Origin: Microvirga sp. TS319
GTDB taxonomy: Bacteria > Pseudomonadota > Alphaproteobacteria > Rhizobiales > Beijerinckiaceae
Length of the DNA stretch: 64,000 nt
NCBI RefSeq assembly: GCF_041276405.1
Contig: NZ_JBGGGT010000002.1
Span: forward strand, 2,269,001 to 2,333,000
Reading direction: 5' to 3'
In this document: in pieces, positions 1-64,000 of the stretch
How the letters are laid out: each line of letters starts with the position of its first letter
Position numbering within the stretch: position 1 is the stretch's first letter
Position numbers and translations under genes: made by a program
The notes under the pieces: model-generated
Database searches by the model: none
Seen by the model: only the letters and a program-made list of their open reading frames with translations
Told to the model about the DNA's origin: nothing

Positions 1-156
1 TTTTGGAATGCCGAGTTCTTCGTCAAACCTGCACATGGCGACGAGCCCTGTCACGGCGAATGCAATCATGTGTTTCATGAATTGATCGGTTCGGAATCTA
101 CGGAAGAAGGTGGTGCGCTTCGGTTTCTGTTGCACTTCTTCTGTTTCCAACCACAT
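1..156 (-). CDS. small membrane protein, paralogue A1 (3' end beyond window)
   Basis: Only the first 52 codons are in the window; the gene runs off the left edge. It starts at the ATG complementary to 154-156, behind an AGGGG ribosome-binding site. The visible residues match the start of the protein at 739-1170 at 38 of 52 positions, including the shared block LETEEVQQKPKR and the helix around VTGLVAMCRF, so this is the second copy of a tandem pair. About 150 bases upstream are also conserved between the copies. Function is unknown. By analogy with its partner it should be an inner-membrane protein of about 140 residues. Confidence 0.55.
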   Translation of the reverse strand, partial: MWLETEEVQQKPKRTTFFRRFRTDQFMKHMIAFAVTGLVAMCRFDEELGIPK

Positions 157-400
157 GGAAACACCCCTATCAGCATCACCTGTTTTGCGTCGCCAGTAGC
201 ACCGCCAGCCGGTGGTGTGCTCATGACGGAGGCCACAGATTGTGCGAATTCCCCTTATCACCTCTTGTAGCGCGCGGACGAATAATAGGAAACTATTCGT
301 TTATATAGGGCAGCTACTGCGGGCATTGGCAGGCAAAGGCGGTCGTTTTTGCGCACCCCAAATCTGCCGGCTCCTTGTCGCGATGTTAAATCTCGACATC
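1..400. repeat. tandem duplication, second arm (partner about 1015-1400)
   Basis: Bases 1-390 align with about 1015-1405 at an offset of 1,014-1,015 bases. The similarity covers the start of gene A, its upstream region (the stretch beginning with the start-codon complement and AAACACCCC) and the 3' end of gene B. The repeated unit is therefore a B-A gene pair of about 1 kb in tandem on the minus strand. The copies have diverged, so the duplication is not recent. Confidence 0.7.
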
Positions 401-710
401 GCGTTTCCTGCTGCAATATGGCCTGCGCCATTGTGCGCGCCTCTGTCTGAGGCAAGATTCAGGTCCTCCCCTAATTTCTGAAGACGATCATGCCATTCCT
501 GGGAGCCACTTTTCGGGGGTGGTGGCGGGTCGCCTGGAGTTGGGGGAGACCCTGGTGTGGGTGGGCTGCTGCCGTCATTCGGATTGCGCGGCAGGGGATT
601 GCCGGAAGGCCCCAGGGTGGTGGCGCACCCGGAGATCCTGGGAGAAGGGATGAGGCTACTTGCACAAGATTGGGGTCTGCAATATTCGCTTCTACTGGTT
701 CCGGGGACAT
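301..710 (-). pseudogene. proline-rich protein, paralogue B1, frameshifted
   Basis: An ATG complementary to 708-710, behind AGGAAG, opens a frame beginning MSPEPVEANIADPNLV and continuing through a Ser/Pro/Gly-rich stretch. Near 608-614 the similarity to the copy at 1315-1773 moves to another frame, consistent with loss of one base in copy B1. The downstream frame (PSGNPLPRNPNDG, then a run of prolines, then SGSQEWHDRLQKL) continues to a TAA at 301-303 and aligns with the end of B2. The original product was a small proline-rich protein with a polar C-terminal half. No family was recognised. A sequencing error in a GC-rich run is the alternative explanation. Confidence 0.5.
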
Positions 711-738
711 GCAGGCTTCCTGTTTTCGTAGAGTTAGA

Positions 739-1170
739 TCAATCACGATCTCCGAATGCATCAATCGTAATCAAGTAAAGCATAGGTGAAACAAGTAGCC
801 AAAACATAACTTTAGATAACAGCGCAGCACTGTCTCCAAGGATATCGCCGGAGTAAATTCCGACAGCAGAACAAACTAAGCAGGCAATATAAGTCATAAT
901 TATTATCGCGCTTTTTTGGAATGGTATTTTGTTGGTATAATGCACTTCTAGTATCTTTTTTCTATATATGAATGCTAACAATAGAAGTAGCGTTAATATC
1001 GATGTTGACCCGATTCTCGGGATACCGAGTTCCTCGCCAAACCTGCACATGGCGACGAGCCCTGTCACGACCAACGCAATCAAGTGTTTCACGGATTGAT
1101 GAAACCGAAATCCACCGAATAGGGTCAAGCGTTTCGGTTTCTGCTGCACTTCTTCTGTTTCCAACTGCAT
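739..1170 (-). CDS. small four-helix membrane protein, paralogue A2
   Basis: Product of 143 residues. The start at 1170 is preferred over the longer frame from 1314 because AGGGG lies about 7 bases upstream and because the paralogue at the window edge shares this start. After a charged N-terminus (LETEEVQQKPKR) there are four hydrophobic segments, roughly residues 26-40, 55-68, 85-104 and 121-137, so it is an inner-membrane protein. The gene is clearly more AT-rich than its surroundings, which suggests acquired DNA. It sits between two copies of a proline-rich gene on the same strand. No family was recognised. Confidence 0.6.
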   Translation of the reverse strand: MQLETEEVQQKPKRLTLFGGFRFHQSVKHLIALVVTGLVAMCRFGEELGIPRIGSTSILTLLLLLAFIYRKKILEVHYTNKIPFQKSAIIIMTYIACLVCSAVGIYSGDILGDSAALLSKVMFWLLVSPMLYLITIDAFGDRD

Positions 1171-1314
1171 GGAAACACCCCTATCAGCATCACCTGTTGA
1201 GCGTCGCCAGTAGCCCCGCCAGCCGGTGGTGTGCTCATGACGGAGGCCACAGGTTGCGCGAATGCCCCTTATCGCCCCTTGTAGCGCGTGAACGCGCCAT
1301 AGGAACCTATTCAT

Positions 1315-1773
1315 TCAGGTAGGTCGGGTTCTACGGGCATTGCGATGCGAAGGCGGTCGTTTCCGCACGAGTCCGAACCTGCCGGCTCCTTGCGCTTGGT
1401 TCTCCATGGAGAGAGCTTGTGCAAAGTCCCATCTCATGAGCCCCCCGAAAACACCTGAGGCGGGCGTTGCAGCACCGCCGCTCGCTACCGTTATCGCTCC
1501 TGCGATGCTCAAACACGCTGATGAGGAATATTGCCAGAAGTCCCCAGCAGCATTGGATTCTTCGTGTGTTCTTTCAAACTCTCTGTGCCATCCATCTGAG
1601 CCACTACGCGGCGGCGGCTCATTCCCCGGGGGTCGGCGGCGATCCTGGCGAGGGGGAGAGCGACCGTCGGGCGGGTTCGGACCGCATGGCGGGGGATTGC
1701 CGGAAGCCCCACATGGTGCTGGAGCATTTGGCGAGCCCAGCGGAAAAGCATCGGATGCGGGTGCGGATTTCAC
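1315..1773 (-). CDS. proline-rich hypothetical protein, paralogue B2, 5' end uncertain
   Basis: The frame is open from far upstream (antisense to rpsI), so the true start is unclear. A GTG at 1773 would give 152 residues, but it lies inside a short palindromic repeat (1748-1782). The repeat appears to have replaced the N-terminal part seen in the related copy at 301-710. Shared features are the segment SGNPPPCGPNPPDG, a proline-rich linker, SGSDGWHREFE and a basic C-terminus rich in Arg, Pro and Asn. It may be a repeat-truncated remnant. It lies immediately upstream of membrane-protein gene A2, matching the B-A order of the second unit. Confidence 0.4.
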   Translation of the reverse strand: MKSAPASDAFPLGSPNAPAPCGASGNPPPCGPNPPDGRSPPRQDRRRPPGNEPPPRSGSDGWHREFERTHEESNAAGDFWQYSSSACLSIAGAITVASGGAATPASGVFGGLMRWDFAQALSMENQAQGAGRFGLVRKRPPSHRNARRTRPT

Positions 1774-1782
1774 GTCCGATGC
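1748..1782. repeat. short palindromic repeat (GCATCGGA...TCCGATGC)
   Basis: A 35-base copy of the window's dispersed palindromic repeat, with GCATCGGA and TCCGATGC arms around a GTGAAA-containing centre on the complementary strand. It lies at the point where similarity between the two proline-rich paralogues stops. Confidence 0.7.
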
Positions 1783-1874
1783 CGCAACGGCAATAGACCC
1801 CAGTTCACCCCGGTATGCCGGGCGCGCGGGCGATGACGGCGGAGCGTGGAAGACGACGCCCGAGCAAACAAAAA

Positions 1875-1894
1875 GGGCGGCCCGAGAGCCGCCC
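1875..1894 (-). terminator. rho-independent terminator of rplM-rpsI
   Basis: GGGCGGC (1875-1881) pairs with GCCGCCC (1888-1894) around a 6-base loop. On the minus strand the stem is followed by TTTTTGTTT. It stands 29 bases beyond the rpsI stop codon. Confidence 0.85.
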
Positions 1895-1922
1895 TTCCTT
1901 GAAAAATAGAGCCTGGAAGCGA

Positions 1923-2399
1923 TTAGCGCTTCGAGAACTGGAAGCTGCGGCGAGCTTTCTTCTTGCCGTACTTCTTGCGCTCGACGACGCGCGGGTCGCG
2001 GGTCAGGAAGCCTTCTTTCTTGAGCGGGCCGCGAAGCTCCGGCTCGTAGTAGGTCAGCGCCTTGGCGAGGCCGTGGCGGACCGCGCCGGCCTGGCCGGAG
2101 AGGCCGCCGCCGTTGACGTTCACGACGATGTCGTACTGGCCTTCGCGCTGAGCGATCTGCAGCGGCTGCGACAGGATCAGGCGGAGAACCGGACGAGCGA
2201 AGTAAACCTCGACGGCGCGGTCGTTGATGATGATCTTGCCGGAGCCGGGCTTGATCCACACGCGAGCGACAGCGTCCTTACGCTTGCCGGTGGCGTAAGC
2301 GCGACCCAGGGAGTCGAGCTTCTGGACATGCTTCGGAGCTTCCGGAGCGGCAGTCTGGGCGGACTGGCCCAGATCGGCGAGAGACTGAAGGGTCGCCAT
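1923..2399 (-). CDS. rpsI: 30S ribosomal protein S9
   Basis: 158 residues, normal for S9 with the alphaproteobacterial N-terminal extension. The S9 core is clear: [17 protein letters not shown] near residue 31, then [17 protein letters not shown], and the basic C-terminal tail ending in [12 protein letters not shown] that reaches the P-site tRNA. It starts 3 bases after the rplM stop, so the two genes are co-transcribed and probably translationally coupled. The order rplM-rpsI is universally conserved. Confidence 0.97.
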
Positions 2400-2402
2400 G
2401 GA

Positions 2403-2867
2403 TTAGGCCCTCACGTTCTTGGCATTCAGGGCAGCCACGTCCAACACCTCTGGCTGCTGAGCCGTATGCGGGTGCTCGGCGCCGCCGTAGACGCGCAGGT
2501 TGCCCATGATCTGGCGGAAAAGCGGGCCGCGGGGGAGCATGCGCTCCACGGCCTTCTCGACCACGCGCTCAGGGAAGCGGCCTTCCAGGATGAACCTGGC
2601 CGTGCGCTCCTTGATGCCGCCCGGATAACCGGTGTGATGGTAGTACACCTTCTGCTCGCGCTTGCGGCCGGTGAACACCACCTTGTCGGCGTTGATGATG
2701 ATAACATTGTCGCCGCAGTCGACGTGGGGCGTGTAGTTTGCCTTGTGCTTGCCACGCAGGCGCATGGCAACGATCGTCGCGAGACGGCCTACAACGAGGC
2801 CCTTCGCGTCGATCACAACCCACTTCTTCTCGACCTCGGCGGGCTTCAGCGAAGTCGTAGTCTTCAT
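2403..2867 (-). CDS. rplM: 50S ribosomal protein L13
   Basis: 154 residues, slightly longer than the usual 142-150. Typical L13 blocks are [33 protein letters not shown], the YHHTGYPGG loop and [10 protein letters not shown]. It is the first gene of the rplM-rpsI operon and binds 23S rRNA early in large-subunit assembly. A good promoter (2951-2979) lies about 84 bases upstream. A CCGCCGC/GCGGCGG hairpin at about 2922-2940 falls in the predicted leader and may take part in autogenous control. Confidence 0.97.
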
Positions 2868-2950
2868 TGCGCTGTTTCCCGTTGGAGCCCGTCAGGGCTC
2901 AGGTTCTGAAAACGACAAACCGCCGCGAGATGCGGCGGCGAGTGAGTGGG

Positions 2951-2979
2951 TGTTTAGTGACTTTCGTGCCGCAAGTCAA
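2951..2979 (-). promoter_or_regulatory. sigma70-type promoter for rplM-rpsI
   Basis: On the minus strand TTGACT (2974-2979) and TAAACA (2951-2956) are separated by exactly 17 bases, close to the vegetative consensus and suitably placed before rplM. The leader would be about 75-80 bases and would include the GC-rich hairpin near 2930. Confidence 0.65.
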
Positions 2980-3000
2980 CGGCATTCACGACGATCAAAA

Positions 3001-3080
3001 ATAGGCAAAATGCGCCTATTATCAGTAACTTAATCTATATAGGTATCTAAATACCGCCATTGTGGTATCATAAAACCACA
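3001..3080. promoter_or_regulatory. cluster of three inverted repeats before the GST gene
   Basis: Three palindromes lie in 80 unusually AT-rich bases between the divergent rplM and GST genes: ATAGGC N7 GCCTAT (3001-3019), GGTAT N4 ATACC (3042-3055) and TGTGGT N8 ACCACA (3061-3080). They look like operators controlling the glutathione transferase. The regulator is not in the window. Confidence 0.45.
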
Positions 3081-3146
3081 TGCCATTTGCCGATCCAAGC
3101 CACTCCAGCTATCGTTTGCGTCGCCATCCCTGAACGAGGACCAACC

Positions 3147-3779
3147 ATGGCCGACGATCTGATCTTCTATACCAATCCCATGTCGCGCGGGCGAATCGTC
3201 CGCTGGATGCTCGAAGAGGTCGGGAAGCCCTATCGAACGGAAATCCTCGAGTTCGGCACCCCCATGAAGAGCCAGGACTTTCTCGCCTTCAATCCCATGG
3301 GCAAGGTTCCGACCATCATTCATAACGGCACCGTCGTCACCGAGGGAGCAGCCATCTGCGCTTATCTGGCGGACGTGTTCCCCGATGCGGGACTGGCGCC
3401 GCCCCACGGCGACCGTCGCCGCGGCCCCTATTACCGCTGGATGTTCTTCGCCGCTGGCCCGGTCGAGGCCGCCTTGAGCAACAAGTCCTTGGGTTTCGAG
3501 GTACCCCAGGAACGGCGCGGCATGATCGGATACGGCAGCGTCGAGGATGTGGTGAACGCTCTCGAATACGCCGTCACCCAATCCGAATACATCGCGGGCG
3601 ACCGCTTCAGCGCGGCCGACGTTTATGTCGGGTCGCAGATCGGCTGGGGCATGATGTTCGGCACCCTCGAAAAGCGCCCTGCCTTCGAAGCCTATTGGCA
3701 GCGGATCAGCAGCCGCCCGGCCGCGATGCGGGCGCGGGAGATCGACGATGCTTTGGCCGCTGCCCGGCAGAAGGGCTAG
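3147..3779 (+). CDS. glutathione S-transferase family protein
   Basis: 210 residues, standard for cytosolic GST. The N-terminal thioredoxin fold (residues 1-80) contains NPMSRGRIVRWMLEE, the cis-proline segment NPMGKVPTII and the EGAAICAYLAD motif that binds the glutathione gamma-glutamyl group. The helical C-terminal domain has the N-capping segment FSAADVYVGSQI. The start at 3147 follows GAGGA with good spacing; an upstream in-frame ATG at 3060 lacks a site. The enzyme probably conjugates or reduces electrophiles with glutathione. Palindromes upstream suggest inducible expression. Confidence 0.9.
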   Translation: MADDLIFYTNPMSRGRIVRWMLEEVGKPYRTEILEFGTPMKSQDFLAFNPMGKVPTIIHNGTVVTEGAAICAYLADVFPDAGLAPPHGDRRRGPYYRWMFFAAGPVEAALSNKSLGFEVPQERRGMIGYGSVEDVVNALEYAVTQSEYIAGDRFSAADVYVGSQIGWGMMFGTLEKRPAFEAYWQRISSRPAAMRAREIDDALAAARQKG

Positions 3780-3817
3780 ACTTGGGATTCACTCCCCTCA
3801 AGTCGCCCAGAGGCAGC

Positions 3818-4093
3818 TCAAGGAGCCTGGCAATCCGGCACTCGCCGGATCTCGGCCAGCAAGGAACGATATTGCTCGGAGGTCAGCTGCGCCTCGTTCG
3901 CGCACATATGAAGAGCCCGACAGGCATCTTCGGGCTTTGAAGGCCAAGACAGTGAGCCGTTAACGGCGCCTCCGCACAGAGTGTAGGCGTTCTTAGCCTC
4001 CCACCTTGCCTCTGACTCGGCCAATGCCGGCGCAGCGGTCAGCGAACCAACCCCGGCCCATATCCCCGCACATACAAAAATAAGCCGCGTCAT
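3818..4093 (-). CDS. small secreted hypothetical protein with four cysteines
   Basis: 91 residues. The first 25 form a signal peptide ending in a likely AxA cleavage site (APALAES). The mature part has four cysteines spaced so that two disulfides are possible, and the segment NAYTLCGGAVNGSLSW. It starts 6 bases after the upstream thioesterase gene with a strong GGAGGT site, so the two are co-transcribed. No known family was recognised. Confidence 0.7.
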   Translation of the reverse strand: MTRLIFVCAGIWAGVGSLTAAPALAESEARWEAKNAYTLCGGAVNGSLSWPSKPEDACRALHMCANEAQLTSEQYRSLLAEIRRVPDCQAP

Positions 4094-4099
4094 CGAGTT

Positions 4100-4546
4100 C
4101 TACCTCCCTCGCTGCCCCTCTGGAATCGAATAGGTCCCGGTCGCATGGCAAACCACTTCGCAACTGCCTTGCGAGACCATCGAGACCTCGCCCACGGCGA
4201 GCCGCTTCCCGAGCTTCAGGAGGCGGCATTCCGCGATCAGCGGGCGCGGCTCGGGCTTTCTCAGGAAGTTGAAGTTGAGGCTCGTGGTGACGGCGAGCGC
4301 CACGGGACCGACATGGGCGAGAATCGCGGCATAAAGCGCGAGATCCGCCAGGGTCATCATGGCAGGCCCCGAAATCGTGCCGCCGGGGCGAAGATGGCGG
4401 TCGTGATAGTCCATGCGCATGCGGGCGGAGAGTGGCCCGATCTCTTCGAGGAAGTAGGTCTGCCCTCCCATATGCATCTGTGGAAACTCGCGATCCAGGA
4501 ACGCGATCAGATCGTCCTTCGTCATGACGGGATGATGGGATGCCAT
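4100..4546 (-). CDS. PaaI-family acyl-CoA thioesterase (hotdog fold)
   Basis: 148 residues. The hotdog signature is visible: RPGGTISGPAMMTLADLAL near residues 63-81 (the helix with the catalytic or substrate-binding acid), followed by a strand with TTSLNFNFLRKPEPRPLIAE and a C-terminal strand ending in GTYSIP. Such enzymes hydrolyse acyl- or aryl-CoA thioesters in the cytosol. It is divergent from the CoA-binding protein gene (49 bases between starts) and upstream of a small secreted-protein gene. The exact substrate cannot be read from the sequence. Confidence 0.88.
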   Translation of the reverse strand: MASHHPVMTKDDLIAFLDREFPQMHMGGQTYFLEEIGPLSARMRMDYHDRHLRPGGTISGPAMMTLADLALYAAILAHVGPVALAVTTSLNFNFLRKPEPRPLIAECRLLKLGKRLAVGEVSMVSQGSCEVVCHATGTYSIPEGQRGR

Positions 4547-4595
4547 GCGTCAAATGCTCATTGAACTGCCCTGGCCTATCCCATACGTTGCCCCC

Positions 4596-5120
4596 ATGGA
4601 TCACAGCAATTACCCGAACGATTACATCCGCGGCATTCTCAACGGCACGAAGACCATCGCGCTGGTGGGCGCTTCGGCGAATCCCGCCCGTCCGAGCTGG
4701 ATCGTGACCAAATACCTGCTGGAGCGGGGCTACGACGTCATTCCCGTCAATCCGGGAATCGCCGGCACGGAACTGCTGGGCAAGAAGGTGTACGGCTCGC
4801 TCGCCGAGGTGCCCGGCCCCATCGACATGGTCGAGATCTTCCGCAACTCGGAGGCGGCGGGTCCGATCACGGACGAAGCCCTCGCGCTCGATCCGCTGCC
4901 GAAGGTGATCTGGATGCAGCTTTCCGTCCGCAACGACGACGCGGCCGCGAAAGCCGAGGCCAAGGGCATCAAGGTGGTGATGGACCGCTGCCCCAAGATC
5001 GAATTCGGGCGCCTCTCCGGCGAGATTTCCTGGCAGGGCGTGAATTCGCGGATGCTCAGCGCCAAGAAGCCGGTGCTTTCGGGCAAGGGCTTTCAGAAGC
5101 TCAGCCTCAATCGTCCGTAA
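4596..5120 (+). CDS. CoA-binding domain protein (YccU-like)
   Basis: 174 residues, one Rossmann-like CoA_binding domain. GASANPARPSWIVTKYLL near residues 24-41 is the nucleotide-binding loop and helix, and DVIPVNPG follows. MDRCPKIEFGRL near the C-terminus is typical of this family. A start at 4596 matches family length; an earlier in-frame ATG at 4545 overlaps the divergent thioesterase start. Proteins of this type bind CoA, but their cellular role is not established. Confidence 0.85.
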   Translation: MDHSNYPNDYIRGILNGTKTIALVGASANPARPSWIVTKYLLERGYDVIPVNPGIAGTELLGKKVYGSLAEVPGPIDMVEIFRNSEAAGPITDEALALDPLPKVIWMQLSVRNDDAAAKAEAKGIKVVMDRCPKIEFGRLSGEISWQGVNSRMLSAKKPVLSGKGFQKLSLNRP

Positions 5121-5148
5121 GTCTTCAAAAAGGCGCCCTGCCCCCACC

Positions 5149-5177
5149 TTGACCGGACGAACAATTCGTTCTTTATA
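5149..5177 (+). promoter_or_regulatory. probable promoter of metY with overlapping palindromes
   Basis: TTGACC (5149-5154) and TTTATA (5172-5177) are 17 bases apart. A GAAC N5 GTTC inverted repeat lies between the boxes, and GTTCT N6 AGAAC overlaps the -10 box, which is consistent with repressor control. No SAM-II riboswitch was recognised in the leader. Confidence 0.5.
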
Positions 5178-5219
5178 GAGAACAGAACAACGTCCTCAAG
5201 AGGAAAAAGGGCTTCTGCC

Positions 5220-6503
5220 ATGACTGACCGTTTGCCGGGCTTCGATACGCTTGCCATCCATGCGGGGGCCGCCCCCGATGCCGCGACCGGCGCACGGGCG
5301 ACGCCGATCTACCAGACCACGTCCTTCGTCTTCGACGACGTGGACCATGCGGCCTCTCTCTTCGGCCTCCAGGCCTTCGGCAATATCTATTCCCGCATCG
5401 GCAACCCGACCAACGCGGTCCTCGAGGAGCGCGTCGCGGCACTCGAAGGCGGCACGGCGGCCCTGGCGGTCGCCTCGGGCCACGCGGCCGAGTTCCTGAC
5501 CTTCCACACCCTGCTTCAGCCGGGCGACGAGTTCATCGCGGCCCGCAAGCTCTATGGCGGCTCGATCAACCAGTTCAACCATGCCTACAAGAACTTCGGC
5601 TGGAACGTGGTCTGGGCCGATTCCGACGATCCGTCGACCTTCGAGGCCGCCATCACGCCGCGCACCAAGGCGATCTTCGTCGAATCGATCGCCAATCCGG
5701 GCGGCGTGATCGTCGATCTGAAGGCCATCGCGGCGATCGCCAAGAAGCATCGCATTCCGTTCATCGTGGACAACACGATGGCGACTCCCTACCTGATCCG
5801 CCCGTTCGAGCACGGCGCGGACCTCATCGTGCACTCCGCTACCAAGTTCCTCGGCGGTCACGGCAACTCCGTGGGCGGCCTGATCGTGGATGGCGGCTCG
5901 TTCAACTTCGCAGGCGACGACCGTTACCCGATGCTCTCCAAGCCGCGTCCGGAATATGGCGGCATGGTGCTGGGCGAGACCTTCGGGAATTTCGGGTTCG
6001 CCATCGCGGCCCGCGTCCTGGGCCTGCGTGATCTGGGCCCCGCCCTCTCCCCCTTCAACGCCTTCCTGATCCTGAACGGCATCGAGACCCTGCCGTTGCG
6101 CATGCAGCGCCACTCGGACAACACCCTCTCGGTGGCGGAGCATCTGGCGAACCACGACAAGATCTCCTGGGTCAGCTATCCGGGCCTCGCGTCGGACCGC
6201 TACCACAACCTTGCCAAGGAATACTGCCCGAAGGGCGCCGGCGCCGTCTTCACCTTCGGTCTCAAGGGCGGCTACGAGGCGGGCGTGAAGCTGGTCTCGA
6301 ACCTCAAGCTGTTCTCGCATCTCGCGAATATCGGCGACACGCGTTCGCTGGTGATCCACCCGGCTTCGACCACGCACCGGCAGCTCACCGACGAACAGAA
6401 GACCTTGGCGGGTGCCGGACCGGAGGTTGTGCGCCTCTCCATCGGCCTCGAAGACAAGGAAGACCTGATCGATGACCTGAACCAGGCCCTCGACGCGGCC
6501 TAG
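5220..6503 (+). CDS. metY: O-acetylhomoserine aminocarboxypropyltransferase (sulfhydrylase)
   Basis: 427 residues, the length of MetY rather than the shorter CGS or MetZ enzymes. It belongs to the Cys/Met metabolism PLP family: PIYQTTSFVF near residue 29, SRIGNPTNAVLEERVAALEGG, and the PLP-lysine segment HSATKFLGGHGNSVGG. It makes homocysteine from O-acetylhomoserine and sulfide in the cytosol. A GAGGAAAAAGG site precedes the ATG. It is a single-gene unit with its own promoter and a bidirectional terminator at 6665-6689. Confidence 0.93.
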   Translation: MTDRLPGFDTLAIHAGAAPDAATGARATPIYQTTSFVFDDVDHAASLFGLQAFGNIYSRIGNPTNAVLEERVAALEGGTAALAVASGHAAEFLTFHTLLQPGDEFIAARKLYGGSINQFNHAYKNFGWNVVWADSDDPSTFEAAITPRTKAIFVESIANPGGVIVDLKAIAAIAKKHRIPFIVDNTMATPYLIRPFEHGADLIVHSATKFLGGHGNSVGGLIVDGGSFNFAGDDRYPMLSKPRPEYGGMVLGETFGNFGFAIAARVLGLRDLGPALSPFNAFLILNGIETLPLRMQRHSDNTLSVAEHLANHDKISWVSYPGLASDRYHNLAKEYCPKGAGAVFTFGLKGGYEAGVKLVSNLKLFSHLANIGDTRSLVIHPASTTHRQLTDEQKTLAGAGPEVVRLSIGLEDKEDLIDDLNQALDAA

Positions 6504-6530
6504 GAACTCTTCGATAGGGCTAATTCCTCG

Positions 6531-6620
6531 TCATGCCCGGCCTCGAGCCGGGCATCCACGTCATCGGAGCCGCAGCAAGAGACAAGACGTGGATGGCCGG
6601 ATCAAGTCCAGCCATGACGG
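6531..6620. repeat. GCCCGG...CCGGGC dispersed repeat, copy 1
   Basis: The pattern is CGTCATGCCCGG, a short loop, CCGGGCATCCACGTC, about 25 bases, then GACGTGGATGGCCGG and CCATGACGG, giving nested inverted repeats. The same arrangement occurs at 11057-11150. It creates a false open frame (6533-6766). This repeat is common in intergenic DNA of Hyphomicrobiales. Confidence 0.8.
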
Positions 6621-6664
6621 AAAGGGCTCATGACGAAAAATCGCGACAAGCAGGCAACAAAAAA

Positions 6665-6689
6665 GGCGGCTTCGAGCCGCCCTTTTTGT
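6665..6689. terminator. bidirectional rho-independent terminator (metY / parA)
   Basis: GGCGGC (6665-6670) pairs with GCCGCC (6676-6681) around TTCGA. A T-run follows on the plus strand and an A-run (6659-6664) precedes it, so it can end transcription of metY and of the convergent ParA gene. Confidence 0.85.
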
Positions 6690-6710
6690 TGAAGGAAATC
6701 CGGATCCCGG

Positions 6711-7388
6711 TCACGCGGCGCGTGAGGAACCGCTGGTCTTCTTGTAGGTGTCGTGAATGGCGTTGAGAGAGCGCTCCAGCGCCGTCCAAAGGCGCCCGAT
6801 CTCCTCGGCACCCTGAGAGTTCGGCTCGTATTCCCTGGCGCCCTCGCCTGTCGCCAGAGCCAGGGTCAGCTCCGGACGATGGGTGATCTGGCCTGCCCAG
6901 ACAGGAACCTGCAGGGCATTCAGCGCGCCGCGGGCATCGGTCACCACGGGCGATTCCGTATCGCCGTGCTTGGCCGGAGCGGCATTGATCACGGCCGCAT
7001 AGGGCTTGCGCAGCTCACGCGCGATCTGGACCGTATCCTGCAGGGCCGCGATATCGAACAGGCTCGCCCGGGTCGGGACGATCACGAGGGTGGCATGCCG
7101 GATGGATTCGGCGACGACGTTGGACTTGTTGGGCGGCGTATCGACCAGGACCCACTCGTAGCCTTCCCGCTTGGCGTCCTTCAGGGCCTCGCCGAGGTTG
7201 CGCACATTGTGCCTCAGGCTGAGATGCTCCTGATCGCGAATCTTATGCCATAGGGACAGGGAACCCTGCGGGTCGTTGTCGATCAACAACGTCTTGCGCG
7301 ACGGGTTGGCAATGTAGCTCGCAAGATGAGCAGCGAGCGTGCTCTTACCAGAGCCGCCTTTCCGCGAAGCAAAGACCAGCACATTCAT
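6711..7388 (-). CDS. ParA/MinD-family P-loop ATPase
   Basis: 225 residues. It opens MNVLVFASRKGGSGKST, a deviant Walker A with the signature lysine, and has LLIDNDPQGSL and WVLVDTPPN as later switch motifs. Stand-alone short ParA ATPases of this kind position cargo on the nucleoid or at the pole. No parB or centromere-like repeats are adjacent, so it is not the chromosomal par locus. It is convergent with metY. The particular cargo cannot be inferred. Confidence 0.85.
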   Translation of the reverse strand: MNVLVFASRKGGSGKSTLAAHLASYIANPSRKTLLIDNDPQGSLSLWHKIRDQEHLSLRHNVRNLGEALKDAKREGYEWVLVDTPPNKSNVVAESIRHATLVIVPTRASLFDIAALQDTVQIARELRKPYAAVINAAPAKHGDTESPVVTDARGALNALQVPVWAGQITHRPELTLALATGEGAREYEPNSQGAEEIGRLWTALERSLNAIHDTYKKTSGSSRAA

Positions 7389-7752
7389 GCCTGACTCCTC
7401 ATAAGCCTAAGAAAGCCCGCAGCCCTCTGTTAACGCGAGCTTAATATTGTTCATCTGTAGCAGAACAAGACCTGATTTCCTAATTCCACCTTCGATCCCT
7501 CTGTGCATATCCCCAAGCGGAGAACGCGCGGGCTGGCAAAACTGCATACCGCATCGTCAGGAAGATTTGCTGGCTTGTAAAGCGTTGACGGACCTCCGCC
7601 GGGATATGAAGGACGAATCCTAAACGACTGATCAGAATAGACAATCGGCAACTATGTCAGGAACGGGGCACAAGATTTTTGCTTCCGGCAAGGGCGGCCA
7701 GCCAGGACTATTTCCTCGAAAGCACCCCTTTCTGAAACTTTATACCGGTCAC
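7389..7752. other. intergenic region without a supported gene
   Basis: Moderately AT-rich spacer between divergent genes. It must hold the parA promoter, but no convincing -35/-10 pair was seen. A 66-codon minus-strand frame (7451-7651) has no ribosome-binding site or recognisable motif and was not called. Confidence 0.6.
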
Positions 7753-7777
7753 GGAACCACCTTTTTGCTTAGTCGTT
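7753..7777 (+). promoter_or_regulatory. EcfG-type general stress promoter
   Basis: GGAAC (7753-7757), 16 bases, CGTT (7774-7777): an exact match to the EcfG sigma-factor consensus of alphaproteobacteria (GGAAC N16-18 CGTT). It lies 36 bases before the start codon of the DUF1236 protein, leaving a leader of about 30 bases with GGAG before the ATG. Confidence 0.7.
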
Positions 7778-7813
7778 AAGCTCCCGACTTAACCAGTGAA
7801 ATGGAGCTGACAC

Positions 7814-8230
7814 ATGTCGAAGAAGATTCTCTTTGCAGGCGCTGTTCTCGTGGCGCTCGCCCCCGTAGGCGCCTTCGCCCAGGACCCGGCTGCCGGTGGC
7901 GCCGCGGCTGGCGCAGCGACCGGTGCCGTGGGCGGCGCGATCGTCGGCGGCCCGATCGGCGCGGCGGTCGGCGGCGTGACGGGCGCGATCGTCGGCGGCC
8001 TGGCGGGCGAGTCTCAGCCCCGTTTCCGTCAGTACGTCATTCAGCAGGACGTGCCGTCCTACCGCTATCAGGAAGAGGTTCGCGTGGGCACGGTGCTGCC
8101 GACCTCGGGCGTCCGGTACTATGAGGTTCCGGCCGAGTACGGCGTGTCTCAGTACCGCTACACGGTGGTGAACGACACCCCGGTTCTGGTCGATCCCGGC
8201 ACCCACCGCATCGTCCAGGTCATCCGCTAA
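7814..8230 (+). CDS. secreted DUF1236 protein with glycine zipper
   Basis: 138 residues. A signal peptide of about 22 residues (cleavage after AFA) is followed by a Gly/Ala-rich zipper (about residues 27-68, repeated GGxxG and VGGAIVGG patterns) that could span or associate with a membrane. A C-terminal DUF1236-type domain with YEVPAEYGVSQYRYTVVND and a terminal VDPGTHRIVQVIR completes it. Such proteins are abundant in Hyphomicrobiales and of unknown function. An exact EcfG promoter upstream places it in the general stress regulon. Confidence 0.85.
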   Translation: MSKKILFAGAVLVALAPVGAFAQDPAAGGAAAGAATGAVGGAIVGGPIGAAVGGVTGAIVGGLAGESQPRFRQYVIQQDVPSYRYQEEVRVGTVLPTSGVRYYEVPAEYGVSQYRYTVVNDTPVLVDPGTHRIVQVIR

Positions 8231-8254
8231 CCTCTACGCAGGATGACGGAGTCA

Positions 8255-8274
8255 GGGCGGCCTTCGGGCCGCCC
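8255..8274 (+). terminator. rho-independent terminator after the DUF1236 gene
   Basis: GGGCGGCC, TTCG loop, GGCCGCCC, followed by TTCTTGTT. It stands 25 bases beyond the stop codon. Confidence 0.8.
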
Positions 8275-8285
8275 TTCTTGTTAGC

Positions 8286-8510
8286 GCATCGTGCGAAAAA
8301 GTGGTCCCGGTTTTTCGCCGGAACGATGCGCTCTTTCTAAGAAGAGAGCATCGAATTGATCCCAAAAATGGTTTCCACTTTTGGGTTCGATGCTCCGGTG
8401 CATCGTGCGAAAAAGTGGTCCCGGTTTTTCGCCGGAACGATGCGCTCTTTCTAAGAAGAGCGCATCGAATTGATCCCAAAAATGGTTTCCACTTTTGGGT
8501 TCGATGCTCT
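8286..8510. repeat. tandem pair of about 114-base composite palindromic repeats
   Basis: Two almost identical units start at 8286 and 8400. Each has a first hairpin (GCATCGTGCGAAAAAGTGG...AACGATGCGC) and a second hairpin (GCATCGAATTGATCCC...TTCGATGCTC), joined by TTTCTAAGAAGAG. The right end, GCTCT followed by A, supplies the TAG stop codon of the convergent ctaA gene. Confidence 0.95.
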
Positions 8511-9609
8511 ACCGGACCACGCTGACGCGGGCGTGAACCACCGTCATGGCAAGCACCGCCATGGCGAAGACCTGGTGGGCAAGCCCCGCCCAAAGCGGCA
8601 CCACGAGGAGAAGGGTCGCGATTCCGAGCGCCATCTGGGCCAGGGCAAGCCCCGCGATGCCCGTGGCGCGGCGCGCGGCGCCGGATCCCGGCGCCTGTCG
8701 GCGCAGGCTCCAGGCATGCCAGAGCGCGAAGGCGACAACCAGATAGGCCAGCATGCGGTGGTTGAACTGAACCAGCACGACATTGTCCACGAAGTTCTCG
8801 ATCCAGGGTTTGACCGAGAACAAAGCCGACGGGGGCGGGATCAGGCTACCGTCCATGAGCGGCCACGTATTGTACGTGTATCCGGCCTTCGAGCCCGCAA
8901 CGAGCCCTCCCAAGGCGATCTGCGCCAGAACCAGGAGCACGAGAATACGGGGCGCGAAGCCGATCCCCTTCTCGGCGGGCAACGCGCTGCGGTCCTTCAG
9001 CCCTGCGGCCACCCAGACGAGACAGACCAGAATGAGGCTCGCGACCGTCAGATGCAGGGCGAGCTTGATGGGCGCGACGGCGGTCATGCCGGGCTCGAGA
9101 CCGGACGCCACCATGATCCAGCCGATGGCTCCCTGCAGCCCTCCCAGCGCCCCGATGCCGAGCAATGTCAGCGCGAGCCGGCCCTTGATGGTCCCGCGAA
9201 GCCAGAACCAGACCAGCGGCACGAAGAAGACGAGGCCGATCAGGCGGCCGAGCTGCCTGTGCCCCCATTCCCAGCCATAAATGAACTTGAACTCGGACAG
9301 GGTCATGCCCTTGTTGACGAGCTCATATTGAGAGATCTGCTGATACTTCTCGAATTCGGCCTGCCAGGCCTGCTCCGTCAGAGGCGGAATCGCGCCGGTC
9401 ACGGGCTTCCATTCCGTGATCGACAGGCCCGAGCCCGTCAGACGGGTGGCACCGCCCACCGCGATCATCAGCACCACCAGGGCGGCCAGAGCGTAGATCC
9501 AGGTTCTCACGAGAGTCGGGGACCGGACGGGCGGCGATTGGCTTTCGGGCGATTGGCTTTCGGGAAGGCGCGTCAAGGACACGCCATCGGGTGAGGCTGC
9601 GACAGCCAT
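8509..9609 (-). CDS. ctaA: heme A synthase (COX15/CtaA family)
   Basis: 366 residues from the ATG complementary to 9607-9609; a longer frame to 9690 is less likely. About eight membrane helices are present. Conserved segments are GGATRLTGSGLSITEWKPVTG near residue 50, EWGHRQLGRLIG with the heme-ligand histidine, HLTVAS, and the second-half FNHRMLAYLVV and LAHQVFAM histidines. It oxidises heme O to heme A for aa3-type oxidases in the inner membrane. The TAG stop lies in the border of the repeat at 8286-8510. Confidence 0.93.
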   Translation of the reverse strand: MAVAASPDGVSLTRLPESQSPESQSPPVRSPTLVRTWIYALAALVVLMIAVGGATRLTGSGLSITEWKPVTGAIPPLTEQAWQAEFEKYQQISQYELVNKGMTLSEFKFIYGWEWGHRQLGRLIGLVFFVPLVWFWLRGTIKGRLALTLLGIGALGGLQGAIGWIMVASGLEPGMTAVAPIKLALHLTVASLILVCLVWVAAGLKDRSALPAEKGIGFAPRILVLLVLAQIALGGLVAGSKAGYTYNTWPLMDGSLIPPPSALFSVKPWIENFVDNVVLVQFNHRMLAYLVVAFALWHAWSLRRQAPGSGAARRATGIAGLALAQMALGIATLLLVVPLWAGLAHQVFAMAVLAMTVVHARVSVVR

Positions 9610-9734
9610 GCTCGTTCTCACTGGCAATTTAGGACTTGAACCCAGGTTACGGCTTGTCACATAGAGGCTGGGTCGCCGAAGGGCAATCAATGACAGTGAC
9701 GCACCGCCCTCGGGCGGGGCCGGAAGGGTTCATC

Positions 9735-9944
9735 ATGGGCATGCGATGGCGCAAACTGATCGGGACAGTGGCGATGCTGCTGTTCATCATCACCTATGCG
9801 CTGTTCGCCATGGCGTTGGCGGAGGGCCGCATCACCGAGGCGCCAAAGCTGATCCAGACCCTCGCTTATATCGTGCTCGGCCTGATCTGGATCGTGCCGC
9901 TGATGCCGCTCGTGCGGTGGATGGCCAAGCCGGACAAGTCCTAG
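9735..9944 (+). CDS. DUF2842 small membrane protein
   Basis: 69 residues with two hydrophobic helices (about residues 8-28 and 41-60) and the family pattern MRWRKLIGTVAMLLF...APKLIQTLAYIVLGLIWIVPLMPLVRWM. A start at 9735 follows GGAAGGG; a second ATG at 9741 is possible. Function is unknown, but the family is conserved in alphaproteobacteria, often near oxidase-assembly genes; here ctaA is divergent. The TAG stop forms the left CTAG border of the next repeat. Confidence 0.82.
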   Translation: MGMRWRKLIGTVAMLLFIITYALFAMALAEGRITEAPKLIQTLAYIVLGLIWIVPLMPLVRWMAKPDKS

Positions 9945-10123
9945 ATCATCGGACGTGAAAAGTGGACCTGCACTTTTGGGATTGGATCCGGTGCTCCCTT
10001 CTTAGAGCAGCGCATCGTTTAAGCGGACCCTAAGGGCCACGTTCGTGAAAACCGGGTCTACTTTTCGCTGGCGCGGCCCGCCGGGTCCGCACGACGCGCT
10101 AGAGAATCGGATCCAAAATCTAG
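9941..10123. repeat. composite palindromic repeat between two convergent genes
   Basis: Begins CTAGATCATCGGACGTGAAA, includes CACTTTTGGGATTGGATCC, a second hairpin built from CGTTTAAGCGGACC and GCGGCCCGCCGGGTCCGC, and ends with a third arm GAATCGGATCCAAAATCTAG. The outer CTAG at each end contains the TAG stop of the plus gene (9942-9944) and of the minus gene (10120-10122). Confidence 0.85.
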
Positions 10124-10314
10124 GCTCCGCCGATCCCTTCGATGATCTTGCCCGTGCCGCCGCATATCGGACAGGCCGTTGCGCCGATCCGCCCGCTGCC
10201 ATTGCATTCGGGACAGACATTTTCGCCGGTGCCCGGACTGCCCGGCTCGGCCTGGTCGCCGGGATTGAGTTTCGGTGGCTCGGATGCGGCTTGATCGCGC
10301 GATGGATTGTTCAT
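10120..10314 (-). CDS. small protein with DnaJ-type zinc-binding motifs
   Basis: 64 residues. The N-terminal half is polar and probably disordered. The C-terminal half has two CxxCxGxG motifs, CPECNGSG and CPICGGTG, which together resemble one zinc centre of the DnaJ cysteine-rich domain. No J-domain is present. A zinc-dependent chaperone-adaptor role is plausible but unproven. A near-consensus EcfG promoter lies 31 bases upstream. Its TAG stop is in the border of the preceding repeat. Confidence 0.75.
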   Translation of the reverse strand: MNNPSRDQAASEPPKLNPGDQAEPGSPGTGENVCPECNGSGRIGATACPICGGTGKIIEGIGGA

Positions 10315-10344
10315 GACGGGTCTCTCGGTGTCGTCTCATCCGTC

Positions 10345-10369
10345 AACGCGACAGTGGAATCGCGGTTTC
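10345..10369 (-). promoter_or_regulatory. possible EcfG-type promoter, one mismatch
   Basis: On the minus strand GAAAC (10365-10369), 16 bases, CGTT (10345-10348). The second base of the -35 box differs from GGAAC. Its position about 31 bases before the zinc-motif protein start is right for a stress promoter. Confidence 0.3.
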
Positions 10370-10410
10370 TCCGCTCCTCGATAGAAAAGACGCGCCCTCG
10401 AAAGAAAAGA

Positions 10411-10425
10411 CCCGCTTGAAGCGGG
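10411..10425 (-). terminator. rho-independent terminator of the 10468-10848 gene
   Basis: CCCGCTTGAAGCGGG forms a short hairpin. On the minus strand it is followed by TCTTTTCTTTC. It stands 43 bases past the stop codon. Confidence 0.6.
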
Positions 10426-10467
10426 CCCGTTCTCGATCCGGCAGGGATCCTGTCAGTTGCACATGTC

Positions 10468-10848
10468 TTAGTTGCAAACTTGGCGGGTCCGGTATTCCCA
10501 GCCCCAGCCGGGAACCCATTCGCGAAACCGCTCGGTCGTGCAGCGCTCGACATAGACCCGGCGCGGCGCGGGGCGGTAGACGATGGGAGCCGGCTCCTCC
10601 ACATAGACGCGGGCCGGCGGAGGGGGCGGAGGGGGCGCCACGTAAACGGGAGCAGGAGCCGCATAGGCGGGCTGCTGGGCAACCGTCGCCCCGACGATGG
10701 TACCGACCGCAAGCCCTCCCAGAACGCCGACGGCGGCAGCGGCCCCCGGAGACATGCGATCGCGTGCGGCTGCCGGCTCAGCGGCGGCCAGGCCAGCCAC
10801 CAGCGCCAGAGCGGCCGTCGTGCCGGAGAAGAGATTGAAGACCTTCAT
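10468..10848 (-). CDS. secreted proline-rich protein with glycine zipper
   Basis: 126 residues. Signal peptide (about residues 1-29, ending in EPAAARD), a hydrophobic Gly/Val stretch AAVGVLGGLAVGTIVGATVA (about 38-57), a run of eight prolines in a Pro/Ala/Val-rich linker, and a C-terminal segment EPAPIVYRPAPRRVYVERC...WGWEYRTRQVCN with two cysteines. This resembles periplasmic or surface proteins common in Methylobacteriaceae. No defined family or function was recognised. Confidence 0.78.
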   Translation of the reverse strand: MKVFNLFSGTTAALALVAGLAAAEPAAARDRMSPGAAAAVGVLGGLAVGTIVGATVAQQPAYAAPAPVYVAPPPPPPPARVYVEEPAPIVYRPAPRRVYVERCTTERFREWVPGWGWEYRTRQVCN

Positions 10849-10997
10849 AGCTCGTCACCTACAAGCAGGAGGGAGAATTCCTTTCGCCCTTTCTTGGCAG
10901 GGACTATAGGGCCGCAAACCTCACTGGAAGCTGAACGGATTGTGGCAACGCTCGGACCGAACTCTGTTTCAAACGAGACGGTAAACACTCTCTTAAG

Positions 10998-11033
10998 GCA
11001 TCGGACGCGACATCGAACCCACGTCCGATGCGC
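10998..11033. repeat. short palindromic repeat
   Basis: GCATCGGACGCGACATCGA...CACGTCCGATGCGC, a single hairpin copy. The whole 10849-11287 interval holds this copy and the two repeats that follow, and no gene was seen in it. Confidence 0.8.
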
Positions 11034-11056
11034 TGTTCTCTCGTGGAAGCATCATC

Positions 11057-11150
11057 CCCGTCATGCCCGGCCCTGAGCCGGGCATCCACGTCTTCGACCT
11101 GGTGCGGTGCATCAAGACGTCGATGGCCATAAACCAAGGCGGCCATGACG
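11057..11150. repeat. GCCCGG...CCGGGC dispersed repeat, copy 2
   Basis: CGTCATGCCCGGCCCTGAGC, then CCGGGCATCCACGTC, ending GACGTCGATGGCC and GGCCATGACG. Same architecture as 6531-6620. Confidence 0.8.
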
Positions 11151-11162
11151 ATGAGCGGTGAC

Positions 11163-11268
11163 AGCGTCGGATATGGGTTCGATGTCGCGTCCGGTACATC
11201 AAGTCCGCGGTCTTGAGCATCTTTCCACGCAAAACCGGTGCCCACGTCCCGCATCCGATGCTCGGACG
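11163..11268. repeat. composite palindromic repeat beside the response-regulator gene
   Basis: A hairpin CGTCGGATATGGGTTCGATG...CGCGTCCGG is followed by GAGCATCTTTCCACGC, AAAACCGGTGCCCAC and CCGATGCTCGG. The end is about 20 bases beyond the 3' end of the regulator gene. Confidence 0.8.
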
Positions 11269-11287
11269 CCCCTACCCCTGCGGCCGG

Positions 11288-12343
11288 TCAATCTGCTGCC
11301 GTCCGCAACGGCACCGACAGCAGGACGCGCACCAGATCCGCCTGCCGGTTCGTCTCGGTCCTTCTGAACAGGTTCTTCAGGTGGAACACGACCGTGGTCT
11401 GGGCGACTTCGAGTTCCTCCGCGATCTGGTCGAGACGCTTACCGTCGATGAGCAGCAGCGCCACCCGTGTTTCGGACGGGGTGAGATTGTAGAGCCGCAC
11501 CAGCGTATCCCCGGATACCTTGGTGCGCTGCTCGGTGTCGATGACGAGCAGCACGACCGCTTCCGGACGCTCGTTGGCGGAAAAGCGCTGTCCGGGCACG
11601 AGCACGAGATAGGGACGCCCGCCCGAGCTGCGCGGGAAGGACACGATCTCGTCGAGGGATTCCTCCTCGAAGGCCTTCTCGATGGCCTGGTAGAGCTTGG
11701 CATTCTGTTTGGCGGCGGCGCCCCTCAGAATGCCCGAGGAGACGCCGATGCCGTCGTTCTCCCCGATGATGCGCTCGGCCTCCTTGTTCATGAGCCTGAC
11801 CTCCCCCTTTTCGTCGACGATCACGACGCCGACGAGGAAGCGGTCGAACGCGAAGGTCGCCTTGTAGAGCGCCTCCACGGCTTGCCCGCGGGACGACCTG
11901 AGAACCTCCTGCCAGGCTTCCTCAGCGCGGCTGACGGCGCTCGACTGGACGCGGGCCACCTGACTGAGGCGGGCGGCGATCGTGGCGAGCAGGATCTCGT
12001 AATCGATCGGCTTGACGAGATAGTCGTCCGCGCCGGCCTGCTTTCCGACGAGTACATCGTTCCGCTCGGCCAAGGCCGTCAGGAAGATGAAGGGAACATC
12101 CGCTTTGTCCCCCTGCTCGCGGATCGCCTTGAGGACCTCGTAGCCGCCGATGCCCGGCATGGTGATGTCGCAGAGCACGAGATCCGGACGCTCCGTTTCG
12201 AGCAGCCGGAGCGCTTCATTGCCGTTGGACGCCTGGAGGACACGGTAATGGGCGGTTTCCAGCTCTTCCGCCAGGTCCGTCCTCAAATCGTCCTCGTCCT
12301 CGACGCAAAGGATCGTTTTCTGATGATTCATGGGTTTCGTCAC
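11288..12343 (-). CDS. response regulator: receiver, PAS-like and LuxR-type HTH
   Basis: 351 residues from a GTG at 12343 that directly follows the kinase TGA; an ATG at 12331 is an alternative start. The receiver domain (about 9-125) has phospho-acceptor Asp59 in LCDITMPG and Lys111 in YLVKP. A PAS-like linker (about 160-280) precedes a LuxR-type HTH: LTPSETRVALLLIDGKRLDQ, then TTVVFHLKNLFRRTET. The DNA target is unknown. It is translationally coupled to the cognate kinase, in an operon with a periplasmic protein. Confidence 0.9.
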   Translation of the reverse strand: MTKPMNHQKTILCVEDEDDLRTDLAEELETAHYRVLQASNGNEALRLLETERPDLVLCDITMPGIGGYEVLKAIREQGDKADVPFIFLTALAERNDVLVGKQAGADDYLVKPIDYEILLATIAARLSQVARVQSSAVSRAEEAWQEVLRSSRGQAVEALYKATFAFDRFLVGVVIVDEKGEVRLMNKEAERIIGENDGIGVSSGILRGAAAKQNAKLYQAIEKAFEEESLDEIVSFPRSSGGRPYLVLVPGQRFSANERPEAVVLLVIDTEQRTKVSGDTLVRLYNLTPSETRVALLLIDGKRLDQIAEELEVAQTTVVFHLKNLFRRTETNRQADLVRVLLSVPLRTAAD

Positions 12344-14497
12344 TCAAGCAGCCTGCTGCGCCTGGTCGGCATGCGACAGCGGCAGGTCAAACGTAAACAG
12401 GGAGCCCTCGGCCTCGTAGCTTTCCACTTGGATATCTCCTCCGTGCAAGTGCATGATCCTTTGTGCGAAATTCAGTCCGATCCCGGTGCCGGCGATCCCC
12501 GTGGCGGTTCTCGCGCGGTAGAAGCGATCGAAGATCTTGGGCAATTCATCGGCCGGGATGCCGATGCCCCAGTCCCGAACCGAGCAGAAAGCGCGCGCGC
12601 CCTCGGCCCAGACCTTGATCTCGACGACCGGCTGCTCGCCTGAATATTTGACGGCATTCGACAGGAGATTGATGACGACCTGCTCGATCAGCATGGTGTC
12701 GCAATAGACCCGGATGGCCTGGTCGGGGACCTGAAACAGGATCTTGGAGTGAGAGCTCAGCTCGCTCTGCCGCTCGCCGATATCCATGACGAGCTGAACA
12801 AGATCGCAGGGCTCCGGATTCAGCTCGATCCGGCCCTCGTCGAGTTTGGCGGCATTCAGGACGCTCTCGACGAGGCGGGTCAGGCGATTGCCGGCGTTCC
12901 TGATCTTCTGAATGCGGCCCAAGAGCTCGTCCGATGTCAGATCCGGCCCTCGCCGGAGAATTCGCTGCGCGCTCGAGTCCAGGATCGCCAGCGGTGTCCG
13001 GAACTGGTGAGACACCATGGAGACGAAGTTGCGGTACGCGTTTGTCGTCACACGTTCGCGATCGAGAGCCGACTGGAGCGCCTTCGCCACCTGCTTGTAG
13101 GCCGAGATGTCGGTGAGCCGCACGAAGATCGTCGCTCCGTCGGCCTTCGAGACGGACAGATGGGCCCATATGTCCTTCTTGATCAGAACGTCGACCTCGA
13201 TCTCCTCGAAGGGGGGCTGTGTCACGAGAAGCCGCTGATCCGCGCCTTCGCACATGGCAAAGCAGCGCAGAAAGACCGGCAGGCTCATCTCCTCCCGACA
13301 CCAGAGCGCCACGGGAGCGGCGGCCCAGACCTGTTCGTTCGCGAAAAGAAGCCTGCCGGTCCAGTCGAAGGCCGCGAACCCCTCCGAGGCCGATTCGATG
13401 GCCGCGATCAGGCGCCGCTCCGCCTGCCTCAGGGCGGCCGTGCGCTGAAGGACCTTGATCTCCAGGTCGAAATTCTCGCGCTCGGCCTGCTTGCGGGCGA
13501 GCCATTGCTCGGTCACGTCGCGCACGAAGGCGATGCCCAGCTTGCGTTGCGCCATGGAGACGGGAAAGCAGTTGATCTCGAGGCAGCGCTCCTGGCCGCC
13601 CGTTTCGCTGCTCGTCTCGTCCTCGAAGATCGTGCTCTCGCCCTCGATCGCGAGATTGAGGGAGCGGATCATCTCCGGCTTCGAGAACAGCGGGTCGAGA
13701 TCCTGCATCAGGCGGCCGATGGCCTCGTCGGGCCTGACGTTGAGCAGGCCCTCCATGCCCGGATTCCAGAGCAGACATTCGAGTTTCTCGTCGAACATGA
13801 CGATGCCCTGGTTGCTCACGTTGTTGATGACGAGATCCGAAAGCTCCTGCTCCTGGCGCAGCAGCTGCTTGGCCTGACTGGCCTCCTGGACGCCTCTGAA
13901 CAATCTGACCAGCAGAAATGCCGCGCTCAGGAAAATGCCCGTGAGAAAGGCGAGGCTCTCCAGCACCACCCGCAGATACATGGCCCGCTTGAACGCGGTG
14001 TCCGTCCGGTTGAGCAGCATGACGTCGTTGGCGGCGTCCCGCAGGGTGTAGCCCAGATCCCGGACCTGCACGCGCAATTGCGCGGCCTCTTCCGGCGTCA
14101 TGGTCTGCCCGACCAGGGTCTCGGCGAGGGTGAGCTGAAGATAACCGACCTTCAGATCGCCCAACAGGCCGACCTTGGCGATGATCTCGGCCTGGGGCCC
14201 CTCGAGCAGAACGGCGACGCGGCTGATGAGGATCGGCAAGCGAAAGTCCGGGGCCTGTTCGGGATCGGCGAAGTCTTCGCCGGCGGCAGAGCGGGCCAGG
14301 CTTTCGGCCATGAGGGCTGCCTCGAACTGGGCCTGGGAAATCATCCAGAGGTTGGCATGGGTGTCCTCGCTGCGCAGGTCGCGCTCGATATCGAACAGCC
14401 GCACGACGGCGAAACTCAGCGAGACGGCGAGCACCACCGTCGTCAGAAGCGTGAGCAATCCCGCCTTGTGGTTGCTGAGATTCAGTTTCATGGTCAC
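12344..14497 (-). CDS. membrane-bound PAS sensor histidine kinase
   Basis: 717 residues. Helices at about 13-33 and 178-198 flank a periplasmic domain of about 140 residues. Two PAS domains (about 218-335 and 362-470) follow, then HisKA with His497 in MVSHQFRTPL, and an HATPase domain with the N box (VVINLLSNAVKYS), DWGIGIP and GTGIGLNFAQRIM. It should phosphorylate the regulator downstream. It overlaps the upstream periplasmic-protein gene by 4 bases, suggesting that this protein supplies or modifies the signal. Confidence 0.92.
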   Translation of the reverse strand: MTMKLNLSNHKAGLLTLLTTVVLAVSLSFAVVRLFDIERDLRSEDTHANLWMISQAQFEAALMAESLARSAAGEDFADPEQAPDFRLPILISRVAVLLEGPQAEIIAKVGLLGDLKVGYLQLTLAETLVGQTMTPEEAAQLRVQVRDLGYTLRDAANDVMLLNRTDTAFKRAMYLRVVLESLAFLTGIFLSAAFLLVRLFRGVQEASQAKQLLRQEQELSDLVINNVSNQGIVMFDEKLECLLWNPGMEGLLNVRPDEAIGRLMQDLDPLFSKPEMIRSLNLAIEGESTIFEDETSSETGGQERCLEINCFPVSMAQRKLGIAFVRDVTEQWLARKQAERENFDLEIKVLQRTAALRQAERRLIAAIESASEGFAAFDWTGRLLFANEQVWAAAPVALWCREEMSLPVFLRCFAMCEGADQRLLVTQPPFEEIEVDVLIKKDIWAHLSVSKADGATIFVRLTDISAYKQVAKALQSALDRERVTTNAYRNFVSMVSHQFRTPLAILDSSAQRILRRGPDLTSDELLGRIQKIRNAGNRLTRLVESVLNAAKLDEGRIELNPEPCDLVQLVMDIGERQSELSSHSKILFQVPDQAIRVYCDTMLIEQVVINLLSNAVKYSGEQPVVEIKVWAEGARAFCSVRDWGIGIPADELPKIFDRFYRARTATGIAGTGIGLNFAQRIMHLHGGDIQVESYEAEGSLFTFDLPLSHADQAQQAA

Positions 14498-15000
14498 TCG
14501 ACACGCAGCTTGTTCAACTGCCAGATCCAGCGGGCGTCATAGATCGGCGTCTGCAGAGCAGGATGCTCATCGCGCGGATAGACGATCCACAGGGGACCCT
14601 TGTCGCGGAGCTTCAGGACCTGTCCGTCGACCCGCATGGCGATGATCGGCTCATATTTCAGATCCTCGAGCGGAATGGTGATCTTGTAGCTGTTGAGGGC
14701 CGAGGCGACGATGGACGTTCCGCTGGCTCCCACCCGCTCCAGGGCGGACCGTAGGGGTACACCCTCGAAAAACTGCCGGGTGGCCGACATGATGGAAAAG
14801 GTCGTGATCGAGGCCGCCCCCAGGGCTTCGAGCATCTCCCGGTCGAACCGGGCCTCCTGCCCGGCATTGGTCCGGTCGATCCTGCCGGAAATCGTCAGCA
14901 GCACAGGTCCCGTCGGCAGCGGCAAGGGCTCCGCCGCTCCTGCAAAGGAATTCCATCCCAGAAAACTCGCCAGCAGCCCCAGGAGTCGGATGTACCGCAT
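14494..15000 (-). CDS. periplasmic protein resembling the sulfite-oxidase molybdopterin fold
   Basis: 168 residues with a signal peptide (about 1-23, SFAGAAE). The remainder resembles the small molybdopterin-binding-fold proteins often annotated as oxidoreductases: VLLTISGRIDRTN, FDREMLEALGAASITTFS, then FEGVPLRSALERVGASG and VYPRDEHP. The usual cofactor-ligand cysteine is not evident, so it may be a binding rather than an enzymatic domain. It is the first gene of the kinase-regulator operon, with a 4-base overlap, which suggests a periplasmic sensor partner. Confidence 0.65.
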   Translation of the reverse strand: MRYIRLLGLLASFLGWNSFAGAAEPLPLPTGPVLLTISGRIDRTNAGQEARFDREMLEALGAASITTFSIMSATRQFFEGVPLRSALERVGASGTSIVASALNSYKITIPLEDLKYEPIIAMRVDGQVLKLRDKGPLWIVYPRDEHPALQTPIYDARWIWQLNKLRVE

Positions 15001-15326
15001 GGAATCCCCGCTGAAATATTATGTTAGAACATACGCTATCTGGACGATTTCACCATAAAAATCCAGGGCATTGCCTCGGCCGCACGGCCACCCCTGGAGC
15101 CGAAGGGTCCAGTATATCCTGCTTCGGCCCCCGTGAAACGTGCCCATTCCAAAGGAGGCCGCTGAATCTTGGAGGCGATAAGCCATTATCATTGCAGGCG
15201 ATTTATTCCGCCATGTGCCGCGCATGGCGGAAAATCCGGTATCGTTTGCAACCTCGGCATGGGGCGGTGTAACGTCGGCCCGCGACAGCCTTTCGATGCT
15301 GCCGAACCGCAAGATCAGGAGTCCCA
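15001..15326. other. intergenic region, no gene seen
   Basis: Divergent promoter region between the two-component operon and the BA14K gene. A CCGCCATG...CATGGCGG inverted repeat lies at about 15209-15232. No canonical promoter pair was convincing. Confidence 0.5.
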
Positions 15327-15758
15327 ATGCGCAAATTCGCCGTAACTCTTGGAACCGCCGGCATTCTTGGAGCCCTCCTCGTCTCCAGCCTGCCCGTTCA
15401 GGCGGAACCGCTCCAGAAGCGTGCGCTTCCTTCAATCGATCAATCCTATCCCAACGAAGGATACACTCAATACCGTCCCTACCGGGGATATCGTCCTCCG
15501 CCGCCCTACTATCACCGCCATTACCGCCGCCACGACGGCGGCTCCGCCCTGGCGGCAGGGGCCGTGGGCCTCGCCGCGGGCGCATTGATCGGCGGCGCAA
15601 TCGCCAGCAGTCAGGCGCAGGCCGCTCCGCCCCCGCCTCCCGGCACGGTCGATCCGCAGATGGCCGCCTATTGCGCCCGCAAGTACCGCTCTTATGATCC
15701 GGCTTCGGGTACATTCCTGGCGACCAACGGCATGCGGTACGTCTGTACCTACCCGTAA
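15327..15758 (+). CDS. BA14K family protein
   Basis: 143 residues. Signal peptide (about 1-26, ending PVQAEP), a Tyr/Arg/Pro-rich linker with RPPPPYYHRHYRRH, a hydrophobic Gly/Ala helix (about 71-91), and the C-terminal BA14K motif AYCARKYRSYDPASGTFL followed by a final cysteine. The family takes its name from a Brucella immunoreactive, lectin-like surface protein; members here are probably envelope proteins. It starts behind AGGAG. A terminator follows at 15796. Confidence 0.9.
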   Translation: MRKFAVTLGTAGILGALLVSSLPVQAEPLQKRALPSIDQSYPNEGYTQYRPYRGYRPPPPYYHRHYRRHDGGSALAAGAVGLAAGALIGGAIASSQAQAAPPPPPGTVDPQMAAYCARKYRSYDPASGTFLATNGMRYVCTYP

Positions 15759-15795
15759 CCGGCATTCTTTCGATGCAGGCTCGCTTTCGAGGCAG

Positions 15796-15823
15796 GCTCG
15801 CCGCACCGCGGCGGGCCTTTTTT
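15796..15823 (+). terminator. rho-independent terminator after BA14K
   Basis: GCTCGCCGC, ACC loop, GCGGCGGGC, followed by C and six T. Confidence 0.75.
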
Positions 15824-15866
15824 GATGAACAGGCGCGTCTTGCAGCAGCATAAGGCCGCTCGTAAC

Positions 15867-15938
15867 GATGCGCTCATCCATGCTGTCAGCACTGGATCGT
15901 TTCCCGAAATGGAGTCCACTTTTGGGAACGATGCTCTA
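15867..15938. repeat. palindromic repeat, diverged copy
   Basis: GATGCGCTCATCC at the left, then GGATCGTTTCCCGAAATGG and TCCACTTTTGGGAACGATGC ending GCTCTAA. It lies just before the 15981 gene. Confidence 0.7.
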
Positions 15939-15980
15939 AAACAGCCAGGAACCCGCAAAACCCAACCGAAGGAAATGTTC

Positions 15981-16256
15981 ATGGCCCTTCCCCCCGACAG
16001 CAGCGGCACCGTCATTCCGCCCAACGAGGCAGCCATCGTGACGGCCAGCAACATGACGGAGCTGGAGCTTGTCCTGCCGGACATGGGCGACGAAGACCTT
16101 CCGGAAATGGCAATCTTCCTCGTGGCCTGCGCCATGCGCTTTCACAGCGACCCCAGTTTCGTGCAGGAGCAACTCGAATGGCTCGTCAAAATGCACGACA
16201 CTGAAGTGGACGAGGGTCTGAAGCCCGACCAATTGAACTCCGCCAACGACGATTGA
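15981..16256 (+). CDS. small acidic hypothetical protein
   Basis: 91 residues, start behind AAGGAAA. Strongly acidic, with MTELELVLPDMGDEDLPEMA, an amphipathic helix FLVACAMRFHSDPSFVQEQL and a Glu/Asp-rich tail. It has no signal peptide or membrane segment and is probably a soluble cytosolic protein. No family was recognised. It is convergent with the L,D-transpeptidase gene. Confidence 0.65.
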   Translation: MALPPDSSGTVIPPNEAAIVTASNMTELELVLPDMGDEDLPEMAIFLVACAMRFHSDPSFVQEQLEWLVKMHDTEVDEGLKPDQLNSANDD

Positions 16257-16273
16257 GAAATGGTGTCGCGGCG

Positions 16274-17257
16274 TCAGTCGAGAAAATCGACTGGCGTCCC
16301 TTTCTTGACCATTCCCGCGAGGTCCTCCGCGTCCCAGTTGGTCAGCCGCACGCAGCCGTGGGAATAGGCTTTCCCGACCTTTTCCGGCTCCGGCGTTCCG
16401 TGGATGCCGTACGACTCGATCGAAAGGTCGATCCAGACCGTTCCGACAGGGTTGTTGGGCCCGGGTTTGATCTCGAACTTTTCCTTCGCCTTCACGCCCT
16501 TGAATCCATAATCCGGATTGTAGGTGTAGACGGGATTATGCGCGACGGCCCTCACCGTGAAGCTGCCCGTGGGCGCGGGCTTCTCTTCACTGCCGATCGA
16601 AGCGGGGTAGACCGCCAGCACGGCGCCATCCTTGCCCAGCACGCGCACGCTGTGTTCGTTCTTGATGACTTCGACCCTCTCCGCCTTCGGCCGATCCTTT
16701 TCGCCGTCCGGTGACGCGACGTTGGCCACGACGATCGTTTCCCCTGCCTTGTCGAAGCGCTTGCCCGGGTTCAGTTCCTTGAGGAGATCGATGTCCATGT
16801 GGAATTTCTCCGCCAGCAGCTCCTCGGGGCTCGAATACGACAGCCGCTCGAGCTTGGCCTGATCCTCCATCCGCTCCGGAATCGCCGTGAAGGGCCCTTT
16901 CACGTCGTCCCCGGCGATCGTGTAGGACATGAGGACGGGGTCGGACGACGTCTCGTTCAGTTTCGCCAGGAGCGCTTCGTCGAGCTTTCCATCGGCATCG
17001 AGTTCATGCGCCCGTTCGAAGGCCTTGATGGCGTTCTGGACGTTTTCGCCATTGCGCCCGTCGATGACGCCGGGAGAGAAACGGGCGCGGTCGAGGAGAA
17101 CCTGCGCCTTGATCAGGATCGGACTGACATCGTTCTCTGTGGAAGCCGACGGGTCCGAGGCCTCGTTCACCGCCTCCATGGTCAGATCCCGCGAGGAAGC
17201 GGCGACACTTCCCGTCATGCACAGGAGTCCGAACGCCACGCATACCAGAACTCTCAT
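16274..17257 (-). CDS. L,D-transpeptidase (YkuD) with peptidoglycan-binding domain
   Basis: 327 residues. Signal peptide (about 1-20), a PG_binding_1-like domain (ILIKAQVLLDRARFSPGVID, about 48-105), a LysM-like middle part, and a C-terminal YkuD domain with the catalytic block YGIHGTPEPEKVGKAYSHGC, in which His and Cys are the active-site residues. The enzyme forms 3-3 peptidoglycan cross-links or attaches proteins to peptidoglycan in the periplasm, as in other Hyphomicrobiales. It lies next to an extensin-like protein, also an envelope gene. Confidence 0.93.
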   Translation of the reverse strand: MRVLVCVAFGLLCMTGSVAASSRDLTMEAVNEASDPSASTENDVSPILIKAQVLLDRARFSPGVIDGRNGENVQNAIKAFERAHELDADGKLDEALLAKLNETSSDPVLMSYTIAGDDVKGPFTAIPERMEDQAKLERLSYSSPEELLAEKFHMDIDLLKELNPGKRFDKAGETIVVANVASPDGEKDRPKAERVEVIKNEHSVRVLGKDGAVLAVYPASIGSEEKPAPTGSFTVRAVAHNPVYTYNPDYGFKGVKAKEKFEIKPGPNNPVGTVWIDLSIESYGIHGTPEPEKVGKAYSHGCVRLTNWDAEDLAGMVKKGTPVDFLD

Positions 17258-17336
17258 TCTTCACTCCGCACCGTGCGCCCCCGGAACGGGGCGGACTTCC
17301 TGTCAAAGACCGAAGCCCGTCGAGCGTTCCTCGCCC

Positions 17337-18146
17337 TCACTGACAAATTCGGTAATCGTTCTTGCGCGCCCGCATATCGAGATGCAGGTGGTTGCCGTGG
17401 TCGGCATCCGCGCCGGGCCCCAGCACGGTCTTGAAGATCTCGCAGGCCCCTTTGTGGATGGCGGACTGGAACGCGGCCTCCGGTGAGCCTTCGGGCTGGA
17501 ACGTGATCGTCAGCGGGGACCTCTTGTCGAACTCGAACCCCATCACGTCCACGCCGTTCCCGAACGCATGCTCGCTCCGCTTGCCGCCCGAGCGCTGATC
17601 CCGGCACTGATAGGACGTACCGATGAGGAGCCTGGTCGGCGCGCTCTGGAAATGCTCCTTCGCGCGGGGCCCGACGACATCGCCGACCCAATGGGCGAGC
17701 GTTTCCGCATACTGACATTCCATCAGCGAATCCGGCGCGACGTCGACGCCGTTCGCGAGCGCCAGGACCGATACAGGGTTACCGAGCCGGCAATCGTTCT
17801 CCTCCACCGGCGGGCGTTTCTCGAACTTGAGGCCGAGCGCCTCGAGCCGTCCGATGCAAGCCAGGTCGGCCTCGCTCGGAGACGCGGCTTTTCCCTCCTG
17901 GGCCTCCGGTTTCGGCGGCCCTTGCCTCTCGTGGACCTGCTCCTGGACCTGCTCCTGGACCTGCGGCGTCAGCCCCTTCGGCCGTGGCGGCGGCAAGGGA
18001 GGCGGAGCCTCCTGAGCGAAAGCGCCGCAAGGGAAGACAAGCGCGACAGCGAGAATCAAAGGCAATGCCGCATGCGGCGAGGGTCGTTCGGAGCGGTGTT
18101 CTTTCGAACTTGAAGATTTCCCAACAAGCTTTGCCATGCCTGACAA
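17337..18146 (-). CDS. extensin-like family protein
   Basis: 269 residues. An N-terminal hydrophobic segment (about 29-44) acts as a signal peptide. A Pro-rich linker with a QVQEQVQEQV repeat comes next, from three copies of a 12-base unit at about 17937-17973. The extensin-like C-terminal domain (about 95-269) has CIGRLEALGLKFEK, NGVDVMGFEF and the final ADHGNHLHLDMRARK. The C-terminal HxH and Asp pattern resembles metal-dependent D-Ala-D-Ala peptidases of the VanY type, so peptidoglycan hydrolysis is plausible. It is 79 bases upstream of the L,D-transpeptidase gene. Confidence 0.88.
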   Translation of the reverse strand: MSGMAKLVGKSSSSKEHRSERPSPHAALPLILAVALVFPCGAFAQEAPPPLPPPRPKGLTPQVQEQVQEQVHERQGPPKPEAQEGKAASPSEADLACIGRLEALGLKFEKRPPVEENDCRLGNPVSVLALANGVDVAPDSLMECQYAETLAHWVGDVVGPRAKEHFQSAPTRLLIGTSYQCRDQRSGGKRSEHAFGNGVDVMGFEFDKRSPLTITFQPEGSPEAAFQSAIHKGACEIFKTVLGPGADADHGNHLHLDMRARKNDYRICQ

Positions 18147-18280
18147 CCGGCGTCGGCAAGCTTGCGTTCCGTCATCCCTTTGGATGTCTTGCCCTCATCT
18201 CGGGCTCGCACCACATTTTCTTGAGCCTTGAAGATCTTCGTCTCGCGGCGAGACGTTCCGCCGCCGGGAAAGGACTAGTG

Positions 18281-18664
18281 ATGAGCCTGATTTCGCTTCC
18301 GCCCGCAGAGTATGGCGAGGGACTGGAGCTGGGCTCCAAGCTCCACGAGCTTCAGGAAACCCATGCCACGAAACGCACCGCCGAGCTCCAGGCGAGGGTG
18401 GCCCGCCTCCGGGCCGAGCTCCAGGACGCCGAACAGCAGTTGGAATACGAGCAGAACCGGTGGCCCGAGATCGGCGAGTTCGTCCGCTGCCCGCTCACCG
18501 GCTTCTTCGGCCAGGTCACGAAGGTCACGCCCCGCGCCTATGGCCGGCCCTGGGTCGAGATCCTGCTGTATCTCGACACGACCATGCCGGGTCACGCCAA
18601 TATCGACCTGTTCGCCAACTGGGAGCTGATCGACCCGCCCGTGGTGGACGAGCAGGCCGCCTGA
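18281..18664 (+). CDS. coiled-coil hypothetical protein
   Basis: 127 residues starting at an ATG 4 bases after an in-frame TAG and behind AAAGGA. Residues about 18-60 form a coiled coil (KLHELQETHATKRTAELQ and the following heptads). The C-terminal part, GEFVRCPLTGFFGQVTKVTP then PWVEILLYLDTTM, looks like a small beta domain. No known family was recognised. It is probably cytosolic, and divergent from the extensin-like gene. Confidence 0.7.
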   Translation: MSLISLPPAEYGEGLELGSKLHELQETHATKRTAELQARVARLRAELQDAEQQLEYEQNRWPEIGEFVRCPLTGFFGQVTKVTPRAYGRPWVEILLYLDTTMPGHANIDLFANWELIDPPVVDEQAA

Positions 18665-18727
18665 GGGCCGCGGGGCCACCCCATGGGAGCGGCCCTGTTC
18701 GTGAATGGGTCTTCTTACCGGGTCTTC

Positions 18728-19042
18728 TTAATGGGTGGCCCCGGACCGCACGTCCTCGGGCCGGATCGGGCTGGGCAGCCTCGCCTCTTCCGCGCGCAGG
18801 CCGGACCGCACGATCTGCGTCGGCTCGAAGGCCTGCGAGACGTACCGGGGACGGTTGCGGAGATCCATCAGGGCGCGAAGCTCCGCCGCCGCAAGATCCA
18901 TGGGCTTCGCGTCACGCCAGCGCCTGCGGAATTTGGGCTCCCGCGAAAAGAGGCTCCACACGCTCTTCACCTCCTCCTCGACCTGTAAGATGATCCGTCC
19001 GGAAAACGATTTCCGGAGGTTGAAACGCCCCGTCAGAGCCAT
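18728..19042 (-). CDS. hypothetical protein, 104 residues
   Basis: The start at 19042 is chosen because AGGAACAGGA precedes it; the frame is open to 19186 but looks non-coding there. A basic N-terminus (TGRFNLRKSFSGRIILQVEE) leads to WRDAKPMDLAAAELRALMDL and a C-terminal RNRPRYVSQAF region. It has no signal peptide or membrane helix. Function is unknown. It is convergent with the coiled-coil gene. Confidence 0.6.
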   Translation of the reverse strand: MALTGRFNLRKSFSGRIILQVEEEVKSVWSLFSREPKFRRRWRDAKPMDLAAAELRALMDLRNRPRYVSQAFEPTQIVRSGLRAEEARLPSPIRPEDVRSGATH

Positions 19043-19188
19043 TGTCCTGTTCCTTGCTGGGAATTCTTCGACCAGCCTCCCGATAGAAGATCGGCGTCGC
19101 CAAAGCCTTAAGACACAAGGTAAATGGGCATGAAGCTCGGCGCCGCAAGCGTGCCGTCGAGGCGTCCCGTCCGGCGGCTTCGTCATGG

Positions 19189-19364
19189 TCGATGTTTTCG
19201 AGTATCTCTTCGCGCAAAAGCGGTTCCCACTTCCCGCGCCCGATGCTCTCCTTGCTTGAGCATCTTTTCACGCAAAACCGGTGCCCACTTTTGCGCCCGA
19301 TGCTCTACTTGCTCGACCATCTTTTCACGCAAAACCGGTGCCCACTTTTGCGCCCGATGCTCTA
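19189..19364. repeat. three tandem palindromic repeats of about 60 bases
   Basis: Units at about 19189-19250, 19257-19305 and 19313-19364 share the core TTTTCACGCAAAACCGGTGC and CCACTTTTGCGCCCGATGCT. The last two are nearly identical. The right border, GCTCTA, contains the TAG stop of the ABC permease gene. They fill most of the 19043-19361 interval. Confidence 0.95.
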
Positions 19365-20189
19365 CTTGACCGCTCCCAGCGCGAGGCCGCGCACGAGAAA
19401 GCGCTGCAGCCATGCGAAGGCGATCGCGACCGGGATCGTCGCCGCGAAGGTGGCGGCCATCACATGATGCCACTCCACGGTGTAGCGGCCCGAAACCAGC
19501 GAGAAGATCTGAATGGGAAGGGTGTAGCTGTCCTGCGAGCGCAGGAGCGTCAGGGCGATGACGAACTCGTTCCACGCATTGATGAAGGTAAAGATCGCCG
19601 TCACCACCATTGCGGGCACGGCAAGGGGAAGGAACACCTTCACGAGGGTCTTGGCCCGCCCTGCCCCTTCCATCCAGGCCGCCTCCTCCAGATCGACCGG
19701 GATGGTGGCGAAATAGCTCTGCAGCATCCAGACCGAGAACGCGATGTTGAAGGCTGCGTAGACGACGGTCACGGCGTTGATGTTGTCGATCACCCCCAGA
19801 GCCACCATCAGGCGGAACAGCCCCACCACGAGGACGATGGGCGACAGCATCTGCGTGACCAGCAGGAACTGGCGGTAGAACTCACGCCCCTTGAAGTCGA
19901 AGCGGGTCAGGGCATACGCCGCCGGGATGGAAACGATCAGCGATCCCAGCGTCGCCAGCACGGACACGTAAAGCGAATTCCTCAGGGCATTGCCGAAATT
20001 CGTCGCGGCCCACATGGTCCGGAAATTCTCCCACGCGAGCCGGGAGGGCCACCAGGTCGGCGTCAGCACTTCCGTGCTCGGCTTGAGGGCCGTGATCACC
20101 ATCACGGCGAAGGGAAAGAGCGCCGCTACGACAATCGGCGAGAGAATGAGCCAGCAGACGAGCGAGCGGCGCAGCTTGGCGGAGTTCAT
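19362..20189 (-). CDS. ABC sugar-type permease (MalG/UgpE-like)
   Basis: 275 residues with six predicted helices and the permease EAA loop, seen as [25 protein letters not shown], the contact point for the ATPase. It is the last gene of the minus-strand unit (binding protein, two permeases) and overlaps the upstream permease by 4 bases. CUT1-type permeases import oligosaccharides or polyols. The divergent neighbours suggest an amino-sugar or peptide-like substrate here. The TAG stop lies in a repeat border. Confidence 0.9.
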
Positions 20190-21070
20190 GCTTTCGCTCC
20201 CCTGGACGCGGTGAGCCGCACATAGATCAGCGTGAAGACCAGCAGGATGCCGAACATCACCAGCGAAACGGCGGAGGCCTCACCGAGTTTTCCAAGCCGG
20301 AACCCGACCTTGTAGAGATAGGTGACGAGAATGTCGGTGGAGTTCGCCGGGCCGCCCTGCGTCATCGCCCAGATGATCGGGAACGAGTTGAACACATAGA
20401 TCGTGTTCAGCACGAGCGCGATGTTCAGGAACGGCGCTATGAGCGGCAGCGTGATGTAGCGAAACTGCTCCCAGCGCCCTGCCCCCTCCAGGGCCGCGGC
20501 CTCGTAAAGATCGTCCGGGATCGAGGCGAGGCCGCCCAGGATGATCGTGACGGTGAACGGAATGGTCACGAGGATGCCGATGAGGATCTGCATCGGGAAG
20601 GCGGTCCTCGCCTCCGCGAGCCATTGGATGTTCTCGTCGATGATGCCGAAATCCATGAGGGCCGAGTTCAGCATGCCGCTCTCGCCCGACAGGGCCCAGC
20701 GCCAGACGATGGCCGTCATGGTGAGCGAAACCGCCCAGGGCAGCATGACGAGCACGCGGGCGAGATCGCGTCCGTAGAAATCCTCGTTCAGGACCAGGGC
20801 GACGGGCACCGAACAGAGGATGGCGCCTCCCACCACGCCGATCGTCCAGATCCCGGTTCGCCAGAGCGCGTCGATGAAGTTCGGATCGTCGAGCAGCGCG
20901 CGGAAATTCGCCATGCCCACGAAGTCGCGCAGCTGGCCGAAGCGGTTGACGCTGTGGCTTGCGAGCTGCGCCAGCTCGTTGACGGGCCAGATGACGATGA
21001 GGGCCGCCAGGACGAAACTGGGAAGGATGAGAACGTAGGGCGCGACCACCCGTTTCGAGGTCATTGACAT
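20186..21070 (-). CDS. ABC sugar-type permease (MalF/UgpA-like)
   Basis: 294 residues, six helices. The EAA loop reads [20 protein letters not shown]. It is the partner of the 19362-20189 permease and lies between it and the binding-protein gene, forming the heterodimeric channel of a CUT1 importer. The ATPase is encoded on the opposite strand at 23440. Confidence 0.9.
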
Positions 21071-21127
21071 CCCGCTGGCTGAACGAACGGACGAGGGGCC
21101 GGACGGCGGGCCCGGCCCCTTTCGCGG

Positions 21128-22378
21128 CTACTTCTTCAAAACCGCGTTCGCCTTGGCGGCGGCCTCCTTCAGGGTCGGCTCGATCTGTCCCTGGCCGAGA
21201 TAGATCCGCTGCAGCGCCGACGTCGTCGTATCGGCGATCTCCTCCCAGCCTGCGATCACGGGCGCGAAGCGCGCGATGGGCAGAAGGCTCGTGAAGACCT
21301 TCAGGTCCGCGTTGTCGGCGAAGTACTTGTCCTCGGCTTCAGCCTTCGTCACCGGCAGGAAGCCCTCGTCGATCGTGAACTTGATCCGCTGCTTGGGCTG
21401 GAACAGGAAGTCGAGGAATTTGAACGCCTCGGCCTTGTTCTTGGAGTTCTGGAACATGATGACGGAATCCGTGACGCCGTAGGTGCCCTGATCCCCGCCC
21501 GGCCCTTTCGGGATCGGAGCCACGCCGTATTTGAGGTTCGGGGCCTCGGCGCGGATCTGGTTCGCGAGGAACGGAGCCGTCATCATCATGCCGATCTTGC
21601 CCTGCTTGAACAGGTTCTGCACGTCCTCGCGCGCGTAGGACGTCACGCCCGGCTGCGTCGCCCCTTCGTCGATCAGGCGCTTGTAGAGAGACGCGGCGTC
21701 GACGGCGGCCTTCGAGTCGAGCCCCGACTTCCCGTCCTTCACGATCTCGCCGCCGAAGGACCACATGGCATAATAGAAATAGACGTCGGTCTCGACTTCC
21801 TTGCCCTGAAGACCGAAGCCGTAGACCCCGTTGCCGAGGGCCGAGACCTTCTTGGCGTCCGTCTCCAGCTCCGCCCAGGTCTTCGGCGGCTCGGACAGGC
21901 CGGCCTTCGCAAAGAGGTCCTTGTTGTAGTACATCGCGCGCGCGGACGCGGCAATCGGCAGCCCGTAGGTCTTGCCGTTCATCACGGACGGGGTCAGGAA
22001 CGTCTCGATGAAGCGCCCTTTGATCTCAGGCGTCATGTAGCTGTCGAGCGGCTCCGCGATGCCCTGCTCGACGAAGTCGACGAGCCAGCGGGTTCCGATG
22101 ATGGACAGGTCCGCATTGGCGTTCGCCGAAATGTCGGTGGTCAGCTTCTGAAGGAGGTTGTCCCACGGCACCACTTCGAACTGGATCTTGATGCCCGGAT
22201 TGGCGGCCTCGAAGTCCTTGGCCACCTGCTCGAAATAAGGCCCGGTCTTGGCCGAATACTCCGCGACCGTCATCCGGACCGTTCCCGCATTCGCCGTCGC
22301 CGAGAGAGCGATGGCCCCGACGCCCGCGAGCATCAGTCCCTTGAGGTTGAAGAAGGTGTTCTTGTGCAGTGTTTTCAC
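21128..22378 (-). CDS. ABC transporter extracellular solute-binding protein, family 1
   Basis: 416 residues from a GTG at 22378 behind AGAGGGA; the longer frame to 22513 has no site. The signal peptide ends at about residue 31 (SATANAG). The mature part has the SBP_bac_1 pattern: VRMTVAEYSAKTGPYFEQVA, VVPWDNLLQKLTTDIS, and a C-terminal FLDFLFQPKQRIKF. It captures the substrate in the periplasm for the two permeases. A 14-bp-armed hairpin lies directly before the ribosome-binding site. Confidence 0.92.
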   Translation of the reverse strand: MKTLHKNTFFNLKGLMLAGVGAIALSATANAGTVRMTVAEYSAKTGPYFEQVAKDFEAANPGIKIQFEVVPWDNLLQKLTTDISANANADLSIIGTRWLVDFVEQGIAEPLDSYMTPEIKGRFIETFLTPSVMNGKTYGLPIAASARAMYYNKDLFAKAGLSEPPKTWAELETDAKKVSALGNGVYGFGLQGKEVETDVYFYYAMWSFGGEIVKDGKSGLDSKAAVDAASLYKRLIDEGATQPGVTSYAREDVQNLFKQGKIGMMMTAPFLANQIRAEAPNLKYGVAPIPKGPGGDQGTYGVTDSVIMFQNSKNKAEAFKFLDFLFQPKQRIKFTIDEGFLPVTKAEAEDKYFADNADLKVFTSLLPIARFAPVIAGWEEIADTTTSALQRIYLGQGQIEPTLKEAAAKANAVLKK

Positions 22379-22396
22379 GTGTATGTTCCCTCTGCT

Positions 22397-22488
22397 AGAG
22401 CTGTTTCCACCGACGTGGAAGGAGCTCTTTTCTTTGCTTTGCCGCATTTTTGGACGGCGAACCGGATCCACCTCGCCGAAAAAATGCT
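22397..22488. promoter_or_regulatory. two hairpins in the divergent control region
   Basis: AGAGCTGTTTCCAC and GTGGAAGGAGCTCT (22397-22428) pair at 12 of 14 positions around CGAC. A second imperfect hairpin with GCATTTTT and AAAAATGC ends spans about 22443-22488 and contains ACCGGATCCAC. The CTAG border suggests members of the repeat family, but the first hairpin sits in the leader of the binding-protein mRNA and could be regulatory. The rest of 22379-22668 is AT-rich spacer. Confidence 0.45.
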
Positions 22489-22668
22489 TGAGGGCCGCAC
22501 ACCATAGACACACCTTAGAAAAGCAGCCCGGCAGCCTGCATTGTTGTGAAAGATAATTACTTAGGCAAGGCTATACTTACGTATATTCCTGGCTTTGATG
22601 TTGCTAATTTACATAAATCGCTTCAGCCTTATCGCTCTCGAAGGCATGGAGCAGTTCGGAGCAGTCCG

Positions 22669-23427
22669 TTGAAGAACAGCTTGGAAGGCCGCTTGGCCGT
22701 CATTACGGGCGCGGGTGGCGGCATCGGCGTCACCATGGTCGAGCGGTTTCGGGACGCCGGCGCACGGGTTGTCGCCTGCGACGTCTCGGCCGAGGCGCTC
22801 GATACGCTGGACGTGGCCGACAGGGAGGCGTTCGACCTCGGCGATGCCGATGCGTGCAGGAAGGCTTGTGCGCGCATTCAGGAGCGCGTCGGCCTGCCGG
22901 ATATCGTCGTCAGCAATGCGGGCTATACCCGCGCGGAGACCCTCGAACAGGTCGACGACCGGGCCTGGAATTTCGAACTCGACGTGAATCTCAACGGGGC
23001 GCGGAACTTCACTGCGCCGTTCCTCGAGCCGATGAAGGCGAGAGGTTCCGGCGTGTTCGTCTTCATCGCGTCCGTGAACGCCCTCGCCCATTTCGGCAAT
23101 CCCGCCTATGCGGCGGCCAAGGCGGGCCTGGTGGCCTATGCCCGGGCCATCGCGACGGAATGCGGGCGACACGGCATCCGGTCGAATGCGATCTGCCCGG
23201 GCTCCGTGCGCACGCATGCATGGGATCACCGGATCGAGAAGGATCCCGGAATTCTCGACAAGGTCTCGCGCCTCTATCCCCTCGGCCACATGGTGACGCC
23301 CGCCGACGTGGCGAATGCGGCGGTCTTTCTCGCGTCGCCCTTTTCGGCCGGGATCACGGGCGTCGCCCTGCCCGTGGATGGCGGCCTCATGGCCGGCAAC
23401 CTGCCTTTCATCGACGCGATCAGGTGA
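22669..23427 (+). CDS. short-chain dehydrogenase/reductase
   Basis: About 252 residues from a TTG at 22669 (GGAG upstream). The frame opens earlier at 22546, but that part is AT-rich and unlike protein. The SDR motifs are TGAGGGIG (NAD(P)-binding), SNAGYTRAE, a Ser in IASVNA and the catalytic YAAAK. The C-terminus ends in PVDGGLMAGN, typical of the classical SDR fold. It is the first gene of the plus-strand unit with an ABC ATPase and an RpiR regulator, so it probably oxidises the imported sugar-like substrate. Confidence 0.85.
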   Translation: MKNSLEGRLAVITGAGGGIGVTMVERFRDAGARVVACDVSAEALDTLDVADREAFDLGDADACRKACARIQERVGLPDIVVSNAGYTRAETLEQVDDRAWNFELDVNLNGARNFTAPFLEPMKARGSGVFVFIASVNALAHFGNPAYAAAKAGLVAYARAIATECGRHGIRSNAICPGSVRTHAWDHRIEKDPGILDKVSRLYPLGHMVTPADVANAAVFLASPFSAGITGVALPVDGGLMAGNLPFIDAIR

Positions 23428-23439
23428 GCGGAGCGCCCG

Positions 23440-24513
<1,074 letters not shown>

Positions 24514-24515
24514 CC

Positions 24516-25397
24516 GTGAACGCGCCACAGGATATCCTCGCAAGGGTGCGCCGGTGGGCCGAGGACGGCTCCAAGGCGGAGCGCAGGCTCGCGTCTCTGG
24601 TGCTCTCCGACCTTGCTTACGTGTCCAAGGCGACAATTGCGGATATCGCGGGCCGCGCGGGCGTGAGCGAGCCGACCGTGACGCGGTTCGCAAGAGCGGT
24701 CGGCTGCGAAGGCATGCGGGATTTCAAATATCATCTCGCCCAGGCCCTGGCCGTGGGCGGCAATGATCCCAACCCGTCGCCGGCCCGGCGCGAAGAGCGG
24801 GAGGAGCGTATCCTGTCCGCCGTCTGCGACAACGCCATCACGGCGATCGAGGATGTGCGGGCGACCATCGACATGGATGTCGTCGACCGGATCGCCGAGC
24901 GGATCTCGACCGCCCGCTCGGTGCTGGCCTACGGTTCGGGGGGCGATTCCTCGATCATGTCGATGGAACTTCACAACCGGCTGTTCCGCCTCGGCTTGTC
25001 CGTCATGGCGCACAGCGACGGCCAGATGCAGCGAATGACCGCATCGGTGGCGAGCCCGGACACGGCCGTGATCGCCTTCTCGACCTGCGGATATTCTCGC
25101 TCGGTGGTCGACTCCGTCAGAATTTCGCGCCATTACGGAGCCAGGACGGTCGCCGTGACCGCGCCGGGTTCCGCCCTGGCGCGCGAAGCGGAGATTCTCC
25201 TGCCCTTTTCGATTCCGGAGGACGGCAATCTCTACAAACCGAACGCCGCGCGCTATGCCATGATGGCCATCGTCGATCTGATCGCGATGACCACGGCGGA
25301 GGCCATCGGGCCATCCGTGCTCGAAGGGCTCCGCCGCATCAAGCACAGCCTCGCGGCCGCGAACGTCAACGACCCGAGGTCGCCCCTGGGCGACTAG
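24516..25397 (+). CDS. MurR/RpiR family transcriptional regulator
   Basis: 293 residues from a GTG that follows the ATPase TGA by 2 bases, so translation is coupled. An N-terminal HTH_6 domain (KATIADIAGRAGVSEPTVTR, about 38-57) is joined to a C-terminal SIS domain (about 125-260; YGSGGDSSIMSMEL, FSTCGYSRSVVDSVRI) that binds phosphosugars. It probably controls the divergent transporter and dehydrogenase operons. RpiR proteins often sense amino-sugar phosphates such as MurNAc-6P. Its TAG stop is the CTAG border of the next repeat. Confidence 0.92.
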   Translation: MNAPQDILARVRRWAEDGSKAERRLASLVLSDLAYVSKATIADIAGRAGVSEPTVTRFARAVGCEGMRDFKYHLAQALAVGGNDPNPSPARREEREERILSAVCDNAITAIEDVRATIDMDVVDRIAERISTARSVLAYGSGGDSSIMSMELHNRLFRLGLSVMAHSDGQMQRMTASVASPDTAVIAFSTCGYSRSVVDSVRISRHYGARTVAVTAPGSALAREAEILLPFSIPEDGNLYKPNAARYAMMAIVDLIAMTTAEAIGPSVLEGLRRIKHSLAAANVNDPRSPLGD

Positions 25398-25501
25398 AGC
25401 ATCGAACGCAAAAGTGGGCACCGGTTTTGCGTGGAAAGATGCTCGGGCAAGGAGAGCATCGAACGCAAAAGTGGAACCCGGTTTCGCGTGAAAAGATGCT
25501 C
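25394..25501. repeat. tandem palindromic repeats after the RpiR gene
   Basis: Two units, each GAGCATCGAACGCAAAAGTG, CCGGTTTTGCGTG (second: CCGGTTTCGCGTG) and AAAGATGCTC. The first begins in the CTAG that holds the RpiR stop codon. Confidence 0.92.
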
Positions 25502-25520
25502 AAAACCATCAACTGAATGC

Positions 25521-25554
25521 AGCGGATATGGGCTCGATGTCACGTCCGATGCGA
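25521..25554. repeat. short palindromic repeat before the aldolase gene
   Basis: GCGGATATGGGCTCGATGTC and ACGTCCGATGCG, a short copy 20 bases upstream of the start codon at 25574. Confidence 0.65.
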
Positions 25555-25573
25555 TAAGAGAGATCAGGTTCCC

Positions 25574-26635
25574 ATGACCAAGATTCATGAACTGGATACC
25601 CCCGTCGTGCTGATCGACCTCGACCGCGTCGAGGCCAATCTCAAGCGTGCCCAGGACTATGCCGACGCCCACGGCATGAAGCTGCGTCCACACATCAAGA
25701 CCCACAAGCTGCCTCAGTTCGCCAGACGGCAGATGGAGCTCGGCGCCATCGGCATCACCTGCCAGAAGATCGGCGAGGCCGAAGTGATGGTCGAGGCCGG
25801 GATCAGCGACATTCTTCTGCCCTACAATATTCTCGGCGAGCCGAAGCTGAAGCGGCTTCTCGCCCTCGCGCGGCGCGCATCGCTCAAAGTCACCGCGGAC
25901 AGCGCCACCACCATCGACGGCTATTCCCGAACCTTTGCCGGCTCGGGCCTGACCCTTCCGGTTCTCGTGGAATGCGATACGGGCGGGGGACGCGTGGGCG
26001 TCCAGACGCCCGAAGCGGCGGTCGCGCTCGCCAGGCACATCGCCGCCTCGGAGGGCCTGCGCTTCGCCGGTCTGATGACCTATCCGGCCAAGGGCATGGT
26101 CGCCGAGGCCAATGCCTGGCTCGAGCGCGCCGTAGCCCTGCTCGATGAGGCGGGCCTCAAGCCCGAGATCGTCTCCACGGGAGGCACGCCCGATCTCTGG
26201 CGCAGCAAGGACAACCGCGCCGCCACGGAATATCGTCCCGGCACCTATATCTATCTCGACCGGTTCGAGGTGAAGGAAGGCGTCGGAGGCTTCGAGGATT
26301 GCGCCCTCACGGTTCTGGCGACCGTCGTCTCGCGCCCGACCGACGACCGTGCGGTCCTCGACACCGGGTCGAAATCGCTGACCAGCGACACCCTGGGCCT
26401 TCAAGGTTTCGGCCGGATCGCCGAGTACCCGGACGCGGTCATCGTCTCGTTGAGCGAGGAGCACGGCGTCGTGGATCTCAGCCGTTCGGCCACCAAGCCC
26501 GAGGTCGGCGAAATGGTCCGCATCGTGCCGAACCATGTCTGCCCCGTGACGAACCTGTTCGACGAGGTGACGTTCGTGCGTGGAGACGACGTGATCGAGA
26601 CGGTTCCGGTTGCCGCGCGCGGCAAGGTGGCCTGA
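25574..26635 (+). CDS. D-threonine aldolase / D-serine dehydratase-like PLP enzyme (DSD1 family)
   Basis: 353 residues, fold-type III (alanine-racemase-like barrel). The PLP lysine is in RPHIKTHKLPQ near residue 40, the phosphate-binding region in STGGTPDLW, and the C-terminal beta domain carries EEHGVVDL and the metal-binding HxC of IVPNHVCPVTNLFD. Such enzymes cleave or dehydrate D-beta-hydroxy amino acids with PLP and a divalent metal. It precedes a SnoaL-like gene and a D-aminoacylase gene on the same strand, pointing to catabolism of an N-acylated D-amino acid. Confidence 0.9.
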   Translation: MTKIHELDTPVVLIDLDRVEANLKRAQDYADAHGMKLRPHIKTHKLPQFARRQMELGAIGITCQKIGEAEVMVEAGISDILLPYNILGEPKLKRLLALARRASLKVTADSATTIDGYSRTFAGSGLTLPVLVECDTGGGRVGVQTPEAAVALARHIAASEGLRFAGLMTYPAKGMVAEANAWLERAVALLDEAGLKPEIVSTGGTPDLWRSKDNRAATEYRPGTYIYLDRFEVKEGVGGFEDCALTVLATVVSRPTDDRAVLDTGSKSLTSDTLGLQGFGRIAEYPDAVIVSLSEEHGVVDLSRSATKPEVGEMVRIVPNHVCPVTNLFDEVTFVRGDDVIETVPVAARGKVA

Positions 26636-26676
26636 CCCCGTTCCCCTCGCCTGCCCTGTTCTCCCGAGGTTCCGAC

Positions 26677-27174
26677 ATGATCGACCATACCAAAAACCCC
26701 TTCGCCGAAACCGACGCGGACCGCCGCGAGATCTGGACCATGCTGGTCGAGCGCGACATCGATGCCTTTCTGGCGGCCGACTGGTCGATGGTCGACGAGG
26801 ATTTCCGACGCGAAGGGTTCCTGGGTCTGCACGCGCACAAGTCGGAGCTGCCCGACAGCTGGCGTCTCGACTTCCCGGACCTCGAAACCTATCGCGACGA
26901 ATGGCTGCGGCAGGCGAAGGCCGCGCAGGCCGTCGCCTATGCCGAACCGGTCCGGGACGCGCTGTTCCGGGCCACGAACATGCGCGACATCGATCTGCGC
27001 GGCGACGCCGCCATCTGCCACAAGAAATTCGACGGCACGATCGCCCTCGAGGGCGGCGGCGTGGAGGTTCTGAGCTGGCAGACCCTGTATTTCTGCGCCC
27101 GCCTCGGCGGACGCTGGAAGATCACCGGCTTCGTCGGCTACATGCCCTATCCGATGGGCAGAGCCCGCGGCTGA
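26677..27174 (+). CDS. SnoaL-like hypothetical protein
   Basis: 165 residues, start behind CGAGG. The pattern of an N-terminal helix (REIWTMLVERDIDAFLAADW), a mixed middle and two long C-terminal strands (VEVLSWQTLYFCARLGGRWK) resembles the NTF2/SnoaL fold. Catalytic function cannot be assigned. It lies between the aldolase and deacylase genes, 41 and 39 bases away, so it is likely part of the same pathway. Confidence 0.7.
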   Translation: MIDHTKNPFAETDADRREIWTMLVERDIDAFLAADWSMVDEDFRREGFLGLHAHKSELPDSWRLDFPDLETYRDEWLRQAKAAQAVAYAEPVRDALFRATNMRDIDLRGDAAICHKKFDGTIALEGGGVEVLSWQTLYFCARLGGRWKITGFVGYMPYPMGRARG

Positions 27175-27213
27175 ACCTGAACGGACGGACACTCACTGGC
27201 GATCGAGACGACG

Positions 27214-28815
27214 ATGACGAGACACTGGCTCATCAAGAATGCGCGGATCATCGACGGAACCGGAGCCCCGTGGTTCCGTGGCGACGTGCATGTGGCCGAC
27301 GGGCGGATCGCCGGTGTCGGGGCCAACCTCGAGGCGGCGCCGGGCGCGACCATCGTCGATGCGCAGGACCGCTATCTCTCGCCCGGCTTCATCGATGCCC
27401 ATTGCCATGACGACCTGATCTGCCTGCGCGAGCCGGACCGGCCCGAGAAGGCGCTGCAGGGCGTGACCACCGTGGTCGTCGGCAATTGCAGCTTCTCCCT
27501 CTATCCGGCCCGGGGAGAATCAAGGGAGGATCTGCGCAAGCACTTCTCGGGGCTCCTCGGCCAGACGGCGCCCGACGAGATCTTCGACGATTTCGCGGAT
27601 TATCGCGAGCGCCTTCACCAGGGCGTCGCCGTCAACGTCGTCTCCCTCGTGGGCCATGCGGCCCTGCGCCTTGCGGTCATGGGCTATGAGCGGCGCGCGG
27701 CGAGAGCCGACGAGATCGCCGCGATGGAAGCTCTTCTCGATCGCCAGCTCGAACAGGGCGCCATCGGCCTGTCCCTGGGCTTGGTCTACCCGCCGAGCGC
27801 TTTCGCCGACCTCGACGAGATGGTGGCCCTGGCCAAGGTCGTGAAATCGCACGGACGGCTGATGACCGCCCATGTGCGCAGCTACGAGGATCGGCTCGTC
27901 CCATCCATCGAGGAATTCATCGAGATCCTCCGGCAATCCGGCGCGGCCGGCCTGTTGTCCCACCTGCAATCGGCGGGACGTCCCAATTGGGGGCAGATCC
28001 CGCGCACCCTGGAGACCCTGGAAGCGGCACGGCGGGACGGCATCGACATCAGCTTCGACATGTATCCCTATCCGGCCGGCAGCACCTATCTCCTGCAATT
28101 GCTGCCGCCCGCTTCCCTCGAGGGAGGTCTCGACAGCCTGAAGCGGCGGCTGCGCGATCCCGAGATCGGCCCCGTGCTGCGCCGCTGGGTCGAGAACGGC
28201 GGCCCGGCCTTTCACGGCCAGAGCAAGCTGGCGCTGATCGGCTGGGAGAACGTGCGCATTTCCGGCGTCAACAACCCGGCCCTGAAGCCGCTCGAAGGCC
28301 TGACCATGCGCCAGGCGGCGGAGCGCGAGGCTATCGGGCCCTACGACCTCCTGATGCGCCTCGTGGAGGAGGACGACGGGCAGACCGGAATCATCCTGTT
28401 TCAGCTCGACGGGAACGACCTGCACGCGGCCTGCTGCCACCGGCTGCATATGGTGGGATCCGACGGCCTGCCCCGGCCCGGCACCAAACCCCATCCGCGC
28501 GCCTTCGGCACCTTCCCGCGCATCGTCGGTCCCCTGCGCCGCGATGAAGGGTGGTTCTCCATCGAGGATGCCGTCCGCCGCATGACCTCGATCGCGGCCC
28601 AGCGCTTCTCGCTGCAGGATCGCGGACTGGTGCGGCCCGACATGGCGGCGGACCTCGTGCTGTTCGAGGAAGGCGTGACCGACCGGGCCACTTTCGACGA
28701 ATCCACGCTGCTGCCCTCCGGCATCGTGGCTGTCTGGGTCAACGGCGAAGCCATCGTGCGCGACGGCGCGCCCACGGGAGCCCGTCCCGGCCGCATGTTG
28801 CCCCTGACGGGGTGA
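27214..28815 (+). CDS. N-acyl-D-amino-acid deacylase (amidohydrolase family)
   Basis: 533 residues, typical for D-aminoacylases. The first beta-strand motif is SPGFIDAHCHDD (metal-binding His-x-His), followed by a Cys in VVGNCSFSL, LVGHAALRL, the His in MTAHVRSYED and, near the C-terminus, GTFPRIVGPL and the strand motif DMAADLVLFEE. These zinc enzymes hydrolyse N-acyl-D-amino acids or related amides in the cytosol. With the aldolase upstream it forms a plausible path from an N-acyl-D-hydroxyamino acid to an aldehyde or keto acid plus a small amino acid. Confidence 0.9.
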   Translation: MTRHWLIKNARIIDGTGAPWFRGDVHVADGRIAGVGANLEAAPGATIVDAQDRYLSPGFIDAHCHDDLICLREPDRPEKALQGVTTVVVGNCSFSLYPARGESREDLRKHFSGLLGQTAPDEIFDDFADYRERLHQGVAVNVVSLVGHAALRLAVMGYERRAARADEIAAMEALLDRQLEQGAIGLSLGLVYPPSAFADLDEMVALAKVVKSHGRLMTAHVRSYEDRLVPSIEEFIEILRQSGAAGLLSHLQSAGRPNWGQIPRTLETLEAARRDGIDISFDMYPYPAGSTYLLQLLPPASLEGGLDSLKRRLRDPEIGPVLRRWVENGGPAFHGQSKLALIGWENVRISGVNNPALKPLEGLTMRQAAEREAIGPYDLLMRLVEEDDGQTGIILFQLDGNDLHAACCHRLHMVGSDGLPRPGTKPHPRAFGTFPRIVGPLRRDEGWFSIEDAVRRMTSIAAQRFSLQDRGLVRPDMAADLVLFEEGVTDRATFDESTLLPSGIVAVWVNGEAIVRDGAPTGARPGRMLPLTG

Positions 28816-29099
28816 AGCATGCGGCGCCGCTCCCGCATGGGTCGCCTTGCGATGGTCGCGAACCGTTACACCCATCAGCGCATCGTGCGAGGAAACCCGA
28901 AGCGCCGACGGAAGCCTCCGAACACGCTCAAACGGCGTGGCATCCAATTCGAAACATCGGCCTTGCGCGAATTATGCGGCCTCGCTTGGACATTCGAAGG
29001 AATGGGCCCATATTACTGATATCACCGGCTGATCCGACCCCATAGGCGCTGGTGGCTGAGAGACTTGTGCTCCCGCCTGCCAGGCTGAGGAGCGCCGTC
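28816..29099. other. intergenic region, no supported gene
   Basis: Contains a solitary GCGCATCGTGCGAGGAAACC half-repeat near 28878 and short open frames without ribosome-binding sites. Confidence 0.5.
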
Positions 29100-29315
29100 A
29101 TGGCCAATGTTCCCTACCAACTGCTGACCCATGCCGCATATGGGGCCCGGCTCGTTCACACCGCGCGGGAGACGGTGTGGCGATCCCGCAGGCTGCTCGA
29201 ACAAACGGAGCCTCTGGTGGCCGCCATCAAGGGCGGCTCCGTGATCGGAATGCGCGTTCTTAACCTGGGTGAAGGTGCCCCCTCCGAGGACGTGAAACAA
29301 CAACCTGATGGATGA
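29100..29315 (+). CDS. small hypothetical protein
   Basis: 71 residues starting MANVPYQLLTHAAYGARLVH, preceded by GAGGAG at suitable distance. A central helix with Arg/Glu (RETVWRSRRLLEQTE) and a C-terminal GGSVIGMRVLNLGEGAP segment are visible. No family was recognised. The good ribosome-binding site is the main support. Confidence 0.4.
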   Translation: MANVPYQLLTHAAYGARLVHTARETVWRSRRLLEQTEPLVAAIKGGSVIGMRVLNLGEGAPSEDVKQQPDG

Positions 29316-29427
29316 TCTTGCTTTTATGACCTGCACTGACACTAGCCGCAGGGCCACTCAGCTCTTTTCTGACCATCAGGATGGCCGGCGGCGCAGCCGG
29401 GAACAGCCAACCCTGTCCCATAAGCTC

Positions 29428-29660
29428 CTAGAGCATCGGACGCGGGAAGTGGATTTGCACTTTTGGGATCAATTCGATGCTCCCACGATGGAACAGCGCA
29501 TCGTTTATGCGAAAAACCGGGGCCACTTTTTCGCACGATGGGCCGGAGCATCGGACCCGAAAGTGGAATCCACTTTTGGGATCAATTCGATGCTCCCTTC
29601 TTGGAAAGAGCGCATCGTTTATGCGAAAAACCGGGGCCACTTTTTCGCACGATGCGCTAG
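29428..29660. repeat. two tandem composite palindromic repeats
   Basis: Two units of about 117 bases. Each has hairpin one GCATCGGACnC...TTCGATGCTCC and hairpin two GCGCATCGTTTATGCGAAAA, CCGGGGCCAC, TTTTTCGCACGATG. The outer borders are CTAG (29428) and CTAG (29657). The repeats occupy half of the 29316-29806 interval; nothing else was seen there. Confidence 0.95.
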
Positions 29661-29806
29661 CGCAACCTGTTTATCCCCACGACCCCGTGCCGCCGCACGA
29701 CCCGTTCGATTTCCGTGGGCTAAGAAGCCCGTGGAGCCGAATTGACTGCCGGCGCCAGCGGCCGAGGGCTGTGCGCTTCCCGCCCGCATAATGGAGAGGT
29801 ACCGTC

Positions 29807-30610
29807 ATGACCGCCGGGCCCCACTCGCCTCATGAACTGATGATCCGCAAGCTGGAGAGCATCTTCAGCCTCTCCGACGAGGAGAAGCAGGCCCTTCGCG
29901 ACCTGCCGATCCAGGTCCGGAGCCTCGAAGCCGATCAGAACATCGTGCGCATCGGCGACCACCCGTCCCAGTGCTGCCTGGTCCTGGAGGGCTTCACCTG
30001 CGTCTACAAGATGACCGCCGAGGGCAAGCGCCAGATCGTGGCCGTTCATGTTCCCGGCGACATTCCCGACCTGCAAAGCCTGCACCTCAAGGTGATGGAC
30101 AACAGCCTCGCCACCATCACCCCGGCAGTCGTCGGCTTCATCCAGCACGACGTTCTGCACCGCATCTGCGAGCGCTATCCCCGGATCACGGCCGCCTTCT
30201 GGCGTGAGACCCTGGTCGATGCCTCGATCTTCCGGGAGTGGATGCTCAATGTCGGCCGGCGCGAAGCCTATAGCCGCATGGCCCACCTTCTGTGCGAGTT
30301 CCTGGTGCGCCTGAAGGTGGTGGGCCTGGTGCAGGACCACACCTTCGATCTCCCCTTGACCCAGGTCGAACTCGCGGACGCGATCGGCACCAGCACGGTC
30401 CACGTCAATCGGGTGCTTCAGGAACTCCGGGCCGATGGTCTTATTCGAAGCAAGGGAATTCAGGTGAACATTCCTGACTGGCAAAAGTTGAAAGAGGCAG
30501 GCGACTTCGACCCGCTCTACCTTCACCTCCAGCAGGACGAGCCCCCCTCTGACAGGAGAGATCAGGATGAATTTTACTCTTCAGCCCGTGCGGGTGGGCA
30601 CCGGCTCTGA
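29807..30610 (+). CDS. Crp/Fnr family transcriptional regulator
   Basis: 267 residues. A cyclic-nucleotide-binding beta-barrel (about 25-130, with the glycines in IGDHPSQCCLVLEGF) is followed by a dimer helix and a Crp-type winged HTH: LPLTQVELADAIGTSTVHVN, then RVLQELRADGLI (about 185-218). It has no N-terminal cysteine cluster, so it is not an oxygen-sensing Fnr. The last 44 bases overlap the downstream small gene. Proteins of this branch in Hyphomicrobiales often respond to stress, but the signal is unknown. Confidence 0.9.
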   Translation: MTAGPHSPHELMIRKLESIFSLSDEEKQALRDLPIQVRSLEADQNIVRIGDHPSQCCLVLEGFTCVYKMTAEGKRQIVAVHVPGDIPDLQSLHLKVMDNSLATITPAVVGFIQHDVLHRICERYPRITAAFWRETLVDASIFREWMLNVGRREAYSRMAHLLCEFLVRLKVVGLVQDHTFDLPLTQVELADAIGTSTVHVNRVLQELRADGLIRSKGIQVNIPDWQKLKEAGDFDPLYLHLQQDEPPSDRRDQDEFYSSARAGGHRL

Positions 30611-30815
30611 CGAGGAAGGCATGCTGGTCTTCGACGGCGAGCAGCGGCTCCTGGCCGTTCTGACACATCTCTCCCGGCAGAACGAGGTTGCTCCCGGGCA
30701 CTGGTTCCTGGAGGTCGCCTTCGGGCGGATGGGCGGTGTCGATCATCCCATCTTTGCCGATCTTGACGCGGCACAGGGCTGGATCAGCCGGCATTCCCCC
30801 CCTTGTCGGACCTAA
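30567..30815 (+). CDS. small hypothetical protein overlapping a Crp gene
   Basis: 82 residues, ATG behind AGGAGAGAT, starting within the last codons of the Crp-family gene in another frame. LVFDGEQRLLAVLTHLSRQN and APGHWFLEVAFGRMGG suggest a compact alpha/beta protein, and FADLDAAQGWI closes it. Related small proteins occur beside Crp-type regulators in this order, but no function is known. Expression is probably coupled to the regulator. Confidence 0.75.
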   Translation: MNFTLQPVRVGTGSDEEGMLVFDGEQRLLAVLTHLSRQNEVAPGHWFLEVAFGRMGGVDHPIFADLDAAQGWISRHSPPCRT

Positions 30816-31032
30816 GACGGCAGTCTCCTGGCACGGGACGTGAGTCCCAGGGCGCCAATCCTTGCGAAACCGGAGTTCTTCAGGTTCGGCGAATGTCCTG
30901 TCCGACATGATCCAGACTGTCGTGTCGGGAGAAAAGCTGAGCCCATCACTCACCCCGATCCTGCTGCCCCGTGACGGTGCTGGTCCTCGGGCAGACCAAT
31001 TTTTTCGGGGACACGCGCCTCGGCGAGCTTGG

Positions 31033-31150
31033 AGCATCGGACGCGGGAAGTGGACTTGCACTCTTGGGATCGATCCGATGCTCCCTTCGTAGGTAAGCGC
31101 AGCGTGCGAAGAAGCGGGAGCCGGTTCTTCGCGAAGACTGATGCTTCATC
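31033..31150. repeat. composite palindromic repeat
   Basis: GCATCGGACGCGGGAAGTGG, ACTCTTGGGATCGATCCGAT, GCTCCCTTCGTAGG, then a diverged second hairpin GCGTGCGAAGAAGCGGGAGC, CGGTTCTTCGCGAAG. Confidence 0.85.
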
Positions 31151-31228
31151 GAAGGGATAGAGCAGCCAAGCTTCACTTATGTTAGTGAGGATTTTCTGAT
31201 CCTGGGCGAAGAAGAACAAAGACGTGCT

Positions 31229-31278
31229 AGCGCATCGGACCCAAAAGTGCAAATCCACTTCCCGCGTCCAACGCTATA
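31229..31278. repeat. single palindromic repeat
   Basis: GCATCGGACCCAAAAGTGCA, AATCCACTTCCCGCGTCCAA, CGCTATAGG. Confidence 0.8.
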
Positions 31279-31312
31279 GGATGCAGTTTCGTCCCTCACC
31301 TGCATCCGCCCA

Positions 31313-31340
31313 GGCCCCGCTGGCGACCTCCTCCGGCGGG
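31313..31340 (+). terminator. terminator-like stem
   Basis: GCCCCGC and GCGGGGC pair over a 13-base loop, followed by TTTCCTTGTTT. No gene ends just upstream on the plus strand, so its client is unclear. Confidence 0.4.
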
Positions 31341-31743
31341 GCTTTCCTTGTTTGTCGAGATTTCGGGAAGGCTCCCGTGATGCAACGGCCATGCTGCATG
31401 AGTGTGGAAGATCAGGTGCTCATGGGCATAGCTCTGTAAGCCCCCTTTGCCGAGGCAGGGCTCAAGATGCCAGCCCCCTTCGAGCCGCCCGTGAACAGCC
31501 TGTCGTTCTGGTGGAGCTGACAGCTCGTTCAGGTGGCATAACCAGTTACCCTCTCGCTGCTTTCTTTCCTGGCCATGAGAACCCGCACAATCCGCAGCGT
31601 TTCGCTCACGCCTGAGCTTGCGGCTCTCGCTGGCAGCAAGGTTGCATCCGGGCAATCCCGCACCGTCCGTGCCGCCCCGCGGCCCATCGACGAACGGGAG
31701 CCGTGCGTGGAGCGGAGGCTGCCATCCGTCAAGGAGACTTCCG

Positions 31744-34071
31744 ATGCTCGATAAGCTGCCCAGCGAAGCAACTCCCGTTGCCCCCGACTTCCTGTCCGGC
31801 GGCGGCGAGATGGGCGCGCGGATGCGGGCGCATGACTGGTCCACCTCACCGCTGGGGCCCCCGGAGACCTGGCCACGATCCCTGCGCACCCTCGTGCGCC
31901 TGATGCTGAATGCCAGACAGCCCATGTTCATTGCGTGGGGTCCGGAACTCGCCTTCCTCTACAACGACGATTATGCGCCGATCTTCGGCGCCAAGCACCC
32001 GCACGCCTTGGGACAGCCCTTTGCCGCGGTCTGGTCGGATATCTGGGACCAGATCCAGCCTCTGGTCGCCAGCACGCTGTCCGGCCGCGCGGTCGCGCAG
32101 GAGGACCTTCTCATCCCGATGGAGCGGAACGGCTACCGTGAGGACACCTGGTTCAGCTTCTCCTACAACCCCGTGTGGGATGACGGCGGCGCCATTGCAG
32201 GTATGTTCTGCGCCTGCACGGAAACGACCGACAAGGTGCTGGCCGAGCGACGGGTGGCCACCGAGCGTGAGCGGCTGCGCGAGCTGTTTCATCAAGCGCC
32301 CGGTTTCATGGCCATGCTCACGGGCCCCGAGCACACCTTCGAGATGGTCAACACCTCCTATTATCAACTCGTTGGCCACCGCGACATCCTCGGCAAGCCG
32401 GCGCTCGAGGCCCTGCCCGAGGTCGTGGAGCAAGGATTCAAGGACATCCTCGACACCGTCTACACGACAGGTGAGACCTTCGTCGGCAACGGCATTCCGA
32501 TCATGCTTCAGCGAGAGCCGGATGCGAAGCCCGAGCGGCGCTTCGTCAATTTCGTCTATCAGCCGATCCGGGACAGTCATGGCCGCGTATTCGGCATCTT
32601 TGCCGAAGGCAGCGACGTGACGGACGCCAAGCTGACCGAAGAGGGGCTACGGGCCAGCGAAGCCCGGATCCGGGGCATTCTGGAGGGAATGACGGAGGGA
32701 TTTCTTCTGCTCGATCAGGACTTCCGGGTTCTCCAGATCAACAGCGAGGGCCTGAAGATCGACGGGCGCCCCGAGGGTGAGATCGTGGGGCGCTCGCACT
32801 GGGAGGTCTGGCCAGACGCAGTGGGAACACCCGTCGAAGAGGCCTACCGCAGAGCCATGGTGGAGCGCATGCCGGCCACCATCGAGCATCGCTACATTTT
32901 CTCAGGGCGTGCGGTCTGGCTCGAGTTGCGCATCTTTCCGGTCGAGGGCGGAGGTGTGGCGTCCTTCTTCCGCGACGTCACCGAGCGTCGGACAGGAGCG
33001 GAAGCGCTGAGCGCCAGCGAGGCCCGGCTGAAGGCCGTGCTCGAGAACGTACCAGTGGGCATCGTCATCACCGAGGCGCCCTCGGGCCGGGTGGTGGCGG
33101 GCAATCGGTATGCCGAGCATATTCTGCTGCATCCGATCCACCCGACCCCAGGTATCGAAGCTTACGGGCAGTGGGGGCTTTGCCATCCTGACGGCAGGCC
33201 CGCCCAGCCGCACGAATATCCCGTTGCCAGAGCCCTCCTGACGGGGGAGGCCACGGAGCCCGAGGAGTACCTGTACAGGCGTGGTGACGGAACGATGATC
33301 TGGGTCAGGCTTGCAGCCGCCCCTATTCGCAACGATCAGGGGGAGGTTGCCGCAAGCGTGATTGCGATTGTCGACGTCGATCAAGAGAAGAAGGCCGAGA
33401 GTCACCAGAGGCTTCTGATCAACGAGCTGAACCACCGGGTGAAGAATACCCTCGCCACCGTGCAGTCGATCACCACCCAGACGCTGCGCAACGCGAGCAC
33501 GACGGAGGAGGCCCGTTCCGCCTTGGAGGCACGTCTCTTCGCTCTGGCCCGGGCCCACGATGTGCTCACCCAGGAAAATTGGGAGAGCGCCAACCTCAAG
33601 GACATCGTCCGGGAGGCGATGGCACCCTTCCGCCACGAGCGGGAGAACCGGGTCCATATGAATGGACCCGATGTCAGGGTCTCCCCACGCATGGCTCTGG
33701 CGATTGCCATGGCGTTGCAGGAGTTGGCGACCAACGCTGTCAAGTATGGTGCCCTCTCCAACAGAGACGGAGTGGTGCGCATCCGATGGACCGTGACCGG
33801 AAGTAAGGCCCCACGCCTTCGTCTGACCTGGTCGGAAGAGGGAGGGCCTCCTGTTCAGGTGCCTCGCCGGCGGGGATTTGGCACCCGCCTGATCGAGCGG
33901 AGCCTGGCTCACGACCTGAACGGACAGGCGGAGATCCGGTTTTCCGCCGAAGGGGTCATCTGCACGGTCGACGCCCCCCTTGATGGAGCCGATGGAGACG
34001 GCGCTCCCCTCGGTGTGGAGGATCGGCCCTGCGGATCGAGCTCTGTACGAGAACGTGCTTGCCGTCCGTGA
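31744..34071 (+). CDS. HWE-family sensor histidine kinase with several PAS domains
   Basis: 775 residues from an ATG behind AAGGAGA. No membrane helix is present. An N-terminal PAS-like region, starting GEMGARMRAHDWSTSPLGPP as in bacteriophytochrome-like kinases, is followed by three more PAS segments (about 190-310, 320-430 and 440-545). The HWE kinase core has His564 in LINELNHRVKNTLATVQS, the N box ALQELATNAVKYGAL, and the W-x-E motif in LRLTWSEEGGPPV. HWE kinases in alphaproteobacteria often feed the PhyR general stress pathway, which fits the EcfG promoters in this window. Confidence 0.93.
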   Translation: MLDKLPSEATPVAPDFLSGGGEMGARMRAHDWSTSPLGPPETWPRSLRTLVRLMLNARQPMFIAWGPELAFLYNDDYAPIFGAKHPHALGQPFAAVWSDIWDQIQPLVASTLSGRAVAQEDLLIPMERNGYREDTWFSFSYNPVWDDGGAIAGMFCACTETTDKVLAERRVATERERLRELFHQAPGFMAMLTGPEHTFEMVNTSYYQLVGHRDILGKPALEALPEVVEQGFKDILDTVYTTGETFVGNGIPIMLQREPDAKPERRFVNFVYQPIRDSHGRVFGIFAEGSDVTDAKLTEEGLRASEARIRGILEGMTEGFLLLDQDFRVLQINSEGLKIDGRPEGEIVGRSHWEVWPDAVGTPVEEAYRRAMVERMPATIEHRYIFSGRAVWLELRIFPVEGGGVASFFRDVTERRTGAEALSASEARLKAVLENVPVGIVITEAPSGRVVAGNRYAEHILLHPIHPTPGIEAYGQWGLCHPDGRPAQPHEYPVARALLTGEATEPEEYLYRRGDGTMIWVRLAAAPIRNDQGEVAASVIAIVDVDQEKKAESHQRLLINELNHRVKNTLATVQSITTQTLRNASTTEEARSALEARLFALARAHDVLTQENWESANLKDIVREAMAPFRHERENRVHMNGPDVRVSPRMALAIAMALQELATNAVKYGALSNRDGVVRIRWTVTGSKAPRLRLTWSEEGGPPVQVPRRRGFGTRLIERSLAHDLNGQAEIRFSAEGVICTVDAPLDGADGDGAPLGVEDRPCGSSSVRERACRP

Positions 34072-34165
34072 CCGGCCTTCGCCCGGTGACCGCGAAACCA
34101 TCGAGCAAGCACTCCAATGGGCTTCAAGAGGTGGCGACGGAGAAGCGACCTGCCTCCCTGCCCTC

Positions 34166-34280
34166 GCTCATCGTGCGAGAAAGTGGCCCCGGTTTTTCGC
34201 AAGAACGATGCGCTCTTTTCAAGAAGAGAGCATCGGATCAGATCCCAAAAGTGGATTCCACTTTTCACGTCCCATGCTCG
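34166..34280. repeat. composite palindromic repeat
   Basis: GCTCATCGTGCGAGAAAGTG, CCGGTTTTTCGCAAGAACGATG, the spacer CTCTTTTCAAGAAGA, then GCATCGGATCAGATCCC and CACTTTTCACGTCCCATGCT. The rest of 34072-34611 has no supported gene. Confidence 0.9.
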
Positions 34281-34611
34281 GAGAGAGTTGCCGCAATGCG
34301 AGGGAAAGTCCATTGGCCCAGGGCTGATGTGGTGAGCGTCGGATCAAGAGCAGCGTCCGAAGGACAACGAGCGGCGGACTTTCAGAGACAATCGCCCCAC
34401 CTCCCTGACCGACCCGCCGCAGACCTTGCATCGCGATGTGCCCGGTTTTCTGCAAATTCCGGGCGGCGACCCTGGATGGGCACGATGAATGGTTCTTCGA
34501 TCGAGCCGGGATGGCGAGGAAAGGCGCTCGTCGCGTAAAAGTCAGGCCGCCTCGACTGCCCTGGATTGCCGCGGGGCCGTACGCCCTGCGGCAACGACGG
34601 TCAGGGATGCG

Positions 34612-35238
34612 TCACTGGCCGTTCACGCGGCGGTCGTCTCCTGGCTCGAAGCGCCTGTCGCGGTCGACGCGACCACCCTTGTCGTCTGCGGCGAAACCGG
34701 GATCGTCCGCCCCACGCCCGCGGGACCGGCGCGCATCCGCCACATGATCGGCGCCGCGGGTGCGCGTGCGTGTCTGGTGCTGGTCTCTCGTTTGGGTCCT
34801 GGTCCGGCCTTCCGTCAGGACGCCGTCCTCCATTCCGCGGCTGCGCCGATTGTCCCCCGCTCGCCCCATCCCATGATCGTCGGCTCCCCGGCCGCGCCCA
34901 TGACCGGCGTCGTCAGCCCTGTCACGGCCGCGATCATCGTTGCGGCCGGTGGCCTCTCCGGCACGGCCCCGCCCGCCGTTGTCGTCTCCTCCGCGGCCTC
35001 CCCGTCCGCCGCTATCATCGCTACGGCCGCCGTGGCTGCCGCCGTCGTCTCCGCCGCGCCCTCCCCGGCCACCGCTATCGTCGCCGCCGCGGCCTCCGCC
35101 GTTGTCGCCACCGCCGCGCGCCAGAGCGGGCGACAGGATCGCGCTCGTGACCACAGCCGGGACGGCGGCTGCCGTGAGCGAGGCCAGCATGGTCCCCAGG
35201 ACCAGGATACGCGGACCGTTCTTGATGGGCTTCAGCAT
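34612..35238 (-). CDS. secreted Gly/Asp/Arg-rich protein
   Basis: 208 residues from the ATG at 35238 behind GGAGA. Signal peptide (about 1-40, ALARGGG). Residues about 40-110 are repeats of GGRGGDD and GGRSDDSGG, low-complexity and probably disordered; the rest is Arg/Asp-rich. It is divergent from another GGDD-rich protein at 35382, with which it shares the repeat style. Function is unknown. The high Gly/Asp content suggests an envelope or extracellular polymer-like protein, possibly calcium-binding. Confidence 0.7.
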   Translation of the reverse strand: MLKPIKNGPRILVLGTMLASLTAAAVPAVVTSAILSPALARGGGDNGGGRGGDDSGGRGGRGGDDGGSHGGRSDDSGGRGGRGGDDNGGRGRAGEATGRNDDRGRDRADDAGHGRGRGADDHGMGRAGDNRRSRGMEDGVLTEGRTRTQTRDQHQTRTRTRGADHVADARRSRGRGADDPGFAADDKGGRVDRDRRFEPGDDRRVNGQ

Positions 35239-35381
35239 CGTCGTTCTCCATTCACCCGGTGCCGCACAAATCGGCGCCGATGCAGGAGCAGTTTGGCTCA
35301 AGGCCGGCATCCGAACCTGACGGAACGTGTCAGCGAAATATCAGCTTGGGCGTGCTATGCTGGCGGTCTTCGGAAGGTTTC

Positions 35382-35942
35382 ATGACACGGCGTCACCTAA
35401 TTGCTCTGCTGCTGCTTCCCCTGGCACTGGCCCCGGTTGGAGGCTCCTGGATCGTGCCTGCCATCGCGAAGGACGGCGGTGGAGGTGGCGGCGGAGGTGG
35501 CGGCGATGGAGGTCATGGAGGGAACGATGGCGGCGGTCGCGGCGGAGGTGACGACGGCGGTCATGGTGGCGGCCAGAACAGCGGCCGGGGCGGCGGAGAC
35601 GACGGCGGCCGCGGCGATGATCGAGGACGCGGAGATGATGGCGGCGGACGTGGCCGGGGCCGGGGCGGCGATGATGCTCGGGCAGGCGCGTACGCGGGCT
35701 GGGGGAGCACCTCCTCCGACAATGCCCGCGAGGCCGTCTCCCAAGGGCGGGCCCTGTCCCTGAGTTCCGTTCTTCCGACAGTGGCGAAAGCGGTTCCGGG
35801 GCAGGTGCTGGAGGTCGATCTCCGCCAATCCTGGAGCGGCGAGTGGTGGTACGAGTTCCTGATTCTCACCCGCGATCGTCGCTACCAGGAGGTCGTCGTG
35901 GATGCCCGTCGCAACAAAATTCTTCAAGTCAGGAGACGCTGA
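35382..35942 (+). CDS. secreted Gly/Asp-rich protein with C-terminal PepSY-like domain
   Basis: 186 residues. Signal peptide (about 1-29, VPAIAKD), a run of ten glycines and GGHGGNDGGGRGGGDDGGHG repeats up to about residue 105, then a folded C-terminal domain: SLSSVLPTVAKAVPGQVLEV, DLRQSWSGEWWYEFLILTRD and RYQEVVVDARRNKILQV, which is PepSY-like. Genes for such proteins commonly precede OmpR/PhoQ-type pairs; here the stop overlaps the regulator ATG by one base. It probably modulates the sensor in the periplasm. Confidence 0.82.
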   Translation: MTRRHLIALLLLPLALAPVGGSWIVPAIAKDGGGGGGGGGGDGGHGGNDGGGRGGGDDGGHGGGQNSGRGGGDDGGRGDDRGRGDDGGGRGRGRGGDDARAGAYAGWGSTSSDNAREAVSQGRALSLSSVLPTVAKAVPGQVLEVDLRQSWSGEWWYEFLILTRDRRYQEVVVDARRNKILQVRRR

Positions 35943-36604
35943 TGCGGGTCCTTCTCGTCGAGGATGAAGCGGCCATCGCAAGGGATATCGCAGGCGCTCT
36001 GGCCGAGGCCGGCTATGTCGTGGATATCGCCAGAGATGGCGATGACGGCTGGTTCCGCGCCTCGACCGAGGACTATGACGCCGTCATCCTGGACCTGGGC
36101 CTGCCGAAGCTCGACGGCCTGTCGGTGGTGCGCCGGCTCCGGGAGGAGGCCAGCACGGTTCCCATCCTCGTGCTCACGGCCCGCGGCTCGTGGCTGCAGA
36201 GGGTCGAAGGCATCGATGCCGGTGCCGACGACTACCTGACCAAACCCTTCGAGATGGAGGAGCTTCTCGCCCGTCTCGCGGCCCTGCTGCGCCGGGTTGG
36301 ACGTCACGTGACGCCTCTGATCGAGGTCGGTGCGCTGCGCATCGACACGCGGCGGCTGCGGGTGATGGTCAACGGCCGGACGATTGAGTTGTCGCCGCTG
36401 GAATTCCGTCTGTTGCGCTATCTTGCGCATAATCGCGATCGCGTCGTGGCCCAGAGCGAGCTGGTCGAGCACGTCTACGGATCGGACGAGCCCGAGAGCA
36501 ACGCGATCGAGGCTCTGATGGCGCGCCTGCGGCGCAAGATCGGATCGGGGACGATCGAAACCCGTCGCGGCCACGGCTACATCATGGAGACGCCCACGTC
36601 ATGA
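35942..36604 (+). CDS. OmpR-family response regulator
   Basis: 220 residues. The receiver has phospho-acceptor Asp51 (VILDLGLPKLDG) and Lys101 (YLTKPFEM). The C-terminal winged helix runs from ELSPLEFRLLRYLAHN to ETRRGHGYIME. It starts inside the upstream stop codon (TGATG) and overlaps the kinase by 4 bases, so the three genes form one tight operon. It resembles PhoP-type regulators that respond to Mg2+ or envelope stress. Confidence 0.93.
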   Translation: MRVLLVEDEAAIARDIAGALAEAGYVVDIARDGDDGWFRASTEDYDAVILDLGLPKLDGLSVVRRLREEASTVPILVLTARGSWLQRVEGIDAGADDYLTKPFEMEELLARLAALLRRVGRHVTPLIEVGALRIDTRRLRVMVNGRTIELSPLEFRLLRYLAHNRDRVVAQSELVEHVYGSDEPESNAIEALMARLRRKIGSGTIETRRGHGYIMETPTS

Positions 36605-38028
36605 CTCGGAACTCCATCCGGCTGCGGCTGCTCATCGTGGCGATCACGTCGATCGTCGTGACGATCGCCGTCGCGGGCGCATCCCTCGTGATGTTCTTCG
36701 AGCGCCAGGTGCTCCGCTATGTAGAGCAGGACCTCAACATTCATTGGACCGAACTCGCCACGGCCTTCGGGGCCGAGGGGGAGACAGACTTGAGCCAGAG
36801 GCTGACGGATCCCCGCTATCACCAGCCCTATGGCGGGGCCTATTGGCAGGTTTCCGAAGGCGGGAGGCCAATCCTGCGGTCCCGTTCGCTCTGGGATCGG
36901 ACGCTCCCCGCAGACGAACCGCGCCAGGGTGCCGACCGGGACAAGGCCTTCGAGGTCGAAGGGCCCGACGGCTCGGAACTCTACGTGATCGCGCGCGAGG
37001 TCACGATCGGCGGCGAGCAGGGCTCGCGCACGTTCAGCCTCGCGGTGGCCCTGGATCATGCGCAGGTGGTGGAGTTGCGCCAGGCCTTTGGATGGGATGT
37101 GACCCGCGTCCTGCTTCCCATCGCGGCGGTCCTGGTTCTGTTCGCCTGGCTGCAGGTTTCGCTGGGCCTGCGCCCGTTGCGATCTGTCGGGCGTGATCTG
37201 AATGCCGTCCAGACCGGTCACATCCGGCGCATGACGCGCCGCTTTCCCGACGAGGTCGCGCCGCTGGTCGAGAGCATCAACAAGCTGCTCGACCGGCAGG
37301 AGAACCTCGTCCGCAAGGCGCGTGACCGGGCCGGCGCTCTGGCCCATGGCCTCAAAACGCCCCTGACCATACTCGGAGGCGAGGTGCGCCGTCTCGAACA
37401 GGCAGGCAAGCCCGACGCTGCGGAGCGCATGCATGAGCAGCTTGAGCTCATCCGCTCCCATGTGGAGCGCGAGGTCGCGCGCGCCCGGACCAGCGGTGCA
37501 TCGGTGGCGTGCGGCGCCTATACCCAGGTGGACGAGACCGTCGCGCGCCTTCTTCGCCTGATGCAGCATCTGCCACGGGGCGAGCAGCTCGTTTGGCAGA
37601 CCAGGATTCCAACCGAGCTGGCGGTTGACATGGATCCCCATGACTTGGGAGAGGTCATGGGCAATCTTCTCGATAATGCAAGAAAATGGGCCAGCACCCG
37701 GGTTGACGTTCGCGCGGAGCCGACGGGGGATAACGCCCGTATTACCGTCGAGGACGACGGCCCTGGCTTCCCGGGTGCCGATGGCGCGCGCCCTGAACGC
37801 GGCATGACGGGACGATGCGACTCGAACTCGAGCGGCCTTGGTCTTGGCATCGTGGAGGACATCTTGGCCGAGTACGGAACAAGCCCGAACATCGACGGGA
37901 GTGGCCGCTGCAGCATCTCGTTCGAGATTCCGCTGTGTCGTGAGAGGCTCGTCGTTACCTCCCGGAAAGCCATCCCGCGCGAAGGACAGGCCTCGAGCCC
38001 CTGGTCGAGCGAGATCACGCGAGCCTGA
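36601..38028 (+). CDS. PhoQ-like sensor histidine kinase
   Basis: 475 residues. Transmembrane helices at about 9-32 and 168-188 flank a periplasmic domain of about 135 residues (HWTELATAFGAEGETDLS). HAMP-like linker RPLRSVGRDLNAV, then the H box ALAHGLKTPL with His249 as phospho-site, N box MGNLLDNARKW, DDGPGF and GLGLGIVEDI. A 30-residue Ser/Arg-rich tail after the ATPase domain is unusual. Cognate to the regulator upstream. Confidence 0.92.
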   Translation: MTRNSIRLRLLIVAITSIVVTIAVAGASLVMFFERQVLRYVEQDLNIHWTELATAFGAEGETDLSQRLTDPRYHQPYGGAYWQVSEGGRPILRSRSLWDRTLPADEPRQGADRDKAFEVEGPDGSELYVIAREVTIGGEQGSRTFSLAVALDHAQVVELRQAFGWDVTRVLLPIAAVLVLFAWLQVSLGLRPLRSVGRDLNAVQTGHIRRMTRRFPDEVAPLVESINKLLDRQENLVRKARDRAGALAHGLKTPLTILGGEVRRLEQAGKPDAAERMHEQLELIRSHVEREVARARTSGASVACGAYTQVDETVARLLRLMQHLPRGEQLVWQTRIPTELAVDMDPHDLGEVMGNLLDNARKWASTRVDVRAEPTGDNARITVEDDGPGFPGADGARPERGMTGRCDSNSSGLGLGIVEDILAEYGTSPNIDGSGRCSISFEIPLCRERLVVTSRKAIPREGQASSPWSSEITRA

Positions 38029-38184
38029 GCCTCGATCCACCGGCTGCGAATGAGTTCTTGAAGAAGCATGCCGGGTCGACCGGGCGTCGCCGCGTCCTCG
38101 CTCCTCTCGATACCCCTAATGCGCCAGCCGAATCCACCTGCTCTTGACGAGCTTGAGCTTGTTCACCAGCGTTGGGAGCGTAGA

Positions 38185-38299
38185 CAATCGGACGTGAAAG
38201 GTGGAATCCACGTTCGGGATTCCTTCCGATGCTCCCGTCTTGGCAAGCGCGCATCGTTCTGGCGAAAAACCGGGTCCACTTTTTCGCACGATCCGCTAG
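38185..38299. repeat. composite palindromic repeat
   Basis: CAATCGGACGTGAAAGGTGG, TTCGGGATTCCTTCCGATGC, then GCGCATCGTTCTGGCGAAAA, CCGGGTCCAC, TTTTTCGCACGATC, ending GCTAG at 38295-38299. It fills the 38029-38325 gap. Confidence 0.9.
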
Positions 38300-38325
38300 A
38301 CCCACAGGAGGAACACGGCCTCATC

Positions 38326-39072
38326 GTGGTGACGACTCTTCAACGGGATCATCGGGCCAACCGGCTTCTCGCCGCGCTGGAACCAGCGGACTTTGCCATG
38401 CTGGAGCCGCATCTGGAGATTGTCGCCCTTCCGAAGGGCGCGGTGCTCTACGAGGCTGGCGAACCCATCCAACACACGTACTTCCCGCACGATGCGATCG
38501 TGTCCCTGGTCGAAGGCATGGAGGATGGGCGCGTAGCCGAAGTGGCGCTGTTCGGGCGCGAGGGGATGTTCGGTCTCTTGAGCGCCTTTATCAGTGGTGA
38601 AGCCCTTGGGCGCTACGTGGTGCTGGTCTCGGGCGCCGCCTCGCGGATTCCTGTCGAACGGATGCACCGGCTTCTCGTGCTGCGCTCCCGGCTGCGCCGC
38701 ATGGTGGCCGCTTTCAACGAGGCGGTGCTTGCCCAAGTGTTTCAAGCCGTGGCCTGCAATGCCCTTCACCCGGTCGAGGCCCGGTGCTGCCGCTGGCTTC
38801 TCAACACCCGTGACCGGATGGATCATGACACCCTGCCGCTGACCCACGAAAGACTGGCCGAGATGCTCGGGGTCCAACGCTCCACGGTCAGCACCGTCCT
38901 GCGCGCGTTGCAAACCAGCGGCCTGATTGCGCAACGCCGCGGCGGCATCGTCGTGACCAACCGGGCTGGACTCGAACAGGGTACCTGTGAGTGCTACCGC
39001 AAAGTGCGCCTCCGCGTCGAGAAGGTACTCCCCGGCCCCCATCCCCGTTTTGAGCGGACCAAGCCGTCCTAG
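38326..39072 (+). CDS. Crp/Fnr family transcriptional regulator
   Basis: 248 residues starting at a GTG (38326; the next codon is also GTG); an AGGAGGA site lies 13 bases upstream, slightly far. The cNMP-type barrel (about 15-120) includes ALPKGAVLYEAGEPIQHTYF, and the winged HTH has LPLTHERLAEMLGVQRSTVS followed by TVLRALQTSGLIAQRRGGIV. It has no redox cysteine cluster. The TAG stop is the left CTAG border of the next repeat. Confidence 0.88.
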   Translation: MVTTLQRDHRANRLLAALEPADFAMLEPHLEIVALPKGAVLYEAGEPIQHTYFPHDAIVSLVEGMEDGRVAEVALFGREGMFGLLSAFISGEALGRYVVLVSGAASRIPVERMHRLLVLRSRLRRMVAAFNEAVLAQVFQAVACNALHPVEARCCRWLLNTRDRMDHDTLPLTHERLAEMLGVQRSTVSTVLRALQTSGLIAQRRGGIVVTNRAGLEQGTCECYRKVRLRVEKVLPGPHPRFERTKPS

Positions 39073-39125
39073 AACATCGGAGCGGCCCCAAAAGTGCAAA
39101 TCCACTTTTCACGTCCGATGCGCTA
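39069..39125. repeat. single palindromic repeat capping two convergent genes
   Basis: CTAGAACATCGGAGCGGCCC, CAAAAGTGCAAATCCACTTT, TCACGTCCGATGCGCTA. Its left CTAG contains the stop of the Crp gene and its right CTA is the TAG stop of the minus-strand remnant. Confidence 0.92.
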
Positions 39126-39554
39126 AACGGTCAGGATGATGCGGTATGACAGCTGCTGCCCGGTGACCCGGTTCATGATACGGGCTGGACGGATTTCACA
39201 CTCACGCAGTGGGATCCGCCATGCTCGCGCGGCAATCACCCTCAGCAGATTCCTGCCGGTCTCGGTCGTGGCCCGGCGCACGGCGAAATTCGTCAGGAAA
39301 GCGTCGTCTGCCCCGGGCCGACTGGCGTAAGCCCCCACCTCGAAGCTGCCGATGGTCTGCCAGCCGAAGCCGGTGCGAGCCTCCGCGAGCGTTGCGACGA
39401 TCGTCCGGTTGGTGGTCCGCAGCCACACGGCGAGGGCATCCGGCACAATAGACTCGTCAGCCATCGTCGCCCATGCCGGCAACGCCTCCGCGGCGGCCGT
39501 CAGCGAAACGATCTTGAGAAAGGTACGGCGCTGCAAGCTGAGATGTCCAGGCAT
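39123..39554 (-). pseudogene. truncated xanthine dehydrogenase-type molybdopterin subunit remnant
   Basis: 143 residues with a TAT-like signal (QRRTFLKIVSLTAAAEALPA). The rest resembles the N-terminal part of the large isoquinoline 1-oxidoreductase / xanthine dehydrogenase molybdenum subunits: a DALAVWLRTTNRTIVATLAE strand pair, then TTETGRNLLRVIAARAWRIP and ECEIRPARIMNRVTGQQLSY. Full-length members have over 700 residues. Here the frame ends in a TAG provided by the palindromic repeat, and the catalytic domains are missing. It is either a fossil or a short secreted protein derived from one. Confidence 0.6.
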
Positions 39555-39637
39555 GACCGCGTCTCCTCCATCGTGAAACCCTCGCAAAAGCCATCTGTCG
39601 CAGGCGCGTGACCTCCGCAAGGAGAGAAGAAACCTCG

Positions 39638-40348
39638 CTATCGCTTGTTGGGCGGAGGCATCTGCTGGACCGGGTCTGCGATATATTTGAACGAGGAGTT
39701 CTTGATCCAGGGCGCCGGCTGGTCGTTGTCGGGCTGATCGCTGGACGACAGGTTGAAATAGAGGTCGACCGTCTGGTCAGGTTGGAGGTCGCCAAAGAGC
39801 GGGTCGTCGAGCTTGTTCATCGCCTTGAGCGCATCCATGAACATCTGCGAGTGGGAGACCTCGCGCGTAGCCAGGAACGTCAGGGCATCGCGCGACCCGT
39901 CGTCCGAGGCCCGCTTTAGCAGGGCCTCGTAGGTCGCCAAGGCTCCGGCCTCCGCAGCAATGTCGGCCCGCAGGTCTCGCACCGAACTCGCACCTTCACT
40001 GACGTATTGGCCCGACCATGCGGAGCCCTGGCTGTCCAACAGGTGCGGGCCCTTGCCGCGAATGGAAAAGAGGGTGCTCTCGAAGGCCTTGGCCTGTTGG
40101 CTGCCCTTCGTATGCGCTTCGATGAGATGGCCCACGACCTCGAGGTGGCTAAACTCCTCGACCGCGATGTCGAGCAGCATGTCCCGCAGCGCCGCGTCGT
40201 CGGTGTGCTGGGCTTGGGTGAAGTACTGGAGGGCGGCGGTCAACTCGCCGGTGGCGCCGCCGAACTGTTCAAGGAGATACTGTCCGAAGACAGGATCCGG
40301 ATCCTTCACGTTGACGGGATGCATAAGCTCTTTTTTGTGGATGAACAT
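39638..40348 (-). CDS. manganese catalase family protein
   Basis: 236 residues, shorter than typical manganese catalases (270-300). The di-manganese four-helix bundle is visible: the first Glu in GATGELTAALQYFTQA, EEFSHLEVVGHLI (Glu and His ligands), then DIAAEAGALATYEALLKRA and REVSHSQMFMDAL with the second Glu/His pair. It removes hydrogen peroxide without heme. The start at 40348 has GGAGCG upstream. An exact EcfG stress promoter lies 154 bases upstream. Confidence 0.9.
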   Translation of the reverse strand: MFIHKKELMHPVNVKDPDPVFGQYLLEQFGGATGELTAALQYFTQAQHTDDAALRDMLLDIAVEEFSHLEVVGHLIEAHTKGSQQAKAFESTLFSIRGKGPHLLDSQGSAWSGQYVSEGASSVRDLRADIAAEAGALATYEALLKRASDDGSRDALTFLATREVSHSQMFMDALKAMNKLDDPLFGDLQPDQTVDLYFNLSSSDQPDNDQPAPWIKNSSFKYIADPVQQMPPPNKR

Positions 40349-40746
40349 GAAAGCGCTCCGCTTCGCGAGATCAGGGCTGAGCAAGACGCGGGCATTGAGG
40401 TTACAGTCCCGCCATCCTGGCAGGGCCTCGACGTTCGAAGGCCGATCCGTCGTCGGGGCGTGCCTTTGCGGGGACTGGCGAGTGCGGCTCGAACGCCCTC
40501 CAACGCACACGGAATCACCTTGTTCCTCCTCCCCTGCGGATTTCCCGGCCCGACATCTCTCGTCCGGGAGAAAGAGACTAGAAAGAGACTCTATCGGCGC
40601 TTCTTGTCCGGCGGACTGGTGCGCGCGCCAGGGTTGCCTTATCCCTGCCAAGAACCCATGTGATCCCGTCACAGGGCCTCGGCGCGTCTGCCGGAGCCCT
40701 GATTGATCCCTTCCCACCTGACCTATGCTCGGAATCCATCGTGTCG
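40349..40746. other. divergent control region of manganese catalase and hybrid kinase
   Basis: Contains the EcfG promoter at 40502-40526 (minus strand). No gene is supported, although several frames are open through the GC-rich sequence. A leader of about 150 bases is predicted for the catalase mRNA. Confidence 0.5.
40502..40526 (-). promoter_or_regulatory. EcfG-type general stress promoter before manganese catalase
   Basis: On the minus strand GGAAC (40522-40526), 16 bases, CGTT (40502-40505): an exact match to the EcfG consensus, oriented towards the catalase gene. Confidence 0.65.
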
Positions 40747-42873
40747 ATGTCCTCTGTCCGCTTGCACCGGCTGCTGCTGATTGCCGCGCTTCTCGTGCCG
40801 GCGATCGTCTTCGCGGCCGCCGCAGCCTGGAACCGGTCGGAGGTCCTGCGCGAGAACAAGGAGACGATCTCCCGCACTGCTGCGATCCTGCACGAGCACG
40901 CTCACAAGGTGTTCGATACCGTCGATCTGGCGATCGGGCGGGTCGAGGACTACACTCGCGGCATGTCCTGGGACGAGATCGCAGCTCCCGACACCAGCGT
41001 CTTCCTCCAGCGGCTCAAGGCTCCTCTGGAGCAGGCCGTCTCGATCTGGATCACGGATGCCAAGGGGCGCGTCCGTGCCGGCAGCCAGCCGTGGGATCCC
41101 GATGTCACTATTGACGAGCGCGAGTGGTTCCAGGCCCAGCGCGGGCGCGATGTCGGCACGTACATCAGTGCGCCGTTCCAGGGCAAGGCAACCGGCAAGC
41201 CATCCTTCGCGGTCAGTCGCCGCCGCTCGACCCCGGATGGCCATTTCGACGGCATCATCCACGTGGCGCTCAGCCCTCAATACTTCACCCGATTCTTCCA
41301 GGAGGCTGCCCCACCGGGGCCACATGTGGCAGTCCTGATGCGCCAGGACGGCTCGATCCTGGCTCGATCTCCCGCACTGGCACACGACAGCCGGCTTGGA
41401 CCGGACAACATCCTCATGCGCAGCATCGCAGCCCAGCCTGACGGAGGCGTATTGTCGGGGATCTCCTCGGAGGATCAGCGCGAGCGGTACTTTGCCTATC
41501 GCCATGTCGGCGCCTATCCGGTTTATGTCGCTTTCGGCATCGATGCCGCGGTTGTGCTGAGACACTGGTACCGCAACCTTGCGGTCTATGGAGCGGTGGC
41601 AGCCCTGTGCGCCCTCGTCCTGTGGCTTGTCTCCTGGCTGGCCCTCCGGCGCGCCCAGGCGGAACAGGAGGCCCTCATCCAGCTTCGGCATGAGAGCGAA
41701 CAGCGTCATGCGACCGAGCAGCGCCTGTTGCAGGCCCAGAAGATGGAGAGCATCGGTCAGCTCACGGGCGGGATCGCGCACGACTTCAATAATCTGCTGG
41801 CGGTCATTCTCGGCAACCTCGATCTCCTGCGGAGGCGCATCAAGGACGACGACCGGGCAAAACGGCTGCTCGACGGGGCACTCCAGGGAGCCGAGCGCGG
41901 CGCGGCGCTGACACAGCGGCTGCTGGCTTTCTCCCGCCGCCAGGACCTCACGCCGCAAGCCGTCGACGTGCCGCAACTCGTGGCCGGCATGACGGACCTC
42001 CTGACCCGCGCGCTCGGCCCGAGCATCGAGATCGTGACCCAGCTTCCGGCCGGCCTCTCGCCGGTCAAGGTGGACCCGAACCAGCTGGAAATGGCGCTCC
42101 TCAATCTGGCGGTGAATGCCCGCGATGCCATGCCGGTCAGCGGCCGGATCACCATCTCGGCGCATCAGGACGACTTGGCTGAGGGCAACGGGTATGGCCT
42201 TCAGCCCGGAGCCTATGTGTGCGTGTCCGTGAGCGACACCGGGATGGGCATGGATGCGGCTACGCTGGCCCGCGCCATCGAGCCATTCTTCACGACCAAG
42301 GGGGTCGGCAAGGGCACGGGTCTGGGCCTCTCGATGATCCATGGCCTTGCCGTCCAATCGGGCGGCACCCTGAAATTGAGGAGTGAGATGGGGAAAGGCA
42401 CGACGGCCGAGATCTGGCTGCCCCAGGGTGAGACAGTGAGAGGATCCCCGACCGGCGACGAGCGAGCCCGTCCGGAGCATCGCGCCTGCACGGTGCTCCT
42501 GGTCGAGGACGATCCGCTGGTGATGACCGGGACCACCGCCATGCTGGAAGACCTCGGCCATACGGTGGTGGCGGCCTCGTCGGCCGAGGCCGCCCTGAGG
42601 ATCCTGCGAAACGGAGCGTCCGTTGATCTTGTCATGACCGACCATGCGATGCCGGGCATGACGGGGCTGGAGCTGGCGGAACGAATCCGAGCGGAATGGC
42701 CCGCGCTGCCGATCCTGCTGGCCAGCGGCCATGCCGAGCTGCCGGATCGGGCCGGACTTGGCGTCCCGCGCTTGGCCAAGCCCTTCCGCCGCGCTGACTT
42801 GGAACATGCGATCGCGTCGATCGTCACGCCGGCTTGCGAACCCGTCAATGTCGTGCCGTTTCGCAAATCGTGA
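40747..42873 (+). CDS. hybrid sensor histidine kinase with Cache domain and receiver
   Basis: 708 residues; a GTG at 40741 is an alternative start. Helix about 8-26, a periplasmic dCache-like sensor (about 27-275, with DEREWFQAQRGRDVGTYISA), helix about 278-298, a short coiled coil, HisKA with His345 in GGIAHDFNNLLAVILGNLDL, HATPase with LLNLAVNARDAM and GTGLGLSMIHGLA, and a C-terminal receiver with Asp632 in LVMTDHAMPGMTG. This is the NtrB-like hybrid kinase class common in Methylobacteriaceae. No separate regulator gene is adjacent. Confidence 0.92.
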   Translation: MSSVRLHRLLLIAALLVPAIVFAAAAAWNRSEVLRENKETISRTAAILHEHAHKVFDTVDLAIGRVEDYTRGMSWDEIAAPDTSVFLQRLKAPLEQAVSIWITDAKGRVRAGSQPWDPDVTIDEREWFQAQRGRDVGTYISAPFQGKATGKPSFAVSRRRSTPDGHFDGIIHVALSPQYFTRFFQEAAPPGPHVAVLMRQDGSILARSPALAHDSRLGPDNILMRSIAAQPDGGVLSGISSEDQRERYFAYRHVGAYPVYVAFGIDAAVVLRHWYRNLAVYGAVAALCALVLWLVSWLALRRAQAEQEALIQLRHESEQRHATEQRLLQAQKMESIGQLTGGIAHDFNNLLAVILGNLDLLRRRIKDDDRAKRLLDGALQGAERGAALTQRLLAFSRRQDLTPQAVDVPQLVAGMTDLLTRALGPSIEIVTQLPAGLSPVKVDPNQLEMALLNLAVNARDAMPVSGRITISAHQDDLAEGNGYGLQPGAYVCVSVSDTGMGMDAATLARAIEPFFTTKGVGKGTGLGLSMIHGLAVQSGGTLKLRSEMGKGTTAEIWLPQGETVRGSPTGDERARPEHRACTVLLVEDDPLVMTGTTAMLEDLGHTVVAASSAEAALRILRNGASVDLVMTDHAMPGMTGLELAERIRAEWPALPILLASGHAELPDRAGLGVPRLAKPFRRADLEHAIASIVTPACEPVNVVPFRKS

Positions 42874-43179
42874 CGATGGGCCGACCGACCCGCCCGGATG
42901 CCGCGACATGCCGTAGGGCGAAAACGGTCGATTGGGCCGACCTCTGGTTCTCACCCCGATAGGCTCTCCCGCGAGCCTTTCCGTCGGCGATCCGCGACAT
43001 ACATATTACGGCGGATCGCAGCATCGCGCTGTCAAAAAAGTATCATTCCCGGCAATGAAACGTGCTGGCACGCGCTTGCGGCGAAGGTTACCGTCATCGT
43101 CAGTGAGAGCCGAACTGAGATCGGCCGGCTCGGAGCGGAGGCCATCGCGAGCGCCCGCACCGGCCTGGAGGAAACGGAC
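42874..43179. other. intergenic region before the AraC regulator
   Basis: No gene seen. An AT-rich stretch ACATACATATTACGGCGG at about 42998-43015 may hold the promoter; no clear consensus pair was found. Confidence 0.4.
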
Positions 43180-44154
43180 ATGGAGCCGGATCTCGAAGTC
43201 GTTCAGATAAGGCCGGGCGAGTCCTTCGCCGCCTGGTCGCATGGCTATCCCTACCGCACGGTGCGCTGGCACTTTCATCCCGAATACGAGCTGCATCAGG
43301 TGGTGGCCACGAAAGGACGCTATTTCGTCGGCGACTTCATCGGCGAGTTCGAGCCCGGGAACCTGGTGCTGACCGGACCGAACCTTCCGCACAACTGGGT
43401 CAGCGACGTCCCGAAGGATGCGATCGTTCCGCTCAGGTGCCACATCATCCAGTTCAGCGAGGATTTCGTCAGCGGTGCCATGAAGACCCTGCCCGAGCTC
43501 TCCGCCCTCGCGCCGGTGCTGGAAGCGTCGCGGCGCGGCGTGCTCTTCAGCCGGGAGATCAGCCGCGAGATCTCGCCTCTCATGGAAGAGGTGATGCACG
43601 CGAAGAGCGTGCGCCGCATCGAGCTCTTCATGATGATCGCCGGCCTCCTGAGCCGCGCGCAGGGTTCGCGGATGCTCGCGAGCCCGAGCTACCTCCCCGA
43701 CCCGTCCGGCTACATGTCGGCAGGCATCAACAAGGCGCTCGCCTTTATCCGCGAGAACCTGACCCAACCCTTCAGCGAAGCGGACCTGGCCGCGATCGCG
43801 GGACAATCCACGAGCGCGTTTTCCCGCGCCTTCCGGCAGCATACCGGCATGTCGCTGGTTCAGTACGTGAAGCGCCTGCGCATCAATCTCGCCTGTCAGA
43901 TCCTCATGAGCGACGAGCAGGCCTCGATCACCAGCATCTGCTACGAGGTCGGCTACAACAACCTCTCCAATTTCAACAGGCAGTTCCTGGCCGAGAAGGG
44001 CATGACCCCTTCCCGGTTCCGGCGCCTGGTGCTCGATAACATCAACACGGCCAAGGCCGCGCAACGGAGGAGCCACGACCCAGCAACCCAGGCATCACGG
44101 GGAAGACCGGGCGGCGCGAAAGAGCAGCCCGAGAAAAGAGGCGCCCTGCTCTGA
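43180..44154 (+). CDS. AraC family transcriptional regulator
   Basis: 324 residues from an ATG behind GGAGGAAAC; the earlier frame from 42898 is not supported. An N-terminal cupin-like domain (RWHFHPEYELHQV near residue 28) is followed by two HTH motifs: FSEADLAAIAGQSTSAFSRA (about 200-219) and ITSICYEVGYNNLSNFNRQF (about 249-268). The C-terminal tail is basic and low-complexity. It lies directly upstream of the pentitol transport and catabolism operon, which it probably activates. Confidence 0.9.
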   Translation: MEPDLEVVQIRPGESFAAWSHGYPYRTVRWHFHPEYELHQVVATKGRYFVGDFIGEFEPGNLVLTGPNLPHNWVSDVPKDAIVPLRCHIIQFSEDFVSGAMKTLPELSALAPVLEASRRGVLFSREISREISPLMEEVMHAKSVRRIELFMMIAGLLSRAQGSRMLASPSYLPDPSGYMSAGINKALAFIRENLTQPFSEADLAAIAGQSTSAFSRAFRQHTGMSLVQYVKRLRINLACQILMSDEQASITSICYEVGYNNLSNFNRQFLAEKGMTPSRFRRLVLDNINTAKAAQRRSHDPATQASRGRPGGAKEQPEKRGALL

Positions 44155-44254
44155 CATCCGGGACGGCGGCAAACCACGATGGCTGCCGCAACCGTCGCCC
44201 CCGAGCCGGCGCAATTCGACTGCACTATGACGGTCACCAATGGGAGAGAAACGA

Positions 44255-45331
44255 ATGATCACGTCTTCATGGAAGCTCGGCGGCCTCGCGGCCCTGACCC
44301 TTACACTGCTCGCGGGCACGGGCGCGGCCATGGCTCAGAACGCGAAGGCCTCCAACGCCACGGTCGCCTTCCTCATGCCGGACCAGGCTTCCACCCGCTA
44401 CGAGGAGCATGACTTCCCCGGCTTCAAGGCCGAGATGGAAAAGCTCTGCCCGACCTGCAAGGTCCTCTATCAGAACGCCGACGCGAACGTCTCGCGCCAG
44501 CAGCAGCAGTTCAACTCCGTGATCTCGCAGGGCGCGAAGGTGATCGTGCTCGATCCGGTCGACTCCGCCGCGGCCGCATCCCTCGTCAAGCAGGCGCAGA
44601 GCCAGGGCATCAAGGTCATCGCCTATGACCGGCCCATCCCGGACGCCAAGGCCGACTTCTACGTCTCCTTCGACAACCAGGCCATCGGCAAGTCGATTGC
44701 GGATTCGCTCGTCCAGCACCTGAAGAAGAGCAACGTGACCGCCGGCAGCGGCACCGGCGTCCTTCAGATCAACGGATCGCCCACCGACGCCGCCGCCGGC
44801 CTCATCAAGAAGGGCATCCACGAGGGTCTCGACAACAGCGGCTATCCGATCCTGGCCGAGTACGACACGCCGGACTGGGCTCCGCCGAAGGCGCAGCAAT
44901 GGGCGAGCGGACAGATCACGCGCTTCGGCAAGAACATCCTCGGCGTCGTGGCGGCCAATGACGGCACCGCGGGCGGGGCCATCGCGGCCTTCAAGGCCGC
45001 GGGCGTGAACCCGGTTCCGCCCGTGACCGGCAATGACGCGACGATCGCCGCGCTTCAGCTCATCATCGCGGGCGATCAGTACAACACGATCTCGAAGCCG
45101 AGCGAGATCGTGGCGGCGGCCGCCGCCAACATCGCGGTCGAGTTCCTCGCGGGCGAGACTCCGAAGGCGGAAACGAAACTCTACGAGACGCCCTCCCGGC
45201 TCTTCGTTCCTGCGGTGATCACCGCGGAGAACCTGAAGGCCGAGATCATCGACAAGAAGATCAACACGGCCGAGCAGCTCTGCACGGGCCGTTATGCCGA
45301 AGGCTGCAAGAAGCTGGGCATCACGCAGTAA
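44255..45331 (+). CDS. periplasmic pentose/pentitol-binding protein (XylF-like)
   Basis: 358 residues. Signal peptide to about residue 28 (AAMAQN). The type I periplasmic fold shows VAFLMPDQASTRYEEHDFPG, the hinge VIVLDPVDSAAAASLV, KVIAYDRPIPDA and VAANDGTAGGAIAA, close to XylF. It binds the sugar or polyol for the ATPase and permease genes that follow. The start has GGGAGA upstream. Confidence 0.9.
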   Translation: MITSSWKLGGLAALTLTLLAGTGAAMAQNAKASNATVAFLMPDQASTRYEEHDFPGFKAEMEKLCPTCKVLYQNADANVSRQQQQFNSVISQGAKVIVLDPVDSAAAASLVKQAQSQGIKVIAYDRPIPDAKADFYVSFDNQAIGKSIADSLVQHLKKSNVTAGSGTGVLQINGSPTDAAAGLIKKGIHEGLDNSGYPILAEYDTPDWAPPKAQQWASGQITRFGKNILGVVAANDGTAGGAIAAFKAAGVNPVPPVTGNDATIAALQLIIAGDQYNTISKPSEIVAAAAANIAVEFLAGETPKAETKLYETPSRLFVPAVITAENLKAEIIDKKINTAEQLCTGRYAEGCKKLGITQ

Positions 45332-45410
45332 CCCGGCACGTTCCGTCCGGCCGCCACGGCGGCCGGACATCCCTGAAACGGCGGAAGGTTCCGCCAGGGT
45401 CGGAAACGCG

Positions 45411-46235
45411 ATGGACATATCCCAAGAGCAACACGACAAGCGCGAGCTCGTGCTCAGCCTGCGCGGCATCTCGAAGAATTTCGGCGCCGTTTCCGCCTTG
45501 ACCGATATCGATCTGGACGTGCATGCGGGCGAGGTCGTGGCGCTTGTGGGAGACAACGGCGCCGGCAAGTCGACTCTCGTCAAGACGCTGGCCGGGGTGC
45601 ACCAGCCGAGTTCCGGCTCGATCACGTTCTGCGGGCAACCGGTGACGCTTTCGGATCCCAGCGCCGCGCTCGGCCTCGGCATCGCCACCGTGTTCCAGGA
45701 TCTGGCCCTGTGCGAGAACCTCGACGTCGTGGCCAATATCTTTCTCGGGCGCGAGGTCGGCCCCTACCGCCTCGACGAAGTGTCCATGGAGCTGAAGGCC
45801 TGGACGCTGCTCAACGAACTGTCCGCGCGCATTCCGAGCGTGCGCGAGCCGGTCGCCTCTTTGTCCGGTGGGCAGCGGCAGACGGTCGCCATCGCGCGCT
45901 CGCTGCTGCTGGAACCCAAGCTCATTCTTCTCGACGAGCCCACCGCCGCCCTCGGCGTCGCGCAGACCGCCGAGGTGCTCGACCTGATCGAACGCGTCCG
46001 CGACCGCGGGCTCGGCGTCATCATGATCAGCCACAACATGGAGGACGTGCGTGCGGTCGCGGACCGCATCGTCGTGCTCCGGCTGGGACGCAACAACGGC
46101 GTCTTCGAACCCGACGCCTCCAACGAGCAACTCGTTAGCGCCATCACGGGCGCGGCCAACAATTCAGTTTCGCGTCGCGCCAGCCGGCGTCAGGCGCAGA
46201 GTGGACAATCACCGGCACCGGAGGGACGCCCATGA
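45411..46235 (+). CDS. sugar ABC transporter ATP-binding protein, single domain
   Basis: 274 residues with one ABC domain: Walker A GDNGAGKST, signature LSGGQRQTVAIARSL, Walker B LILLDEPTAALG, H-loop SHNM. CUT2 ATPases such as XylG and RbsA normally have two fused ABC domains of about 500 residues; this protein has only one and must act as a homodimer, as FrcA-type proteins do. It overlaps the permease gene by 4 bases. Confidence 0.92.
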   Translation: MDISQEQHDKRELVLSLRGISKNFGAVSALTDIDLDVHAGEVVALVGDNGAGKSTLVKTLAGVHQPSSGSITFCGQPVTLSDPSAALGLGIATVFQDLALCENLDVVANIFLGREVGPYRLDEVSMELKAWTLLNELSARIPSVREPVASLSGGQRQTVAIARSLLLEPKLILLDEPTAALGVAQTAEVLDLIERVRDRGLGVIMISHNMEDVRAVADRIVVLRLGRNNGVFEPDASNEQLVSAITGAANNSVSRRASRRQAQSGQSPAPEGRP

Positions 46236-47491
46236 CAAAGAGCGCGGAACGGAACGCGCAGACGGCTCCGATGCTCGACCGCAGAGACGAGCGCGTGAGG
46301 CATGCGGAAGGGTTCGGCGACACGGTCCGGGCCTTTCTGGACCGGGTCCGGTCCGGCGATCTCGGCTCGCTTCCCGTCGTCGTCGGCCTCGCGATCATCT
46401 GGACGGTGTTCCAGAGCCTCAACCCGGTGTTCCTGGCCCCCAACAATCTCGTCAATCTCCTGTTCGACTGCTCGACCGTGGGCGTGATCGCCCTCGGCAT
46501 CGTCTGCATCCTGATCGTCGGCGAGATCGATCTGTCGGTCGGATCGGTCAGCGGCTTCGCCTCGGCGCTTCTCGGCGTCACGTGGGTCAACCAGGGCTGG
46601 CCCGTCGCGGCCGCCGTCATCGCGGCGCTCGTCCTCGGGGCCCTGATCGGCGCCGTCTATGCCTTCCTGTTCAATCGCTTCGGCATGCCGAGCTTCGTCG
46701 CCACCCTGGCGGGCCTTCTGTCGATCCTCGGGCTCCAGCTCTATCTTCTCGGCTCGACCGGTTCGATCAACCTCCCCTACGGCTCCCCGTTCGTCGATTT
46801 CGGCCAGCTGCTCGTCATGCCCGACGAGGTCTCCTATATCCTCGCGGCGCTGCCGGGCGTCGTGATGCTCGTGCTCGGCTTCCGGACCGCCGCCCGCCGC
46901 CGCAAGGCCGGGCTGTCGGCCCAGCCCATGACCAGCCTTCTGCTGCGCATCGCCGTCATCACGATCGTGCTGGAATTCATCGCCTATTACCTGAACCTCG
47001 ATCGCGGCATCCCGTGGATGTTCGGCCTGTTCGTCGGGCTCGTGGTGGCGATGAACTATGCGCTGACCCGCACCCAATGGGGCCGTCAGATGCTCGCGGT
47101 CGGCGGCAACCGCGAAGCCGCGCGCAGGGCGGGCATCAACGTCAAGTTCATCTATACGACGGCCTTCATGCTCTGCTCCGGGCTCGCGGCCGCCGGCGGC
47201 CTCCTGGCCGCCGCGCGCCTGGCCTCGGCGAGCCAGCAGGCCGGCACCGGCGACGTCAATCTCAACGCCATCGCGGCCGCCGTCATCGGCGGGACCAGCC
47301 TGTTCGGTGGACGCGGAAGCGCCTACTCGGCCCTTCTCGGCATCATCGTCATCCAGTCGATCGCCAGCGGCCTGACTCTGCTCGATCTCTCCTCGTCGCT
47401 TCGGTACATGATCACCGGCGCCGTCCTCGCCATCGCGGTCATCGTCGACTCGCTGGCACGGCGCTCGCGCGTTTCCCATGGCCGGGCCTGA
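46232..47491 (+). CDS. sugar ABC transporter permease (XylH-like)
   Basis: 419 residues with about ten helices. Diagnostic segments are LVGEIDLSVGSVSGFASALL and, near the C-terminus, GGRGSAYSALLGIIVIQSIA, typical of CUT2 permeases. A hydrophilic N-terminus of about 45 residues precedes the first helix. It forms a homodimeric channel with the adjacent ATPase. Confidence 0.92.
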   Translation: MTKSAERNAQTAPMLDRRDERVRHAEGFGDTVRAFLDRVRSGDLGSLPVVVGLAIIWTVFQSLNPVFLAPNNLVNLLFDCSTVGVIALGIVCILIVGEIDLSVGSVSGFASALLGVTWVNQGWPVAAAVIAALVLGALIGAVYAFLFNRFGMPSFVATLAGLLSILGLQLYLLGSTGSINLPYGSPFVDFGQLLVMPDEVSYILAALPGVVMLVLGFRTAARRRKAGLSAQPMTSLLLRIAVITIVLEFIAYYLNLDRGIPWMFGLFVGLVVAMNYALTRTQWGRQMLAVGGNREAARRAGINVKFIYTTAFMLCSGLAAAGGLLAAARLASASQQAGTGDVNLNAIAAAVIGGTSLFGGRGSAYSALLGIIVIQSIASGLTLLDLSSSLRYMITGAVLAIAVIVDSLARRSRVSHGRA

Positions 47492-47519
47492 GCCATACGA
47501 ACGAAAAGGATAAAATGCC

Positions 47520-48248
47520 ATGGGCGACAAGTTGAACGGGAAAGTCGCGGCCATCACCGGAGCGGCTTCGGGCATCGGCCTCGAATGCTCCCGGATCCTG
47601 CTGTCCGAGGGCGCTCGCGTGGTCCTGATCGACCGGGACGAAGAGGCGCTGAAAGCCGTCTGCGCGGATCTCGGGCCGCAGGCCATTCCCCTGCGGATCG
47701 ACCTGACCGACCCGGCCAGCGTCGCGCGCATGATGCCCCAGATCCTCGATCACACGGGCCAGCTCGATATCTTCCACGCCAATGCCGGCTCCTATATCGG
47801 CGGCGAGATCCTGAAGGGCGATCCCGACGCCTGGGATCGCATGCTCAATCTCAACATCAACGCCGCGTTCCGCTCCGTGCATGCCGTGCTGCCCCACATG
47901 GTGGAGCGCAGAACAGGCGACATCATCGTGACGAGCTCCATCGCGGGCCTGGTCCCGGTCGTGTGGGAGCCGATCTATACCGCCTCCAAGCATGCCGTTC
48001 AGGCCTTCGTGCACACGGTGCGGCGGCAGGTCGCGCCGCATGGACTGCGCGTCGGCGCGGTCGCTCCCGGCCCCGTGGTGACGGCCCTCATCAAGGATTG
48101 GCCGAAGGAGAAGCTCGATGCGGAACTGGCGGCCGGCGGCCTGATGCAGCCCGTCGAGGTCGCCGAGGCCGTGCTGTTCATGCTCACGCGGCCCATGACC
48201 GTGACCATCCGCGATCTCGTCATCCTGCCGCAGAGCAACGATCTCTAA
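47520..48248 (+). CDS. SDR family pentitol dehydrogenase (probably ribitol 2-dehydrogenase)
   Basis: 242 residues. Classical [24 protein letters not shown], Ser in [19 protein letters not shown] (catalytic Tyr and Lys) and [16 protein letters not shown]-type site before the ATG. It sits between an XylF/G/H-type transporter and a D-ribulokinase-like kinase, which fits oxidation of ribitol to D-ribulose. L-arabitol or xylitol are alternatives; specificity cannot be read directly. Confidence 0.85.
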
Positions 48249-48309
48249 TTCATGTTTGTCGGCGCAGGCCGATCCCGCTCCCGTTCCTTCTCCGGATGAT
48301 TGAACCGCC

Positions 48310-49917
48310 ATGGCAAAGCATTTTCTCGGCATCGATGTCGGCACCGGCAGCGCCCGCGCCGGCCTCTTCGACGACCAGGGTACTCTCCTCGCCGCCGCCA
48401 AGGCCGACATCGCGATCTGGCAGGAAGCAGGCGGCATCGTGGAGCAGTCGAGCACCGACATCTGGCGCGCCGTCTGTTCCTGCGTGCGGGACGCCGTGTG
48501 GAAAGCGGCCGTGCCGCCAGAGAGCGTCGCGGGCATCGGCTTCGACGCAACCTGTTCCCTCGTGGTCCTGGGCGCGGGTGGCGAGCCTTTGCCGGTCGGC
48601 CCGTCCGGGGAGCCCGAGCGCAACATCATCGTCTGGATGGATCACCGCGCGACAGAGCAGGCGCGCAGGATCAACGCCACGGGCGAGTCCGTGCTGAACT
48701 ACGTCGGCGGGTCGATCTCGCCGGAGATGGAAACGCCGAAACTGCTGTGGCTCTCCGAGAACATGCCCCAGACCTTCACGGGCGCGTGGCAGTTCATGGA
48801 TCTCGCCGATTTCCTTACCTGGAAGGCAACGGCGAGCCTCGCGCGATCGACCTGCACCGTCACCTGCAAATGGACCTATCTGGCGCATGAAAACCGCTGG
48901 GACGAAGGCTATTTCCGACAGGTGGGGCTCGGCGCCCTCGCCGACGAAGGCTTCAGCCGTATCGGAACCGAGGTCGTGCCGGGCGGCACCGCGCTCGGCG
49001 GCGGCCTGACCGCGGAGGCGGCCGCCGATCTCGGCCTTAAACCCGGGACGCCCGTCGCCGCGGGTCTGATCGATGCCCATGCGGGCGGCGTGGGTACGGT
49101 CGGCGCGCGCGGCAACGTGGGCAGCATCCTCACGCGCATGGCCTATGTGTTCGGCACGTCGGCCTGCACCATGTCCTCGACCCGCGAGCCCGCGTTCGTA
49201 CAGGGCGTGTGGGGCCCCTACTACTCCGCCATGATCCCGGGCCTCTGGCTCAACGAAGGCGGTCAATCGGCGGCGGGCGCGGCCATCGACCATCTCGTGC
49301 GAATGCATCCCGCCTCGCATGAGGCCGCAAGGATCGCCCGCGAGAACGGCACCAGCCTGAGCCATTGGCTGTCGCTCCAGGCCGAGCGGCGCGGCGGCGC
49401 GGCGGCCCTGTCGGACCTCGTCGGCGAAGTCCATGTGGTGCCGGAATTCCTCGGCAACCGGGCTCCTTTCGCGGATCCCGAGGCCCGGGGCGTGATCGCC
49501 GGGCTCGGCATCGACAGCGATCTCGACAGCCTGATCGCGCTCTATCTCGCGGGTATCTGCGGACTGGGCTACGGCGCCCGGCAGATCGTGCAGGTGCTCG
49601 CCGAGAAAGACGTGGCGATCGACACCATCGTGGTCAGCGGCGGCGCGGGCCAGAGCCCGTTGGTGCGCCAACTCCTCGCCGACACCACCGGAAAGGTCGT
49701 CGCCGCGCCGGTCTCCCAGGAGCCCGTTCTTCTCGGCTCCGCCATTCTCGGCGCCGTCGCGGCGGGCCGCTATTCCGATATCGACGCGGCCATGGCATCC
49801 ATGTCCGCCATGGGGGAGACCTATCAGCCGAATGCGTCGGCGACCGCATGGCACGAGAAGAGGTTCAAGGCCTTCGAGATGCTGCAGCAGGTCGCAAAGG
49901 CGATCAGAACGCACTGA
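48310..49917 (+). CDS. FGGY-family carbohydrate kinase (D-ribulokinase-like)
   Basis: 535 residues, full length. N-terminal ATPase fold GIDVGTGSARAGLFDDQGTL, the FGGY segments IVWMDHRATEQA and GLIDAHAGGVGTVGA, and C-terminal VVSGGAGQSPLVRQLLADTT with the adenine-binding GG. The YDR109c/ribulokinase branch phosphorylates D-ribulose. It is the last gene of the operon, completing import, oxidation and phosphorylation of a pentitol; D-ribulose-5-phosphate then enters the pentose phosphate pathway. Confidence 0.9.
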   Translation: MAKHFLGIDVGTGSARAGLFDDQGTLLAAAKADIAIWQEAGGIVEQSSTDIWRAVCSCVRDAVWKAAVPPESVAGIGFDATCSLVVLGAGGEPLPVGPSGEPERNIIVWMDHRATEQARRINATGESVLNYVGGSISPEMETPKLLWLSENMPQTFTGAWQFMDLADFLTWKATASLARSTCTVTCKWTYLAHENRWDEGYFRQVGLGALADEGFSRIGTEVVPGGTALGGGLTAEAAADLGLKPGTPVAAGLIDAHAGGVGTVGARGNVGSILTRMAYVFGTSACTMSSTREPAFVQGVWGPYYSAMIPGLWLNEGGQSAAGAAIDHLVRMHPASHEAARIARENGTSLSHWLSLQAERRGGAAALSDLVGEVHVVPEFLGNRAPFADPEARGVIAGLGIDSDLDSLIALYLAGICGLGYGARQIVQVLAEKDVAIDTIVVSGGAGQSPLVRQLLADTTGKVVAAPVSQEPVLLGSAILGAVAAGRYSDIDAAMASMSAMGETYQPNASATAWHEKRFKAFEMLQQVAKAIRTH

Positions 49918-50010
49918 TCGAAAGCGCCTTCCGACTGCGCCAAATCGTGAGCGCAAGCCAGCCTTCGAGGCTTTGACAAGGGCGGTGTCTGCCCTCGAGT
50001 ATCGGACTGA

Positions 50011-50125
50011 GCGCATCGCTCTTTACGAAAAACCGGGTCCACTTTTTCGCACGATGCTCCGTTCTTGGACTGAGCGCATCGTTCTTGACGAAAAACCGGG
50101 TCCACTTTTTCGCACGATGCTCTAG
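50011..50125. repeat. tandem pair of palindromic repeats
   Basis: Two copies 63 bases apart of GCGCATCGnTCTTnACGAAA, CCGGGTCCAC, TTTTTCGCACGATGCTC. The right border is CTAG. Confidence 0.92.
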
Positions 50126-50173
50126 TTTGCAGGCAGACACCCATCCATCAAAGCTTCGAAGAAGGAGGCGCCG

Positions 50174-50440
50174 TTGCACCGCGTCATGGCCGGCATTGTC
50201 TTTATCGGTTTCAGCATCGCCTGCTCGGGTTCGGCCTTCAGCGCCGACAACACGCGCGCCCAGCACCGGAACTGGATGCGGAAACTCGACACCCCTGGCG
50301 GAACCCTGCCCGAGTCGCTCCAGGCGATCCTCAGCCGCGAGGAATCGGAGGCTCGCGTGCCGGATGGCACGACCGCCCAGCACCGGTCATGGATCAGGAA
50401 GCTCCAAATCTCGCATCAGACGAGCGGCACTGCGCTTTAG
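50174..50440 (+). CDS. small secreted protein with internal repeat
   Basis: 88 residues from a TTG at 50174 because GGAGG stands 5 bases before it; an ATG at 50186 would drop four residues. A signal peptide (about 1-23, AFSADN) precedes two copies of an AQHRxWxRKL motif, AQHRNWMRKL near 30 and AQHRSWIRKL near 69. No family was recognised. The TAG stop adjoins a palindromic repeat. Confidence 0.68.
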   Translation: MHRVMAGIVFIGFSIACSGSAFSADNTRAQHRNWMRKLDTPGGTLPESLQAILSREESEARVPDGTTAQHRSWIRKLQISHQTSGTAL

Positions 50441-50758
50441 CGCATCGTGCGAACCCAGCGGGCCGCGCTACAGCGTCGGGCGTGACATCGAACTCACGTC
50501 CGACGCTATAAGTCTATGGTCGTGAGCATCTTTCCACGCAAAACCGGTGCCCACTTCTACGTTCGATGCTTTTGATCTTGAGCATCTTTCCACGCAAAAC
50601 CGGTGCCCACTTTTGCGTTCGATGCTCTAGCGAAAAGCGGACCCGGTACTCGCTGACGCGGCCCTTCGGGTCCGCTCGCAACGATGCGCTCTTTCCAAGA
50701 CGGGAGCATCGGATTCAATCCCACACGTAGGTTGCGTCCGATGCTCGAGCCTGTCAGC
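50438..50758. repeat. array of about five diverse palindromic repeats
   Basis: In order: TAGCGCATCGTGCGAACCCA with CAGCGGGCCGCGCTAC; GCGTCGGGCGTGACATCGAA to CGTCCGACGC; two GAGCATCTTTCCACGC...GATGCTnT units (50525 and 50580); CTAGCGAAAAGCGGACCC to GATGCG; and GAGCATCGGATTCAATCC to TCCGATGCTC. It fills the 50441-50763 gap. Confidence 0.9.
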
Positions 50759-50763
50759 TCGCC

Positions 50764-51198
50764 TCAGGCGGATTGCGGCTCCGTGGCGACGGGTTCGCGC
50801 ACCTGCAGCACCGTCAAGCGCTTCTTGTCGCCGTTACGGGTGGTCCAGTCGATCGACTTGCCGACGGGAAGCCCGATCAGGGCCGTCCCGATGGGGGTCA
50901 GAATCGAGATCCGTCCCCGGGCGATATCCGCCTCGTTCGGATAGACGAGGGTGACTGTCTGCACCCTGCCGCTCACGTCGTCGCGGAACTCGACTTCGCA
51001 GCCCATGCAGACGATATCGGTCGCGCTGCGTCCCTTGGGGAGGACTTGAGCGCGGTCGATCTCGTCGGCCAGCTCTGCGGCCATCTCCGGCATCGTGTGC
51101 GAGGCGGCATCCGCGAGCGTCGACAGCTTCTCATGGTCGGTCGCGGTCAGTGTGATCCGTGGCTTCGAGCTGCCTGTGGTCTTCTTGGTCACTGTCAT
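50764..51198 (-). CDS. rnk: nucleoside diphosphate kinase regulator (Rnk; GreA/B-like)
   Basis: 144 residues. A short N-terminal helix pair (LTATDHEKLSTLADAA) is linked to a GreA/GreB C-terminal domain: MGCEVEFRDDVSGRVQTVTL, VYPNEADIARGRISILTPIG and TALIGLPVGKSIDW. Rnk binds RNA polymerase through this domain but lacks the long coiled-coil needed for transcript cleavage. It is preceded, 30 bases upstream, by a small Pro-rich gene on the same strand. Confidence 0.9.
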   Translation of the reverse strand: MTVTKKTTGSSKPRITLTATDHEKLSTLADAASHTMPEMAAELADEIDRAQVLPKGRSATDIVCMGCEVEFRDDVSGRVQTVTLVYPNEADIARGRISILTPIGTALIGLPVGKSIDWTTRNGDKKRLTVLQVREPVATEPQSA

Positions 51199-51228
51199 TC
51201 TCCTGGTTCTGTTGTGGGCCGATGCGGA

Positions 51229-51399
51229 TCACGCCGCGCTCGGTCCGGGATCGTTGTTGTCGTCGTCGGGTTGAGCCGGTTCGCGGGTCGTGTCCGGCAC
51301 CGGACGCTGCCGCGGGACGAAGCGGATCACGTTTCCGCCGGGCTGCTCGGTCTCCTGGGGAATCGGCTCCGGTTTGGGGTCTTCTCGGGAATGATGCAC
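51229..51399 (-). CDS. small proline-rich hypothetical protein
   Basis: 56 residues from a GTG at 51399 with GGAGAT upstream. The frame is open further, but that part is unlike protein. HHSREDPKPEPIPQETEQPG, then NVIRFVPRQRPVPDTTREPA and an acidic tail. It resembles short disordered proteins with an NVIRF core found beside regulators in Hyphomicrobiales. Function is unknown. Confidence 0.45.
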   Translation of the reverse strand: MHHSREDPKPEPIPQETEQPGGNVIRFVPRQRPVPDTTREPAQPDDDNNDPGPSAA

Positions 51400-51856
51400 G
51401 GCACGATCTCCAAGGTGTCGAGTGCGGGTCTCAGCAAGGGCCGTCCGGAGAATCTGTCCCAGGAAAGCGGATGAAGGGGGGCCTGCGTCGCCACGCATGG
51501 GATGTCGGTCCGGACCGCTGTCCAGACTCGCTGGATGCACGGACTTACGCTCCGCCAGGCGGAGCACGCGTTTGAAGAAATGATGAAGCATACCGCCGCA
51601 CCGGATGCACCGGCATCCGGCCTCACAAGACGTCCGAAGGTCGAGGGATCTTGAAGTCCAGCTATCGTGGAACGCCCCGAACTCGGAGCGCGGATATGCG
51701 TCGAGCCCGGGGCTACTTGCCCGCGATGAGGTTGCCTGACCGGTGCAGGCCGCGACGGATGTGTGCGAAGCTCAACATGATGCCTGATGCTCGTACAGAT
51801 TGGGGCGCTTGTCAAATCGTGCGCCGGCGGCAGGTCCGGGGAGCTCTAACCCGAAA
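51400..51856. other. intergenic region without a supported gene
   Basis: Several open frames on both strands lack start signals and motifs. Together with the repeats at 51857-52066 it makes a 660-base non-coding interval. Confidence 0.4.
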
Positions 51857-51962
51857 GAGCAAGGTCCGGCCGGTTTTTCGCCAAAACGATGCGCTCTTTC
51901 CAAGAACGGAGCATCGGATCGATCCCAAAAGTGCAAATCCACTTCCCGCGTCCGGTGCTCTA
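51857..51962. repeat. composite palindromic repeat
   Basis: AGAGCAAGGTCCGGCCGGTT, TTTCGCCAAAACGATGCGCT, CTTTCCAAGAACGGAGCATC, then GATCCCAAAAGTGCAAATCC, CGCGTCCGGTGCTCTAG. Its right CTAG is shared with the next element. Confidence 0.85.
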
Positions 51963-52066
51963 GAGCCTTTTCCGCAAAAGTGGATGCCGGTTTTGCGAAG
52001 AAAAGGCGTCTTTCTCAAACAACAAATGCCTTTTCCGTGAACCGAAGTTCATGGAAAAGGCTCTAG
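51960..52066. repeat. 107-base element with perfect 14-base terminal inverted repeats (MITE-like)
   Basis: CTAGAGCCTTTTCC at the left and GGAAAAGGCTCTAG at the right are perfect inverses. The centre contains CGCAAAAGTGG and CCGGTTTTGCG, a hairpin typical of this window's repeats. It has no coding capacity. The right CTAG contains the TAG stop of the convergent pseudouridine-synthase gene. Confidence 0.85.
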
Positions 52067-52890
52067 GTCGCGTTTCTTGCCGTGCCCCGGGACGCGTTCC
52101 TGCCTGTCGGGCCGCTGAAGGTACGGGCCGGCGTGTCGAGCCGGGCCTTCTCGTCCGCCGTGAGATGACGCACCGAGCCCCGCGCGAGATCGCCCAGCCG
52201 CACGCCGCCCACGTCGATGCGGACCAGACGAACGACCTCCGCCCCGACAGCGGCGAGCAGACGGCGGATCTGACGATTCTTGCCTTCGTTGAGGACGATC
52301 TCGAGCCACGCGTTGCGCGTGCCGTTCCGAAGCACACTCGCGCCCTTCGCGACTAGGCGCTCCCCGTCGAGCACCATGCCCTCCAGGATCGGCTCGAGCG
52401 CGGCCTGTTCCAGCCTGCGGTCGATCTGCACATGGTAGGTCTTTTCGACGTTCGACGCGGGATCCAGCACCCTCTGGGCCCAGCGGGTGTCGTTGGTCAT
52501 GAGCAGCAATCCCTCGCTCGCCTTGTCGAGGCGACCGACGGGCGTGAGGAACGGGAGATCGAGCCCCTCCAGGCAATCGTAGACCGTGGCCCGCTCCTGG
52601 GGGTCGTCGCGGGTCGTGACGAGTCCGCGCGGCTTGTTGAGCATCACGTAGACCTTGCGCTCGGCCGCGACGGGCTGGCCGTCGACCGCGATGCGGGCGC
52701 GTCCGGGATCGACCCGGACGCCGGGGTTGCGCGCAATCCGGCCATCGACGCGCACGCGTCCCTCGGCGATCAGCGCCTCGGCTTGAGTCCGCGAGCAGAA
52801 TCCGAGCTTCGACAGGGCGCGCGGCAAGCTGACCACCGCGTCGGAATGACGCCATGGCCCGCCCGCGCCCCGCGATCGGGGCGGTTTCAT
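52063..52890 (-). CDS. rRNA pseudouridine synthase (RsuA/RluB family)
   Basis: 275 residues from the ATG at 52890. S4 RNA-binding domain ([20 protein letters not shown], about 21-65), then the catalytic block [19 protein letters not shown] with the conserved aspartate, and the C-terminal [16 protein letters not shown]. It isomerises a specific uridine in 16S or 23S rRNA; RluB-like is more likely, but the target cannot be fixed. The TAG stop is within the terminal inverted repeat of the 51960-52066 element. Confidence 0.9.
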
Positions 52891-52912
52891 GATGATGATG
52901 GACCCTCGGCTC

Positions 52913-54175
52913 TCAGCTCGTGAAGAACTGCTGCGTTCCATGCGCCTCGATGGCGCCGGCGAGGCGGGAGAGCGCATGCACATAGGCGGCGCTGCGCAAG
53001 GAGGTCCCCTTGTCCTGAGCGAGCGACCAGATCGCCTGGCCTTCCCGCTCCATCATCGTCTGCAGCCGCGCATGAACCTCGTCGACGGTCCAGTAATAGC
53101 CCTGCCGGTTCTGCACCCATTCGAAGTACGAGACGGTGACGCCGCCCGCATTGGCCAGGATGTCGGGAAGAACGATGACGTTCTTGCGCGTCAGGATCGC
53201 GTCCGCTTCGGGCGTGATCGGACCGTTGGCGAGCTCGAGGACGACGCGGGCCTTCACGCCTTCGGCATTGCCCTCGTGGATCATGTCCTCCAGGGCCGCC
53301 GGAACGAGGACATCGCAATCGACGGAGATCAGCTCCTCCGCCGGCAGCGATGAGACGCCGTCCGATCCCGCGAGGGCCGTGACGCTCCCCTGCCCCTTGG
53401 CGGCGAGCAGCTTGCCGACATCGAGGCCCGTCGGGCAGTGAATCGCCCCCTTGGAGTCGGAGACCGCGACGATCTTGTATCCGTCCTCGCCGAGGAGCCG
53501 CGCAATATGCTGGCCCGCATTGCCGAAGCCCTGGATGGCGACCCGGGCGCCGGGCGCCAGCCCGAGCTGCCGCGCCAGGTGCCGGACGAGATAGTATCCG
53601 CCGCGCGCCGTGGCGTCGTCGCGCCCGAGCGAGCCGCCCAGGGCGATGGGCTTGCCCGTGATCACCGCCGGCGTCGCGTCGCCGACGATGGAGGCGTATT
53701 CATCGGCCATCCAGCCCATGATCATGGAATTGGTGTAGACGTCGGGCGCCGGAATGTCGCGGTCGGGCCCGATGATCTTCGAGAAGGCCTGAATATAGGC
53801 GCGCGACAGGCGCTCGAGCTCGGCCTTCGAGAGCGTGTGCGGATCGACCCGCACGGCGCCCTTGCCCCCGCCGTAAGGCAGGTTCATCACGGCGCATTTG
53901 AAGGTCATCCAGAATGCAAGCGTCTCCACTTCCTCGATCGTGGAGTCGGGGTGGAAGCGGATGCCGCCCTTCGTGGGGCCGCGCGTATCGTCATAACGGC
54001 AGCGCCAGGCCATGAAGGATTTGCGGGAGCCGTCGTCCATGCGGATCATCAGGCGGACTTTCGTCGTCTCACGCGGATATTTCAGTTTTTCCAAGACGTC
54101 CGCATCGAGATCGAGGTGCCGGGCTGCCTCGTCGAGGCGGGTCAGTGCCTGGTCCAGCATGGAGGCTGCTTGCAA
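52913..54175 (-). CDS. gdhA: Glu/Leu/Phe/Val dehydrogenase (glutamate dehydrogenase)
   Basis: 420 residues, standard for the hexameric GDH class. The N-terminal domain has [11 protein letters not shown] and the active-site lysine in [14 protein letters not shown]. The NAD(P)-binding domain has the dinucleotide motif [14 protein letters not shown] and, later, [20 protein letters not shown]. It interconverts glutamate and 2-oxoglutarate. The coenzyme preference cannot be read with certainty. Confidence 0.94.
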
Positions 54176-54388
54176 TCTATCTTACTCCTGTCATTTGTTT
54201 CAGATCGGGCAGGTTGCCGTTACGGAGCCTTAATGGCGGCTTCCGCTTTAAAGCGCAACAGCTTCGGGTCGTTTCCCGGCTACGGAAAACGCATGGCAGC
54301 CAGGACAATTCGCGGCCGGAAAGCGGCCAAGCCTCCCCGCCGGGCAACCTGTTTCGAGACGATGCCGCACAGAACGGGGGCAGCATCG

Positions 54389-54541
54389 GAGGCGACATCG
54401 AGCCCATCTCCGATGCTGTATGTCTGTGTTCTCAAGCATCTTTTCACGCAAAACCGGTATCCACTTTTCACGTTCGATGCTCCTTGGTCTTGAGCATCTT
54501 TTCACGCAAGACCGGTACCCACTTTTCACGTTCGATGCTCA
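54389..54541. repeat. array of three palindromic repeats
   Basis: GCATCGGAGGCGACATCGAG to CTCCGATGC, then two GAGCATCTTTTCACGC (first copy CAAGCATC), AAAACCGGTA, CCACTTTTCACGTTCGATGC units at about 54434 and 54491. The remainder of 54176-54645 is spacer containing the gdhA promoter region; no gene was seen. Confidence 0.92.
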
Positions 54542-54645
54542 AGGCTCCCGGGGTCGGGTTCGCACGGCCGCGCTTCCCGTGTCGACGGCCAGGCTTAACC
54601 GTGAGATGATCCCGAAAAGGGGCGATCGACTTCTGCGGTGACATC

Positions 54646-56730
54646 ATGGCACGAGCGCGGGGCAAATCGAACGCAGGCAAGGGATCCAGCAACGACGGAT
54701 CCCGCAAGCCGCGCCGGACCGCGGGTTCCTCCGGAAAGGCGCGGGCGGTGCGAAACGCCCCGCGCTCCGCCCCCACGGCTCAAACCGACGACATTCCGAG
54801 CGATGCGAACGCCTCCATGGTCTCGGCCCCGCCGTCCATTCGCGTCGGCAATCGCGAATTCTCCGGATCGAGCCAGAAGCTCGGACCGCATGTTCTCGAT
54901 ATTCTGCCGGACATGCCGGACATCAGGGACCGGATCTATCTCCCGCACCTCAGGGCCCTGCTTCCCGGCATCTATCCGAGAATCGCATTTCCGGTTCGCA
55001 ACCAGGGCAAGGATTCGAGCTGCACCGGTTTCGCCCTGGCCCATGTCATCGACTACCTGCGCGCTCGGGAGGTCGGACCGGACCGCCCCGAGCCCGTGAG
55101 TTCGCGCATGCTCTACGAGATGGCGAAGCGCAACGACGAGTGGGAGGGCTCCGCCTATGAGGGATCGAGCATCCGGGGAGCCCTCAAGGGCTTCTACCAG
55201 AACGGCGTCTGCAGCGATGCGACCGCGCCGGACAAGCCCGGCATCAAGCGTTGGGCGCTGACCTACGACATGGCGAAAGAGGCGCGGGAAACCCGGCTCG
55301 GCGCCTACTTCCGGGTCCAGCCGGACATCAGCGACTACCATGCGGCGCTCAACGACATCGGCGTCATCTACGCCTCCGCGCAGATCCACTCCCATTGGGA
55401 CACGCCGAAGGACGGCCTCATCGAACCCGGAGGCGACCCGATCGGCGGCCACGCCTTCGCCATCGTGGGCTATGACGACGCCGGCTTCTGGATCCTCAAT
55501 TCCTGGGGGGCGGAATGGGGCGTCAACGGCATCGCCAAATGGACCTACGCCGATTGGGCGAACACGATCATGGACGCCTGGGTGCTGCAGCTCGGCGTCC
55601 GCGCTCCCGCGACGTTCGGGGCCGCCCCGGGCGTCACCCCGTCGAGCGCCACGGGCCTGTTCGGCTTCAACGAGCCGACGCGGAGCGACATCATCGGCCA
55701 CTACACGAATATCGACGATGGAACCCTCGTCACGTCGGGCAAGTACGGGTCCCCCACGGACACCGAGATGCAGGAGACCGTCGAGCGCCTGATCGACCCC
55801 GCCTCCAACGGCAATCAGGGCTTCGATCATCTCGTCATCTACGCGCATGGCGGGCTGAACACGCTCGCGGCCGAGGCCCAGCGCATCGCGATTTGGAAGA
55901 GGAACGACATCTACGGCCGCAACCGCATCTACAACTTCCATCTGATGTGGGGCTCGGGCTTCATCGACGAGGTCTTCGGCCAGCTGTCGCAATCGCCCGC
56001 CGTCGGTCGCGCCGGAGGGCGGATCTCCGACTGGTTCTTCGAGGCGGGCATCGGCAAGCAGACCGGCTCCTATGCCTGGCGGAACATGAAGCAGGACTCC
56101 CTGATGTCGTTCGGCGGCACGCCGGAATATGACGGCGGGTTCAAGGGATTGTCGCCGCTCCTCTCCGGACTGGACGGCGCGCCCCGGCGGCCCAAACTCC
56201 ACCTCGTCGGGCACAGCGCCGGAGCGATCGTGCTCGGATACCTGTTGTCCGCTCTCGATCGCTTCAAGCTCAAGCGGCTCGAGCTCGGATCGGTCCATCT
56301 GATGGCGCCGGCCTGCACGACCGCTTTCTTCGAGGAGCATTATGAGCCCTATCTGACCGGCAAGGGCGGACTGAGGCTGCAGGACCGGATCTATCTGTAC
56401 AACCTGACGGACCAGCTCGAGCAGGACGACACCGTATCGGCCAATTTCCCCCTGCTTCCGTCCTATGGCCACTCGCTGCTCTATCTGGTTTCGAGAGCCT
56501 ACGAGCAGGCCCCGAACACGCCCCTTGCTGGCATGCAGATCTATGCCCGCGGGCTGCCCTCTCACGCCAAGCTCGATATCGCCTATTCGACCGGAACCGG
56601 CGGGAAAACCGCCTCGCGCAGCCATGGCGGCTTCGACAACGACCCCGCGACGCTCGGAACCATCATGTCACGGATTCTCGGGAAGCCCGCTCCCCGTCCC
56701 CCGAAGGCCGACGAGCTGACCGGGTACTAG
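54646..56730 (+). CDS. papain-like (C1) cysteine protease fused to alpha/beta hydrolase
   Basis: 694 residues. A basic, low-complexity N-terminus (about 1-70) has no clear signal peptide. A C1 peptidase domain (about 90-315) carries Gln120 and Cys126 in VRNQGKDSSCTGFALAHVID, His269 in GGHAFAIVGYDD and Asn285 in WILNSWGAEWG, so the catalytic set is complete. The C-terminal half (about 340-640) is alpha/beta hydrolase-like: HLVIYAHGGLNTLA (oxyanion region) and the nucleophile elbow LHLVGHSAGAIVLG with Ser524. The two hydrolases in one chain are unusual; the target is unknown. The TAG stop adjoins a repeat. Confidence 0.82.
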   Translation: MARARGKSNAGKGSSNDGSRKPRRTAGSSGKARAVRNAPRSAPTAQTDDIPSDANASMVSAPPSIRVGNREFSGSSQKLGPHVLDILPDMPDIRDRIYLPHLRALLPGIYPRIAFPVRNQGKDSSCTGFALAHVIDYLRAREVGPDRPEPVSSRMLYEMAKRNDEWEGSAYEGSSIRGALKGFYQNGVCSDATAPDKPGIKRWALTYDMAKEARETRLGAYFRVQPDISDYHAALNDIGVIYASAQIHSHWDTPKDGLIEPGGDPIGGHAFAIVGYDDAGFWILNSWGAEWGVNGIAKWTYADWANTIMDAWVLQLGVRAPATFGAAPGVTPSSATGLFGFNEPTRSDIIGHYTNIDDGTLVTSGKYGSPTDTEMQETVERLIDPASNGNQGFDHLVIYAHGGLNTLAAEAQRIAIWKRNDIYGRNRIYNFHLMWGSGFIDEVFGQLSQSPAVGRAGGRISDWFFEAGIGKQTGSYAWRNMKQDSLMSFGGTPEYDGGFKGLSPLLSGLDGAPRRPKLHLVGHSAGAIVLGYLLSALDRFKLKRLELGSVHLMAPACTTAFFEEHYEPYLTGKGGLRLQDRIYLYNLTDQLEQDDTVSANFPLLPSYGHSLLYLVSRAYEQAPNTPLAGMQIYARGLPSHAKLDIAYSTGTGGKTASRSHGGFDNDPATLGTIMSRILGKPAPRPPKADELTGY

Positions 56731-56826
56731 CGCATCGTGCGGACCCAGCGGGCCGCGCCAGCGAAAAGTGGACCCGGTTTTCGCAGCATGCGGTGCGCTG
56801 TTCCATCGTGGGAGCATCGTGCGATG
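56727..56826. repeat. palindromic repeat after the protease-hydrolase gene
   Basis: CTAGCGCATCGTGCGGACCC, GCGGGCCGCGCCAGCGAAAA, GTGGACCCGG, then a diverged second part GGTGCGCTGTTCCATCGTGG and GAGCATCGTGCGATG. Confidence 0.85.
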
Positions 56827-56910
56827 TCTTCCCCGACGCAAATTGCAGTGTTTTGACGCATTCGGACAAGAACGCGTCACATAAGGTCAAGCCGCATTCG
56901 CGCTACGGCC

Positions 56911-56916
56911 TATAAT
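56911..56916 (+). promoter_or_regulatory. consensus -10 box (TATAAT)
   Basis: A perfect TATAAT 35 bases before the start at 56952. The -35 region (around TCAAGC) is poor, so an activator may be needed. Confidence 0.4.
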
Positions 56917-56951
56917 AGTCCTCGATGTGCAAATCGCCGCGGAGAAACGAC

Positions 56952-57287
56952 ATGGTTCGGTTCGCAGGCCTTCTGGCATTGCCCCTGCTCGCTTCGGTCG
57001 CCTGGGCGGAAGGGGTCCCGCGCTTCGACGTCACCTCCATGTGCCGGGCCGCTCCGCGCCTGGACGCCAACGACAAGGACACCGACAAGAACTGCGTCCG
57101 CGACGAGACCGACGCCCGGAACGAGCTGGAGCGGGAATGGGCCGGTTACGATCCCCGGCTGCGGGCGAGGTGCACCCGTGAAACCACGATCGGCGGCTCC
57201 CCGAGCTATGTCGAGGTGCTGACCTGCATTCAGGAGGCGACCGCCAACGCTCCGCCAGCCGCGCAACATCGTGCGCGCGGCAAATGA
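56952..57287 (+). CDS. small secreted cysteine-containing protein
   Basis: 111 residues, ATG behind GGAGAAAC. Signal peptide (about 1-19, VAWAEG). The mature protein has four cysteines (MCRAA, NCVRDE, RCTRET, TCIQEA), which could make two disulfides, and EWAGYDPRLRARC. It resembles short periplasmic proteins of Methylobacteriaceae of unknown function. Isolated gene. Confidence 0.75.
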   Translation: MVRFAGLLALPLLASVAWAEGVPRFDVTSMCRAAPRLDANDKDTDKNCVRDETDARNELEREWAGYDPRLRARCTRETTIGGSPSYVEVLTCIQEATANAPPAAQHRARGK

Positions 57288-57373
57288 AGCGGACGGCACG
57301 ATTCTCGCGCATCGTCAAACGATGCGCGGTTCTATCGTGGGAGCAGCGCTCCTGAGAACCTCGACGACACGGC

Positions 57374-58126
57374 TCATTCCGCCGGAGCCGCGGGCGAGAC
57401 GCCGGTGACCTGGGCGGAAGGCTCCTCGCTGAGCCAGCGGTAGAGCACGCCCCCGAGCGCACCACCGAGAAGAGGCGCGAGCCAGAACATCCAGAGCTGC
57501 CCCAGCGCCCAGCCGCCGACGAACAGCGCCGGTCCGGTGCTGCGGGCCGGATTGACCGAGGTATTGGTGATCGGAATGCCGACGAGATGGATCAGCGTGA
57601 GGCCCAGCCCGATGGCGATCGGCGCGAACCCGGCCGGCGCCCTGCCGTGGGTGGCCCCCATGATGATGAACAGGAACATCATGGTGAGCACCACCTCGGC
57701 CACGAAGCCGGAGATCATGCTGTAATGGCCGGGCGAATGCGCGCCGTAGCCGTTGGCCGCGAAGCCCTTGGCGAGATCGAAGCCGGGAGCCCCGATGGCG
57801 ATGGCGTAAAGCACCGCCGAGGCGATGATGGCGCCCACCACCTGGGACACGATGTAGGGCAGAACGTCCTGCCTGGGAAAGCGATTGCCCGCCGCCAGGC
57901 CGACGGTCACGGCCGGGTTGAGATGGCAGCCCGAGATGTGACCGATGGCGTAGGCCATCGTGAGCACCGACAGGCCGAAGGCGAACGCGACACCCAGAAG
58001 GCCGATGCCGACCTCGGGGAAGGCGGCCGCGATGACGGCGCTGCCGCAGCCCGCGAAGGTGAGCCAGAAGGTGCCGATGCCTTCGGCGACGCATTTGTGC
58101 ATGTTGGTGGGATTGCGCAGATCCAT
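57374..58126 (-). CDS. aqpZ: aquaporin Z
   Basis: 250 residues. Six helices and two NPA half-helices: HLNPAVTVG and [12 protein letters not shown]. The aromatic/Arg pattern matches water-selective AqpZ rather than glycerol facilitators. AAGGAG precedes the ATG at 58126. It conducts water across the inner membrane under osmotic shock. C-terminal tail short and acidic. Confidence 0.95.
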
Positions 58127-58209
58127 GGAAAGCTCCTTGGAATCATCGTGGCGAACCTTCGAGCGACGTCGCGGCGCAACGCGTTCGAAGGTTTGACGCG
58201 ATGGACATA

Positions 58210-58842
58210 TTACCGGCTCACGACAGTTCCGCGTGCCCGGCCGCCCGGCGTTCTGCACGAGCATCCGTTTCCTACGGTAGAGGGCGAGATCAAAGCACAG
58301 GTGCGGACCTGAGTTGCGCAGTAGCCGCCGACACCGGCCGAGCTCTGGTACGGGTAATTGTAATACGGGTATGTTGCGGCCGCTCCCAGCAGGCTGCCCG
58401 TGACGAGACCGACGCCCAAGCCACCGTAGTAATTCCCATAATAGTTCCCGTAATACGGATATCGACCGGCATACCGTCCGTAATACGGGTATCGGCCGTA
58501 ACGCCGATAATACGGATAGCGTGCGTAGTTGCGGCCATAATAGGGATAGCGGCCATAACGCCCGTAGCCTCCGATCCGGTTATCGAAACGGTTGCCTCGG
58601 TAGTTGATCGCCGTCCGGCGAAAGCCCGCTCCCCCCGGACGAACGGCAGAGACGCGGTTGAACCCGCCGCGAGGGATGTACATCCGGTGTCCTCCGAAGC
58701 CACCGCCAAATCCTCCACCGCCGAAGCGGGCTCCGCCTCCCCCGAAGCCGCCTCCGCCACGGCCGCCGCGCGCCTCCGCATCTCCTGGAATGAGAAGAGC
58801 ACTCATCAGCAGAGCGCACAGAATCAAGAGCATTCGCTTCAT
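58210..58842 (-). CDS. secreted Gly/Tyr-rich protein
   Basis: 210 residues; start at 58842 (AAGGAG upstream). The longer frame to 59067 runs through a repeat and is rejected. Signal peptide (about 1-24, GDAEARG), a Gly-rich block with [20 protein letters not shown], then a Tyr/Arg/Gly block with many RYPYYGR repeats, a hydrophobic [13 protein letters not shown] stretch and a C-terminus with [16 protein letters not shown] and [14 protein letters not shown]. The last part, with four cysteines, is a recurrent envelope-protein module in Hyphomicrobiales. Function is unknown. Confidence 0.8.
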
Positions 58843-58968
58843 GGCCACGCTCCTTCTTGGCGGCATCCAGAAGGCGCGATCTGGGAACGATCGCGCGGAA
58901 AGTGCATTATGGCCGCTTTGCGGAAGGCTGCTTGATCGTTTGAGACACGGCTTGCCTGTTTGCGACGC

Positions 58969-59086
58969 GCTAGAGCATCGTGCGAAAAAGTGGCCCCGGT
59001 TTTTCGCGATAACGATGCGCTCATCTAAGAAGGGAGCATCGGAGGGAATCCCAGAAGTGGATTCCACTTTTCACGCCCCATGCTCT
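58969..59086. repeat. composite palindromic repeat
   Basis: CTAGAGCATCGTGCGAAAAA, GTGGCCCCGGTTTTTCGCGA, TAACGATGCGCTCATCTAAG, then GCATCGGAGGGAATCCCAGA to CACGCCCCATGCTCT. It fills most of the 58843-59095 gap. Confidence 0.93.
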
Positions 59087-59095
59087 CGAGCCCGA

Positions 59096-60481
59096 TTACA
59101 CGATGGACGAGAGCGCGCCCGGCCCGTGCGACAGGACCGTCGCCAGCAATCCGAGGCCCCGCTCCAGCATGGCCCGGCTCTGCGCTGCCCCGAGGGAGAC
59201 CCGGATGGCGTCGGGCGCAGGGCCGACCGCAAAGGCCTCGCTCGGCACCAGGGCGAGGCCCGATTGCCGCGCATAGACGTTGAGATCGGCCCGATGCCAG
59301 CGGTCCGGCAAGGTCAGCCACAGGTGGTGTCCTTCCGGGTGGCTCTTGAACGCGAGCCCTGTCAGCGCCCGGCCGGCAATGGCCTGACGCGCAGCGCTCT
59401 CCGCGCGGACCGCCGCCGTGACGTCGTCCAGGGTTCCGTCGAGGATCCACCGCGAGGCCAGGGCGGCCATGAGGGGCGGGACCATGAGGGTCATCGCGCG
59501 GATCTCCGCCGCAAGCCGCAGCGTGTCCGACAATCCCGGCGTGACCACATAGGCCGTCCGAAGCGCAGGCGTCGCACATTTCGACAGGGTGGCGATATGC
59601 CAGGTGACATCCGGCGCAAGGGCCGCGATCGGCGCGGGCGCCTGCCGGGGCAGCGCGCCATAGGCATCGTCCTCGATGATCTTGATCCCGTGCCGCCGCG
59701 CGACCCCGGCGATGGCCTCGCGCCGCCCGGTCGACATCGTGGCGGTCGTGGGATTGTGAATGGTCGGGACGCAATAGACCGCCTTCGGCCGCTCGCGCGC
59801 GCACAGCTCCTCCAACGCGGCGGGATCGAGCCCCTCCTCATCCATCGCCACCGGGATCAACCTCACCCTGAGCTGCTCGGCGATCGCCCGCAGGCCCGGA
59901 TAGGTGAGATCCGGAACGCAGAGGGCGGCGCCCTCCGGAGCCAGAACGCGCACGACCGCATAGAGCGCCGTCTGCGCCCCGCCCGCCACCACCATGCGAT
60001 CGACCGGGACCGCATCGAGGCGCGGCGCGAGCCAACGGGCGCCCGCGGCGCGGTCCGGGCCGGCTCCGATGCTCTCCTGGTAGTGAAGATGCATCAGGCC
60101 CTGAGGAGCGTTCAGAATGCCGGCAATCCCGTCCTGAATGCGCTCCCGCAGCTTCGCCTCCGGCGGCTGCGGCGGCATGTTCATGCTCAGATCGATGATC
60201 GGAGATCCGGAACGGTCGGCCTCATCCTGTGCCGAGGCCCCTCCCCGCACATAGCTGCCCCGCCCCGTATTGGCCTCGATCAGCCCCATCCGACGCGCCT
60301 CGTTGAAGGCCCGGGTGATGGTGGTGAGGTCGACCCCGAGCGCCTTCGCGAGCAGGCGCTGCGCCGGCAGGCGCTCGCCCGACCTGAGGCGGCCGGACTG
60401 CACATCGGCTCGCAGCGCCCTGGCGATGGCCAGGTATTTGGGTCCGCTGTCCTTCTCGATGCGCGGCGTCCAGGACAACAT
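59096..60481 (-). CDS. MocR/PdxR-type transcriptional regulator (GntR HTH + aminotransferase fold)
   Basis: 461 residues from the ATG at 60481 behind AAGGAAGC. N-terminal GntR winged helix (LPAQRLLAKALGVDLTTITR, then NTGRGSYVRGG). The C-terminal fold-type I aminotransferase domain has PLP lysine in ATLSKCATPALRTAYVV and YCVPTIHNPTTATM. MocR proteins use PLP or an amino-acid-PLP adduct as effector. Two TGTATGG/CATACA palindromes between this gene and the divergent DUF983 gene are the probable operators. Confidence 0.93.
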   Translation of the reverse strand: MLSWTPRIEKDSGPKYLAIARALRADVQSGRLRSGERLPAQRLLAKALGVDLTTITRAFNEARRMGLIEANTGRGSYVRGGASAQDEADRSGSPIIDLSMNMPPQPPEAKLRERIQDGIAGILNAPQGLMHLHYQESIGAGPDRAAGARWLAPRLDAVPVDRMVVAGGAQTALYAVVRVLAPEGAALCVPDLTYPGLRAIAEQLRVRLIPVAMDEEGLDPAALEELCARERPKAVYCVPTIHNPTTATMSTGRREAIAGVARRHGIKIIEDDAYGALPRQAPAPIAALAPDVTWHIATLSKCATPALRTAYVVTPGLSDTLRLAAEIRAMTLMVPPLMAALASRWILDGTLDDVTAAVRAESAARQAIAGRALTGLAFKSHPEGHHLWLTLPDRWHRADLNVYARQSGLALVPSEAFAVGPAPDAIRVSLGAAQSRAMLERGLGLLATVLSHGPGALSSIV

Positions 60482-60508
60482 GCTTCCTTGACCTTCTTGT
60501 CTTGCAAA

Positions 60509-60633
60509 TGTATGGCTCATGCCCAACATACATTATGGATGCCGTGGCCTGACGGAAACCTATCAACGTCAGCTCCACGCTTCGACCCACAAGGGGAACC
60601 TATCGCGCATTGTATGGATAGTCAAACCATACA
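60509..60633. promoter_or_regulatory. two MocR-type operator palindromes
   Basis: TGTATGG (60509-60515) with CATACA (60527-60532), and TGTATGG (60611-60617) with CCATACA (60627-60633), the second perfect around a 9-base spacer. The centres are about 101 bases apart, roughly ten helical turns, so looping is possible. Both are in the divergent control region of the MocR and DUF983 genes. Confidence 0.65.
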
Positions 60634-60677
60634 TTGACACTCGTCCCGGAGCCGGGCGCAGATCTGAAGGAAACCAC

Positions 60678-61109
60678 ATGACCATGAACCCCTCGGCAAG
60701 GGAGGCCATTTTCAAGCACGGCCTCATGTGCCGCTGCCCCCGGTGCGGCAAGGGCCGTCTGTTCAACGGATTCCTCAAACTCGCCCCGCGCTGCGAGGCC
60801 TGCGGCCTGGATTACTCCTTCGCCGATCCGGCCGACGGCCCTGCCTTCTTCATCATGATCATCATGGGTATTCCGGCGGCGGGCTTCGGCGTCTGGATCG
60901 AGATCATGTGGGAACCGTCCATCTGGGTCCACCTGCTCACCTCAGGGCCATTCCTGCTGCTGACCTGCATCCCGCCGATCCGCATCGCCAAGGGCATGCT
61001 GGTCGCGAGCCAATACTTCCACAAGGCCGAGGAAGGCCGTTTCGCCGTTCCGCCGGCAGCCGCACGGAACGAGCAGACCGCCTCCGGGCGGACCGTGTCT
61101 GAGACCTGA
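60678..61109 (+). CDS. DUF983 membrane protein
   Basis: 143 residues. An N-terminal zinc-ribbon-like CRCPRCGKGRLF and CEACG pair (CxxC...CxxC) is followed by SFADPADGPAFFIMIIMGIP, a double helix (about 54-100) and a charged tail. DUF983 proteins in alphaproteobacteria lie near cytochrome oxidase assembly or membrane lipid genes, but the role is unknown. AAGGAAAC upstream of the ATG. Probably under control of the divergent MocR protein. Confidence 0.85.
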   Translation: MTMNPSAREAIFKHGLMCRCPRCGKGRLFNGFLKLAPRCEACGLDYSFADPADGPAFFIMIIMGIPAAGFGVWIEIMWEPSIWVHLLTSGPFLLLTCIPPIRIAKGMLVASQYFHKAEEGRFAVPPAAARNEQTASGRTVSET

Positions 61110-61424
61110 GCCGACCTACGCCTGCTTTCACAAGCGGATTGGCCGCCGTCGACCGTTCGACGGCGGATCCGGCGCGCTGTCCGATGCGCCGGAACTCCGG
61201 CTCGCGCAGCTCGGACGTGAAACCGGTTCCCCCCTTGCGTTCGATACGCTCATGCGCGGCGGACGGCATTTGGGAGGCGAATGTCCTCGGCGGGCCGTGA
61301 CGCCGGCAAAACCCTCCGCAGCCCGATCCCTCACCACAACCCTGCCGACCACCCGAGGCGCTGCGTCCGAGCTCCACGTCCGGCCACGGCGCTTGGGCCG
61401 CACTTGACTTACGTCCCCTCATGT
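61110..61424. other. intergenic region, no supported gene
   Basis: GC-rich spacer. A minus-strand frame (61128-61403) has no site or motif and was not called. A TTGACT at 61404 may be a -35 box for the GbsR-cydAB operon, but no matching -10 was found. Confidence 0.4.
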
Positions 61425-61454
61425 CCGAAGTTTCAGAAAATACTGAAATTTCGG
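61425..61454. promoter_or_regulatory. operator palindrome before the GbsR-type gene
   Basis: CCGAAGTTTCAG, 6 bases, CTGAAATTTCGG. The 12-base arms match at 11 positions. It lies 7 bases before the ATG at 61462, a strong candidate autoregulatory site of the encoded MarR/GbsR protein. Confidence 0.65.
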
Positions 61455-61461
61455 AATCGTC

Positions 61462-62043
61462 ATGAATCTCCCTCCCCTCGTTCAAACCTTCGTGCTCCAC
61501 TTCGGCGAGATGGGATCCCGCTGGGGGATCAACCGGACCGTCGGGCAGATCTATGCCCTGCTGTTCGTCTCGCCCGACGCGTTGAACGCCGAGGACATCG
61601 TCGAGCGTCTCGGCGTATCGCGCTCGAACGTGAGCATGGGCCTCAAGGAACTGCAGGCCTGGAACCTCGTGCGGCTTCAACACAAGCCCGGGGACCGGCG
61701 CGAATATTTCTCCACGCCCGACGACATCTGGCAGATCGTCCGCAGCCTCGTCGAGGAGCGCAAGAAGCGCGAGATCGACCCGACCATGACGCTCCTGCGC
61801 GAAGTTCTCATGCAGGAGCCCGCAAGCGCGGAGGAGCGTCATGCGCAGGAACGCATGCGCGAGATGCACGATCTCTTCGAGCTTCTGACGGGCTGGTACG
61901 CCGACGTCCGGCGGCTCGATACGGAGCGCCTCGTCCAGCTCCTGACGCTGGGCTCGAAGGTTCAGAAGATCCTGGAAATCAAGGATCGCCTCTTCGTCGT
62001 TCCGGGCTCCAGGAAGAGCCGCAGCGACGTCAAGGATCAATGA
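61462..62043 (+). CDS. GbsR/MarR family transcriptional regulator of cydAB
   Basis: 193 residues. A MarR-like winged HTH (NRTVGQIYALLFVSPDALNA, then VSRSNVSMGLKELQAWNLVR and GDRREYFSTPDD) is followed by a C-terminal helical dimer domain. The cydA ATG begins 1 base after its stop codon, so the three genes are one operon. It probably represses the bd oxidase operon in response to oxygen or a quinone signal, and binds the palindrome just upstream of itself. Confidence 0.9.
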   Translation: MNLPPLVQTFVLHFGEMGSRWGINRTVGQIYALLFVSPDALNAEDIVERLGVSRSNVSMGLKELQAWNLVRLQHKPGDRREYFSTPDDIWQIVRSLVEERKKREIDPTMTLLREVLMQEPASAEERHAQERMREMHDLFELLTGWYADVRRLDTERLVQLLTLGSKVQKILEIKDRLFVVPGSRKSRSDVKDQ

Positions 62044-62044
62044 C

Positions 62045-63583
62045 ATGTTCGATCAGTTCGACGCGCTTCTCCTCGCGCGTTTCCAGTTTGCGTTCACGGT
62101 CTCGTTTCACTTCATCTTCCCGGCGTTCTCGATCGGTCTGGCGAGCTATCTCGCCGTGCTCGAAGGGCTCTGGCTGTGGACCGGGCGCGAGGTCTATCTC
62201 AACCTGTTCAAGTATTGGCTCAAGATCTTTGCGCTCGCCTTCGCCATGGGGGTGGTGTCAGGCATCGTCATGTCCTACCAGTTCGGCACCAACTGGGCGG
62301 TGTTCTCGGACAAGGCCGGGCCGATCATCGGGCCCCTGATGGCCTACGAGGTCATGACCGCGTTCTTCCTGGAGGCGGGCTTCCTCGGCATCATGCTGTT
62401 CGGCATGGGCCGCGTCGGCCGGAGGCTGCACTTCGCCGCAACGCTCGCGGTCGCCGTCGGCACCTTCATTTCCGCCTTCTGGATTCTCTCGGCCAATTCC
62501 TGGATGCAGACTCCGGTCGGCTACCTGGTGAACGAGGCCGGGCAGTTCGTGCCCCAGGACTGGTGGGCGATCATCTTCAACCCGTCCTTCCCGTACCGCC
62601 TCGTGCACACGGTCATGGCGGCCTATCTCACCACGGCCCTCGTGGTCGGCGGAGTCGGCGCCTGGCATCTCCTACGCGATCGCGCCAACAAGGGCGCGCG
62701 GGTGATGTTCTCGATGGCCATGGGAATGGTGGCGCTCGTCGCCCCGCTCCAGATCCTCGCAGGCGACATGCACGGCCTCAACACCCTCGAGCATCAACCG
62801 GCCAAGGTCATGGCCATGGAGGGCCATTTCGAGAGCCATCCGGACGGCGCGCCGCTGATCCTGTTCGGCATCCCCGACCAGGAGGCCGGCACGGTCCGCA
62901 ACGCCATCGCGATCCCGAAGGCATCCTCGCTCATCCTCAAGCACGACCCGAATGCGCCCCTGAACGGGCTCGACACGGTCGATCGCGCCGAATGGCCCTA
63001 CGTGCCGGTGGTGTTCTGGTCGTTCCGCATCATGGTGGGCCTCGGCTTTCTGATGCTCGGCCTGGGAGCGGCGAGCCTCCTGGCCCGTGTCCGGGGCCGG
63101 CTCTACGACTGGCGCTCCCTGCACTGGCTCGCCCTGTCGATGGCCCCTTCGGGCTTCGTCGCCGTCATCGCCGGCTGGGTGACCACGGAGGTCGGCCGCC
63201 AGCCCTTCACGGTCTATGGCCTCCTCAAGACGGCGGCCTCGGCCTCGCCGCTCGAGGCGCCGGCCGTCGCGACCTCGCTGCTGACCTTCATCGTCGTCTA
63301 CTTCATCGTATTCGGCGCGGGCACCGGCTACATCCTCAAACTGATGGGCAAGCCGCCGCACCACGGAGAGACGGGACCCGAGGCCGGACCCGATCACCCG
63401 ATCCGCGCGGCCGGCATCACTCCGGCGCCCGCCGTCGATCCGAACCGTACCCTGGCGCCTCGTGCGAAAAAGTGGCCCCGGTTTTTCGCAAAAACGATGC
63501 GCCCCTCCAAGAAGGGAGCATCGGATTCGATCCCAAAAGTGGAGTCCACTTTTGGGTCCGATGCTCTAGGCGCAGAGACCTGA
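62045..63583 (+). CDS. cydA: cytochrome bd ubiquinol oxidase subunit I with repeat-derived tail
   Basis: 512 residues; about nine helices. N-terminal heme-ligand histidine in VSFHFIFPAFSIGLA, the quinol-site region GDMHGLNTLEHQPAKVMAME, and GWVTTEVGRQPF. The Q-loop is short, as in the cyanide-insensitive (CIO) branch. Typical members end near residue 470. Here residues from about 471 (RAKKWPRFFAKTMRPSKK and on to the end) are encoded by the palindromic repeat at 63455-63570, giving a basic 40-residue extension. The core is intact and should be functional with CydB. Confidence 0.92.
   Translation: MFDQFDALLLARFQFAFTVSFHFIFPAFSIGLASYLAVLEGLWLWTGREVYLNLFKYWLKIFALAFAMGVVSGIVMSYQFGTNWAVFSDKAGPIIGPLMAYEVMTAFFLEAGFLGIMLFGMGRVGRRLHFAATLAVAVGTFISAFWILSANSWMQTPVGYLVNEAGQFVPQDWWAIIFNPSFPYRLVHTVMAAYLTTALVVGGVGAWHLLRDRANKGARVMFSMAMGMVALVAPLQILAGDMHGLNTLEHQPAKVMAMEGHFESHPDGAPLILFGIPDQEAGTVRNAIAIPKASSLILKHDPNAPLNGLDTVDRAEWPYVPVVFWSFRIMVGLGFLMLGLGAASLLARVRGRLYDWRSLHWLALSMAPSGFVAVIAGWVTTEVGRQPFTVYGLLKTAASASPLEAPAVATSLLTFIVVYFIVFGAGTGYILKLMGKPPHHGETGPEAGPDHPIRAAGITPAPAVDPNRTLAPRAKKWPRFFAKTMRPSKKGASDSIPKVESTFGSDALGAET
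63455..63570. repeat. composite palindromic repeat inside the cydA reading frame
   Basis: GCGCCTCGTGCGAAAAAGTG, CCGGTTTTTCGCAAAAACGATGC, CCTCCAAGAAGG, then GCATCGGATTCGATCCC, TTTTGGGTCCGATGC and the border GCTCTAG. It lies entirely in the cydA frame without an in-frame stop. Confidence 0.95.
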
Positions 63584-63586
63584 ACC

Positions 63587-64000
63587 ATGACCGCTTTTCT
63601 CGATCTTCCGACCCTCTGGGCCTTCATCATCGCGTTTGCCGTCTTCGCCTATGTGGTGATGGACGGTTTCGACCTCGGCATCGGCATCCTGTTCCCGTTC
63701 TTCGAGCCGGGCCCTGAGCGCGACAGCGCCATGAACTCGGTCGCCCCGGTCTGGGACGGCAACGAGACGTGGCTGGTCCTGGGCGGCGGCGGCCTCATGG
63801 CGGCCTTCCCGCTCGCCTATGCGATCATCCTGCCGGCGCTCTATGCGCCGATCATCGCCATGGTCCTGGCCCTGATCTTTCGCGGCGTCGCATTCGAGTT
63901 CCGCTGGCGCGATCCCGGCCATCGGCGGTACTGGGATTTCGCCTTCACGACCGGCTCCATCGTGGCGACGCTGGCGCAGGGCATCACCCTCGGCGCGCTG
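63587..64000 (+). CDS. cydB: cytochrome bd ubiquinol oxidase subunit II (3' end beyond window)
   Basis: The first 138 codons are present. It opens MTAFLDLPTLWAFIIAFAVF, then the CydB signature YVVMDGFDLGIGILFPFF and WDGNETWLVLGGGGLMAAFP, followed by RGVAFEFRWRD. It starts 3 bases after the cydA stop. CydB pairs with CydA to form the bd oxidase, which reduces oxygen to water with quinol at high affinity. Confidence 0.95.
   Translation, partial: MTAFLDLPTLWAFIIAFAVFAYVVMDGFDLGIGILFPFFEPGPERDSAMNSVAPVWDGNETWLVLGGGGLMAAFPLAYAIILPALYAPIIAMVLALIFRGVAFEFRWRDPGHRRYWDFAFTTGSIVATLAQGITLGAL

Follow-up and report, generated by a model that had tools for sequence, protein, structure and literature searches.

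Why do palindromic repeats in a GC-rich bacterial genome seem to supply the TAG stop codons of the genes beside them? The question was raised by a stretch of 64,000 nucleotides from Microvirga sp. TS319 (the window), over which such repeats had been predicted to be spread. This distribution was confirmed. A profile of a 111-bp unit gave 29 matches in the window, many of them overlapping or on both strands. The window contains at least 60 direct-repeat families; among the 20 listed, six are palindromic units of 50–110 nt with 6–12 copies each, and these six include the sequence blocks named in the original prediction. Over 464 kb of this genome the profile matched 111 times. The whole genome has at least 150 copies of full length: from 4544 first-look candidates, 150 were scored and every one matched, the weakest with an E-value of 5e-21. 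Sequence comparison shows that the unit measures about 111 bp and is made up of two imperfect hairpins; its first bases are G(A/C)GCATCG, and the other terminus is complementary to an end of this kind. It is short, present in many copies and without coding capacity, as is characteristic of MITEs. The tetranucleotide CTAG is depleted, with 24 occurrences in the window compared to 75.6 expected from dinucleotide shuffles, and 222 in the 464 kb compared to about 1543 expected from base composition. A scan of the whole window gave no Rfam match at the gathering threshold, and a curated Rfam RNA family was therefore rejected.

Ten genes had been listed as ending in a TAG at a repeat border, and all ten do so. 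The minus-strand stop of ctaA consists of the last C and the right TA of a composite (8282..8511) of two 111-bp units (8284–8395 and 8398–8509) with TA at both ends, which recurs from TA to TA at 86–88% at three other positions of the genome (G000:C2:2708469, 2791105 and 1758353). The converging stops of DUF2842 (TAG 9942–9944, plus strand) and a Zn protein (TAG 10122–10120, minus strand) enclose an element at 9942–10101 and the decayed 20-bp end that follows it (together 9942..10122); the segment 9941–10099 recurs at C2:2887173 (95%). Tandem palindromes (19188..19364) cap the MalG-like permease (TAG 19364–19362, minus strand). RpiR (TAG 25395–25397, plus strand) is capped by the element 25395..25556, which extends from a TA at 25395–25396 to a TA at 25555–25556, has a decayed right end, and corresponds to an empty site, GGCGACTAGAAG, in the sister locus L207 (83% over 204 nt). 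A single palindrome (39070..39125) is flanked by the convergent stops of a Crp-like gene (TAG 39070–39072, plus strand) and a molybdopterin remnant (TAG 39125–39123, minus strand). The composite array 50438..50746, with an internal TA border at 50628–50629, begins at the TAG of an 88-residue protein (50438–50440, plus strand). The region 51869..52065 comprises an element at 51869–51962 and a GAGCCTTTTCC-type element at 51961–52065, the latter capping an RsuA-like gene (TAG 52065–52063, minus strand), and the element 56728..56820 caps a protease-hydrolase fusion (TAG 56728–56730, plus strand). In nine of these genes, the sequence that follows TA agrees with a palindrome end to within one mismatch; the tenth, the Zn protein (10120), adjoins the decayed end. 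The base preceding TAG is C or T in eight genes, and G in ctaA and MalG.

Further copies in the window are a partial element with the right end CGATGCTC-TA (15857..15938), two tandem 111-bp units with CTAG at either end (29429..29659), two elements at 31032–31132 and 31228–31278 (31027..31278), tandem palindromes with CTAG at the right end (50004..50125), and tandem palindromes with no clear TA borders (54381..54541). Near full-length units are located at 34167..34279 (minus strand), 38181..38298 (plus strand, right end CTAG) and 58971..59085 (minus strand, left border CTAG), and a full-length unit at 63455..63568 (minus strand, right border CTAG 63566–63569).

Stop codon usage was compared for 203 conserved genes, of which 33 were excluded (3 ending inside a block, 30 at 10–400 nt). 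Stops located –15 to +10 nt from a repeat block (n = 24) are TAG in 18, TGA in 4 and TAA in 2 cases, whereas those more than 400 nt away (n = 146) are TGA in 87, TAA in 31 and TAG in 28 cases. TAG is thus in excess beside repeats (Fisher p = 1.4e-7). Contrary to what had been expected for a GC-rich genome, it is not rare elsewhere, given the 28 distant genes that end in it. Among 1552 conserved genes from partial stretches of seven genomes, a palindrome-like end follows the stop in 39/312 TAG, 7/368 TAA and 7/872 TGA genes (p = 1.4e-17). The base before a capped TAG is C or T (Y) in 36/39 cases, compared to 289/641 for other TAA and TAG stops. A comparison independent of annotation gave a similar picture: 45/96 YTAG borders of elements close a frame that is open for at least 100 codons, compared to 27/96 and 12/96 in the other two frames and to 93/750 for other YTAG sites.

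Insertion at CTAG near gene ends, as originally proposed, is borne out, although the site is more exactly YTAR (R, A or G) with TA duplicated. A profile search that did not require TA yielded 39 distinct full-length copies, in which 46/78 ends touch TA and 45 of these 46 read YTA; in 20 further copies from the same genome, TA is touched by 26/40 ends, and all 26 read YTA. TA is absent at the left end of 16/39 full-length copies and at the right end of 16/39, which we assume to be the result of decay. At 128 TA-flanked ends that overlap profile or block matches in the seven partial genomes, the outer base is Y in 118 cases and A or G in 10; another 241 TA-flanked matches, located outside these (68 Y, 173 R), were excluded as chance occurrences. 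The 61 elements selected for TA at both ends (57 once identical copies are removed) have the sites CTAG (27), CTAA (17), TTAG (6), TTAA (3) and others (8). The CTAA-type sites show that only TA is duplicated and that the G belongs to the element. A 4-bp CTAG duplication was rejected, because elements at CTAA and TTAG exist. The target word indicated by these borders is YTAR (CTAG, CTAA, TTAG, TTAA), and the TA duplication is that of IS630/Tc1-mariner MITEs. Element ends coincide with stops in 23/93 cases, compared to 33/684 for free YTAR sites, a difference that overstates the preference, since 55% of that sequence lies in conserved genes. For 17 of the 61 elements, representing 15 distinct loci, another species has an ungapped counterpart. 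The junction contains a single YTAR at 8/15 of these empty sites (for example L041 versus L045, 97%, GAAGCGC-TA-AGGC); at the other 7/15 the partner has no YTAR, which counts against the explanation favoured here.

According to this explanation, which is very probably correct, the palindromes are non-autonomous MITEs of the IS630/Tc1-mariner type that landed in stop codons and left the protein unchanged. Genes of the IS630 family (PF13358) are present in 39/48 Microvirga genomes including that of the window, and a transposase close to L248 (E ≤ 1e-100) in 22/48. A scan of 32 loci for element ends identified 17 autonomous copies whose ends are GAGC(A/C)(T/C)CGGAC or one change away and lie about 1,054 bp apart; 13 loci, some at contig ends, had no convincing GAGC pair, and the remaining two are an own GAGCCATTTCC copy (L275) and a doubtful pairing (L276, ATAT). 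The 17 copies are inserted at CTAG (7), TTAG (5), CTAA (4) and ATAG (1). The YTAR target is therefore common to the palindromes and 16/17 examined IS630 copies of sister genomes, and about 11 bp of the TIR are common as well (e.g. L251, L252, L258). In the genome of the window, the matching IS630 subfamily has no closely similar copy: the best match reaches 56% identity and contains an in-frame stop. We therefore infer mobilisation in trans by an IS630-family transposase from the common ends and target. Clear TA-bounded GAGC ends were found around 2/11 PF13358 matches of this genome. Genome G036 has no PF13358 match and yet contains such elements, which implies that they outlive their mobiliser or use another. 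Only 2/34 borders of autonomous IS630 copies terminate an open frame of 100 codons or more. Stops thus seem to be favoured by tolerance rather than aimed at.

The geometry would explain this tolerance. Well-preserved copies are flanked by TA on either side, with outer bases that make up the target YTAR. With the leading G of the element, every insertion reads Y-TA-G into the element from both sides. A TAA or TAG stop after C or T is itself a target and is still a stop after insertion (TAA becoming TAG), because the target contains TAA or TAG and the element starts with G. Likewise, where the stops of convergent genes overlap in one YTAR, both survive. For the convergent DUF2842 and Zn-protein genes, the two stops overlap in one empty YTAR at 11/35 sister loci. 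Inserts of at least 43 nt are present there at 9/35 loci, and six of these inserts begin at TAG and finish at TA. Sites that preserve the stop are thus nearly harmless landing places, and we infer that insertions in other parts of genes are mostly lost to selection, which would let elements pile up at stops and intergenically.

An unlikely reading is that selection maintains the palindromes for a role as 3' mRNA hairpins, and that their position at stops reflects function and not insertion preference. It would fit the share of element borders that close long open frames, the presence of related elements in 41/149 genomes of the bacterial family, and the conservation of the hairpin sequences across 24 aligned copies, though change on both sides was seen in only 2/27 pairs. 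However, copies at the same locus vary between species or are absent, the position is explained by the target motif, and a T-run for termination is lacking. Selection for 3' hairpins and the MITE explanation are compatible with each other, and a later role of the elements as mRNA 3' hairpins is possible. Intrinsic terminators were rejected, as no T-run follows the hairpins, which end in ..GATGCGC-TA.

GTAG-tagged REPs are a RAYT-type class. Like the palindromes studied here, they are found near gene ends and their termini provide TAG stops, according to the available text (PMC3733652). It is nevertheless highly unlikely that the palindromes are REPs moved by a RAYT (Y1) transposase, with a foot tetranucleotide that gives TAG. 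They are high-copy, intergenic and frequently paired, as this would require, but the genome of the window (G000) has no RAYT (Y1_Tnp) match (matches are present in 6/48 Microvirga genomes), the termini match IS630 copies, and the foot of well-preserved copies is mostly YTAG at both ends beside a duplicated TA, not a GTAG at one end. Membership in the GTAG class was rejected, also because the outer base is A or G at so few of the 128 ends.

YTAR-like targets have been reported for some IS5 elements. There is accordingly a very slim chance that an IS5-family transposase (YTAR, 4-bp duplication) and not an IS630-family one moved the palindromes; only TA is duplicated, however, the left border reads YTAG but the right CTAA in 17/61 elements, and GAGC termini occur on IS630 copies.

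If insertion at a stop leaves the protein unchanged, orthologues with and without an element should end alike. The C-terminal offset is zero in 65/94 capped-uncapped pairs and the difference exceeds one residue in 18/94. Against this expectation, an exactly identical C-terminus is less frequent among capped pairs (69%, n = 94) than among controls (82.6%, n = 3340); pairs have genes in common, and those in which both tails exceed 8 residues were dropped uncounted. Among the orthologues of capped genes (n = 94), the stop is TGA in 36, TAG in 35 and TAA in 23 cases, and among those of uncapped TAG genes (n = 538) it is TAG in 208, TGA in 168 and TAA in 162. Because many orthologues have TGA, which is not a target, stop turnover must be assumed; it is seen in uncapped TAG genes too. 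The far end of the element is readable in 18/39 capped TAG genes. In all 18, an A or G follows the duplicated TA, so the codon before insertion is reconstructed as TAA or TAG.

Five genes of the window each have one or more orthologues that lack the repeat and yet carry TAG at the same codon, an outcome which the original prediction had itself named as refuting it. These are MalG (g12, g17, g21), RpiR (g12), DUF2842 and the Zn protein (both in g14), and the fusion protein, whose orthologues L308, L309 and L310 end in LTGY-TAG without a repeat. In L311 the corresponding codon is TGA, L312 is incomplete, and L313 (35–40% identity) ends 9 residues past its alignment. For MalG, four repeat-free orthologues with 93–95% identity end at the same residue, three with TAG and one with TAA. 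For ctaA, 2/6 orthologues end at the aligned last residue and 4/6 one to three residues away. The C-termini of the RsuA orthologues vary among themselves and are thus uninformative. In the seven-genome set, the Crp-like gene has one orthologue (63%, with an alignment that stops 8 residues short) and the molybdopterin remnant has none. Trimmed or extended C-termini, a consequence drawn in the original prediction, are thus not borne out, and of its proposal that repeats replace the original stop, the third base (TAA to TAG) stands, whereas the supply of a new stop does not. That repeats entered the coding region close to gene ends and took the place of the stop is scarcely credible: the TAG in the border of all ten genes and the pairs differing by more than one residue would agree with it, but most repeat-free orthologues end at the same residue, several with TAG at the same codon, the readable pre-insertion codons were already stops, and only 3 conserved genes end inside a block compared to 24 at its border.

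IS630 of Shigella sonnei reportedly prefers TA in CTAG, a finding said to go back to Tenzen and Ohtsubo in 1991. Dispersed paired palindromes of Rhizobiales include RIME, ABC (rhizobial intergenic mosaic elements) and Brucella Bru-RS, a description that would also fit the elements studied here. ISY100, of the IS630/Tc1-mariner family, shares the TA duplication according to the available text (PMC2170065). IS630 and ISY100 are autonomous, whereas the present copies are tiny and non-coding, with a target relaxed to YTAR. A known parallel is RUP (repeat unit of pneumococcus), according to the available text a MITE of IS630-Spn1 of about 107 bp with an IS630-like TIR and a TA-containing target, which is over-represented between convergent genes (PMC3049150, PMC2229807). 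In contrast to our palindromes, RUP is AT-rich, and those portions of text do not describe a stop-preserving YTAR geometry for it; the present units contain two different palindromes and occur in Alphaproteobacteria. MiniMdi3 of Methylobacterium extorquens, as far as the available text describes it, is a MITE in a related genus but measures about 400 bp, is related to ISMdi3, and MITE counts in two strains were 4 and 8 (PMC2680597). IS630 MITEs and the CTAG preference of IS630 are thus already known, and the interesting part is the stop-preserving geometry. The literature searched, which covers only part of the journals, yielded nothing on IS630 MITEs that preserve stops, nor on palindromes of Microvirga.

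The proposed geometry offers a mechanistic account of the TAG stops that palindromic repeats apparently supply in GC-rich bacteria: the stop is contained in the target word and completed by the first base of the element, so that nothing is lost. It would clearly exemplify how the target of a transposon can turn gene ends into safe ground, and the elements would be a source of TAA-to-TAG turnover. Sister genomes in which a given gene either has or lacks a 3' hairpin provide a natural experiment for hairpin effects on mRNAs. It is a tentative and rather doubtful extension that a family-wide class of mini-transposons uses stops as protein-preserving landing sites, with both convergent genes keeping theirs, has over time capped a sizeable share of gene ends with hairpins, has moved stop usage from TAA towards TAG, and may by now tune the 3' ends of mRNAs across relatives of Methylobacterium and Microvirga.

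All ten stops that the original prediction had named in the window are TAG codons at a repeat border. Furthermore, the enrichment of TAG beside repeats was confirmed: TAG closes 18 of the 24 genes whose stop lies between -15 and +10 nt of a repeat block, compared to 28 of 146 beyond 400 nt (203 genes; the 33 lying in between or inside a block were excluded). Among 1552 conserved genes from seven genomes, a palindrome-like end follows the stop in 39 of 312 TAG, 7 of 368 TAA and 7 of 872 TGA genes. In an annotation-free test, an open frame of at least 100 codons was closed by 45 of 96 YTAG borders of elements versus 93 of 750 other YTAG sites; the remaining two frames at the element borders gave 27 and 12 closures among the 96. 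CTAG is strongly depleted in the window (24 observed, 75.6 expected).

Alignment of 24 full or nearly full copies yielded a consensus of 111 nt with two hairpins joined by a short linker, the first being GAGCATCGGACCCAAAAGTGGA-TCCACTTTTGGGATC..CCGATGCTC and the second GCGCATCGTT..GCG-AAAACCGGGTCCACTTTT-CGCACGATGCGC. Only two of the 27 predicted pairs show two-sided changes; sequence conservation, more than any sign of RNA folding, therefore dominates. Tandem arrangements of units are found as well, and a composite can reappear as a whole: window positions 8282-8511 were found from TA to TA at three further places.

The target of the element is YTAR. In a profile scan that imposed no TA requirement, 39 distinct full-length copies had TA at 23 left and 23 right ends, and the base outside was C or T in 45 of these 46 cases. 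Twenty additional copies from the window's genome had TA at 26 of 40 ends, with YTA in all 26. In seven partial genomes, Y was found outside 118 of the 128 TA-flanked ends that overlap a profile or block hit; 241 TA-flanked matches without such a hit (68 with Y, 173 with R) were set aside. The 61 two-ended elements, which were selected for TA at both ends, occupy CTAG (27), CTAA (17), TTAG (6), TTAA (3) and other words (8). The CTAA cases show that the duplication covers TA alone and that the G comes from the element, as its first base.

The flanks of these 61 elements were joined minus one TA, and ungapped matches across the junction were sought. Counterparts in another species were obtained in 17 rows, corresponding to 15 distinct loci since three of the rows represent one locus. 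The junction reads YTAR at eight of the 15: L041 versus L045 (97%), L148 versus L175 (91%), locus 47224 of the window's genome versus L191 (85%), L023 versus L121 (84%), L184 versus L191 (84%), the window's RpiR site versus L207 (83%, GGCGACTAGAAG), L030 versus L149 (80%) and own locus 59579 versus L144 (80%). No YTAR was present at the junctions of L185, whose partner reads CTAT, of own loci 124056, 148282 (the window's ctaA element), 74017 and 121401, or of L147 and L035. Identity to the partners is mostly 78-91%, which often leaves the precise base of the target in doubt.

The convergent genes for DUF2842 and the zinc protein were surveyed at 35 Microvirga loci; eight more were skipped for want of a usable hit or stop. 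At 11 loci the two stops overlap by four bases within one YTAR, and at nine they are separated by inserts of 43-175 nt. Six inserts start with TAG and end with TA (window, L023, L047, L030, L113, L114); L024, L025 and L043 do not follow this pattern. The inserts differ by clade, so that insertion at this site was probably repeated, shared ancestry within clades being assessed by eye only. In a wider set of 93 loci, which includes some genomes twice, DUF2842 ends in TGA (49), TAG (28), TAA (14) or an unreadable stop (2).

The words CTAG, CTAA, TTAG and TTAA include TAG or TAA. With its leading G, an inserted element generates Y-TA-G at both ends, and the stop is kept in frame. The prediction that stops pre-existed was examined by means of orthologues, far ends and the preceding base. 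The C-terminal offset between capped and uncapped orthologues was zero in 65 and at most one residue in 76 of 94 pairs, which have genes in common and are not independent; for control pairs it was zero in 82.6% (n=3340). The orthologues in capped pairs end in TGA (36), TAG (35) and TAA (23), which is close to the mix for uncapped TAG genes (TAG 208, TGA 168, TAA 162; n=538), and stop turnover since divergence must therefore be assumed. Of the 39 capped genes, 18 have a second TA-bounded end that could be located (two of them share one element), and A or G follows the far-end TA in all 18. TAA has become TAG, for instance, at own gene 430, whose orthologues have TAA in three of four cases, and at gene 551 of genome g21 (TAA in two of three). 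Y precedes the TAG in 36 of 39 capped genes versus 289 of 641 other TAA/TAG stops; the exceptions in the window, ctaA and MalG, have a G. Conserved stops hold 23 of 93 element ends in the window's genome versus 33 of 684 free YTAR sites, a contrast inflated by incomplete annotation. Among autonomous copies, two of 34 borders lie at the ends of long frames. We conclude that the target word permits insertions at stops and that selection retains them; a special stop-seeking activity is not indicated.

The host genome of the window (G000:C2:2269001-2333000) has 6.26 Mb in two contigs. Named Microvirga species have ctaA proteins with up to 86% identity to the one encoded here, and the comparison set comprised 47 further genomes assigned to this genus. 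Sister genomes contain an IS630-family subfamily of about 1,054 bp, whose terminus GAGC(A/C)(T/C)CGGAC is the palindromes' end. Its transposase has a match in 22 of 48 genomes at E <= 1e-100 and in 31 of 48 at E <= 1e-40, the latter count also covering more distant transposases of around 50-56% identity, the window genome's own copy among them. Among 32 loci scanned, 17 have this terminus at each end, either perfect or differing by a single change, and these copies lie in CTAG (7), TTAG (5), CTAA (4) and ATAG (1). In the window's genome, two loci with the transposase domain PF13358 (L131, L133) have GAGC termini at CTAG; no Y1 (RAYT) transposase was found there. This genome also lacks a close intact transposase partner and may thus have lost it. 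L131 and L132, both on its contig C1, are IS630-family transposase copies carrying an in-frame TAG. The density of profile hits is highest in this genome (362 per Mb; next 89 among seven genomes), the profile having been trained largely on its own copies. G036, G028 and G023 contain full-length elements although they have no PF13358 match, as if the elements had outlived their mobiliser.

Within the family, a covariance-model survey that scored 25 candidates per genome found related copies in 41 of 149 genomes, representing 20 of 43 genera; these counts include the window's genome. In three other genera, many copies retain the two-hairpin plan; the left border of 20 copies reads YTA in 12 and GTA in one, and seven have no TA. 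At L318 (about 230-370), from another genus, an element lies inside the TTAG loop of an apparent hairpin GTGACTGACGC..GCGTCAGTCAC, splitting it.

A preference of IS630 for CTAG was reportedly published by Tenzen and Ohtsubo in 1991. A limited literature search yielded no account of the present element family, nor of pre-existing stops being preserved. Earlier publications describe RUP as a MITE of IS630 (PMC3049150, PMC2229807) and state that GTAG REPs provide TAG stops (PMC3733652).

A second dispersed palindrome, CGTCATGCCCGGCC..GAGCCGGGCATCCACG, is present at window positions 6525-6566 and 11055-11096 in copies that are 90% alike; similar blocks occur elsewhere in the 464 kb analyzed from this genome, and no TA borders were noticed. 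A direct repeat of 300 nt (85% identity) occupies window positions 5-304 and 1019-1318, about 1 kb apart. Self-comparison of the genome further revealed a long multi-copy block of 1719 bp at C2:2261422, which is probably an insertion sequence.
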